DNA from: a virus | Strand: one strand, 5' to 3' | DNA length: 35,118 bases | IMG/VR virus record: IMGVR_UViG_3300032116_006658 | Location: 1 to 35,118 of that record | In this document: one piece after another, positions 1 to 35,118 of the stretch | Numbering within the stretch: position 1 is the stretch's first letter | Layout: every line of letters starts with the position of its first letter | Notes under the pieces: model-generated | Database searches by the model: none | The model's input: only the letters and a program-made list of their open reading frames with translations | Told to the model about the DNA's origin: nothing | Translations under genes and position numbers: made by a program

Positions 1-518
1 ACCAACAGTTGCTTCGTGTAGATCAAAGGATTGAAGAAGAGGGTCTTGATACTATCATATATGATGTCATTCAGTTTAATGAATACGATGCAATCGTTAT
101 CTCTGACTATGATAAGGGATTCGTTAGTTATGACGACATTAAGCGGATACGCCAAGAGTTCAAAGGTCCTGTCTTTATAGATACCAAAAAGAAGTACCTC
201 GCAGATATAGGCGACTGCTTTGTTAAGATTAACCAATATGAACACAAGAACTTAATTTCAGAGCCAAAACCAGAAAACCTTATCGTCACTCGCGGCGATG
301 ATGGTGTGATATGGAATAATGTGTTATACTTCTCACCAAGAGTAGAAGCGCACGATGTATGCGGCGCCGGAGACACATTCCTTGCAGCCCTCGTGTTTGA
401 ATACCTTCGTAAGAACTGCGATATGGAATCAGCGATATTATTCGCAATGAAAGCGGCGGCGGTTACTGTTCAGAAGATCGGTGTATATGCGCCAACTTTA
501 AAAGAGATAGAAGGATAA
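1..518 (+). CDS. hldA: D-glycero-beta-D-manno-heptose-7-phosphate kinase, HldE domain I/HldA-like (5' end outside window)
   Basis: The reading frame is open to the left edge (first full codon at base 3), so the TTG at 9 is probably not the start. The visible ~172 residues are the C-terminal part of a PfkB/ribokinase-fold sugar kinase. The signature DVCGAGDTF (about bases 352-378) carries the catalytic Asp of the GAGD loop. Other segments follow E. coli HldE domain I in order: QLLRVD, VISDYDKG, VFIDTKKK, LIVTRGDDG, and KIGVYAPTLKEIE near the end. The family phosphorylates D-glycero-D-manno-heptose-7-P at C1 in the cytoplasm, the first kinase step toward ADP-heptose. The protein stops after the kinase domain, so it lacks the nucleotidyltransferase half of bifunctional HldE; a separate nucleotidyltransferase lies at 21876. 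Another PfkB sugar kinase is possible but less likely, given the HldD-like gene nearby. Confidence 0.82.
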   Translation, partial: QQLLRVDQRIEEEGLDTIIYDVIQFNEYDAIVISDYDKGFVSYDDIKRIRQEFKGPVFIDTKKKYLADIGDCFVKINQYEHKNLISEPKPENLIVTRGDDGVIWNNVLYFSPRVEAHDVCGAGDTFLAALVFEYLRKNCDMESAILFAMKAAAVTVQKIGVYAPTLKEIEG

Positions 519-524
519 CATATA

Positions 525-1163
525 ATGCGTTATAATGTGATTAATCATTTAGCCGCGGCTTACTATGACAATAATTGTTCATATCTTGAGATTGGAGTAG
601 AGCACCCCGAAAATTGTTTTAATCTCATAAACGCATCGAAAAAATGTTCTGTCGATCCGCAAAAGACAAGACCAGAAGTTCATATTGACTATCAAATGAC
701 TTCTGACGAATTCTTTGAGAAGTTGCGTAATAAGAAGACTGAGTTTGAACCCGATCACAAGTGGGACATCATCTTTATAGACGGCCTTCACTTAGCAGAT
801 CAAGTATATCGTGACATACAAAATGCGATTAATCACTGTAAAGGATTTGTAGTTTTACACGACTGTGGTCCAGAAAATTTTTATAATGCGCATTCTGACT
901 ATAAATTTTTCAAAGAAAACGGCGGAGCGTGGTGTGGAACCACATGGAAAGCTTTCTATAAGTTTAGGACTGAAACATACCTAAAGACTTATACCGTCGA
1001 CATAGATTATGGAATTGGAGTCATAGAGATGAACTCTGAGGGAACACCAATAAAGCTAGATAATCCGTGGTTTGAATATGGAAAGTTTAAAAACAACATG
1101 ACTCTAGACTTAGGCTTAATTACACCTATTCAATTTATAAATGATCATCCTATTAAGGAGTAG
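525..1163 (+). CDS. class I SAM-dependent methyltransferase (Methyltransf_24-like)
   Basis: This 212-residue protein has a Rossmann methyltransferase layout: motif I YLEIGVEHPENCF (about residues 20-32), an acidic strand ending CSVDP (about 41-45), and the post-motif WDIIFIDGLHLADQVYRDI (about 80-98) followed by FVVLHDCGP. The D-G-L-H and L-H-D-C pattern is typical of the Methyltransf_24/CmcI-like group, whose characterised members methylate sugar or small-molecule hydroxyls. The start is the ATG at 525 with AAGGA about 10 bases upstream, 6 bases after the kinase stop. It sits between a heptose kinase and a cupin, so a sugar O-methyltransferase is a reasonable inference; the substrate is not visible. 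A Methyltransf_24-like domain recurs at the C-terminus of the gene at 17799. Confidence 0.8.
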   Translation: MRYNVINHLAAAYYDNNCSYLEIGVEHPENCFNLINASKKCSVDPQKTRPEVHIDYQMTSDEFFEKLRNKKTEFEPDHKWDIIFIDGLHLADQVYRDIQNAINHCKGFVVLHDCGPENFYNAHSDYKFFKENGGAWCGTTWKAFYKFRTETYLKTYTVDIDYGIGVIEMNSEGTPIKLDNPWFEYGKFKNNMTLDLGLITPIQFINDHPIKE

Positions 1164-1167
1164 TGAA

Positions 1168-1539
1168 ATGACAAGACTTAACGGATTTGTAGAAAAGGGT
1201 TGGGGCCACGAACTTATTTGGGCCACTAACGATAAGTATTGTGGAAAGCTTCTAAACTTTAATGCTGGCGCAAAGTTTTCAATGCATTTTCACAGAGAAA
1301 AAGACGAGACTTGGTATGTGCTATCTGGAGAATTTATAGTTCATTGGATAGATACAGAAAACGCTAAGAGACATTCTTTAGTACTTACTACCGGATCAAC
1401 TTGGAGAAATACACCGCTTCAACCCCATCAGATAGAATGTCTCCAAGAAGGTACTATTATTGAAGTTTCAACGCCGGATTCTGTAGAGGATAATTACAGA
1501 ATAATGCCGGGCGACAGTCAAAAGGAAGTTACATTATGA
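1168..1539 (+). CDS. small single-domain cupin, sugar-isomerase/epimerase-like
   Basis: This is a 123-residue single-domain cupin. The start is set at the ATG at 1168 because AAGGAG lies at 1155-1160, 7 bases upstream; an ATG at 1141 in the same frame would overlap the previous gene and has no such site. Cupin motif 1 is seen as SMHFHREKDETWYVLSGEF (two His, one Glu), and motif 2 is around LQPHQIECLQEG. The opening GWGHELIWA resembles the RPWG-type start of phosphomannose-isomerase-like cupins. Its place between a methyltransferase and an RmlB-like dehydratase suggests work on a phospho-sugar or nucleotide sugar, such as isomerisation or epimerisation. The exact reaction cannot be read from sequence. 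It ends in an ATGA overlap with the next gene, implying translational coupling. Confidence 0.75.
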   Translation: MTRLNGFVEKGWGHELIWATNDKYCGKLLNFNAGAKFSMHFHREKDETWYVLSGEFIVHWIDTENAKRHSLVLTTGSTWRNTPLQPHQIECLQEGTIIEVSTPDSVEDNYRIMPGDSQKEVTL

Positions 1540-2561
1540 AAAGAATATTGATTACTGGCGGAGCCGGATTTATTGCTCACCACCTAGTATGTAAAGTGCT
1601 CAGAGAGACAGACTGGGAGATCGTTACTCTCGATAGATTGGACTACAGCGGCAATCTTAATCGCCTCCACGACTCACTACAAGAGTTCGACAGTGAAACG
1701 CGCAAGAGAGTAAGCGTGGTGTTTCACGACCTTAAAGCTGATATGAACCCGCTCGTTCGTTCAGAAGTAGGAACTGTAAACTACATCGCTCACCTCGCGG
1801 CAGGATCGCACGTGGATCGTTCAATCGACTATCCGATGGAGTTCGTTCTCGATAACGTAGTTGGAACGTGTAATATACTCGAGTTTGCAAGATCGCAGAA
1901 GAGTAACCTTGAGAGATTTATATACTTCAGTACGGATGAAGTCTTTGGTCCTGCGCCTGATGGAATTAAGTATGGTGAAAACGATCGCTATAACTCTACT
2001 AATCCTTATAGTGCGTCAAAAGCAGGCGGAGAAGAACTTGCCGTTGCGTATGAGAACACATACGGTCTTCCGATCTATATCACTCATACCATGAATGTCT
2101 TCGGTCAGAGACAACATCCAGAGAAGTACATACCAATGTGCATTAAGCGAGCTCGTGATGGTGAGAAGATTACAATCCACAGCGATAGAACAAAAACGAT
2201 CCCAGGATCCCGTCACTATATTCATGCAGAAGACGTTGCTGACGCTGTTCTATTCCTTCTTAAGAACCAATTCGATTTAAAGACAGAATGGGGTGGAGCT
2301 AAGTGTCCTAAATTTAACATCGTCGGCGCAGAAGAGATCAATAACTATGAACTCGCAAAGATCATTGCCGATGCACAGGGTAAGGAACTCAACTACGAGT
2401 TTGTTGACTTCCACTCGAGCCGCCCAGGTCACGACCTTCGTTATGCTCTAGATGGAAGCAAGATGAAGAATCTTGGATGGGAACCTGCTACATCAGTTCG
2501 TGAGAGAATTGCAGAAGTAGTGAAGTGGACTCTAGAAAATGAGAGATGGCTAAAGACATGA
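1536..2561 (+). CDS. rfbB: NAD-dependent nucleotide-sugar 4,6-dehydratase, RmlB/RfbB-like
   Basis: This 341-residue protein is an extended short-chain dehydrogenase/reductase, close to the usual RmlB length. The NAD-binding glycine motif GGAGFIAHH lies at residues 7-15. SHVDRSI is the typical RmlB segment, STDEVFG supplies the Asp-Glu pair that marks dehydratases rather than simple epimerases, and YSASK is the catalytic Tyr-X3-Lys. HYIHAEDVADA near residue 230 is the usual C-terminal substrate-domain segment. RmlB enzymes convert dTDP-glucose to dTDP-4-keto-6-deoxyglucose; another NDP-hexose or ADP-heptose-type substrate cannot be excluded, as the neighbours handle heptose. The start ATG overlaps the cupin stop (ATGA), and its own stop overlaps the next gene the same way. 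Confidence 0.82.
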   Translation: MKRILITGGAGFIAHHLVCKVLRETDWEIVTLDRLDYSGNLNRLHDSLQEFDSETRKRVSVVFHDLKADMNPLVRSEVGTVNYIAHLAAGSHVDRSIDYPMEFVLDNVVGTCNILEFARSQKSNLERFIYFSTDEVFGPAPDGIKYGENDRYNSTNPYSASKAGGEELAVAYENTYGLPIYITHTMNVFGQRQHPEKYIPMCIKRARDGEKITIHSDRTKTIPGSRHYIHAEDVADAVLFLLKNQFDLKTEWGGAKCPKFNIVGAEEINNYELAKIIADAQGKELNYEFVDFHSSRPGHDLRYALDGSKMKNLGWEPATSVRERIAEVVKWTLENERWLKT

Positions 2562-3346
2562 AAGTACTCGTTACAGGAACAAACGGATTTATAGGTCAGA
2601 ACCTAATCAAAAAATTACCATCTGATTGGGAGTTGGTTAAGTTTGATATTAAGGACTATCCAGACACGCGTCCAAAGTATCTAGATTTTAGCAATCTTGA
2701 CTGGGTAATCCACCTCGGAGCTCTAAGCTCAACCACTGAGAAGGATGCTAGAAGAGTGATGGACCTAAACCTTGCGTGGTCCATCGAACTCGCAGAAGAA
2801 TGCGAGAAACATAATGTGAATTTGCAATGGTCTTCGTCCGCATCTGTCTACGGAAACAAGTATAAGTGTCCGGTTGACGAGAGCAAAACTGTGTATCCTC
2901 TCAATCTATACGCAATGAGTAAGTATTTCTTCGAAGAGTATATGAGATCAAAAGCTCATAAATTTATATGGCAAGGATTTCGTTACTTCAATGTATACGG
3001 CCCGTGCGAAGATCATAAAGGATCTCAGGCCAGTCCGTATAATCAATTCGCGAGACAAGCTCGCGAGACTGGCGTCATTCGAGTGTTTGAAGGTTCTGAA
3101 AACTATAAGAGAGACTTCATACACGTTGATCGTGTAGTAGACGTACATCTTAAAATGATTGAGAAGAAAGAGAGTGGTATCTTTAACCTAGGCTCAGGAT
3201 CTACTCGCAGCTTTCTTGACGTTGCGAGAGACGTCGCTCTTATGTACAATGCTAGTATAGAGACAATACCATTTCCTGATCATCTGAGATCTCACTATCA
3301 GGAGTATACTCATGCGGACATGTACAAATTAAATATGCTTCTCTAA
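2558..3346 (+). CDS. hldD: ADP-L-glycero-D-manno-heptose 6-epimerase, HldD-like, short C-terminus
   Basis: This 262-residue extended SDR closely follows E. coli HldD: GTNGFIGQN at the N-terminus, SSSASVYG, the catalytic YAMSK inside PLNLYAMSKYFFEEY, then GSQASPYNQFARQ, FEGSENYKRDFIHV, GIFNLGSG and IPFPDHL..YQEYTHAD. These segments together are specific to HldD rather than to general epimerases. The enzyme inverts C6 of ADP-D-glycero-D-manno-heptose, the last step to ADP-L-glycero-D-manno-heptose. I place the start at the ATG at 2558, in an ATGA overlap with the dehydratase stop; an in-frame ATG at 2546 would add four residues. The protein ends about 25 residues before HldD usually does, and none of the three downstream frames continues the missing tail. 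It is the last gene before the fibre-block leader. Confidence 0.85.
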   Translation: MKVLVTGTNGFIGQNLIKKLPSDWELVKFDIKDYPDTRPKYLDFSNLDWVIHLGALSSTTEKDARRVMDLNLAWSIELAEECEKHNVNLQWSSSASVYGNKYKCPVDESKTVYPLNLYAMSKYFFEEYMRSKAHKFIWQGFRYFNVYGPCEDHKGSQASPYNQFARQARETGVIRVFEGSENYKRDFIHVDRVVDVHLKMIEKKESGIFNLGSGSTRSFLDVARDVALMYNASIETIPFPDHLRSHYQEYTHADMYKLNMLL

Positions 3347-3412
3347 TTCTATTATCCTTATCCGATAAATCTCATTATATCTGAATTATTGAAAATGTCA
3401 ACTAAAATAATA

Positions 3413-3456
3413 GGCATACACTCTTTTATAAATAGAAACAAAAAAGAGTGTATGCC
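3413..3456 (+). promoter_or_regulatory. perfect 15-bp inverted repeat around a late promoter
   Basis: The left arm ggcatacactctttt (3413-3427) is the exact reverse complement of aaaagagtgtatgcc (3442-3456), with a 14-base loop holding the promoter ATAAATAG. The right arm ends 2 bases before the ATG at 3459 and covers the only possible ribosome-binding region. Transcripts reading through from upstream would fold and hide the start. A transcript starting at the late promoter would lack the left arm. No T-run follows, so it is not a typical terminator. Confidence 0.8.
3427..3434 (+). promoter_or_regulatory. T4-type late promoter
   Basis: An exact TATAAATA followed by G lies 25 bases before the ATG at 3459. 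Its first T is the last base of the left hairpin arm. It probably drives the tail-fibre block. Confidence 0.8.
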
Positions 3457-3458
3457 AA

Positions 3459-3797
3459 ATGACGACTATAGCAAACCTATACGTAGACCAAGGCGTCGAT
3501 TATTCGATTGACCTATTTCTCACCACAACCGCCGGTGAAGAGTATGACGCTTCGAATAAATCATTTTACTGTAACATAAAGAAATTATATTCTTCTTCAA
3601 TTTCCGCAAACGCTGAGATCGCTAGTTTTCTTAGCGCGAATACTGGTATGATAGAATTATACATTTCACCAGAAACATCCGAAGCTCTCGATCCTGGTAA
3701 GTATACATATGATATAATCATGATGAGTCAAGGCGGAACTCGAGTTAAAGTTTTAGAAGGTCTTATGTTTATCTTGCCAACGGTCACAAGGGTATAA
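3459..3797 (+). CDS. virion structural protein, small beta-rich (baseplate/fibre type)
   Basis: This 112-residue, mostly beta protein opens with MTTIANLYVDQGVDYSIDL and closes with a strand-rich tail (GKYTYDIIMMSQ, VLEGLMFILP). The 'xLxVDQGxxxxxxLxLxxxxG' opening and 'PGxYxYDI' element are typical of small virion proteins near tail-fibre genes in marine T4-like phages, and recall immunoglobulin-like/BppU-type fibre adaptors. No catalytic motif is visible. It is the first gene after the hairpin-embedded late promoter and lacks a strong Shine-Dalgarno site (only AGAG at 3445-3448, inside the hairpin arm). A role as fibre adaptor or baseplate decoration is inferred from position. Confidence 0.65.
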   Translation: MTTIANLYVDQGVDYSIDLFLTTTAGEEYDASNKSFYCNIKKLYSSSISANAEIASFLSANTGMIELYISPETSEALDPGKYTYDIIMMSQGGTRVKVLEGLMFILPTVTRV

Positions 3798-3800
3798 GAC

Positions 3801-4046
3801 ATGTCGGAAACGGTAAGAGTTACGGTTGGAAGTGAAAGACTAAGAGTTAATGCCGTTGTTGGCAACGAAAAACCTAGAGTTTTTACAAACCAGACAAACT
3901 TAATAGTAAGAAGACTTAGAGATCTGGCAGATGTAGATATGAATACAAATGCTGACGGTTCTATTTTGGTTTACGACTCTGCTTTACAGAAATTTATCGC
4001 AACAACAACACTCAGCGAGCAGGTCATAGATGGCGGCACCTACTGA
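3801..4046 (+). CDS. small tail-fibre-associated protein
   Basis: This is an 81-residue protein. The N-terminal half has alternating basic and hydrophobic residues (VRVTVGSERLRVNAVV, LIVRRLRD). The second half holds RDLADVDMNTNADGSILVYDSALQKFIAT, which is the 'L-x-DVD ... DGxxLxYDxxxxKFxA' motif found repeatedly in phage tail-fibre proteins as a trimerising beta element. The start is the ATG at 3801, 4 bases after the previous stop, with AAGGG upstream. It is probably a virion fibre connector; nothing enzymatic is visible. Confidence 0.6.
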   Translation: MSETVRVTVGSERLRVNAVVGNEKPRVFTNQTNLIVRRLRDLADVDMNTNADGSILVYDSALQKFIATTTLSEQVIDGGTY

Positions 4047-4049
4047 GTA

Positions 4050-4057
4050 AATAAATA
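4050..4057 (+). promoter_or_regulatory. late promoter, one base off consensus
   Basis: AATAAATA lies just after the stop at 4046 and 36 bases before the ATG at 4094. The following AAGAAAA matches the downstream context of the gp19 and gp21 promoters. Confidence 0.5.
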
Positions 4058-4093
4058 AAGAAAACGACCACATAAAAAGAGTCGAAGAACAAC

Positions 4094-5716
4094 ATGGCCG
4101 CTATAATAAAGCATAAAAGAAGCTCTATTTCAGATAGAGTCCCAACAGTATCGGATCTTGAACTAGGTGAACTCGCCATCAACACCTATGATGGCAACAT
4201 TTTCTTAAAGAGAAACCAGGATGGTGATGAAGCCATCATAACGTTTCTTGCTAGCAATCCTGTAAGAAATGTTGTTTACGTTCAAAAGAACGGTGATGAT
4301 ACGAACAGCGGAACATCTTGGGACGGCGCGTATGCCACAATAGAGAAGGCGCTCGAAGACGCGGCAGACAGAGAAGAAGAAGAAGTCACTCTTATTGAAA
4401 TAGGCCCAGGCAGGTATACGACACAGGGTCATTTAGATGTGCCAGACAATGTTGTTATTCGAGCAGCTCATAGAAGCGCATTCATAAGCCCTGTCACCGG
4501 GTATGAAGAAAGAAACGTGTTCCGCCTAGGTTCTGGTTGCTTTGTTGAAGGTTTAGTATTCGACAATTGGCGTCTTGATAGTTTGGATAATCCAACAGAA
4601 GGTTTTGCGTTCTGTTTTAGACCAGGTGCAGTAATTCGTAGAGCGCCATACGTTCATAAGGTTGTAGTTAGAACAACTCCATTCTGGGATACTGTTGCGC
4701 CACCTTTGGACAGAGATAATGCAAATCCACTTATTGGTAGGGGTGCCGGTGTTATTATAGCCGATGGGTCCGTATGTTCAGCATATAGTATCTACCCAAA
4801 CATTATGGCTTGGGGCGCTACACCAGTCTCTCATAATGGTATTGGGTATGTCGCAAGGAACGGTGGACTCATTAATGCTGTTAATGCAGTTAGTATGTGG
4901 GCACACAAACATTTTCTTGCTCTTGATGGCGGGCAAATTATTTTATCTTCTTGCTCTACTCAATTCGGCGACTATACTATGGTCGCGGACGGATCAAGAA
5001 ACATCGTTGTTCCTACAGAAGTAGCAGAGGGATCATTATCAATACAGACAGCTGCATCAAATGCCGTCTCTGCGGCTAGAACAACAATTATAAATGCTAC
5101 TTGGAATAATCTCGTGTCTGGTGGATACACTAACGGGTGGACTGCACAGGACGAAGAATTTATCAGAAGAGAAGCTGCCGCATTTCTTCAGTCAATTGTG
5201 TGGGTTCTGCAGACTGCGAATGAAAAACCAATGCTAGATTTTGCAAAAGGTCTGTTTGATACTATCGGCGAAAAGGTGTATGCAGAGTCAAAAGAAAACG
5301 CAATTATACACTCGTTCGAGTTTATGAGAAACACTATTATTGCATTAGCAAACGTTAATTCTGCTTCAGACACGATAGTAACTAACCTGGTCTCTGCATT
5401 AATAGACACGATCGAAGATACGAATAGAGTTTCCGAGCCTTCTACGATCACGGCGATAGGCCACACATGGACAGCACTCATGGCCGGTGTCGCGCTAACA
5501 AAAATACCACCTGCTAGAAATTTTGCGACCATCGAAGAAAGTATACTCGAGTTAAATAATGGCATAGTCATTGCGTCTGGCCAAGACGATCAAGGATCGG
5601 CTCTCTTCATTGGTGGCATGAAGATCGATGCAGATACTGGCGAACTTACGGGTCCTCCATTTGAACAATCAGTTAATAGAATTGCAACTAGAGCAGCAAT
5701 CGCAAGGAGTTTTTAA
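4094..5716 (+). CDS. tail-fibre/virion protein with predicted beta-helix
   Basis: This is a 540-residue structural protein. Residues 1-40 (IIKHKRSS..P..SDLELGELAINTYDGNIFLKR) form the N-terminal module common in T4-like phage fibres ('GELAxNxxDGxxFxK'). From about residue 57, VVYVQKNGDDTNSGTSWDGAYATI is the DUF1565/right-handed beta-helix opening, followed by a glycine- and valine-rich parallel-helix region to about 310. Residues 330-460 look more helical (e.g. VSALIDTIEDT). The tail IATRAAIARSF is short. It is probably a fibre or baseplate protein with a carbohydrate-facing helix; pectate-lyase-like folds can bind or cut sugars, but no active site can be assigned. Confidence 0.7.
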   Translation: MAAIIKHKRSSISDRVPTVSDLELGELAINTYDGNIFLKRNQDGDEAIITFLASNPVRNVVYVQKNGDDTNSGTSWDGAYATIEKALEDAADREEEEVTLIEIGPGRYTTQGHLDVPDNVVIRAAHRSAFISPVTGYEERNVFRLGSGCFVEGLVFDNWRLDSLDNPTEGFAFCFRPGAVIRRAPYVHKVVVRTTPFWDTVAPPLDRDNANPLIGRGAGVIIADGSVCSAYSIYPNIMAWGATPVSHNGIGYVARNGGLINAVNAVSMWAHKHFLALDGGQIILSSCSTQFGDYTMVADGSRNIVVPTEVAEGSLSIQTAASNAVSAARTTIINATWNNLVSGGYTNGWTAQDEEFIRREAAAFLQSIVWVLQTANEKPMLDFAKGLFDTIGEKVYAESKENAIIHSFEFMRNTIIALANVNSASDTIVTNLVSALIDTIEDTNRVSEPSTITAIGHTWTALMAGVALTKIPPARNFATIEESILELNNGIVIASGQDDQGSALFIGGMKIDADTGELTGPPFEQSVNRIATRAAIARSF

Positions 5717-5718
5717 TC

Positions 5719-6183
5719 ATGGCACGTATTACATGTAGAACGCCATCAACCGGAAAACCTTTAAGAATAGCGCAGAATAGTGTAGCTAACACATTTCAAG
5801 TAATTGCAGAAGCACCTGACTTCTCTCTTCCAGACGCATCAAACAAATATTCTGAAAGAGATCCGGCCGACGCTTCACGAGCTATACGCCCTGGAGAGAT
5901 CTTTTTGCTTACGCCAATCTCTGCTAGAAATAAAGATTCTGTTGATAGGTGGATTGAAGTCGTTTTTGTAACTGAAGGTGGTACAACTATTGAAATAGGA
6001 AAGATAGAAGTTCCGGCTGGTGACACTGCGTTTATTCCTATTCAGGGCAGAAGTTTGTTTAAGAGAACGGCATCTAATGCAAATGGCGATAGACTTCAAG
6101 TTAGAGCAGAAGTGTCCGGCGTATTTGATGTTATGGTGGCCGCAGAAGAAAGACTGTCAAGCGAACATAGCGGAGTGGTGTAA
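5719..6183 (+). CDS. virion structural protein, unknown
   Basis: This is a 154-residue protein with no membrane segment and a predicted beta-sandwich pattern (WIEVVFVTEGG, IEIGKIEVPAGDTAFIPIQG, LQVRAEVSGVFDVMVAAEE). The start follows the previous stop by 2 bases, with AAGGAG at 5703-5708 inside the upstream gene. The element 'PAGDTxxIPIQGxxLxK' resembles small proteins encoded beside fibre genes in marine T4-like phages. It probably forms part of the fibre or baseplate; I do not recognise a named family. Confidence 0.55.
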   Translation: MARITCRTPSTGKPLRIAQNSVANTFQVIAEAPDFSLPDASNKYSERDPADASRAIRPGEIFLLTPISARNKDSVDRWIEVVFVTEGGTTIEIGKIEVPAGDTAFIPIQGRSLFKRTASNANGDRLQVRAEVSGVFDVMVAAEERLSSEHSGVV

Positions 6184-6188
6184 GTTAG

Positions 6189-9100
6189 ATGACAGAATTT
6201 TTATCAGGAATGAATTTATCAGGTAAAGTAAAAAAGACACCTCCTACAGAAGTGTCTCCGGATAGATACAAGTATATTAAACTTTCTGAAACAGAACCAG
6301 ATCTCGGTGTTCCAGAAGCAAATAACTATGTTCTTGCGTCTGATACAGAAGGAAATCGCTTTTGGTTAGAGACGAGTGGAGTTCAAGGAACAACTGGCCT
6401 TCAAGGTGAGCAAGGTACGCAAGGAGTTGAAGGATCTCAGGGTACACAGGGTACTCTTGGTATACAAGGCGAACAAGGTACACAGGGATCTCAAGGCACG
6501 CAAGGTCTACGGGGAGACCAAGGTCTTCAGGGTACTCTTGGTATACAAGGTGAGCAAGGTACACAAGGATCTCAGGGTGCACAGGGTACTTTTGGTATAC
6601 AAGGTACGGATGGCAACTTTGGCGGGGCATCGTTTGATTACACCTATAGCACTTCCATTATTCAATCTGACCCAGGCACCGGAAGATTAAAGTTCAATGA
6701 TGCAGACATAACGACTGCAATTAGAATGTTCATCGATGACACAGATGACAACGGTATTGATATTCAATCATTTTTAAGAACAATCGATGATTCTACTTCA
6801 ACGATTAAAGGACACTTTAGAGTATCTAACAGAACTGCGTCTCAACGATTCGCTCTCTATACAATTTCATCTATATCAGAAGAAGCAGGGTTTTTCTTAG
6901 TTAACTGTGGGTATGTATCTGGGTCAGTTAATAACTTTAATGATAACGAAGATATTATCATTACATTTGCTAGAACTGGAGATATTGGAGATATTGGACC
7001 ACAGGGCGTGCAAGGTGCGCAAGGTGTTCAGGGAACTCGGGGTCTTCAAGGCGAACAAGGTCTTCAAGGAACGCAGGGCACTCAAGGTTTCCAAGGTACT
7101 ACTGGGCCACAAGGCGTTCAAGGCACAACCGGAACTCAAGGAACGACTGGAACCCAAGGTACTATTGGAACACAAGGTCTTCAGGGAACACAAGGTACCC
7201 AGGGTACTACTGGTACACAAGGTACAACTGGGACGCAGGGAAATAATGGATCGCAAGGTCTACAAGGAACACAGGGTGAACAGGGAACCCAAGGCGAACA
7301 AGGTATTCAAGGTACTCAGGGAACCCAAGGCGAACAAGGTATTCAAGGTATTACCGGGACGCAGGGTTTTCAAGGAACATCTGGATTTCAGGGAATTCAG
7401 GGAACCGCGGCCATAGACGGAGCAGAAGGTTCTCAGGGTACGCAAGGTCTCCAGGGTACACAAGGAACTGTCGGATCTCAGGGTCTCCAAGGCGAACAGG
7501 GCACTACTGGAACACAGGGTTTTCAAGGCACGCAAGGTCTTCAAGGAGAACAGGGAACACAAGGACTCCAAGGCAATCAAGGTGAACAAGGACTTCAGGG
7601 AACTCAGGGTGAACAAGGACTCCAAGGCAATCAAGGTGAACAAGGACTTCAGGGAACTCAAGGTACCCAAGGTATCCAAGGCGAACAAGGTACTCAAGGT
7701 ACTCAAGGTCTTCAAGGCGAGCAGGGTACTCAAGGTCTTCAAGGCGAACAAGGTACTCAAGGTCTTCAAGGCGAGCAGGGAACTCAGGGAACACAAGGTC
7801 TTCAAGGTACTCAAGGTGAGCAGGGCACTCAAGGAACACAAGGTCTTCAGGGAACGCAGGGAACTCAAGGCACGCAAGGTACTCAAGGTCTTCAAGGCGA
7901 ACAAGGTATTCAAGGTCTCCAAGGCATCGAGCTCGTATTAAATTATATTGGATCATGGGTGCAGGCTAGCTATGTAAAAGATACTGTTGCTGTAAGCACG
8001 GTTGATGGTAACACTTATGTATCAAAGCAAGTCATCACGTCTGTTTATCAGGACCCTGCGGTTAATACTACTGAATGGGAACTATTTGTTCTACAAGGAA
8101 CTCAGGGTCTTCAAGGTGAGCAGGGAACTCAGGGTCTTCAAGGTGAGCAGGGAACTCAGGGTCTTCAAGGTGAGCAGGGAACTCAGGGTCTTCAGGGTGA
8201 GCAGGGAACTCAGGGTCTTCAGGGTGAGCAAGGTACACAAGGACTTCAGGGTGAGCAGGGAACTCAGGGTCTGCAGGGTGAGCAAGGTACACAAGGACTT
8301 CAGGGTGAGCAAGGTACACAAGGACTTCAGGGTGAGCAGGGAACTCAGGGTCTGCAGGGAGATCAAGGTCTTCAAGGTAATTTTGGTATACAAGGTATAC
8401 AAGGATCTACCGCAGGAGATGCTGCAACTCTAGACGGATTGGATAGTCTTCAATTCGTAAGATCCGATGTTAGCACCACGATGACCGGTGGTTTCTTAAC
8501 TCTTGCACAAGATCCATCTGGTAATCTACAAGCCGTCACAAAACAGTATGTAGATACACTAGTATCTGCGGCTATACATTATCACGACCCAGTTAGAGTA
8601 GAGTCACCAATCTCTCTTAATGCTATTTATGATAACGGAATATCAGGAGTTGGCGCTACATTAACGAATGGCGGAACTCAGCTAGGTCTTATTATAGATG
8701 GAATTACGCTAAGTACTGACAACCGTGTTCTTTTATATCAACAAGCTAACACGGCTCATAACGGCGTGTATACAGTCACAGATACTGGTTCTGCAAATAC
8801 TGATTGGGTTCTTACTCGTTCAACCGATACAGATTCTTACAGCCCAAGCGATTCTGGAAGTATAGGTAGAGGCGACGCGTTTTACGTCCTAGAAGGTAAC
8901 ACCGGAGCCGGCGAACTCTATGTACTGACCACAGAAGGAGTCATTACATTTGGAAGCACTGGCATAAACTTCTCACAGATAAGCTCTTCACAGATTTACA
9001 AAGCAGGCGCTGGATTAGAACTCAATGGTGTTGAGTTTTCTATTAATCCAGATGCGAATATTATAGTAAGTGGAGTTACAATACAAAGTATAGGACCTGT

Positions 9101-11372
9101 AATAAACTCAAGCGGTACGTGGGTTGGAGATCCAACTAATTTACAGGGAGCTCAGGGTACAACCGGATCGCAAGGTCTTCAAGGATCTCAAGGTACGGCT
9201 GCTGTAGACGGATTAGACGGTGCTCAAGGTCTTCAGGGAACTCAAGGCACGACTGGATCACAAGGAACAACAGGAACTCAGGGAGTTCAAGGAACTACTG
9301 GATCTCAAGGTCTTCAGGGATCACAAGGAACTCAGGGTGAACAAGGTATTCAAGGAACTCAAGGTACTACTGGATCTCAAGGTACTACTGGATCTCAAGG
9401 CCTCCAAGGAACTCAGGGTACTACCGGAACTCAAGGTCTTCAGGGAACTCAAGGTACAACTGGAACTCAGGGTACTACCGGAACTCAAGGTATTCAGGGA
9501 ACGATTGGTACCCAAGGTACTACTGGAACACAAGGTATTCAAGGTACTACCGGAGTTCAAGGAACTACTGGATCTCAAGGTCTTCAGGGATCACAAGGAA
9601 CTCAGGGTGAACAAGGTATTCAAGGAACTCAAGGTACTACTGGATCTCAAGGTACTACTGGAACTCAGGGAACTACAGGATCTCAAGGTATTCAGGGAAC
9701 GCAAGGTACAACTGGATCTCAAGGTACGACTGGATCTCAAGGAACTCAAGGACTTCAGGGTGAGCAGGGAACACAAGGTACAACTGGTATTCAAGGTACT
9801 ACCGGTGCGCAAGGTACAACTGGATCTCAAGGTCTTCAGGGAACACAGGGAACTACAGGATCTCAAGGTCTTCAGGGAACACAGGGAACTACAGGAACAC
9901 AAGGTACGACTGGAACTCAGGGAACTACAGGAACTCAGGGAACTACAGGATCTCAAGGTCTTCAGGGAACACAGGGAACTCAGGGTCTTCAAGGTGAGCA
10001 GGGAACTCAGGGTCTTCAGGGTGAGCAGGGAACTCAGGGTCTTCAGGGAACACAGGGAACTCAGGGTCTTCAAGGTACACAAGGAACTCAGGGTCTTCAA
10101 GGTACACAAGGAACTCAGGGTCTTCAGGGTGAGCAGGGAACTCAGGGTCTTCAGGGTGAGCAGGGAACTCAGGGTCTTCAAGGTGAGCAGGGAACTCAGG
10201 GGGCAACTGGTACACAAGGTACAACTGGTACACAAGGTACAACTGGTACACAAGGAACAACCGGTACCCAAGGAACTACTGGATCGCAAGGTATTCAAGG
10301 AACTACCGGAACTCAAGGAACAATCGGTACACAAGGAACAACCGGTACCCAAGGAACTACTGGATCGCAAGGTATTCAAGGAATTACTGGAACTCAGGGT
10401 ACTACCGGTACACAAGGCACGACTGGAACTCAGGGAACTACAGGAACGCAAGGAACAACCGGTACCCAAGGAACAACAGGAACGCAAGGTGCTACTGGAT
10501 CGCAAGGTCTTCAAGGTACGACTGGATCGCAAGGTATTCAAGGAACTACCGGAACTCAAGGAACGTCTGGGACTGGTGCACAAGGTATTTCAGGTGGATC
10601 TACTAGTTGGATCTTAAGAACTACCAATTACACTGCGGTTTCTGGTGATAGAATACTCACGAACACGGCCGGCGGAACATTTACAATTACACTCCCAGCT
10701 ACACCCGCCACAGGAGCGTTCGTTGTAATCGCTGACGCTAACGATTGGTCAGCTATAAATCTAACGGTCGCAAGAAACGGAAGCACTATCGAAGGCATAG
10801 CTGATGATATTACAATGGACGTTAAAGGCTTTTCTGTAGAGTTTGCTTATGACGGTACAACTTGGGAAATATTTACTGCGATTGGTCTTCAAGGAGCGCA
10901 AGGTACAACCGGCTCACAGGGTATACAAGGTCCTACCGGCCCATCTACTACGATCAACGCGGTTGACGTATCAGATGACGATACAGTTTTCCCGGTGTTT
11001 GTAACAGCCGCTGGTTCAAATCAACTCGCAGAAGTTTCTACGACTAGACTATATTTCAATCCTTCGACCGGAGATCTGTCGGCAACTAACTTTAACTCAC
11101 TTTCAGACGTAACATTTAAAGAAAACTTTAAGTCTATCGATAACAGCTTTGATATTCTAGAACAAATAAATACGTATAGTTTCGATTGGAAAGATAACAA
11201 GACAAAGAGCTACGGTGTGATTGCGCAAGAACTAGAAAAGATCATGCCAGAGCTTGTAAAAACAAACGGAAGTGGTTTAAAGACAGTTACATATACTCCA
11301 CTTATTGCAATCTTGATTGAAGCAGTTAAGAAACTAAAAGCTGACGTAGAAAACATAAAGAGAGATAACTAA
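6189..11372 (+). CDS. giant collagen-like tail fibre with S74 intramolecular chaperone
   Basis: This 1727-residue fibre is built from Gly-X-Y blocks and globular inserts. The collagen-like blocks are at about residues 64-145, 264-580, 637-741, 987-1469 and a short one near 1566-1586. X and Y are nearly always Thr, Gln, Leu, Glu, Ser or Ile (GTQ, GLQ, GEQ, GTT), and Pro is almost absent. Inserts lie at about 146-263, 581-636 (Trp-rich, carbohydrate-binding-module-like: GSWVQASYVKDTVAV), 742-986 (with the fibre motif AVTKQYVD) and 1470-1565. The C-terminus from about 1639 (SDVTFKENFKSI ... YGVIAQELEKIMPEL) is a peptidase-S74/endosialidase-type chaperone, which in known fibres drives trimerisation and then cuts itself off. 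It is probably a long adhesion fibre. Many Thr residues could be O-glycosylated (inference). Confidence 0.85.
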   Translation: MTEFLSGMNLSGKVKKTPPTEVSPDRYKYIKLSETEPDLGVPEANNYVLASDTEGNRFWLETSGVQGTTGLQGEQGTQGVEGSQGTQGTLGIQGEQGTQGSQGTQGLRGDQGLQGTLGIQGEQGTQGSQGAQGTFGIQGTDGNFGGASFDYTYSTSIIQSDPGTGRLKFNDADITTAIRMFIDDTDDNGIDIQSFLRTIDDSTSTIKGHFRVSNRTASQRFALYTISSISEEAGFFLVNCGYVSGSVNNFNDNEDIIITFARTGDIGDIGPQGVQGAQGVQGTRGLQGEQGLQGTQGTQGFQGTTGPQGVQGTTGTQGTTGTQGTIGTQGLQGTQGTQGTTGTQGTTGTQGNNGSQGLQGTQGEQGTQGEQGIQGTQGTQGEQGIQGITGTQGFQGTSGFQGIQGTAAIDGAEGSQGTQGLQGTQGTVGSQGLQGEQGTTGTQGFQGTQGLQGEQGTQGLQGNQGEQGLQGTQGEQGLQGNQGEQGLQGTQGTQGIQGEQGTQGTQGLQGEQGTQGLQGEQGTQGLQGEQGTQGTQGLQGTQGEQGTQGTQGLQGTQGTQGTQGTQGLQGEQGIQGLQGIELVLNYIGSWVQASYVKDTVAVSTVDGNTYVSKQVITSVYQDPAVNTTEWELFVLQGTQGLQGEQGTQGLQGEQGTQGLQGEQGTQGLQGEQGTQGLQGEQGTQGLQGEQGTQGLQGEQGTQGLQGEQGTQGLQGEQGTQGLQGDQGLQGNFGIQGIQGSTAGDAATLDGLDSLQFVRSDVSTTMTGGFLTLAQDPSGNLQAVTKQYVDTLVSAAIHYHDPVRVESPISLNAIYDNGISGVGATLTNGGTQLGLIIDGITLSTDNRVLLYQQANTAHNGVYTVTDTGSANTDWVLTRSTDTDSYSPSDSGSIGRGDAFYVLEGNTGAGELYVLTTEGVITFGSTGINFSQISSSQIYKAGAGLELNGVEFSINPDANIIVSGVTIQSIGPVINSSGTWVGDPTNLQGAQGTTGSQGLQGSQGTAAVDGLDGAQGLQGTQGTTGSQGTTGTQGVQGTTGSQGLQGSQGTQGEQGIQGTQGTTGSQGTTGSQGLQGTQGTTGTQGLQGTQGTTGTQGTTGTQGIQGTIGTQGTTGTQGIQGTTGVQGTTGSQGLQGSQGTQGEQGIQGTQGTTGSQGTTGTQGTTGSQGIQGTQGTTGSQGTTGSQGTQGLQGEQGTQGTTGIQGTTGAQGTTGSQGLQGTQGTTGSQGLQGTQGTTGTQGTTGTQGTTGTQGTTGSQGLQGTQGTQGLQGEQGTQGLQGEQGTQGLQGTQGTQGLQGTQGTQGLQGTQGTQGLQGEQGTQGLQGEQGTQGLQGEQGTQGATGTQGTTGTQGTTGTQGTTGTQGTTGSQGIQGTTGTQGTIGTQGTTGTQGTTGSQGIQGITGTQGTTGTQGTTGTQGTTGTQGTTGTQGTTGTQGATGSQGLQGTTGSQGIQGTTGTQGTSGTGAQGISGGSTSWILRTTNYTAVSGDRILTNTAGGTFTITLPATPATGAFVVIADANDWSAINLTVARNGSTIEGIADDITMDVKGFSVEFAYDGTTWEIFTAIGLQGAQGTTGSQGIQGPTGPSTTINAVDVSDDDTVFPVFVTAAGSNQLAEVSTTRLYFNPSTGDLSATNFNSLSDVTFKENFKSIDNSFDILEQINTYSFDWKDNKTKSYGVIAQELEKIMPELVKTNGSGLKTVTYTPLIAILIEAVKKLKADVENIKRDN
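8106..8348 (+). repeat. nine tandem 27-bp units in the collagen gene
   Basis: Nine consecutive near-identical 27-bp units each encode GLQGEQGTQ, followed by a variant (GLQGDQ). Units differ mainly at third codon positions. Gain or loss of a unit keeps the frame. Confidence 0.85.
9282..9662 (+). repeat. 111-bp perfect direct repeat, 270-bp offset
   Basis: Bases 9282-9392 are identical to 9552-9662 by direct comparison. The 270-bp offset is 90 codons or 30 Gly-X-Y triplets, so recombination between copies removes or adds exact collagen triplets. Confidence 0.85.
10245..10383 (+). repeat. 58-bp perfect direct repeat, 81-bp offset
   Basis: Bases 10245-10302 are identical to 10326-10383. The 81-bp offset equals nine Gly-X-Y triplets, again length-changing in frame. 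Confidence 0.8.
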
Positions 11373-11758
11373 TGCCAATATCACTAAAAAATGCTATTTC
11401 TCCTAACGTTGGTGTTGTTAAATCCTGGGTAAAAATAACAAGTAACTACACGGCGCTGAATGGTGATAAACTCATTGCTGATACGTCGGCCGGGTCCTTT
11501 ACGGTGACTATGCCATTTTCACCTTCTCCTGGGCATGCCGTGCAGATTACCGACGGTGGAAGTTGGCTAATAAATAACTTGCTAGTTAACTTTAACGGCG
11601 CGACTATCGAAGGCATAAATGATACACTGTCTGTTAACATACCACAAACAACCGTAGAGTTTGTTTATGACGGCACTACATGGCAATTTATTTCAAATAT
11701 TGGTGCGAGAGGCTCTAGCGATGAAGCTGCAGCTTTCGCTATAGCATTAGGATTCTAA
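11372..11758 (+). CDS. small fibre-domain protein, paralogue of a collagen-fibre insert
   Basis: This 128-residue protein is a stand-alone copy of the domain just before the S74 chaperone in the preceding fibre. Shared elements in order are SNYTALNGDKL / TNYTAVSGDRI, GSFTVTMP / GTFTITLP, GATIEGI / GSTIEGI, and VEFVYDGTTWQF / VEFAYDGTTWEI. Its ATG overlaps the fibre stop (TAATG), so translation is coupled. This domain type occurs in fibre distal regions; the protein may bind the collagen fibre tip or give an alternative tip. It carries no chaperone of its own. The paralogy is seen directly; the role is inferred. Confidence 0.7.
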   Translation: MPISLKNAISPNVGVVKSWVKITSNYTALNGDKLIADTSAGSFTVTMPFSPSPGHAVQITDGGSWLINNLLVNFNGATIEGINDTLSVNIPQTTVEFVYDGTTWQFISNIGARGSSDEAAAFAIALGF

Positions 11759-11768
11759 AGGAAAAATT

Positions 11769-14678
11769 ATGGGTAAGAAGATTATAAGAGATTACGTTTT
11801 TTCTCCTGGCGGTGCTAACGTTGGCACAATAAAAATACCTGGAAGATATACTTTAGATCAGCTTCTGCTAATTACTAACGTTACAGATAATATTATCCTG
11901 TACACATTTGGTAACTCTACATACGGTGGTACTACAGCAACGTTTACTGCCGCAAACGACGCAACTAACTTTCCTACTATCACACAGCGAGAAGATGGGT
12001 TCACAACGATAACATTGGGAGTAAGCACTACTGGTCAGAGTGCTAGTGATTCTCTTCAAATTTTTGTTTACGGTAACGAAAACGCTGCCTCTACTATAAG
12101 ACCTTGGAGTTTTGGTACTGATGCTATCGAAAGAATGCGCGTATCAAATCCCGAATCACTCATCGATGCTGACTTTGAATATGGTCTACAGCCGACAAAA
12201 TGGGCAGGTTATGGAACTGTTCGCGGCTATCCATCCGCTTATGAATTACCGGGTGTTGACTTAGTTGTAACTGCTATTACTACAGATGGTGCTTCAACAA
12301 ATAGTTTAATTACAGTCACTACGTCTGTCGCGCACGGTATCGCTGCGGGACAAGCGATTAATATTTCAGCTCTAAACTCTGGAATTGCAGGATTTAGTAG
12401 AGCTGACGGAACATTTATTGTTAACACAGTGGGTGTACCTAACACTAGCACGCTAACATATTTTGCAAGGGGTGTAGTTGGAACCAATGGACAATCATTA
12501 CTAACAGATGCTACCACACTAAAGCGTGGAGCAATCTATTCAGGCGCTTCGATACCAGTAGCATCAGCAACGAGCAATGGTGCTAACCCGTCAGTAATTA
12601 CTTTAAACTTTACCAACCCACACGGATTAATTCCTGGTACTGCTATCCACTCTATCGTTGCATCTGGTACTCAGGCTGCGCTTGCTTCTGGGCCGTTTGT
12701 TGTTACGAGTGTTCCTAGTTTAACATCATTAACATATACTGCACGAGGTGGCGCTGTTGTTGTGTCTCCAGCGACCGTTACTTTATATGCGTTTACAAAT
12801 TCTACGATTGTTCACAGACCACAGGACGGCGGAGTTATTCTTTCAACTAAAACTCCAACATATGGCGCAACAGTTGCTCGTCAGAGTAAAAGATATTTTC
12901 GTTATCAATCAGGTAAAGGTTTTCTTTGGTCGACTGGAACGTTATTTAGACCAAACTATGATATTCGGAGTATAACTGCTTCCGGAACCACCGTCGGTTC
13001 TACGATTACTGTTACAACTGATGACATTGATCATGGTTTACAGATCGGCGCAGTTATAGAAATAGCAGGATCGACAACTTCTGGGTATAATGGCACATAT
13101 ACAGTAGCATCTATCGTAAGCGACTATCAGTTTACAGTATTAGCGACCAGTGTACTCGGTGCAACTACTGCAGTGTTAAATATCACGCCAAAGGTGTATG
13201 TAATAACATGGGATGGCGCAGCTGTAAGAGCTGGGTTGTTTGACGAACAAAATGGATTATTCTGGGAATATGATGGTAGTATTTTATCTGTAGTAAAAAG
13301 AAATTCTACTGCACAATTAAGTGGAACTCTATCTGTTACGCAAAACTCAAATGCGGTGACTGGCGTAAATACAAGATTTACTCAGCAATTAAAAGCAGGC
13401 GATAGAATCGTTATCCGCGGTATGACTCACCATGTTATACAAGTAGTGAGTGATACTTCTATATTTGTGTCTCCTGATTATAGAGGTATCAATGCTTCTG
13501 GTGTAAAGGGTAACTTAATTCAAGAAACAAGAATTAGGCAGTCGCAGTTCAACATTGATACAATTGACGGAACCGGGCCAAGCGGGTTTAATATTAACCT
13601 AAGTAAGATGCACATGGTCGGTCTACAGTATTCGTGGTACGGCGCTGGCTTTGTTGATTTTATGGTTCGTGGTAGTGATGGTAACTGGGTTTTCGTGCAT
13701 CGTATCAAAAATAACAACGTGAATGATGAAGCTTATATGAGATCTGGTAACCTCCCGGTTCGCTATTCTATCGAAAACGATACTCCAGTAACATCTCTAA
13801 CTTCTACGATCGACAGCTCAGTTACAACAATTCCAGTTGCAGCACTGGAACACTTTCCAACAGCAGGAACATTGTACATAGATAACGAAATTATCAGTTA
13901 CACAGGTAAGTCAGCGGCAAGTGGAGCTGGTAACTTTACCGGTGCGACTCGTGCAGCAACACTCACTCAGTGGCAAGCAGGTACTTCGACTGGATTTACT
14001 GCTGCGGCTGCTGCAAGCCATACGGCCGGCACTGGTGTAATTCTAATAAGTAATACGTGTTCTCCAACTCTAAGTCACTGGGGTTCTGCGTTAATCATGG
14101 ACGGTGGATTTACTAAGGACCGTGGATACATCTTTAACTATCAGAGAGTCGGTTTGAGTCTTACAACCGCGAACCAAACAGCGTTCCTCATTCGTCTTGC
14201 TCCATCCGTTTCAAACAGTCAGGTTGGTGGTCTTGGAGTAAGAGATCTATTGAATCGTTCTCAGCTTCTTCTACAAGCAGTCGGTGTATCTGTTTCAGGT
14301 GGTACAAACCCTGGTGCTTGTATTGTTGAAGGCGTGTTGAATCCTAAGAATTTCTCTTCAGCGACGTGGCTTCCATTAAACGTAGAATCTGCGGGTGGCC
14401 AGCCAAGTCTCGCGCAGGTTGCGACTTCTGTGACTTATAGTGCGGGCACCGTTGCGGTACCAGGTGAACAGGTGTTTGCGTTTGCTGCTCCTTCTACCGC
14501 ATCTGGCGCAGTGAACGATAGACTAGAACTTACGGAACTGAAGGAATTGACTGGTGCTCCACTAGGAGGAGATTTCCAATATCCAGACGGCTCTGACATT
14601 CTTGCGATTAATATTCGTTTAACCGCTGGTACTGGCACGGGTCACGTTCTTCTTCGTTGGTCAGAAGCTCAAGCATAA
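11769..14678 (+). CDS. large virion structural/tail-fibre protein with beta repeats
   Basis: This 969-residue beta-rich protein has a start preceded by AAAGGAAAAA. The N-terminal 125 residues (YVFSPGGANVGTIKIPGRYTLDQLL ...) resemble conserved large virion proteins of marine T4-like phages. Next come three related repeats, from about bases 12261, 12555 and 12963, each with the pattern 'I-T-V-T-T-x-x-x-HGL-x-x-G-x-x-I ... G-T-x-x-V-x-x-V-x-x-x-x-x-x-T-x'. The middle contains FDEQNGLFWEYDG and GDRIVIRGMTHHVIQV. Near residue 690, PVAALEHFPTAGTLYIDNEI is another fibre-type motif. The C-terminal ~150 residues are globular. No catalytic motif is visible. It is probably a second long fibre or a baseplate-attached structural protein. 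Confidence 0.65.
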   Translation: MGKKIIRDYVFSPGGANVGTIKIPGRYTLDQLLLITNVTDNIILYTFGNSTYGGTTATFTAANDATNFPTITQREDGFTTITLGVSTTGQSASDSLQIFVYGNENAASTIRPWSFGTDAIERMRVSNPESLIDADFEYGLQPTKWAGYGTVRGYPSAYELPGVDLVVTAITTDGASTNSLITVTTSVAHGIAAGQAINISALNSGIAGFSRADGTFIVNTVGVPNTSTLTYFARGVVGTNGQSLLTDATTLKRGAIYSGASIPVASATSNGANPSVITLNFTNPHGLIPGTAIHSIVASGTQAALASGPFVVTSVPSLTSLTYTARGGAVVVSPATVTLYAFTNSTIVHRPQDGGVILSTKTPTYGATVARQSKRYFRYQSGKGFLWSTGTLFRPNYDIRSITASGTTVGSTITVTTDDIDHGLQIGAVIEIAGSTTSGYNGTYTVASIVSDYQFTVLATSVLGATTAVLNITPKVYVITWDGAAVRAGLFDEQNGLFWEYDGSILSVVKRNSTAQLSGTLSVTQNSNAVTGVNTRFTQQLKAGDRIVIRGMTHHVIQVVSDTSIFVSPDYRGINASGVKGNLIQETRIRQSQFNIDTIDGTGPSGFNINLSKMHMVGLQYSWYGAGFVDFMVRGSDGNWVFVHRIKNNNVNDEAYMRSGNLPVRYSIENDTPVTSLTSTIDSSVTTIPVAALEHFPTAGTLYIDNEIISYTGKSAASGAGNFTGATRAATLTQWQAGTSTGFTAAAAASHTAGTGVILISNTCSPTLSHWGSALIMDGGFTKDRGYIFNYQRVGLSLTTANQTAFLIRLAPSVSNSQVGGLGVRDLLNRSQLLLQAVGVSVSGGTNPGACIVEGVLNPKNFSSATWLPLNVESAGGQPSLAQVATSVTYSAGTVAVPGEQVFAFAAPSTASGAVNDRLELTELKELTGAPLGGDFQYPDGSDILAINIRLTAGTGTGHVLLRWSEAQA

Positions 14679-14689
14679 GGGATTAAAAT

Positions 14690-15055
14690 ATGGTAGTCTT
14701 AGCAACAGATTTGATTTCAGCTTATTTGCCGCCGGGTCCGGCGGTAGAAGTAGAGACTGGAAACAACGCTAATGGTTTTTACGTGCGTCTTGCTGGCGGA
14801 ACTCAGATGTGCTGGCATACCTTTTCAATAACTCCGTCCGCGTCAAACACACCGACACTAGGGGCATGGACTTTTCCGATAGCATTTGCTGCAGCACCAT
14901 ATGTTCATGTTTCTGTTAACTCTACTGTTCCAGGAACCACAGTTACTGGTTGGTCTTCATCTGGTGCTACTACAACGGCCGTAAACGTGTATATTTCTCG
15001 CGCGAACACTACTGCTACGAGCGTGATTGTATTTGCTATCGGTAGTTGGATTTAA
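14690..15055 (+). CDS. fibre-tip/receptor-binding-like small protein
   Basis: This 121-residue protein has the core MCWHTFSITPSASNT, GAWTFPIAFAAAPYVHVSVN and a closing VIVFAIGSWI. The pattern 'tFPiaFaaaPyV-x-V' followed by Thr/Ser-rich strands and a final 'iGxW' is typical of C-terminal knob domains of phage fibres (gp53-like C-terminal type), where it forms the receptor-binding tip. Here the domain is encoded as a separate polypeptide after two long fibres, which suggests a detachable adhesin. It is the last gene of the fibre block. The family assignment is from memory of the motif and should be tested by profile search. Confidence 0.6.
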   Translation: MVVLATDLISAYLPPGPAVEVETGNNANGFYVRLAGGTQMCWHTFSITPSASNTPTLGAWTFPIAFAAAPYVHVSVNSTVPGTTVTGWSSSGATTTAVNVYISRANTTATSVIVFAIGSWI

Positions 15056-15071
15056 TAGTACCGATTTCATT

Positions 15072-15079
15072 GATAAATA
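15072..15079 (+). promoter_or_regulatory. late promoter, one base off consensus
   Basis: GATAAATA lies in the 74-base gap between the fibre block and the carbohydrate cassette, 50 bases before the ATG at 15130. It probably gives the cassette late expression. Confidence 0.5.
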
Positions 15080-15103
15080 AATGTAGTTGACAGAACTTAC
15101 ATT
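15080..15103 (+). promoter_or_regulatory. leader hairpin
   Basis: aatgtagtt and aacttacatt pair over 9 bp with one bulged T and a GACAG loop, just downstream of the promoter. There is no T-run after it, so a 5' leader structure is more likely than a terminator. Confidence 0.35.
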
Positions 15104-15129
15104 CATATTATGAGGAATTTGATTACATC

Positions 15130-16194
15130 ATGTCATTTTTTGAACACGTCAAAGACGCGCATCAAGTAGAACAAACGTATAGATACGAAACTTCTACAAC
15201 TCTAGCACAACAAGCGTTAACAGATGGTGGAAGTATTCATCCACTGATCGTTCCATCAAAGCTCACCGGCGGCACCGGGCTTATGAACCCGTCAATTCTT
15301 GTTCATAAAGGAAAACTAATAGTTAATGTAAGATGCACTAACTATTTCTTTTATCATTCTGAGAAAAAGAAGTTTATCCATCCATGGGGACCTCTTACAT
15401 ATCTTCACCCAGAAGATGATATGAAGTTGCGCACAGAGAATTTTTATTGTGAGTTGGATGGAAATTATAACATCACTCGAGTAAACCACGTAGACACTTC
15501 AAAACTTGATAAAGAACCGATATGGGAATTCGTTGGTCTTGAGGATGCAAGACTTGTTGAATGGAACGAAAAACTCTACATGACTGGAGTTCGTAGGGAT
15601 ACGAATACGACAGGCCAAGGAAGAATGGAATTATCAGAGATAGAGGTTCTCGATAATGAAGTAATAGAAGTATCTCGCACGCGTATCGGTGCTCCTGGCG
15701 AAGATACATCTTATTGTGAAAAGAACTGGATGCCGGTTCTAGATCAAGATTATACGTACATTAAGTGGTGTAACCCGACAGAAGTAGTTCTTGCTGATAT
15801 AGAAAAAGCCAAGGCAGAAACCGTGTTTTTAGGCGACACTCGAATGTTTAATAGAAATCCAAAGGGATTGACTGAACCTAGAGGCGGTTCACAAGTCATT
15901 TCTTTTGGTGATTACTATATTGCGTTAACTCACGAGGTTGATCTTTTTAAGGGAGAAAAGAAGGTAAAGGACGGAGTGTATCGCCATCGCTTTATCGTAT
16001 GGGATAAGAATTGGAACATTGTGAAGTTCTCTGACGACTTTACTATCATGGGTGGTCATACCGAATTTACATGCGGAATGTGCCATTATAAAGGACGAAT
16101 ACTTATTACGTTTGGGTTTCAAGATAACGCCGCTTATCTACTCGAAGTGCCGTATGCGACTATTGAAAAATTTGTAAATAATGCGAAGGTTTGA
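15130..16194 (+). CDS. beta-propeller, GH130-like carbohydrate-active protein
   Basis: This 354-residue protein has repeated beta-propeller blade elements. NPSILVHKGKLIVNVRCTNY, VGLEDARLVEWNEKLYMTGVRRD, GGSQVISFGDYYIALTHEV and GGHTEFTCGMCHYKGRILITFGFQDN fit five-bladed propellers of the GH130 type, where the 'ED-x-R' strand carries substrate-binding residues. GH130 enzymes are mainly mannoside phosphorylases, and the related GT108 group transfers mannose from GDP-mannose. Catalysis is not proven here. A second copy with an added N-terminal domain follows directly. It is the first gene of the cassette behind a late-type promoter. It probably acts in the cytoplasm on the glycan made by this cassette; no signal peptide is visible. 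Confidence 0.6.
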   Translation: MSFFEHVKDAHQVEQTYRYETSTTLAQQALTDGGSIHPLIVPSKLTGGTGLMNPSILVHKGKLIVNVRCTNYFFYHSEKKKFIHPWGPLTYLHPEDDMKLRTENFYCELDGNYNITRVNHVDTSKLDKEPIWEFVGLEDARLVEWNEKLYMTGVRRDTNTTGQGRMELSEIEVLDNEVIEVSRTRIGAPGEDTSYCEKNWMPVLDQDYTYIKWCNPTEVVLADIEKAKAETVFLGDTRMFNRNPKGLTEPRGGSQVISFGDYYIALTHEVDLFKGEKKVKDGVYRHRFIVWDKNWNIVKFSDDFTIMGGHTEFTCGMCHYKGRILITFGFQDNAAYLLEVPYATIEKFVNNAKV

Positions 16195-16195
16195 T

Positions 16196-17797
16196 ATGAC
16201 GGAAGAAATAAAACAGTTGATCACGATGTTCGCTCTTAATCCTAGTGACCCAGAAGTTAGTTTTATGATCGGTTCGTACTATGAGGATTTAGGTCAGTAC
16301 TCATCGGCAGGGTCTTATTACTTACGCTCGGCAGAAAGATTCGATGATAGAAATAAATCTTATGAGAGTCTAATAAGATTAGCAACATGCATGCAATCTT
16401 TGGGAAGACGGAAATATTCAACAAAGGGCCTTCTAAACTTTGCGATATCTCATATGCCAACGCGTCCAGAAGCATATTTAATTCTAAGCAAGTTCATTGA
16501 GAGCAGCGAAACGAATGACGAGAGGTGGTTTACTGCCTATTCACTCGTGTCTACCGCGCTAAGCATTCCAGACTTAGATAGTTTAAAATCGTTGAGAAGA
16601 AAAACCACATATGATGGAAAGTATTCTCTCTTACTTCAGAAAGCTCATGCTGGTTTTCATAGCGGGTTCATAGAGGAATCTAGAGAGATACTTCTTTCTA
16701 TTATAAACAGCAGTGATGCCCCTAGACATCATCAGAAAGCTGCTATGAAAAATCTAATGATGATCAAAAAAGAAAATCATAGGTCTCAATACTATCATAA
16801 CGAAACTCCGTTAAAAGATGTTTACCAATCTAGTCTAGCAAAGTACGCATTAGCAAATGGCGGATCGATCCATCCTATTGTTGTACCTCACTCTGTATCA
16901 AAAGGAATGGCGACAACAAACGCGTCTGTATTTGTTGACAGTCAAGAAAGAGTCTTTGTAAATCTCAGAGAAACTAACTATACTCTTTATTATAGTAATA
17001 AGTTTCCAGATAAAGATGGGCCTTTAAAATATCTTTATCCTGATAGTGATATTAACATCAGGTCCGAAAACGTTGTATGTAGACTTGACGATCGTCTTAA
17101 TGTTATATCTGCGGACAGAATTGATATGAAACTTAATGAGGATCCTAACTGGTTCTACATTGGGTTGGAAGATGGAAGACTCATAGAATGGGAAGGTAAA
17201 AAGTATCTCTGCGGAGTAAGAAGGGATCATATACTCGAAGGTAAGGGTAGGATGGATCTTTCACAGATTGAGATAACCAAGAACGGCGTGGTTGAGGTAG
17301 AACGGTTTTCAATTCCAGCGCCGGGAAACGACGACACCTACTGTGAAAAGAACTGGATGCCTATTCTAGACAAGCCGTTCCAATGGGTGAAGTGGACCAA
17401 CCCAACTCAGATAGTTTCATTCGATACTAAAACTCTAAAGACTAACACCGTACATCTTGAGGAGTCTAAAAAGTATCGGTTCCCTCGTGATCTAAGAGGT
17501 GGTTCGCATATCATACCTTGGAACGAAGACTACTACATTGGCATTACTCACGAATGCATGTATAATAACAACGATAGCGGAAGAAGATACTTTCAGAGAA
17601 TTATAGTTTGGGACAGAGACTGGAATATAGTATGTTCCACTCGTGACTTTACAATGATGAGTGGATCTATTGAGTTTGTTTCAGGTATTGCTTATCATAA
17701 GAACGATGTGCTTATATCGTATGGGTACGAGGATAACACATCATATATACTAAGAATACCAAAAAATGTATTTGACGATTTTGTTTTGAGAGGTTGA
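16196..17797 (+). CDS. TPR-like domain fused to GH130-like beta-propeller
   Basis: The ATG at 16196 is chosen because it follows the previous stop by one base and has GAAGG upstream; an in-frame ATG at 16181 would overlap. Residues 1 to about 200 are helical repeats of TPR type (DPEVSFMIGSYYEDLGQYSSAGSYYLRSAERFDD). From about 215 the protein repeats the previous gene: ALANGGSIHPIVVP, FVNLRETNYTLYYS, IGLEDGRLIEWEGKKYLCGVRRD, CEKNWMPILD, RGGSHIIPWNEDYYIGITHE, IEFVSGIAYHKNDVLISYGYEDN. The TPR part also matches the N-terminus of the next gene. TPR-plus-catalytic layouts, as in O-GlcNAc transferase, use the repeats to hold the protein substrate; a similar job here is inference. Confidence 0.62.
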   Translation: MTEEIKQLITMFALNPSDPEVSFMIGSYYEDLGQYSSAGSYYLRSAERFDDRNKSYESLIRLATCMQSLGRRKYSTKGLLNFAISHMPTRPEAYLILSKFIESSETNDERWFTAYSLVSTALSIPDLDSLKSLRRKTTYDGKYSLLLQKAHAGFHSGFIEESREILLSIINSSDAPRHHQKAAMKNLMMIKKENHRSQYYHNETPLKDVYQSSLAKYALANGGSIHPIVVPHSVSKGMATTNASVFVDSQERVFVNLRETNYTLYYSNKFPDKDGPLKYLYPDSDINIRSENVVCRLDDRLNVISADRIDMKLNEDPNWFYIGLEDGRLIEWEGKKYLCGVRRDHILEGKGRMDLSQIEITKNGVVEVERFSIPAPGNDDTYCEKNWMPILDKPFQWVKWTNPTQIVSFDTKTLKTNTVHLEESKKYRFPRDLRGGSHIIPWNEDYYIGITHECMYNNNDSGRRYFQRIIVWDRDWNIVCSTRDFTMMSGSIEFVSGIAYHKNDVLISYGYEDNTSYILRIPKNVFDDFVLRG

Positions 17798-17798
17798 T

Positions 17799-18818
17799 AT
17801 GCTTGTAGAAAAGATTAAATCTTATGTAAGTGATCCAGAAAACGCGCAGTTCAACTACGATCTTGGAAAGGAGTATGAAGTACTTAAACAGTACTCTGCC
17901 GCCTGCGGATACTTTTTAAGAGCTGCGGATAGAACTGACGACAACGAGTTGGTCTATAATTCTTTAGTGTCAGCCGCAAAGTCTCTAATAGAGCACGGTG
18001 ACAGCTTCGCAATCGTAGATAAGATTTTAAAGCATGCTATGTCAATAGATACGTCAAGAATAGACGCGTTTTATCTTATGCTGCTAACTTATAAATATAT
18101 TGGAGAAGATCAAGCATTTGAGGAAATGCACCCAGTCTTTCTTCGACTAAAAGAAGAAACCACTAAGAGCGAGATATATGATATGATAAATTTGAACGAT
18201 ATAATGAAGAAGTACATTCCTTCGATTGGTACTATTAGATACTCCGAAGACCAACCACAAAAAGATTTCAAACACATGATAGAGAAAGAGTTTGCAGCGG
18301 CTGCTACGACTCCTAGTGACATTCATGAACACTTGCCGGTTCTATACGAACTCGCCAAAGAATGCAATCATATAACAGAGATGGGTGTAAGGTTTGGAGT
18401 TAGTACTAGGGCATTCTTGAGAGCTAACGCAAAACTAATTTCTTATGACATCGTTACAGATCAAAAAGTAGTTGAACTCATGAATAATGCTAGTTCCGCT
18501 GGAAAAGACACAAAGTTCATTGAAGCGGATGTTCTTAATGTCGAGATTGAGGAGACAGATCTTTTGTTTATAGACACATGGCACGAATATGAACAACTAA
18601 AGAAAGAACTATCTCTTCATGCTAACAAAGTAAGAAAGTACATCGCATTTCATGATACGAACACATATGGTCTAAAAAATGAAGGTGGAGACAACAAACA
18701 ACTTACACAAGGGCTCCTTCCTGCGATTATAGAGTTTCTTATTGAAAATCAAAATTGGAGATTTAAGATGTTTCTTACAAACAACAATGGTCTCACAGTG
18801 CTAGAAAGAATTTCGTAA
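17799..18818 (+). CDS. TPR-like domain fused to SAM methyltransferase
   Basis: This 339-residue protein begins one base after the previous stop. Residues 1-100 (DPENAQFNYDLGKEYEVLKQYSAACGYFLRAADRTDD) share the helical-repeat module of the preceding gene. From about 175 a class I methyltransferase follows: ITEMGVRFGVSTRAFL (motif I), LISYDIVTD (acidic strand), KFIEADVLNV, LLFIDTWHEYEQLKKEL and YIAFHDTNTYG. The 'FIDTWHEYEQ ... HDT' pattern is the Methyltransf_24/CmcI type, again suggesting O-methylation of a sugar or small hydroxyl compound. The shared N-terminus suggests both enzymes dock on the same partner. The stop overlaps the next start (TAATG). Confidence 0.75.
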   Translation: MLVEKIKSYVSDPENAQFNYDLGKEYEVLKQYSAACGYFLRAADRTDDNELVYNSLVSAAKSLIEHGDSFAIVDKILKHAMSIDTSRIDAFYLMLLTYKYIGEDQAFEEMHPVFLRLKEETTKSEIYDMINLNDIMKKYIPSIGTIRYSEDQPQKDFKHMIEKEFAAAATTPSDIHEHLPVLYELAKECNHITEMGVRFGVSTRAFLRANAKLISYDIVTDQKVVELMNNASSAGKDTKFIEADVLNVEIEETDLLFIDTWHEYEQLKKELSLHANKVRKYIAFHDTNTYGLKNEGGDNKQLTQGLLPAIIEFLIENQNWRFKMFLTNNNGLTVLERIS

Positions 18819-19534
18819 TGAATAGTCTAAATGACAACATATCATTTGATGGTATAGATTCTATAGAAACTGTAGCAACGCTATATCACGAATTCTTTAT
18901 AAGAAATGATTACGATTGGTGGTATAAAGTTCAACCAAACGACATCGTAGTGGACATAGGTGCATGTAACGGAATGTTCACATGTCATGCTCTGGACAAC
19001 GGCGCCAAAAAGGTGTATTCTATCGAGGGAAATTCTAAACTCATAAAAACAGTAATACACAATGCGTCACCACATATCATAAATAAAAAAGAATCTCCAT
19101 TGGTTCCTATTAACTGCGTTATAGGGAATGACCCAATGTATACTAGAAATGTTTTTGGCGAAGGATATGATAAGGCCGTTCCTATTCGTTCGTTTAAAGA
19201 TATCATAAAGGAATATGATATCACGCATATAGACTATCTTAAGATAGATGCCGAAGGAGCCGAATATGATATCTTGTCAGAAGAAAATCTTGAATTCATA
19301 AAAAATAATGTTAAACACATTGCGGTCGAAGTGCATCTTGATTGCTTTGAAGATGCGCCAGTTTTATTCAAAAAATTTAGAGACAACTTCTTATCAAAAT
19401 TTGATGCAAGTAAGATAAAATATCTTCAGGAAGATTCACAACAGAAAATGTATGACGATGCATATTTGAATTCAAAGTGGCCTCTCGGTTGGGGAAGCTG
19501 TTGGATGATCTACATCTGCAACAAGTCATTATAA
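18818..19534 (+). CDS. FkbM-family SAM methyltransferase
   Basis: This 238-residue protein has the FkbM layout: IVVDIGACNGMFTCHAL (motif I, about residues 43-59), VYSIEGNSKL (acidic strand end, Glu), and IDYLKIDAEGAEYDIL (about 140-155), the characteristic 'KIDxEGxE' signature. FkbM enzymes are O-methyltransferases, frequent in polysaccharide and natural-product clusters. The N-terminal ~40 residues are hydrophilic, and there is no signal peptide. It is coupled to the TPR-methyltransferase by a one-base overlap. A second FkbM enzyme lies at 21143. The likely job is methyl capping of a sugar; the acceptor is unknown. Confidence 0.82.
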   Translation: MNSLNDNISFDGIDSIETVATLYHEFFIRNDYDWWYKVQPNDIVVDIGACNGMFTCHALDNGAKKVYSIEGNSKLIKTVIHNASPHIINKKESPLVPINCVIGNDPMYTRNVFGEGYDKAVPIRSFKDIIKEYDITHIDYLKIDAEGAEYDILSEENLEFIKNNVKHIAVEVHLDCFEDAPVLFKKFRDNFLSKFDASKIKYLQEDSQQKMYDDAYLNSKWPLGWGSCWMIYICNKSL

Positions 19535-19556
19535 TAATTTGAGAGGTACAAATAAT

Positions 19557-21140
19557 ATGATAGTCGATTTCTTTCCTTTCTTTGCTCCATACGGAGAAGA
19601 AACACTTAAGCTGAGATATGAAGTACTTAAGGATCATGTAGATTATTTTGTTATATCAGAGTCAAATAAAACTCACGCTGGTCATAAAGTTGAAAGACAG
19701 TTTCCTGAGATCGCAGGCAGACTTGAGATGGATCCAAATAAGATCATCTATATAGCACACGATATACCGGACGACGACAAGTTGGAGATCCTTCCTATTG
19801 ATATTCAAAACACGTATGGAAATCGTGATAAGATTGAATCGCAAAGAGCAAGAGCTCGTGAGCGCCTTCAGAAAGACGCGCTCCTAAAAGTCCTCGACAC
19901 GTTTGATGATGATACTGTCTTTATTCACGGCGATGCTGATGAAATCATTCGGCCGGATGGAATTCCGTATCTATCACGTGTCTGCCGAGAAAACCAAGAG
20001 ATAATCATTAAGGTTCCACTCGTTTATCTCGAAGGAAGAGCAGATCTTCGTCTTTATCACAGAGATAGTAACACACCGGTTCAATGGTCCGGCGCAATGT
20101 TTCTTGCTACGAAAGCTCAACTTAAAAGGGCTACACCAGCGCAGATACGTTCAAATGTAAATAACCCGTTTCCAATTCATTATATTACGGAAAACGGTGC
20201 TGCTATTCAGGATCTTGGATGGCACTTCTCTTGGATGGGTGGGCCTGAAAAGCGAGCCCTGAAGTCTCAAGTATGGGCCCATTATAACGACTCATTCGAG
20301 TGGTTAGGAGGAAATGAAACAGACAGCATTAAAGAGATAAAGTCATACCGTGACGAGACATACGTGACATTCTTAACAGAGAACGAAATGAAAGAAGGAT
20401 CTACTCCGCCTTCTGGAAATAAAAATCACGTCTTAAAGAAGTACTCTATTAGTGGGCTACCAAAAGAAATTCTTGAGAGCGAGTACTTAAAGAACTACTT
20501 TCTGCCAGATGTCAAAGAAGATAGTTTAGATGTATTTGAAAGGGCTGTTATAAATCCTTCTTCTCTAATAAGCCCGTATAAAAAGAGAGTATGGATCGTA
20601 GACGATTTCTATCATAACCCAGATGAAGTAAGACAGTATGCTCTAACTCGTGAATTCGATAAGGGTGGCTTCGGAAAAGGATATATGGGAAATAGAACTT
20701 TTAAACAGTTTCTATTCCCAGGCCTGAAGGAAGAATTTGAAAAGATCATGGGAATGAAGATTACAAAATGGGAACAACATGGTATGAATGGCAGGTTCCA
20801 GACATGTTATGCAGGAGATGCTCTTGTTTATCACTGCGACGATCAGAAATATGCTGGTATGTTATTCCTAACACCCGACGCGCCATTCGAGACTGGTACT
20901 TCAATGTACGCGCATAAGGCAACACGTATTCGTCACAATTCTCATCCAGAGATCATGAGCACCTTCTCTGGGCACACTACTCTCGATAAAACTCCATATG
21001 AACCGGTCGACGTAGTTGGAAATGTCTATAACAGACTCGTCATATTTGACGCAGGTATGATTCACGCAGCATCCGGATACTTCGGATATAACAACGAGAA
21101 TTCTCGCTTGTGGCAAATGTTCTTTTTTGACGCGGAGTAA
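19557..21140 (+). CDS. GT17-like glycosyltransferase fused to 2OG-Fe(II)-oxygenase-like domain
   Basis: The start is the ATG at 19557, with GAGAGG at 19541-19546. An upstream in-frame TTG at 19539 is less likely. The protein has 527 residues. Residues 1 to about 270 match glycosyltransferase family 17 (MGAT3-like): FFPFFAPYGEETLKLRYEVL, FVISESNKTHAGH, and VFIHGDADEIIRP with the metal-binding D-x-D, then GWHFSWMGG. Residues from about 340 form a second domain: RVWIVDDFYHNPDEVRQYAL, YHCDDQKYAGMLFLTPDAP with an H-x-D pair at 426/428, and a distal His at 503 in DAGMIHAASGYFG, the 2OG-Fe(II) oxygenase triad pattern. Sugar transfer and hydroxylation in one chain is unusual. This is the only clear glycosyltransferase in the window. 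Confidence 0.75.
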   Translation: MIVDFFPFFAPYGEETLKLRYEVLKDHVDYFVISESNKTHAGHKVERQFPEIAGRLEMDPNKIIYIAHDIPDDDKLEILPIDIQNTYGNRDKIESQRARARERLQKDALLKVLDTFDDDTVFIHGDADEIIRPDGIPYLSRVCRENQEIIIKVPLVYLEGRADLRLYHRDSNTPVQWSGAMFLATKAQLKRATPAQIRSNVNNPFPIHYITENGAAIQDLGWHFSWMGGPEKRALKSQVWAHYNDSFEWLGGNETDSIKEIKSYRDETYVTFLTENEMKEGSTPPSGNKNHVLKKYSISGLPKEILESEYLKNYFLPDVKEDSLDVFERAVINPSSLISPYKKRVWIVDDFYHNPDEVRQYALTREFDKGGFGKGYMGNRTFKQFLFPGLKEEFEKIMGMKITKWEQHGMNGRFQTCYAGDALVYHCDDQKYAGMLFLTPDAPFETGTSMYAHKATRIRHNSHPEIMSTFSGHTTLDKTPYEPVDVVGNVYNRLVIFDAGMIHAASGYFGYNNENSRLWQMFFFDAE

Positions 21141-21142
21141 AG

Positions 21143-21874
21143 ATGAATTACGAAAACTTTGATTGGGGTCCAACAGATAAAGAATATGCAAACTTATTTA
21201 CTAAAGAAAATTTTATCGATAGAACATACGAACTATTATATAAGATAAAAGAAATCGATGTCGTTGTAGATATTGGTGCAAACGTTGGTTCTTTCATATA
21301 TTCTCTAAAGGATATTAAACCTAAACACGCATTTTGTTTAGAACCATCAAACATTGTATTCAAAACGCTGGAAAAAAATCTAGAAATATTTTCGTGTACA
21401 CTGATAAATAAAGGTATATCTGGAGTAGATACCGACTACAACATAATCAAACCGGGGTCAGATTATATCTATCATCACGCCGGCAGTATGTTTTCAACTA
21501 TTCGGTTCGATACGTTAATAAAAGATTATAACATAGAGACGATAGATTTCTTAAAATTTGATTGCGAAGGCGGGGAAGCTTTTATCTTCACTAAAGAAAA
21601 TTCTTCTATGATCAAAAAAATAGTTAAGAACATAGCTGGTGAATATCACATAGTCGGAGTTCCAAATTCTATAGAGAACTTTATAGAATTTAGAGATAAC
21701 TACCTGTTAGATTTAAGAGGAACAGAACATCTGCGTGTATATGAAAGAGATGGAAAAGACGTAACAGAACAAATTTTCGATAACAACTTTTTGCGTGCCT
21801 ATGAAGAGTGGTGGAGAATTAATAACCCATATAAGGGTCAGTTTATGGTATATGCAAATTTGAAAGGAATGTAG
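21143..21874 (+). CDS. FkbM-family SAM methyltransferase (second copy)
   Basis: This 243-residue protein has VVVDIGANVGSFIYSL (motif I, about residues 34-49), AFCLEPSN (acidic end of strand 2) and IDFLKFDCEGGEAFIF (about 135-150), the FkbM signature. It begins 2 bases after the preceding stop with AAAG upstream. It is distant in sequence from the FkbM gene at 18818, so the two probably methylate different positions or sugars rather than being a recent duplication. The C-terminal segment (YEEWWRINNPYKGQFMVYANL) is unique to this copy. Position between the glycosyltransferase and the nucleotidyltransferase supports a glycan substrate. Confidence 0.82.
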   Translation: MNYENFDWGPTDKEYANLFTKENFIDRTYELLYKIKEIDVVVDIGANVGSFIYSLKDIKPKHAFCLEPSNIVFKTLEKNLEIFSCTLINKGISGVDTDYNIIKPGSDYIYHHAGSMFSTIRFDTLIKDYNIETIDFLKFDCEGGEAFIFTKENSSMIKKIVKNIAGEYHIVGVPNSIENFIEFRDNYLLDLRGTEHLRVYERDGKDVTEQIFDNNFLRAYEEWWRINNPYKGQFMVYANLKGM

Positions 21875-21875
21875 A

Positions 21876-22622
21876 ATGAAGATAGTACTTGTAACTGGTG
21901 GTTTCGATCCCCTTCATAGCGGTCATATTGCATACTTTAATGAAGCAAAAGAACTCGGAGATATTCTAATAGTTGGAGTAAATAGTGACGAATGGCTGAC
22001 TCGTAAAAAGGGTCAGCCATTCATGAGTCTATCAGAAAGAGTTGCGATCGTTGAGAGCCTTCATATGGTCGATAGTGTCATGATATTTGACGATAGTGAC
22101 GGCGGGGCGTCCGAAGCGATTAAGCTGTGTCTAGGAAAGTATCCACACGATGAAATCATTTTTGCGAACGGTGGTGATAGAACCGATAGCAATATTCCGG
22201 AAATGAGTATCGTAGACAGCCGACTATCGTTTGTGTTTGGAGTCGGTGGAACTCATAAGATGAATTCTAGCAGTAAGATCCTTACTGAGTGGAAGACACC
22301 TAAGACGGAAAGAAAGTGGGGATACTATCGAGTCCTACACTCGGACGGTCCTTCTACAAAAGTAAAAGAACTCATAGTCGAGCCAGGAAAGTCTCTCAGT
22401 CTTCAGAGACATAGTTTTAGAAACGAACTATGGTACGTTACAAATGGTACCGGTGCTATCAAACTAAACGGAGTGTTGTCGCCTTTAAAGAAAGGCGACT
22501 TTGTAAACATATATGTTTCTGACTGGCACCAACTCATTAACGATTCTTCTGAAGAACTAAAGATTGTTGAGATCCAGTATGGACAGAACTGCTACGAAGA
22601 AGATATCGAGCGCATCGAGTAA
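21876..22622 (+). CDS. HldE-domain-II-like nucleotidyltransferase fused to phosphomannose-isomerase-type cupin
   Basis: This 248-residue protein has two domains. Residues 1-140 are a cytidylyltransferase-like fold: VTGGFDPLHSGHIAYFNEAKEL carries the H-x-G-H motif (HSGH), then LIVGVNSDEWLTRKKG and ERVAIVESLHMVD, close to the C-terminal domain of E. coli HldE, and MNSSSKIL near 130 matches the nucleotide-binding S-S-x-K region. HldE domain II makes ADP-D-glycero-D-manno-heptose from heptose-1-P and ATP. Residues 148-248 are a cupin matching the phosphomannose isomerase type II half of ManC: WGYYRVL, PGKSLSLQRHSFRNELWYV, GTGAI, HQLIN, IVEIQYG. Fusion of these two is unusual. Its kinase partner could be the gene at the left edge. 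The next 119 bases hold only the gp13 leader. Confidence 0.8.
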   Translation: MKIVLVTGGFDPLHSGHIAYFNEAKELGDILIVGVNSDEWLTRKKGQPFMSLSERVAIVESLHMVDSVMIFDDSDGGASEAIKLCLGKYPHDEIIFANGGDRTDSNIPEMSIVDSRLSFVFGVGGTHKMNSSSKILTEWKTPKTERKWGYYRVLHSDGPSTKVKELIVEPGKSLSLQRHSFRNELWYVTNGTGAIKLNGVLSPLKKGDFVNIYVSDWHQLINDSSEELKIVEIQYGQNCYEEDIERIE

Positions 22623-22648
22623 GTATATACTACCGGCTTGATAGATGT

Positions 22649-22741
22649 TAAATCTAATTATATCAGATATTTCACATATGTCAACCAAAAAATGTGGTTC
22701 ATCTTCTTTTATAAATAGATCAAAAAGTAGGGTGATCAAAC
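22649..22741 (+). repeat. leader module copy 2, homologous to the fibre-block leader
   Basis: It aligns gaplessly to 3366-3458, with identical distances from ATGTCAAC to promoter and from promoter to ATG. The promoter region can form an imperfect stem (about 22699-22710 with 22723-22735: roughly 11 pairs, one mismatch and one bulge) with ATAAATAG in the loop, echoing the perfect stem of copy 1. Confidence 0.65.
22710..22717 (+). promoter_or_regulatory. T4-type late promoter
   Basis: An exact TATAAATA followed by G lies 25 bases before the gp13 ATG. It probably drives the neck, tail and terminase genes. Confidence 0.8.
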
Positions 22742-23485
22742 ATGGCACGTCCTTCAACAAGAAGCGAATTCAAAGATTATGTTCTTAGAAAGATCGGTGC
22801 GCCAGTCATTCAGATCAACGTTTCTGATGAACAGATAGAAGATCGTATTGACGAGGCAATAGCATTCTGGAGAGACTACCACTATGATGGTAGCCAGATG
22901 ATATATCTTAAGCATGCTCTAACACAACAAGAGATAGATCAGGGATATATCGAAGTACCACAAAACATTCTCGGTATCACTCGTATCTTTGATCTTAGCT
23001 CTTCTATCTCGACCGGTACCGGCTTCTTCAACGTTCAATACCAATTCGTTTTGAACAACCTAGAAGACATTACTGGGTACAACATTCAGCATTACTACAT
23101 GGCTCTATCTCACCTACAGTTCCTGCAAGAAATACTTGTAGGCCGCCCTCTCATAAGATACAATCGCCATGTAAACCGTTTATATGTAGATGTAAATAAG
23201 GCCATATTGAATCCTGGGTCGTTTATCATTATAGAGGGATATGACATTATTGATGGCAACACATACTCCGACGTATGGAGCGATCGCTTTCTTCAGAACT
23301 ATGCGTCTATCTTAATACGCGAGCAGTGGGGTGTAAACCTAACTAAGTTTACAAACATGCAACTTATCGGAGGTGTTCAGTTCAACGGCGAACAGATCCT
23401 ATCGGAAGCAAAAGCAGACCGCAAAGAGATGGAAGAAAATGCGAAGACTTCACTTCAACCACTCGTTTACAATTTCGTTGGATGA
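22742..23485 (+). CDS. 13: gp13-like neck/head completion protein
   Basis: This 247-residue protein is shorter than T4 gp13 (309). The N-terminus TRSEFKDYVLRKIGAPVIQINVSDEQIEDRIDEAI and the segment FWRDYHYDG are conserved in T4-like gp13 proteins, and the body has VPQNILGITRIF, IRYNRHVNRLYVD and the C-terminal region around NLTKFTNMQLIGGVQFNGEQI. In T4, gp13 and gp14 form the collar that seals the filled head and receives the tail. Gene order (13, 14, then 15-21) supports the call. The start has GGGTG 7 bases upstream in the leader. Confidence 0.9.
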   Translation: MARPSTRSEFKDYVLRKIGAPVIQINVSDEQIEDRIDEAIAFWRDYHYDGSQMIYLKHALTQQEIDQGYIEVPQNILGITRIFDLSSSISTGTGFFNVQYQFVLNNLEDITGYNIQHYYMALSHLQFLQEILVGRPLIRYNRHVNRLYVDVNKAILNPGSFIIIEGYDIIDGNTYSDVWSDRFLQNYASILIREQWGVNLTKFTNMQLIGGVQFNGEQILSEAKADRKEMEENAKTSLQPLVYNFVG

Positions 23486-23488
23486 TAA

Positions 23489-24235
23489 ATGGCGACTAAC
23501 GTCTTTTTTCAAAACTATGGATACTTCAATGAGCAGCAACTCATTGACGACTTAGTCATTGAAGCAATACAGATCTACGGTGTTGATACTTACTATGTTA
23601 CTCGAAAGTTAGAAGCGACCGACCAGATACTCAATGAAGACGATCTTTCAATCTTTAATGCGGCTTACTTAATGGAAGTATACGTAAAGAGCGTGGACGG
23701 TTTTCAGGGAGATGGTGACTTTCTTAGTAAGTTTGGTCTTCAGATTCGTGACCAAGTTACTTTTACTGTTGCGGTGAGAACTTTTGAAAGATACGCAACT
23801 AGATTGAATACTACTCTCATAAGACCGAAGGAAGGCGACCTTATATATCTTCCTCTCAATAATAAATTCTTTGAGATCTCTCATGTTGAGCACGAAAGCG
23901 TTTTCTATCAGAGCGGAGCTCTTCAAGTATTTGATCTTAAGTGTGAACTGTTTGAATACTCGAACGAAAGATTCGACACCGGAATTGAAGATATAGATAC
24001 ACACTTCGATGTTTTAAACACTGAAGATCTTGAAGTTAACAATCTTAATAAACTACTAGAAAAAGATCCAATCGCAAAGAACGTATTCTTTGAAGAAGAA
24101 GGCGATGATATTATTGACTTCACTGAGATAGATCCGTTTAGTGAGATTATCACAAGACCAACTAATTATGCTGTAACCGCCGATAATAACGAAATCACTG
24201 CTGACGCTACTGTTGTAACAGCAGATACCATATAA
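23489..24235 (+). CDS. 14: gp14-like neck protein
   Basis: This 248-residue protein is close to T4 gp14 (256). The N-terminal part FFQNYGYFNEQQLIDDLVIEAIQIYGVDTYYVTRKL aligns with T4's '[24 protein letters not shown]', and FLSKFGLQIRDQVTFTV with 'FFSNFGMQVQDEVTLSI'. The C-terminal ~70 residues are acidic and low in complexity (EEEGDDIIDFTEIDPF; repeats of TADNNEITADATVVTAD), an extension outside the conserved core. It starts 3 bases after gp13. In T4 it forms the neck with gp13 and anchors the collar. Confidence 0.9.
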   Translation: MATNVFFQNYGYFNEQQLIDDLVIEAIQIYGVDTYYVTRKLEATDQILNEDDLSIFNAAYLMEVYVKSVDGFQGDGDFLSKFGLQIRDQVTFTVAVRTFERYATRLNTTLIRPKEGDLIYLPLNNKFFEISHVEHESVFYQSGALQVFDLKCELFEYSNERFDTGIEDIDTHFDVLNTEDLEVNNLNKLLEKDPIAKNVFFEEEGDDIIDFTEIDPFSEIITRPTNYAVTADNNEITADATVVTADTI

Positions 24236-24244
24236 GAGGAAGAC

Positions 24245-25768
24245 ATGGCAAAGCAAACCATTAATATCGGTACCGTCGCAAATGACAGATCCGGCGATCC
24301 CCTAAGAACAGCTTTTACTAAAGTTAACGCGAACTTTACTGAGTTGTATAACAGAGGTTCTTCAAGTTTTTCTGGGAGCTATAACGATCTTACGAATAAA
24401 CCAAACATACCAGATGATATAGCTGATCTTGCGGATTCGTCATCGTTGTTGGCAGATATCGGAGACGTTGTTTTCACAGACAACGCCATTTCAGCACAAG
24501 ATGGCGTTGACTTGCTTATTCACACTCACGACAACGGCGATAAAGAAAGAGTGTCAGTAAATTTAATACCTAATGATGGTGCATTTATTGCAACTGCTTT
24601 GAGTGACATGCAAGATCAGCCGTTTTTATCAAACCAATGGGCTTCAGCTCAGTGGGTAACAATAAGCGAACTTGGCTATCTCGTTGTTACAAATTCACCT
24701 GCTATAATCAGTTTTATTAATAGCGCGCAATTTGATTACGCTACTGATATTAGCTTTCGTATTAATGGTGGTGATCCAATAGTACTAGGCAACTATACTA
24801 TAAACGGTAACAATATAACTTTTAATACACTGCAGCGAGTTCCAGTGGAAAGCCCTGTTGTTGTAAATGAAATTAATTTTGACATGTACTTTTCTTCGAA
24901 CATAGCAATAGATTATGATCAAGGAGAAATTAGATTAAATGCGGTTGAACTGGATATTAACATATCTACGACTGAGAATATAGGAATAAGCTCAAAATTT
25001 GTTGATGTTACTGGCGATGGGACTTTTAGTATAAAGAACAAAAGCGCTTCTGATTCTATTGACGTTGTTACAAACTCTGATGCGAGTGCCGAAACGTGGA
25101 GCTTTGGCGCTGACGGAACATTAACATTCCCTGACAATACCATACAGACTACAGCATGGACTGGAGTATATGCTATAACCCCAGCAGACTTGGTAGATCT
25201 CGAAGATCTCATTCCAGCCGAAGACTCTGAGTTTAACTTAGGATCTACTACAAACGCGTGGAATAACTTGTACATAGGATCAGGAATAAATTCTGTTACG
25301 GACTCTTCAATACTATTTGTTGCAAACAGCTCAGGTGATGGGCTTGGTTATTCTACAATCGAGCTACGCCCGGACTCGTCTGCTTCTGTGGATCAGTACA
25401 TAATTATTGATCCAACTTCTCCAAACCATATTCACATACGAGCAGGTGGCACTCAAGACAATAGTCAAGCAGATCTATTTCTTGGCGGAGAGAACAGCTA
25501 CTTTGGAGTTGTTTCCGGTTTGAATCCGAGCACTATTGTGGCAGCGAATAGCTTTATTTGGGAGTTTGGGTCTGATGGTGTTTTAACCTTCCCAGATGGG
25601 GGTGATATTCGCGTTGGGCAGGTTCCTGGCACGAGTAAAGGTGTGGCGGGTGATAAAGCAGGAACTCTCGCGTTTAACTCTTCGTACATATATTACTGCA
25701 CTGCCAATTATACTAATGGATCGCCTGACATCTGGAAGAGAGTATCTTGGAGCAATGATACTTGGTAA
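24245..25768 (+). CDS. fibre-like virion protein inserted between gp14 and gp15
   Basis: This 507-residue protein begins INIGTVANDRSGDPLRTAFTKVNANFTELYN, the N-terminal module typical of fibre-like structural proteins in marine T4-like phages ('IGTxxNDGTGDPLRxAFxKxNxNFxELY'). The middle is beta-rich, with two copies of 'tLTFPD' (TLTFPDNTIQTTAW; VLTFPDGGDIRV). The end, GTLAFNSSYIYYCTANYTNG...WKRVSW, is another common fibre C-terminus. RBS GAGGAAG is upstream. T4 has no gene here, so this is an accessory insertion, perhaps a collar or whisker-like fibre given its neck-gene neighbours (inference). Confidence 0.7.
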   Translation: MAKQTINIGTVANDRSGDPLRTAFTKVNANFTELYNRGSSSFSGSYNDLTNKPNIPDDIADLADSSSLLADIGDVVFTDNAISAQDGVDLLIHTHDNGDKERVSVNLIPNDGAFIATALSDMQDQPFLSNQWASAQWVTISELGYLVVTNSPAIISFINSAQFDYATDISFRINGGDPIVLGNYTINGNNITFNTLQRVPVESPVVVNEINFDMYFSSNIAIDYDQGEIRLNAVELDINISTTENIGISSKFVDVTGDGTFSIKNKSASDSIDVVTNSDASAETWSFGADGTLTFPDNTIQTTAWTGVYAITPADLVDLEDLIPAEDSEFNLGSTTNAWNNLYIGSGINSVTDSSILFVANSSGDGLGYSTIELRPDSSASVDQYIIIDPTSPNHIHIRAGGTQDNSQADLFLGGENSYFGVVSGLNPSTIVAANSFIWEFGSDGVLTFPDGGDIRVGQVPGTSKGVAGDKAGTLAFNSSYIYYCTANYTNGSPDIWKRVSWSNDTW

Positions 25769-25782
25769 CTAAAGGAAAGTAG

Positions 25783-26595
25783 ATGGCATTTGTAAATCAC
25801 TTCTATAATGCAACGACAAGAAAATACGTTGCGCTATTTGGTACCCTATTCAATAAGATCTCTATCACCAGAGACGATCTACAGGGTGCAGAAGCGCAAC
25901 GTATGATTGTACCTATTGCATACGGACCATTCCAAAAGTTCCTTGCTAGAATTACTCAGGATGCAAGTCTAAATCGTAAAACTTCCATCTCTCTACCTCG
26001 TATGTCTTTCGAGATTACAAATATGACGTATGATGGGCAGAGAAAGATACCTTCAAAGCAAAGGATCCAAAAGAACCTTGGAGAGACTGATAGTCAAAAA
26101 TCATATGTGTGGACTGCCACACCATACAACTTAGATTTTTCTCTATACATAATGACTAAGTATTCTGAAGACGCGACTAAGATCGTCGAACAGATCATTC
26201 CGTTCTTTAAACCAGAATGGACTGCTACCGTGAAGTTAATTGATAACCTAGATCCAATTGACATTCCTATCGTATTAAATGGCATCACTAACGAAGACTT
26301 ATACGAAGGTAGTTTTGAAGAAAGAAGATCTGTTCTGTGGACTCTAAACTTTACTCTTAAAGGTTGGTACTTTGGACCAGAAAGAGAAAAGAAGATCATC
26401 AAGTTTGTTGATACGGACATATGGGCAACATTAGACTCGTCAAAAGATCCAGTAGAAGGCGTAAATGTTTATCCAGGCCTTACTGCAAACGGCGCTCCGA
26501 CTACGGATCCAGATCTATCCATTTCATACGAAGAAATTGAATATGATGACGACTGGGGCGTCATTAGAATTATAACGAGCAGCCCGGAAGATTAA
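25783..26595 (+). CDS. 15: gp15-like tail sheath stabilizer/tail terminator
   Basis: This 270-residue protein is nearly the length of T4 gp15 (272). FYNATTRKYVALFGTLFNKISITR aligns with T4 'FYNSSFRRYATLMGDLFSNIQIKR'; VPIAYGPFQKFLARI, LPRMSFEI, and TKIVEQIIPFFKPEW with 'FQIVEQILPYFQPHF' follow. RRSVLWTLNFTLKGWYFGP matches the conserved strand near residue 190. It caps the tail tube and sheath and joins the tail to the neck. It has AAAGGAAAG upstream, and a one-base gap to the small terminase gene. Confidence 0.92.
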   Translation: MAFVNHFYNATTRKYVALFGTLFNKISITRDDLQGAEAQRMIVPIAYGPFQKFLARITQDASLNRKTSISLPRMSFEITNMTYDGQRKIPSKQRIQKNLGETDSQKSYVWTATPYNLDFSLYIMTKYSEDATKIVEQIIPFFKPEWTATVKLIDNLDPIDIPIVLNGITNEDLYEGSFEERRSVLWTLNFTLKGWYFGPEREKKIIKFVDTDIWATLDSSKDPVEGVNVYPGLTANGAPTTDPDLSISYEEIEYDDDWGVIRIITSSPED

Positions 26596-26596
26596 A

Positions 26597-27034
26597 ATGA
26601 GTAATGATAAGATATCTGAAGTTCTAGGCCTTAGACCAATCGAAGAAGCAAAACGTGATGAACTTCCTGCGGTTATTGAAGCTAAAGAAATAATTCCAGT
26701 CGTCTATGATAATAACATCGAAGACGACGAAACTATAAAGGACATAGAGCAAGCAAGAGGCAATATCAAGAACATCATAGAGCAGGGAGACGATGCTCTT
26801 AAGGAAATGATATCTCTTGCAAAACAGTCTGAGTCTCCTCGTGCATTTGAAGTTGCATCCACTCTTATGAAGACTCTGCTCGATGCAAACAAAGACTTCG
26901 TAGAAATGTCTACGAAAAAGAAGTATGCTAAAGAAGAAAAGATGGGTCCTAAAGAAGCCGCCCAGACTAACGTCACGAACAATAATCTGATACTCTCGAC
27001 TGCTGATCTTCTTAAAATGTTAAAGGGTGACTAA
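26597..27034 (+). CDS. 16: gp16-like small terminase subunit
   Basis: This 145-residue protein (T4 gp16 is 164) is acidic and mainly helical, with an acidic linker (NNIEDDETIKDIEQARGNI) and a coiled-coil-like middle (IIEQGDDALKEMISLAKQSESPRAFEVASTLMKTLLDANKDFVEM). The ending TNVTNNNLILSTADLLKML is typical of T4-like gp16. It regulates packaging by stimulating the ATPase of gp17 and binding DNA as a ring. Its stop overlaps the gp17 start (TAATG), which fixes the stoichiometry by coupling. Confidence 0.88.
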   Translation: MSNDKISEVLGLRPIEEAKRDELPAVIEAKEIIPVVYDNNIEDDETIKDIEQARGNIKNIIEQGDDALKEMISLAKQSESPRAFEVASTLMKTLLDANKDFVEMSTKKKYAKEEKMGPKEAAQTNVTNNNLILSTADLLKMLKGD

Positions 27035-28632
27035 TGAGTGACGGCTATCTTGGTAATATACACTTAAAGAAAACTGGCGAACCTATTGAGTGGACCGCAG
27101 ATCTCATTAAGGAATATATGAAATGCGCAGAGGATCCAGTTTATTTCGCAAAGAAGTATATTAAGATCGTTCACGTCGATAGAGGTCTCATACCTCTTGA
27201 GATGTACGAGTATCAGAAAGAGATTGTTGAGAAGATAACGAACAACCGTCGACTCGCTGTTCTAACCGCTCGCCAGTCTGGTAAAACGACAACTGCTGTG
27301 GCTGTGATCCTTCACTATATTCTCTTTAACGAGTTTAAGACTGTTGCAATTCTCGCAAATAAAGGTGACGCCGCGAGAGAAGTTCTTGCACGTATTAAAC
27401 TTGCATATGAAGCTCTACCTAAGTGGCTTCAACAAGGTATCGAAGAATGGAACAAAGGTAACATCGCTCTAGAGAACGGATGTAACGTTCTTGCTGGCAC
27501 TACATCTTCGTCTGCTATTCGTGGTAAGTCTGTGAACTTCCTCTATCTAGACGAAGTCGCGTTCATTGAAGGATACGACGAGTTCTTCGCGTCGGTCTAT
27601 CCTACTATCTCGTCAGGCGAGTCTACAAAGCTTCTAATGACGTCTACGCCAAATGGATTAAACCACTTCTGGAAAACTTGTAAGGGAGCCGAGGAAGGAA
27701 CTAACGGTTACGAATATGTTAAAGTTATGTGGTATGACGTTCCTGGCAGAGACGAAAAGTGGAGACAAGAAACTATCGAGTCGTTGGATCACGACGAAGA
27801 GAAGTTCAATCAAGAATATTGCTGTCAGTTCCTCGGTTCTTCGGGTACTCTTATATCTGGTGCAAAACTAAAGGATCTTGCATACTCAATACCACTATAT
27901 GCAAACGAAGGTCTTTATCAATACGAAAAACCGATTGGAAATCACATATACATAATGACGGTCGACGTATCGCGTGGTAAGGGTCTTGACTACTCAACGT
28001 TTAACGTGATAGACGTAACATCCATGCCTTATAAACAGGTGTGCACCTTTAGAGACAACTATGTCTCTCCGGTTGACTTTGCTGCCGTCATATATAGAGT
28101 TGGAACCGCATATAACGGTGCTCTATGTCTTACTGAGATTAATGACATTGGCGCTCAGGTATCTGACACTCTTGTCATGGATTTTGGTTATGAAAATATG
28201 TTATACACAGAGAATAATGGCCGTGAAGGAAAGAGAATTTCTAACGGCTTTGGAAAAGTAACCGACACCGGAATTAGAACTACAAAATCTGTAAAATCGG
28301 TTGGGTGTTCTATGCTTAAACTTTTAATTGAGCAGGATCAGTTACTCATTAGCGATTTCGAGACAATACAAGAGTTGTCGCGTTTCTCTAAGAAACGCAA
28401 CTCATACGAAGCAGAACCTGGGGCTCACGACGACTTGGTTATGAACCTTGTTCTTTTTGCATGGTTAACGAGTCAGGGATACTTTAAAGAAGTCACAGAT
28501 ATAAATACACTGAGTAAGCTGAGAGATAAGACAGAAGAACAACTCAACGACGATCTTCTTCCGTTCGGCTTTATTGACATCGGTGATGAACTGCAAACTT
28601 CTCAGTGGAACCCAGTGAAGAGTTGGATGTAA
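27034..28632 (+). CDS. 17: gp17-like large terminase (packaging ATPase/nuclease)
   Basis: This is a 532-residue protein. The N-terminal ATPase has the Walker A-like ARQSGKTT (79-86) and Walker B FLYLDE (169-174), with TSTPNG (coupling motif) near 204. The C-terminal nuclease shows MTVDVSRGKGLDYS with Asp 311, TEIND with Glu 368 and AHDDLVM with Asp 466/467, matching T4 gp17's D401/E458/D542 triad order. It powers DNA translocation at the portal and cuts the concatemer. It is complete, with no intein and no frameshift. A late promoter follows 12 bases after the stop. Confidence 0.95.
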   Translation: MSDGYLGNIHLKKTGEPIEWTADLIKEYMKCAEDPVYFAKKYIKIVHVDRGLIPLEMYEYQKEIVEKITNNRRLAVLTARQSGKTTTAVAVILHYILFNEFKTVAILANKGDAAREVLARIKLAYEALPKWLQQGIEEWNKGNIALENGCNVLAGTTSSSAIRGKSVNFLYLDEVAFIEGYDEFFASVYPTISSGESTKLLMTSTPNGLNHFWKTCKGAEEGTNGYEYVKVMWYDVPGRDEKWRQETIESLDHDEEKFNQEYCCQFLGSSGTLISGAKLKDLAYSIPLYANEGLYQYEKPIGNHIYIMTVDVSRGKGLDYSTFNVIDVTSMPYKQVCTFRDNYVSPVDFAAVIYRVGTAYNGALCLTEINDIGAQVSDTLVMDFGYENMLYTENNGREGKRISNGFGKVTDTGIRTTKSVKSVGCSMLKLLIEQDQLLISDFETIQELSRFSKKRNSYEAEPGAHDDLVMNLVLFAWLTSQGYFKEVTDINTLSKLRDKTEEQLNDDLLPFGFIDIGDELQTSQWNPVKSWM

Positions 28633-28643
28633 ATCATTGTTTT

Positions 28644-28651
28644 TATAAATA
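28644..28651 (+). promoter_or_regulatory. T4-type late promoter
   Basis: An exact TATAAATA followed by G lies 47 bases before the sheath gene ATG. The sheath gene also has a strong AAAGGAG site (28685-28691). No matching hairpin is present here. Confidence 0.8.
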
Positions 28652-28697
28652 GACTAAGAACCTGATTGAAACATCTAATCACACAAAGGAGAAAAAT

Positions 28698-30557
28698 ATG
28701 GTTTTTTCTGTAAGTCCATCTGTCATAGTTAGAGAAGTGGACGCCACCGCAGTAATTCCAGCAGTTGCGACTCCTCCTGCCGCAATCGCTGGTGTATTTC
28801 GCTGGGGTCCAACTAACGAACGCATCTTAGTTACATCAGAAGACGAGCTTGCTGCTCGTTTTGGAAAACCTTTCGCAAACACAACGTGGCAGAACCACGA
28901 AACATTTTTTGCCGCAGCTGACTTCCTATCATATTCGAACGCGCTCTATGTGACTCGCGTATCTTCGGTGTCAGCGGCCACAGCAACTGATACTTACTTC
29001 TCCGCGAAACACGCCGGCGAAATTGGTAACAGCATTGAAGTTGCTATTACTTCATCAGCTTCTTTTTCTGACGTGCTTGCAGAAGTTGGCGACGCAACTG
29101 GTACATTTGCGTTTAATTCGAACTCATTAAATCTATCACTCAATCTTGCAATTACGACAGCTCCACAAATAAATGACATCATTCGTGTTGGTAATCCTAC
29201 GATAGGTTATCAAGATCTCGTCGTGTCTAACTATGTGGACAACGCCGCGAATAGCGCTCCATTTACTTACGATATAAGTTTTGAAAACAGATATACTCTA
29301 GCTGAAACTGATATGGAAGAACTTAGCTTTGAAAGAAGATGGGGATATTCTAATCAAGTAAGCGCGGCACCTGCAAACAACACTCTTGTTCATATCGCAG
29401 TTGTTGATAGGCTAGGCGGGTTTAGCGGTACCGTAGGATCTATTCTTGAACTATACGAGAACGTATCAATTTCTCCATCCGCAAAACTTCCAGACGGAAC
29501 TACAAACTACTACGTTGACATATTGGCAAACCGTTCCGCATATATCAAAGCAATTGGGACCGATGCTGCACTAGGTGATAACATCCCATCCGCTGCGCTC
29601 ACAGGAACGTTTGCATCTCCAATATATGAAGAATTCGCTGGCGGTAATGACGGCGATGGAGAAGCAGCAATTTCTCTTGGAAGAATTAGCCAAGGTTATG
29701 ATCTTTACAAGGATCCTAATGAAGTTGATATCTCCGCACTTATAACAGGTAAGTCAACAAGTTCTAACCTTGCAAACTATCTAACGCAGAACATAGCAGA
29801 GTCACGTAAAGACTGTGTCGTGTATGCATCTCCAACCTATGCCAACGTCGTAACTCCTGCCAATCCAACGGATAAGATGAATAACGCTATTACATTTAGA
29901 AATAGCTGCACATCGTCATCCTATCTTGTGATTGATACTGGATATAAGTATCGTTACGACAAGTATAACGATACATACCGCTGGGTTCCGCTTAACGGTG
30001 ACATCGCAGGTCTTTCAGCACGTATAGAATCTTGGGAATCTCCAGCAGGATACAAACGTGGTGTTATCAAGAATGTTGTAAAGCTTGCGTTCAATCCAAA
30101 TAAAGCACAGAGAGATCAGCTATACGGAAACGACATCAATCCAGTTATTTCTCAGGTTGGCCAAGGTGTTCTTCTATTCGGTGATAAGACTGCTCTTGGA
30201 ACTGCAACAGGAAGCGCATTCACTCGCATCAACGTTCGTAGACTCTTTATCACCGTTGAGAAAGCAATCGCAACTGTGGCTGCTTCGTTCCTCTTTGACT
30301 TCAACGACGAATTCACTCAGACTCAGTTTAAAAACTTGGTCGAGCCATTCCTTCGTGACATTCAAGGAAGAAGAGGTATCATAGACTTTAGAGTCGTCTC
30401 TGATGCTACAGTAAATACACCAGACGTAATCGACCGTAACATCTTTAGAGGCAACATCTTCATTAAGCCAGCGCGTTCAATCAACGTTATCGAGCTTACA
30501 TTTGTTGCAACTAGAACTGGTGTAGAATTCGATGAAATCGTTGGTCAGCCACTCTAA
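28698..30557 (+). CDS. 18: gp18-like contractile tail sheath
   Basis: This is a 619-residue protein (T4 gp18 is 659). The N-terminus SPSVIVREVDATAVIPAVATPPAAIAGVFRWGP is the conserved sheath opening. The C-terminal core includes RINVRRLFITVEKAI, FLFDFNDEFTQTQFKNLVEPFLRDIQGRRGIIDFRV and GNIFIKPARSINVIELTFVATRTGVEF, the handshake region shared by all contractile sheaths. Many copies polymerise round the tube and contract on infection. The variable middle (about 100-330) is the surface-exposed part. The AAAGGAG site and a dedicated late promoter fit very high expression. Confidence 0.95.
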   Translation: MVFSVSPSVIVREVDATAVIPAVATPPAAIAGVFRWGPTNERILVTSEDELAARFGKPFANTTWQNHETFFAAADFLSYSNALYVTRVSSVSAATATDTYFSAKHAGEIGNSIEVAITSSASFSDVLAEVGDATGTFAFNSNSLNLSLNLAITTAPQINDIIRVGNPTIGYQDLVVSNYVDNAANSAPFTYDISFENRYTLAETDMEELSFERRWGYSNQVSAAPANNTLVHIAVVDRLGGFSGTVGSILELYENVSISPSAKLPDGTTNYYVDILANRSAYIKAIGTDAALGDNIPSAALTGTFASPIYEEFAGGNDGDGEAAISLGRISQGYDLYKDPNEVDISALITGKSTSSNLANYLTQNIAESRKDCVVYASPTYANVVTPANPTDKMNNAITFRNSCTSSSYLVIDTGYKYRYDKYNDTYRWVPLNGDIAGLSARIESWESPAGYKRGVIKNVVKLAFNPNKAQRDQLYGNDINPVISQVGQGVLLFGDKTALGTATGSAFTRINVRRLFITVEKAIATVAASFLFDFNDEFTQTQFKNLVEPFLRDIQGRRGIIDFRVVSDATVNTPDVIDRNIFRGNIFIKPARSINVIELTFVATRTGVEFDEIVGQPL

Positions 30558-30563
30558 TAAATA
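30556..30563 (+). promoter_or_regulatory. late promoter overlapping the sheath stop codon
   Basis: AATAAATA overlaps the gp18 TAA and lies 20 bases before the gp19 ATG. The 19 bases ataaataaagaaaaaggag (30557-30575) recur exactly at 34827-34845 before gp21. Confidence 0.6.
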
Positions 30564-30582
30564 AAGAAAAAGGAGTATAAAC

Positions 30583-31116
30583 ATGGCCTTCAATATAAAC
30601 GAATTCAAATCACAACTAGTAGGAGGAGGAGCGAGACCATCGCTCTTCCAAGTCCAAATTACAAACCCAATCAATGCTATCGCTGACTTTAAAGTTCCTT
30701 TCATGGTAAGAGCAGCTGCTCTTCCTGAATCTAACGTAGGATCGTATCAGATACCATACTTTGGCCGTTTCATAAAGTATGCAGGTGACAGAACATTCGC
30801 AGACTGGACAGTATCCATCATTAACGACGAAGACTTCCTTATTCGCAATGCAATGGAAGCTTGGTCGAACGCGATTAACTCTCACGACTCAAATTCGAGA
30901 GCTCTTCCGCAGACATATAAGTCAAACGCGATCATAACACAGTACAGCAAAGATGGTAGACCTCTTCGTACATACGTGTTCGAAGGAATATATCCTATTG
31001 CCATCGGAGCGATACCAATGGCGTGGGAATCAACCGACCAGATTGAAAACTTTGATGTTACTTTCCAGTACGACATGTGGAGAGTTGAGGGCGCTACTGG
31101 CATTTCAACTACTTAA
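30583..31116 (+). CDS. 19: gp19-like tail tube
   Basis: This is a 177-residue protein (T4 gp19 is 163). MAFNINEFKSQLVGGGARPSLFQVQITNP is the standard tube N-terminus; IPYFGRFIKYAGDRTFADWTVSIINDEDFLIRNAMEAWSNAIN and YPIAIGAIPMAWESTDQIENFDVTFQYDMWRV are the conserved core. It forms the hexameric rings of the inner tube inside the gp18 sheath. It has AAAGGAG upstream and its own late promoter, giving a very short leader. Confidence 0.95.
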   Translation: MAFNINEFKSQLVGGGARPSLFQVQITNPINAIADFKVPFMVRAAALPESNVGSYQIPYFGRFIKYAGDRTFADWTVSIINDEDFLIRNAMEAWSNAINSHDSNSRALPQTYKSNAIITQYSKDGRPLRTYVFEGIYPIAIGAIPMAWESTDQIENFDVTFQYDMWRVEGATGISTT

Positions 31117-31132
31117 TTATAGGATGTAAAAT

Positions 31133-32797
31133 TTGCGTATCTTTGGCTTTGAGATAAAGAGAGACATCGGCGGTGCCGAAGAAGAAAAAGCTGTCTCCTT
31201 TGTAGAACCTAATAACGACGAAGGTGCGATCACCATAGGAAACTCTTTAGGAGGATCCTATGGTATCGCCATCAACATGGAAGGCGACGCCAAAACAGAA
31301 GGCGAACTCGTCACCAAGTATCGTGGAATGATGATGCAGCCAGAGATAGGTCAGGCAGTTGATGAGGTAGTTAACGAGGCGATCAATATTGATACGCACG
31401 AAAACGCTGTAGAGGTAGTTCTAGACGACACTGAACTTCCTGATAAAGTAAAGGATCGAATCGTCGAAGAGTTTGAAGAAGTACTTCGTCTTCTTGACTT
31501 TTCGAACTATGGGTACGATATCTTTCAGAAGTTCTACGTAGACGGTCGTCTTAACTATCATATCATTATCGATAATGAAAACATTAAAGACGGTATTAAA
31601 GAAATACGATACATCGATCCTCGCAAACTTCGTCTCGTAAAAGAAATGGACGAGAAGGCGAAAGATCCACATTCAGGTATTCCTCTTAAAAAGATTAAGA
31701 AAGAGTACTATCTCTATTCAGATGCTGGCTTTGGTTCGAAGTCAGTTTCAAACAACATTCATTCTGGGCAAACGGTACAAGGCTATCGCATTGCGAAGGA
31801 TTCCGTTGCTAGAGTAACGTCAGGACTAATGAATGAAACGAACTCATTGGTCCTATCGTATCTTCATCCTGCGATCAAACCGTTAAACCAACTTCGTATG
31901 CTAGAAGATGCTACGGTTATCTATACGATCACCCGTGCTCCAGAAAGAAGAATATTCTATATCGACGTAGGACAACTTCCTAAAGCAAAGGCCGAGCAGT
32001 ACCTACACGATATGATGACTCGTCATAAGAATAAACTTCAGTATGACTCTGATAGCGGCGACATTACAGACGGTCGCAAGTTTATGACTATGACTGAAGA
32101 CTTTTGGTTTCCTCGTAGAGGTGGCGAGAGATCAACTGAAGTTGATATTCTTGCGGGAGGAAGCGCACAGGCTCTTAGCCAAGATGAAAACCTTCAGTAC
32201 TTCCAAAGAAAACTGTATAAGTCTCTAAAGGTTCCGATATCTCGTCTAGAACCAGAAACTATGTATAGCTTTGGAAGAGTCTCAGAAACTACACGTGACG
32301 AACTCAAGTTTGGCAAATTCATTCGCCGTCTAAGAGCTCGTTTCTCTGGTCTATTTGATCTTCTTCTAGAAAAGCAACTCATACTTAAAGGTATCCTAGA
32401 TCCTGAAGAATGGGCTGAAGTTAAAGATAAGATCCGCTATGACTTTATGAAGGACAACTACTTTGAGGAACTCAAGCAGACTGAAATTCTTCGTGAAAAA
32501 GTCAATATGCTAAAGGATATAGAAGAGCAGATCGGTAAGTATTACTCTCGTGAGTGGGTCGTTAAGAATGTTCTGTTCATGACTGACGACGAAATGAGAG
32601 AGATGCAGAAACAGATGGATAAAGAGAAAGCAGCTGGTCTATACGATATAGAAATGCCTGGCGATCAACCACCTGACCAAGATCAACAGCCTCCTGCAGA
32701 TCAACAGCAGCCTCCACAGGACGATCTAGAGGCAGAAGAATCATTAAAAGTTATAAATAACAGAATAAAACCATTCAAAAGAGGGCTCAACAAATGA
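31133..32797 (+). CDS. 20: gp20-like portal protein
   Basis: This is a 554-residue protein (T4 gp20 is 524). The start is taken as TTG at 31133, with TAGGATG 7-13 bases upstream; no suitable ATG precedes the conserved N-terminus (MRIFGFEIKR). Portal features in order are KYRGMMMQPEIGQAVDEVVNEAI, IRYIDPRKLRLVKE, EDATVIYTITRAPERRIFYIDVGQLPKAKAEQYL, DFWFPRRGGERSTEVDILAGG and SRLEPETMYSFGRVSETTRDELKF, all diagnostic of T4-like gp20. It makes the dodecameric DNA gate and nucleates head assembly. The C-terminus has a Pro/Gln/Asp-rich tail (DQPPDQDQQPPADQQQPP) longer than usual. A late promoter lies inside its last codons. Confidence 0.94.
   Translation: MRIFGFEIKRDIGGAEEEKAVSFVEPNNDEGAITIGNSLGGSYGIAINMEGDAKTEGELVTKYRGMMMQPEIGQAVDEVVNEAINIDTHENAVEVVLDDTELPDKVKDRIVEEFEEVLRLLDFSNYGYDIFQKFYVDGRLNYHIIIDNENIKDGIKEIRYIDPRKLRLVKEMDEKAKDPHSGIPLKKIKKEYYLYSDAGFGSKSVSNNIHSGQTVQGYRIAKDSVARVTSGLMNETNSLVLSYLHPAIKPLNQLRMLEDATVIYTITRAPERRIFYIDVGQLPKAKAEQYLHDMMTRHKNKLQYDSDSGDITDGRKFMTMTEDFWFPRRGGERSTEVDILAGGSAQALSQDENLQYFQRKLYKSLKVPISRLEPETMYSFGRVSETTRDELKFGKFIRRLRARFSGLFDLLLEKQLILKGILDPEEWAEVKDKIRYDFMKDNYFEELKQTEILREKVNMLKDIEEQIGKYYSREWVVKNVLFMTDDEMREMQKQMDKEKAAGLYDIEMPGDQPPDQDQQPPADQQQPPQDDLEAEESLKVINNRIKPFKRGLNK
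32752..32759 (+). promoter_or_regulatory. T4-type late promoter inside the portal gene end
   Basis: An exact TATAAATA lies within the coding sequence for KVINNR of the portal, 35 bases before the next ATG. It would let the scaffold-type gene be transcribed separately from the portal. Confidence 0.6.
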
Positions 32798-34593
32798 AGA
32801 CTCTACGTCAGATAATATCAGAGGTCGCGCAGCCAAAGGCCGGTGACGAGAAAGATTTCAAAGATAAACATATCATTGATAAGGTAGATCATCCTGTTGC
32901 CCCTGATCACGCGTTTACTGGAAATACAAAAAAGGCGCCTAAGCGCAGAGCAGACTACGATAAGGGCGAAGATGAGACTGTCTACGAAGGTAGCTTTGAT
33001 GTTCCTACCGCTGAAGGTGGTGAGCACGATACCGAGGACAGCCATGTAAAGTATAAGAAGGGAAATAAGCCTTCTAAATCTGTTAACGAAGCAGTGTTTG
33101 TAATTCCTGAAGAAATCCTTGCAACTGAAAAGAATGCGTTCCACACCGCTGCTGCAAACGCTCACAAGTCAGGTGCAAAGCACTTTGCCTTTGGTGGCAA
33201 GAAGTATCCAGTCACGATGTCGAAGGATGCTGCTAGCACATTCGCTGGTAAGGGTTCCATGAAGAAGGAAGCAATGGATCCGGTCGGCAAAGAAGATGGT
33301 GACATTGATAACGACGGTGATAAGGATAAATCAGATAAGTATCTTCACAATCGTCGTAAAGCGATTGGCAAAGCTATTCGTAAAGAAGAAGTTGAACTCG
33401 ACGAAGCAACCTTCTCTATGGATATCGATGGCAATTATAAGAAAAACGCCGCCTCAGGTGCGTTAAATGCAGGTCTTAAGATTAATTTTAAGCAGCACGG
33501 CGGTGCCACAGAAATGATTCTTATGGGTGATAAAGATAAGATTACAAAATTCTTAAAAGCTCGTAAGGTTCCATCTGCAGAAATAAACAACGGTTTTGTA
33601 AAAGAAGAAGCCGAAGAACTCGATGAGATCTCTCGCGACCTTGCTCGTAGATATATTCGTAAAGTTGCTGACAAAACCAACACAGGCGAATTAAGCACTA
33701 AGGAAGTCATGAAGCGTAGACCTGGTGTAAATCTTGCTGGCAAAAAAGCATACCCTGGGGTTGCTGGTGAACCAAAGGTTCGCGCTACCGAGAGTGTAGA
33801 ACAGATTGACGAACTAGATAAAAAGACTCTTGGTTCATATATCAAGAAAGCTAATTTAAGCGCTATGGATCAGGCTAGAAAGTCTGGTGAATACAATAAC
33901 CCAGATCAACCAAAGCATTTCAGTAAAGCTATGGACAGAATGCGCGGTATTAAAAAGGCAACTGATAAACTCGTTGCTAAAGAAGAAGCAGATCTTGATG
34001 AAGCAATGACTAATGATCACTGGGTACATATCAAACATGCTGGGTCATTTGCAAGCCCTAAAAAAGATACAATTGTAGGTTATAGCAAACCGTCAAAGAA
34101 CGCGCCGAAACTTAAAGATGGTGCAAATGGCGCGCTGCGTGTCAGTGTTGCAAAAGAAAAAGGCTATATTATCGAAGAAGTTGAAGAACTTGATGAACTC
34201 AAGAAATCAACTCTTGGTTCTTATGTGAAGAAAGCTTCAGGTAATATGGCTGGAAATGCTGCAGTTGCTGCTGCACAAGCTTCTTCTTCCATGGGGAAAT
34301 CATCCTCAGAAACTAAGCGTAACATTACCAATCGCATGAAAGGTATTGCAAGAGCAACAGATAAGCTTACTAAGGAAGAAGTCGAACTTGACGAAGCTTA
34401 CAAGATTGGCGCGATGAAGCTCAAAGATGGTTCTTCAGTAACTCTTAGTCGTGAAGATGTTGATGCACTAAATGGCTTGTCTAAACTTCTTAATAGCGCT
34501 AATCAATCCAAAATGCAGGATCAAGTGTCATCTAGTAAAAAAGAATTTAATCAAATCCTAGCATTTGCAAAGGAAGCGGTGCAGCATGGTTGA
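32794..34593 (+). CDS. putative prohead core/scaffold protein with repeated L-D-E protease sites
   Basis: This 599-residue, charged, mostly helical protein sits in the position of T4 67/68 between portal and gp21. L-D-E occurs at residues 202-204, 276-278, 401-403, 466-468 and 532-534, mostly in acidic contexts such as EEVELDEA; I-D-E at 338-340 and I-S-E at 8-10 add to these. T4 gp21 cuts after (L/I)-x-E, so the chain may be diced during maturation. Two modules are paralogous: residues 344-404 and 472-535 both run TLGSY(I/V)KKA ... RM(R/K)GI..ATDKL..EE..LDEA. Residues 170-181, DIDNDGDKDKSD, form an EF-hand-type calcium loop. The start ATG overlaps the portal stop by 4 bases. Confidence 0.6.
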   Translation: MKTLRQIISEVAQPKAGDEKDFKDKHIIDKVDHPVAPDHAFTGNTKKAPKRRADYDKGEDETVYEGSFDVPTAEGGEHDTEDSHVKYKKGNKPSKSVNEAVFVIPEEILATEKNAFHTAAANAHKSGAKHFAFGGKKYPVTMSKDAASTFAGKGSMKKEAMDPVGKEDGDIDNDGDKDKSDKYLHNRRKAIGKAIRKEEVELDEATFSMDIDGNYKKNAASGALNAGLKINFKQHGGATEMILMGDKDKITKFLKARKVPSAEINNGFVKEEAEELDEISRDLARRYIRKVADKTNTGELSTKEVMKRRPGVNLAGKKAYPGVAGEPKVRATESVEQIDELDKKTLGSYIKKANLSAMDQARKSGEYNNPDQPKHFSKAMDRMRGIKKATDKLVAKEEADLDEAMTNDHWVHIKHAGSFASPKKDTIVGYSKPSKNAPKLKDGANGALRVSVAKEKGYIIEEVEELDELKKSTLGSYVKKASGNMAGNAAVAAAQASSSMGKSSSETKRNITNRMKGIARATDKLTKEEVELDEAYKIGAMKLKDGSSVTLSREDVDALNGLSKLLNSANQSKMQDQVSSSKKEFNQILAFAKEAVQHG

Positions 34594-34834
34594 TATTATC
34601 CTCAAGCCAACTGGTACTCAGGTAAATATTTCTACCGCGAATACCGTTCATAACTCAACGTTGGTGCGGGTTTACGCACCAACTGAAGCTCTTGTTACCT
34701 ATTCTGATTCTGCTGATACCGTAATTGGAACCATCACAATTCCTGCTGGATTTGTTGAAATTATGGAGAAACTCCGTACGGATAAACTCTCGGCGAACAC
34801 AACAGTCTGGGCTACTCCATTGGCTTATAAATAA
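34586..34834 (+). CDS. small hypothetical protein between core gene and gp21
   Basis: This 82-residue protein starts at the ATG at 34586, with AAGGAAG at 34570-34576. An in-frame TTG at 34565 would overlap the upstream gene more. It overlaps the previous stop by 8 bases. Composition is beta-rich and Thr-rich (VDIILKPTGTQVNIS, TIGTITIPAGFVEIMEKL-like strands), with no catalytic motif and no membrane segment. Its place matches T4 gene 68, but I see no sequence match. It may be a head decoration or core part. A late promoter overlaps its stop. Confidence 0.55.
   Translation: MVDIILKPTGTQVNISTANTVHNSTLVRVYAPTEALVTYSDSADTVIGTITIPAGFVEIMEKLRTDKLSANTTVWATPLAYK
34826..34833 (+). promoter_or_regulatory. 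T4-type late promoter before gp21
   Basis: An exact TATAAATA overlaps the last codons of the previous gene, 19 bases before the gp21 ATG. It shares a 19-base block (34827-34845) including AAAGGAG with the gp19 leader. Confidence 0.75.
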
Positions 34835-34851
34835 AGAAAAAGGAGATCAAT

Positions 34852-35118
34852 ATGGCCTTACTTATTAAAGATATCGTCGAAGAGGTTCAGTATATTACTG
34901 AAGCCACCGAAAAGGGTGAAAAGAATTATTACATCGAAGGTATCATCATGCAAGGTGATATCAAGAATCGTAATGGTCGTATTTACCCATCAAATGTTTT
35001 AATGCGTGAAATGAATCGTTATAACGAAAATTACGTTTCAAAGAATCGTGCGTTTGGTGAACTTGGTCACCCACAGGGGCCAACTATTAACCTCGACAGA
35101 GTTTCACACCTATTTACA
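34852..35118 (+). CDS. 21: gp21-like prohead core protease (3' end outside window)
   Basis: Only the first 89 residues are present; the frame is open to the right edge. It begins MALLIKDIVEEVQYITEATE, then YYIEGIIMQGDIKNRNGRIYP aligns with T4 gp21 'LYIEGIFMQAEVVNRNKRLYP', and AFGELGHPQGP matches 'ALGELNHPPRA', which contains the catalytic His of this serine protease family. The serine region lies beyond the window. The N-terminus carries I-V-E and I-T-E, which fit self-cleavage sites of (L/I)-x-E type. In T4 the protease cuts scaffold and capsid proteins after head assembly; its likely main substrate is encoded just upstream. AAAGGAG is 7 bases before the ATG. Confidence 0.9.
   Translation, partial: MALLIKDIVEEVQYITEATEKGEKNYYIEGIIMQGDIKNRNGRIYPSNVLMREMNRYNENYVSKNRAFGELGHPQGPTINLDRVSHLFT

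Follow-up and report, generated by a model that had tools for sequence, protein, structure and literature searches.

Pro-free, Thr/Gln-rich phage collagen and a beta-propeller protein are joined by a specific, recurrent and reciprocal genomic link, and the enzyme linked to the collagen is this propeller (the ORF14 family), not a GT17-type glycosyltransferase or heptose genes. We propose, with a probability of roughly 55%, that ORF14-ORF20 form an operon for post-translational modification, encoded by the phage and acting on its own Pro-free collagen-like tail fibre or fibres. Computation established the gene content and the folds, and showed that the dioxygenase residues are intact and that propeller and Pro/Lys-poor collagen are linked reciprocally; from here we infer the substrate, the reaction, the sugar, the order of steps and the stabilising role.

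The collagen-like fibre gene and the adjacent operon

The window, i.e. the whole analysed stretch of 35,118 nucleotides, comes from a freshwater bacteriophage and carries a giant collagen-like tail-fibre gene, ORF10. The features needed here are:

ORF1, 3..518, + strand: PfkB kinase resembling heptose-7-phosphate kinase, C-terminal part only as the contig end truncates it; may supply the donor (NCBIfam, Pfam)
ORF2, 525..1163, + strand: methyltransferase-like (PF13578 25.4 bits, cut-off 26.3)
ORF4, 1536..2561, + strand: dTDP-glucose 4,6-dehydratase-like sugar-nucleotide enzyme (TIGR01181 257.5 bits, cut-off 365.1)
ORF5, 2546..3346, + strand: ADP-heptose 6-epimerase-like enzyme (TIGR02197 229.4 bits, cut-off 274.6)
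ORF10, 6189..11372, + strand: Pro-free Thr/Gln-rich collagen-like tail fibre (Pfam, PHROGs tail fibre families, triplet counts)
ORF14, 15130..16194, + strand: GH130/GT108-fold propeller, proposed sugar-transferring enzyme (fold, conserved residues, co-occurrence)
ORF15, 16181..17797, + strand: TPR-like N-part and second propeller of the ORF14 family (alignment with ORF14)
ORF16, 17799..18818, + strand: class I methyltransferase-like domain (PF13578 23.8 bits, just below the cut-off of 26.3)
ORF17, 18818..19534, + strand: FkbM-type methyltransferase (PF05050 49.5 bits)
ORF18, 19539..21140, + strand: GT17-like glycosyltransferase (N) and prolyl-hydroxylase-type 2OG-Fe(II) dioxygenase (C, from ~20568) (Pfam, AlphaFold, Foldseek, VIA, conserved residues)
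ORF19, 21143..21874, + strand: FkbM-type methyltransferase (PF05050; TIGR01444 above cut-off)
ORF20, 21876..22622, + strand: HldE-C-like nucleotidyltransferase and mannose-6-phosphate-isomerase-type cupin, proposed sugar activation (Pfam, PHROG 7878, NCBIfam)

The 1727-residue product of ORF10 matches PF01391 over 14 stretches (E 2.9e-151) and ends in a Peptidase_S74 intramolecular chaperone (E 1.3e-15). It holds 333 Gly-X-Y triplets in 7 runs, the longest of 152 triplets, compared with at most 8 in the shuffled protein (200 shuffles). Gln occupies Y in 254 triplets. Pro occurs in 4 of the 333 triplets and Lys in none, which leaves hardly any site for classical collagen hydroxylation. The first-pass annotation was right about a nearly Pro-free, collagen-like fibre; its hundreds of triplets with Thr were slightly overstated, as Thr is found in X or Y of 166 (213 Thr residues). 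ORF11-13 are placed between the fibre gene and the cassette.

The seven genes ORF14-ORF20 near ORF10 are tightly spaced (-14 to +4 bases) and encode two GH130-fold propellers, three methyltransferases, a fusion of a GT17-like domain with a 2OG dioxygenase, and a nucleotidyltransferase-cupin protein. The two propellers and the GT17-like enzyme beside the fibre had been recognised correctly at first pass. Four methyltransferases had been counted; ORF16, ORF17 and ORF19 lie in the span, ORF2 outside it, and ORF16 and ORF2 score just below the cut-off. Heptose-activation genes had also been placed in the cassette. ORF1, ORF5 and the N-part of ORF20 do match such families, but none of the three reaches the NCBIfam equivalog cut-offs of the ADP-heptose pathway (rfaE_dom_I 68 bits against 345 for ORF1, a weak comparison for a partial gene; rfaE_dom_II 80.9 bits against 181.5 for ORF20), and two of them, ORF1 and ORF5, are not within the span. 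The N-part of ORF15 is a weak TPR_8 match (15.2 bits, cut-off 25.7); that of ORF16 resembles it by eye only and is putatively TPR-like. Among the cassette and sugar proteins, 12 in all, no stretch was hydrophobic enough for a likely membrane helix (maximum of 1.58 in a Kyte-Doolittle 19-window). The cassette has the look of a set of soluble enzymes that modify protein.

Folds of the propeller and of the ORF18 fusion

Neither ORF14 nor ORF18 could be usefully matched to a solved structure by sequence or profile searches, hence a fold comparison was needed. The predicted model of ORF14 (pLDDT 88.2) has a GH130-like beta-propeller fold, with VIA Z-scores of 24.3 to 5ay9, 23.7 to Teth514_1788, and about 18 to the Leishmania MPT enzymes and likewise to GH43. 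Since its PF04041 score (19.8 bits) stays below the Pfam cut-off of 26, ORF14 is a fold-level relative and is not filed as a GH130 member. It thus shares the propeller fold with GH130 mannoside phosphorylases and GT108 mannosyltransferases but differs in the sub-cut-off match and in belonging to a largely phage-restricted subfamily; mannosyl phosphorolysis or GDP-Man-dependent transfer would be a putative activity. The C-part of ORF15 was assigned to the family by alignment with ORF14 only. The motif E138-D139-x-R141 is invariant in 52 aligned propeller sequences, and its Asp is presumably the GH130/GT108 catalytic Asp. A motif-based scan, which misses diverged relatives, found the propeller at 10 loci in 84,980 genomes, and four of these loci also have T4-like gp13-15; at least 599 viral stretches carry it, as counted with other patterns in another collection. 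On these sequence scans the family looks largely phage-restricted. In-frame fusions join propeller and 2OG domain in one ORF, glycosyltransferase and propeller in two, and glycosyltransferase and 2OG domain in 58, many of them near-identical.

The N-part of ORF18 matches GT17 (PF04724, 30.6 bits, cut-off 26). Its C-terminal third, unmentioned in the earlier reading, is a 2OG-Fe(II) dioxygenase by Pfam (DUF6445), in agreement with the fold. H432, D434, H509 and R523, which we take to be the HxD...H and distal Arg of 2OG dioxygenases, are conserved in all 42 aligned domains. The modelled domain resembles protein hydroxylases by fold (VIA Z 14.2 to OGFOD1, 13.4 to PHD2, 13.3 to P. putida P4H, in a list taken up by the C-terminal domain, with the N-terminal part barely compared), and a protein substrate is putative; small-molecule oxygenases such as HygX are also among its Foldseek neighbours. 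Full-length LH3 is the best Foldseek match of ORF18 (ranks 1-4, E from 5.5e-8, TM-score ~0.2-0.25), and COLGALT1 stands at rank 7. Because the match to LH3 spans two domains at a TM-score of 0.25 and an rmsd of ~21 Å, it indicates shared domain order only: glycosyltransferase, then 2OG domain in one chain, as in LH3 and L230, according to Pfam and the predicted structure. A collagen-specific role of the 2OG gene found no support within propeller loci, where it occurs in 23 of 47 with collagen versus 12 of 27 without. In its available text, PMC3037559 discusses the 2OG oxygenases of cyanophages in the context of nitrogen metabolism and DNA repair; the protein-hydroxylase-like fold evidence for ORF18 is at variance with this.

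Co-occurrence of the propeller with Pro/Lys-poor collagen

Collagen was counted as at least 10 triplets in runs of at least 8 within one open frame, after removal of runs with more than 30% Gly in X/Y. Three collagen-pattern samples of viral contigs (GTQ, GDK and GPQ) were pooled to 290 loci with such collagen; 119 of 120 GPQ stretches were examined, and ten that were also GDK loci were counted once in the pool. Loci lacking such collagen (9/119 GTQ, 35/120 GDK, 14/119 GPQ) stood outside the denominators, and no propeller was found in the dropped GTQ and GDK or the newly fetched GPQ loci. Each sample consists either of arbitrary first rows or of entries picked by hand, and the samples lack phylogenetic independence.

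The propeller was present at 24 of 104 loci with a Pro+Lys triplet fraction below 0.1, at 0 of 21 between 0.1 and 0.3 and at 0 of 165 above (Fisher 3e-12), i.e. at none of the 186 loci with Pro/Lys-containing collagen. By sample, it occurred in 23/110 GTQ, 0/85 GDK and 1/105 GPQ loci, the single GPQ case having Pro-poor collagen. The co-occurrence of fibre and cassette in related phages, proposed as a check at first pass, recurs as propeller plus Pro/Lys-poor collagen. Outside these samples, at enzyme- or gp13-anchored loci, the nearest collagen was Pro/Lys-poor for 38 of 42 propellers (40 loci, not each shown to be T4-like). Among eleven propeller-less T4-like cases (records G051, G074, G076, W13 and W14, and gp13-anchored L203, L232, L233, L234, L236 and L239; L214, with 9 triplets, was left out), collagen was Pro/Lys-poor in one and contained Pro or Lys in ten, by rounded or averaged values.

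At the level of whole chosen records, collagen was found in 40 of 57 propeller-bearing and in 5 of 42 propeller-less ones (Fisher 4e-9); among records of at least 100 kb, the counts were 15/15 and 3/24. These records comprise 50 hand-chosen propeller-bearing ones (at least 30 kb; two isolates), including near-relatives such as L009/L010 and L025/L145, in which 36 of 38 positives were over the Pfam cut-off too, and 49 hand-chosen controls. The controls were 31 terminase-pattern records (at least 23.9 kb; not exhaustive, L553 and L591 being omitted because they belonged to the first set), together with three gp13-anchored records and 15 isolates; P-SSM2, Sf-FS3 and RN05-S among the isolates were taken from the ORF18 search.

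Gene order points the same way. After dereplication by shared 4-mers and with GTQ-selected loci left out, 15 of 74 propellers had a collagen ORF upstream at no more than 1.5 kb, and 0 of 90 had one downstream; the upstream counts for other families were 5/16 (MT2), 3/24 (FkbM) and 0/46 (2OG). Methyltransferases co-occur with propeller/collagen loci, the MT2 type closely, and their targets are putative. The isolate DSL-LC02 has a minimal island of propeller, FkbM protein and dioxygenase beside collagen fibre genes. The collagen gene that adjoins the island (129 triplets) runs on the opposite strand and is followed, further out, by two other fibre genes with collagen, while the other flank holds a fibre gene without collagen. 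DSL-LC02 and S-SCSM2R are cultured Synechococcus phages with the module, and the cyanophages P-SSM2 and ACG-2014f combine Pro-containing collagen with the lack of a propeller.

The proposal that the cassette glycosylates the fibre gains from this link, but three of its elements do not. GT17 as collagen partner was rejected: it occurred in 0/110 T/Q-collagen, 0/85 GDK and 0/105 GPQ loci, and the position test agrees (upstream collagen for 2/59). For heptose, no nucleotide-sugar gene is annotated within the 37 kb examined at the DSL-LC02 island, and a heptose-type nucleotidyltransferase accompanies the propeller in only part of the loci; heptose as the defining sugar is therefore not supported by co-occurrence outside that part, yet it is not rejected. 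The third element, a methylated sugar, finds no support in the co-occurrence of methyltransferases with putative targets.

Exceptions exist. A cassette kept without collagen, taken at first pass to favour host-surface remodelling, was seen locally: 13 of 15 hand-picked propeller loci, chosen since earlier maps showed no collagen, lacked a Gly-X-Y run of at least 4. L117 and L153, two of these thirteen loci, have collagen elsewhere in the record, and all 17 of the 57 propeller records without collagen are shorter than 100 kb. A T4-like group (L209, L212, L602 and L604-L606) keeps propeller-NT-cupin-gp13 without collagen nearby, and many propellers sit in GT17-bearing clusters resembling host-surface gene sets. 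A distant propeller in phage DSL-LC01 is accompanied by Pro-rich collagen. Ser or Thr occurs in 0.15-0.99 of triplets across propeller-linked collagens, some of which are poor in Thr (L129, with Thr in 0.07 of its triplets).

Substrate of the operon and implications

We hypothesize that modification would take place in the cytosol of the infected cell, ahead of fibre trimerisation. The TPR-like parts of ORF15 and ORF16 may hold the protein substrate while the two propellers would transfer a beta-linked manno-configured sugar (mannose or a mannose-like heptose), activated by ORF20 with ORF1, ORF4 and ORF5, to Ser/Thr of the Gly-X-Y repeats. The GT17-like domain of ORF18 could then extend the glycan, its 2OG domain hydroxylate a residue or the sugar, and the FkbM-type and related methyltransferases cap the sugars. 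Such a glycan might stabilise or shield the proline-less triple helix.

The main rival, which we consider rather unlikely, is that the cassette alters host lipopolysaccharide or O-antigen, for example as a superinfection block, and that host-recognition modules travel together with fibres. This is the published reading for glycosyltransferases of the pelagimyophage host-recognition cluster, in the available text of PMC7029224; genes of heptose, dTDP-sugar, FkbM and GT17 type typically serve surface glycans, and the locally collagen-less loci and GT17-bearing clusters described above fit it. Host-surface remodelling does not, however, predict that the propeller tracks collagen composition or lies just downstream of collagen ORFs. 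A host-derived gene would further be expected to have close cellular relatives, in contrast to the ten loci of the motif-based scan, and nothing in the hydropathy of the 12 proteins hinted at a flippase in the membrane, a polymerase or a lipid-linked transferase.

It is improbable that another virion protein (e.g. ORF12, a baseplate or a fibre-tip protein) is modified and collagen merely marks long-fibre phages. The location of ORF11-13 would suit such a target, as would the glycans on mycobacteriophage virions; but what the propeller follows is the residue composition of the collagen repeats as such. More improbable still is linkage by descent only, in which one phage lineage carries Pro-poor collagen and propeller with no functional relation. 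Many loci do come from T4-like phages of water samples in samples that are not independent, but in ten of eleven T4-like phages without a propeller the collagen contains Pro or Lys. On a 74-row propeller tree, which includes GTQ-selected loci, the presence of collagen within 5 kb must have changed no fewer than 14 times on branches with good support, so the pair is not one inherited block.

Modification of the phage's own fibre would have partial parallels. Mimivirus encodes collagen-like proteins together with a dedicated hydroxylase and sugar transferase (the lysyl hydroxylase-glucosyltransferase L230, and R699). The target of L230/R699, human LH3/PLOD and the COLGALT1 system is Lys in triplets, unlike in ORF10, and we know of no GH130-type propeller in these systems. 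L230 and LH3 combine glycosyltransferase and 2OG dioxygenase in one protein as ORF18 does; given the lack of Lys in ORF10 triplets, ORF18 works like them at most and is not a member. According to the available part of PMC9546862, L230 was first annotated as a lipopolysaccharide enzyme. The Bacillus exosporium protein BclA is a collagen-like surface fibre with glycans (PMC8968730, available part). The state proposed for ORF10, known here from its sequence, would likewise be a glycan-bearing collagen-like surface fibre. BclA glycans are O-linked and include O-methyl sugars, and its repeats are of GPT type with Pro present. To our knowledge, its modification enzymes are unrelated to the ORF14-ORF20 cassette. 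Mycobacteriophage virion proteins are glycosylated, on capsid and tail tube and not on collagen, in what PMC12619734 relates of Freeman 2023. The E. coli prophage protein EPclA is a collagen-like phage tail fibre like ORF10, but it is Pro-rich in X and charged; recombinant EPclA was unglycosylated by PAS stain, and its authors, citing Bann 2000, named Thr glycosylation as another stabilising route (PMC3368898, available part). A literature search on glycosylated phage collagen fibres returned none among the matches listed, judged by title and abstract opening.

We suggest, tentatively and with some doubt, that aquatic T4-like phages use a second collagen design, Gly-X-Gln/Thr with almost no Pro or Lys, that would be stabilised by propeller-added Ser/Thr sugars and an LH3-like fusion, the sugar replacing proline. 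Glycosyltransferase clusters of T4-like pelagimyophages have so far been read as host-surface tools (PMC7029224, available text); their propeller-marked part probably decorates the virion's own fibres. The analysis adds a sequence rule, that the propeller accompanies Pro/Lys-poor collagen, and names a largely phage-restricted enzyme family, as far as motif scans indicate. It also raises a question of collagen physics, namely what stabilises a triple helix that runs over hundreds of triplets with hardly any proline. If our reading is true, the enzymes would be possible tools for making glycosylated collagens in bacteria.

Layout of the window

The window (35,118 bases) comprises an entire viral record which, judging by its neck, terminase and sheath proteins, is a piece of a T4-like myovirus genome. 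Among the 60 of 2498 terminase (27034-28632) matches listed, Sinorhizobium phage phiN3 was the nearest isolate with 57.6% identity, ahead of cyanophage terminases with ~48%; the host may therefore not be a cyanobacterium. The genes considered here are:

6189-11372, + strand: ORF10, collagen-like tail fibre
15130-22622: cassette ORF14-ORF20
ORF14: propeller (GH130/GT108 fold)
ORF15, C-terminal part: propeller
ORF16, ORF17, ORF19: methyltransferase-like
ORF18: GT17-like domain joined to DUF6445
ORF20: nucleotidyltransferase-cupin

The fibre has 1727 residues and 333 Gly-X-Y triplets, with Thr in X or Y in 166, Pro in 4, Lys in none and mainly Gln in position Y. Three more structural ORFs lie between ORF10 and ORF14. 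Intergenic spacing within ORF14-ORF20 is -14 to +4 bases, gp13 begins 119 bases past ORF20, and a hydropathy scan of the cassette proteins gave no probable membrane helix. ORF30 (32794-34593) displays, by eye, acidic motif repeats and an Asp-rich stretch; its best PHROGs are of unknown function.

A near-identical relative (L742, bases 1-17500 of the 111 kb record G001, which contains locus L010) encodes a sulfotransferase, a methyltransferase and RCC1-repeat proteins upstream of the window-matching stretch (10 of 18 ORFs tested, two of the 10 matching RCC1), and a GT2-like protein scoring just below the cut-off. The sugar gene set may be larger than seen in the window, sulfate included.

Predicted folds of the cassette enzymes

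The predicted structure of ORF14 (pLDDT 88.2) scored Z 21-24 against GH130 enzymes and about 18 against both GH43 and the GT108 enzymes of Leishmania. An alignment of 52 sequences contained 40 invariant columns, E138, D139, R141, R155 and R156 among them. In the ORF18 model (pLDDT 93.2) the C-terminal domain gave Z 13-14 with three protein hydroxylases (OGFOD1, PHD2 and P. putida P4H), and H, D, H and R were retained in 42/42 aligned 2OG-Fe(II) dioxygenase (2OG) domains. In Foldseek the top rank went to human LH3 at full length, with COLGALT1 in seventh place; the LH3 alignment covers both domains at a TM-score of 0.25, a match that reflects shared domain order in the predicted model and does not prove function. 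PHROG 1644, labelled “minor coat protein”, corresponds to the 2OG part of ORF18 (19539-21140), and several cyanophage records beneath the match bear this label too; it looks wrong, and the predicted fold does not suggest a coat protein.

Co-occurrence of propeller and collagen

Three codon-pattern collagen samples, GTQ, GDK and GPQ, were chosen independently of the enzyme. The propeller occurred in 23/110, 0/85 and 1/105 of their collagen loci, respectively. The first-pass annotation had proposed that the fibre is glycosylated by the adjacent cassette and that the two should co-occur in related phages. The expected co-occurrence held insofar as the propeller follows Pro/Lys-poor collagen (pooled, 24/104 loci with Pro+Lys <0.1 vs 0/186 others; Fisher 3e-12), and failed in 13 of 15 hand-picked propeller loci, which had no Gly-X-Y run ≥4 in the 11-21 kb examined each; for two of these 13 (L117, L153), another part of the record does contain collagen. 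The stored chunks sampled as loci average about 9 kb, so the 23% linkage is probably a lower bound. Outside the three samples, the nearest collagen was Pro/Lys-poor for 38/42 propellers; in propeller-less T4-like loci or records this was so in 1/11.

ORF18, ORF14 and gp13 served as queries for viral scans, of which the best 80 matches each were retained and gene-mapped. In a frequent order, a collagen ORF was followed by the propeller, further genes and then the 2OG gene, and a contiguous collagen-propeller-MT2-2OG-NT-cupin-gp13 array (MT2, one methyltransferase type; NT, nucleotidyltransferase) was present in 14/76 loci of one mapped set, many near-identical. For dereplicated propellers, a collagen ORF ended ≤1.5 kb upstream in 15/74 and started ≤1.5 kb downstream in 0/90. 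The upstream counts for other genes were 5/16 (MT2), 3/24 (FkbM), 2/59 (GT17), 1/23 (gp13), 0/46 (2OG), 0/14 (NT) and 0/26 (gp15); MT2 is thus linked as closely as the propeller. The cassette of isolate DSL-LC02 consists only of propeller, FkbM protein and dioxygenase; it adjoins a 129-triplet collagen gene on the opposite strand, followed by two further collagen-containing fibre genes, and its other flank is a fibre gene without collagen. S-SCSM2R has a propeller, a fused dioxygenase and a collagen ORF about 8 kb off. In-frame fusions joined propeller and 2OG dioxygenase in one ORF (L125, 338-1966, 543 residues) and propeller and glycosyltransferase in two.

PF01391 was found in 38 of 50 hand-chosen propeller-bearing records, 36 passing the Pfam cut-off. 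The 49 chosen T4-like control records, matched by taxon in part only, contained collagen in 7, propeller in 7 and both in 2. Combined, collagen was present in 40/57 records with propeller vs 5/42 without (Fisher 4e-9), and at ≥100 kb in 15/15 vs 3/24 (Fisher 3e-8). All 13 Synechococcus/Prochlorococcus phage isolates of the control set lacked the propeller; two of them, ACG-2014f and P-SSM2, had collagen, both Pro-containing.

A propeller motif scan of 84,980 prokaryote genomes gave 10 loci, and the viral scan at least 599 matches. Four of the 10 have T4-like gp13-15 and one sits between T/Q collagen ORFs; roughly half of the loci thus resemble phage contigs. Contigs L602, L604, L605 and L606, labelled as bacterial genomes or MAGs, combine a propeller with T4-like neck genes and are probably phage contigs binned among bacteria.

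Substrate of the cassette

We favor modification of the phage's own collagen fibre, with a probability of roughly 55%. Several results weigh against a collagen substrate. Collagen was not found in 17/57 propeller records, every one <100 kb, and in a Rhodobacteraceae bin propellers and detected collagens were on separate contigs. The presence of 2OG in propeller loci was independent of collagen (23/47 with vs 12/27 without). On the propeller tree the label for collagen within 5 kb needs at least 14 changes. This speaks against a single frozen block, but it equally means that propeller and collagen often part company at that distance. Thr content of propeller-linked collagens varies widely, with Ser or Thr in 15-99% of triplets. 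The collagens of Actinomycetia phage DSL-LC01 are Pro/Thr-rich. This phage has a compact set (L743, 5802-8332) in which a methyltransferase and a TauD/TfdA dioxygenase accompany a distant propeller, 23% against the ORF15 part; the set may represent an ancestral version of the module or have arisen by convergence.

The main rival, that the cassette alters the host O-chain or surface instead of the fibre, agrees with how PMC7029224 interprets pelagimyophage clusters of this type, and we consider it rather unlikely. PMC9546862 describes a Mimivirus collagen enzyme that was initially mistaken for a lipopolysaccharide gene. In PMC3368898, Thr glycosylation is named as a collagen stabiliser, citing Bann 2000; the phage collagen EPclA, sugar-free as a recombinant protein, is in contrast Pro- and charge-rich.

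The composition rule, together with gene position and family range, is most simply explained if the propeller acts on collagen or within a pathway ending on collagen. Mimivirus collagen modification (PMC9546862) is the closest working model for the cassette.
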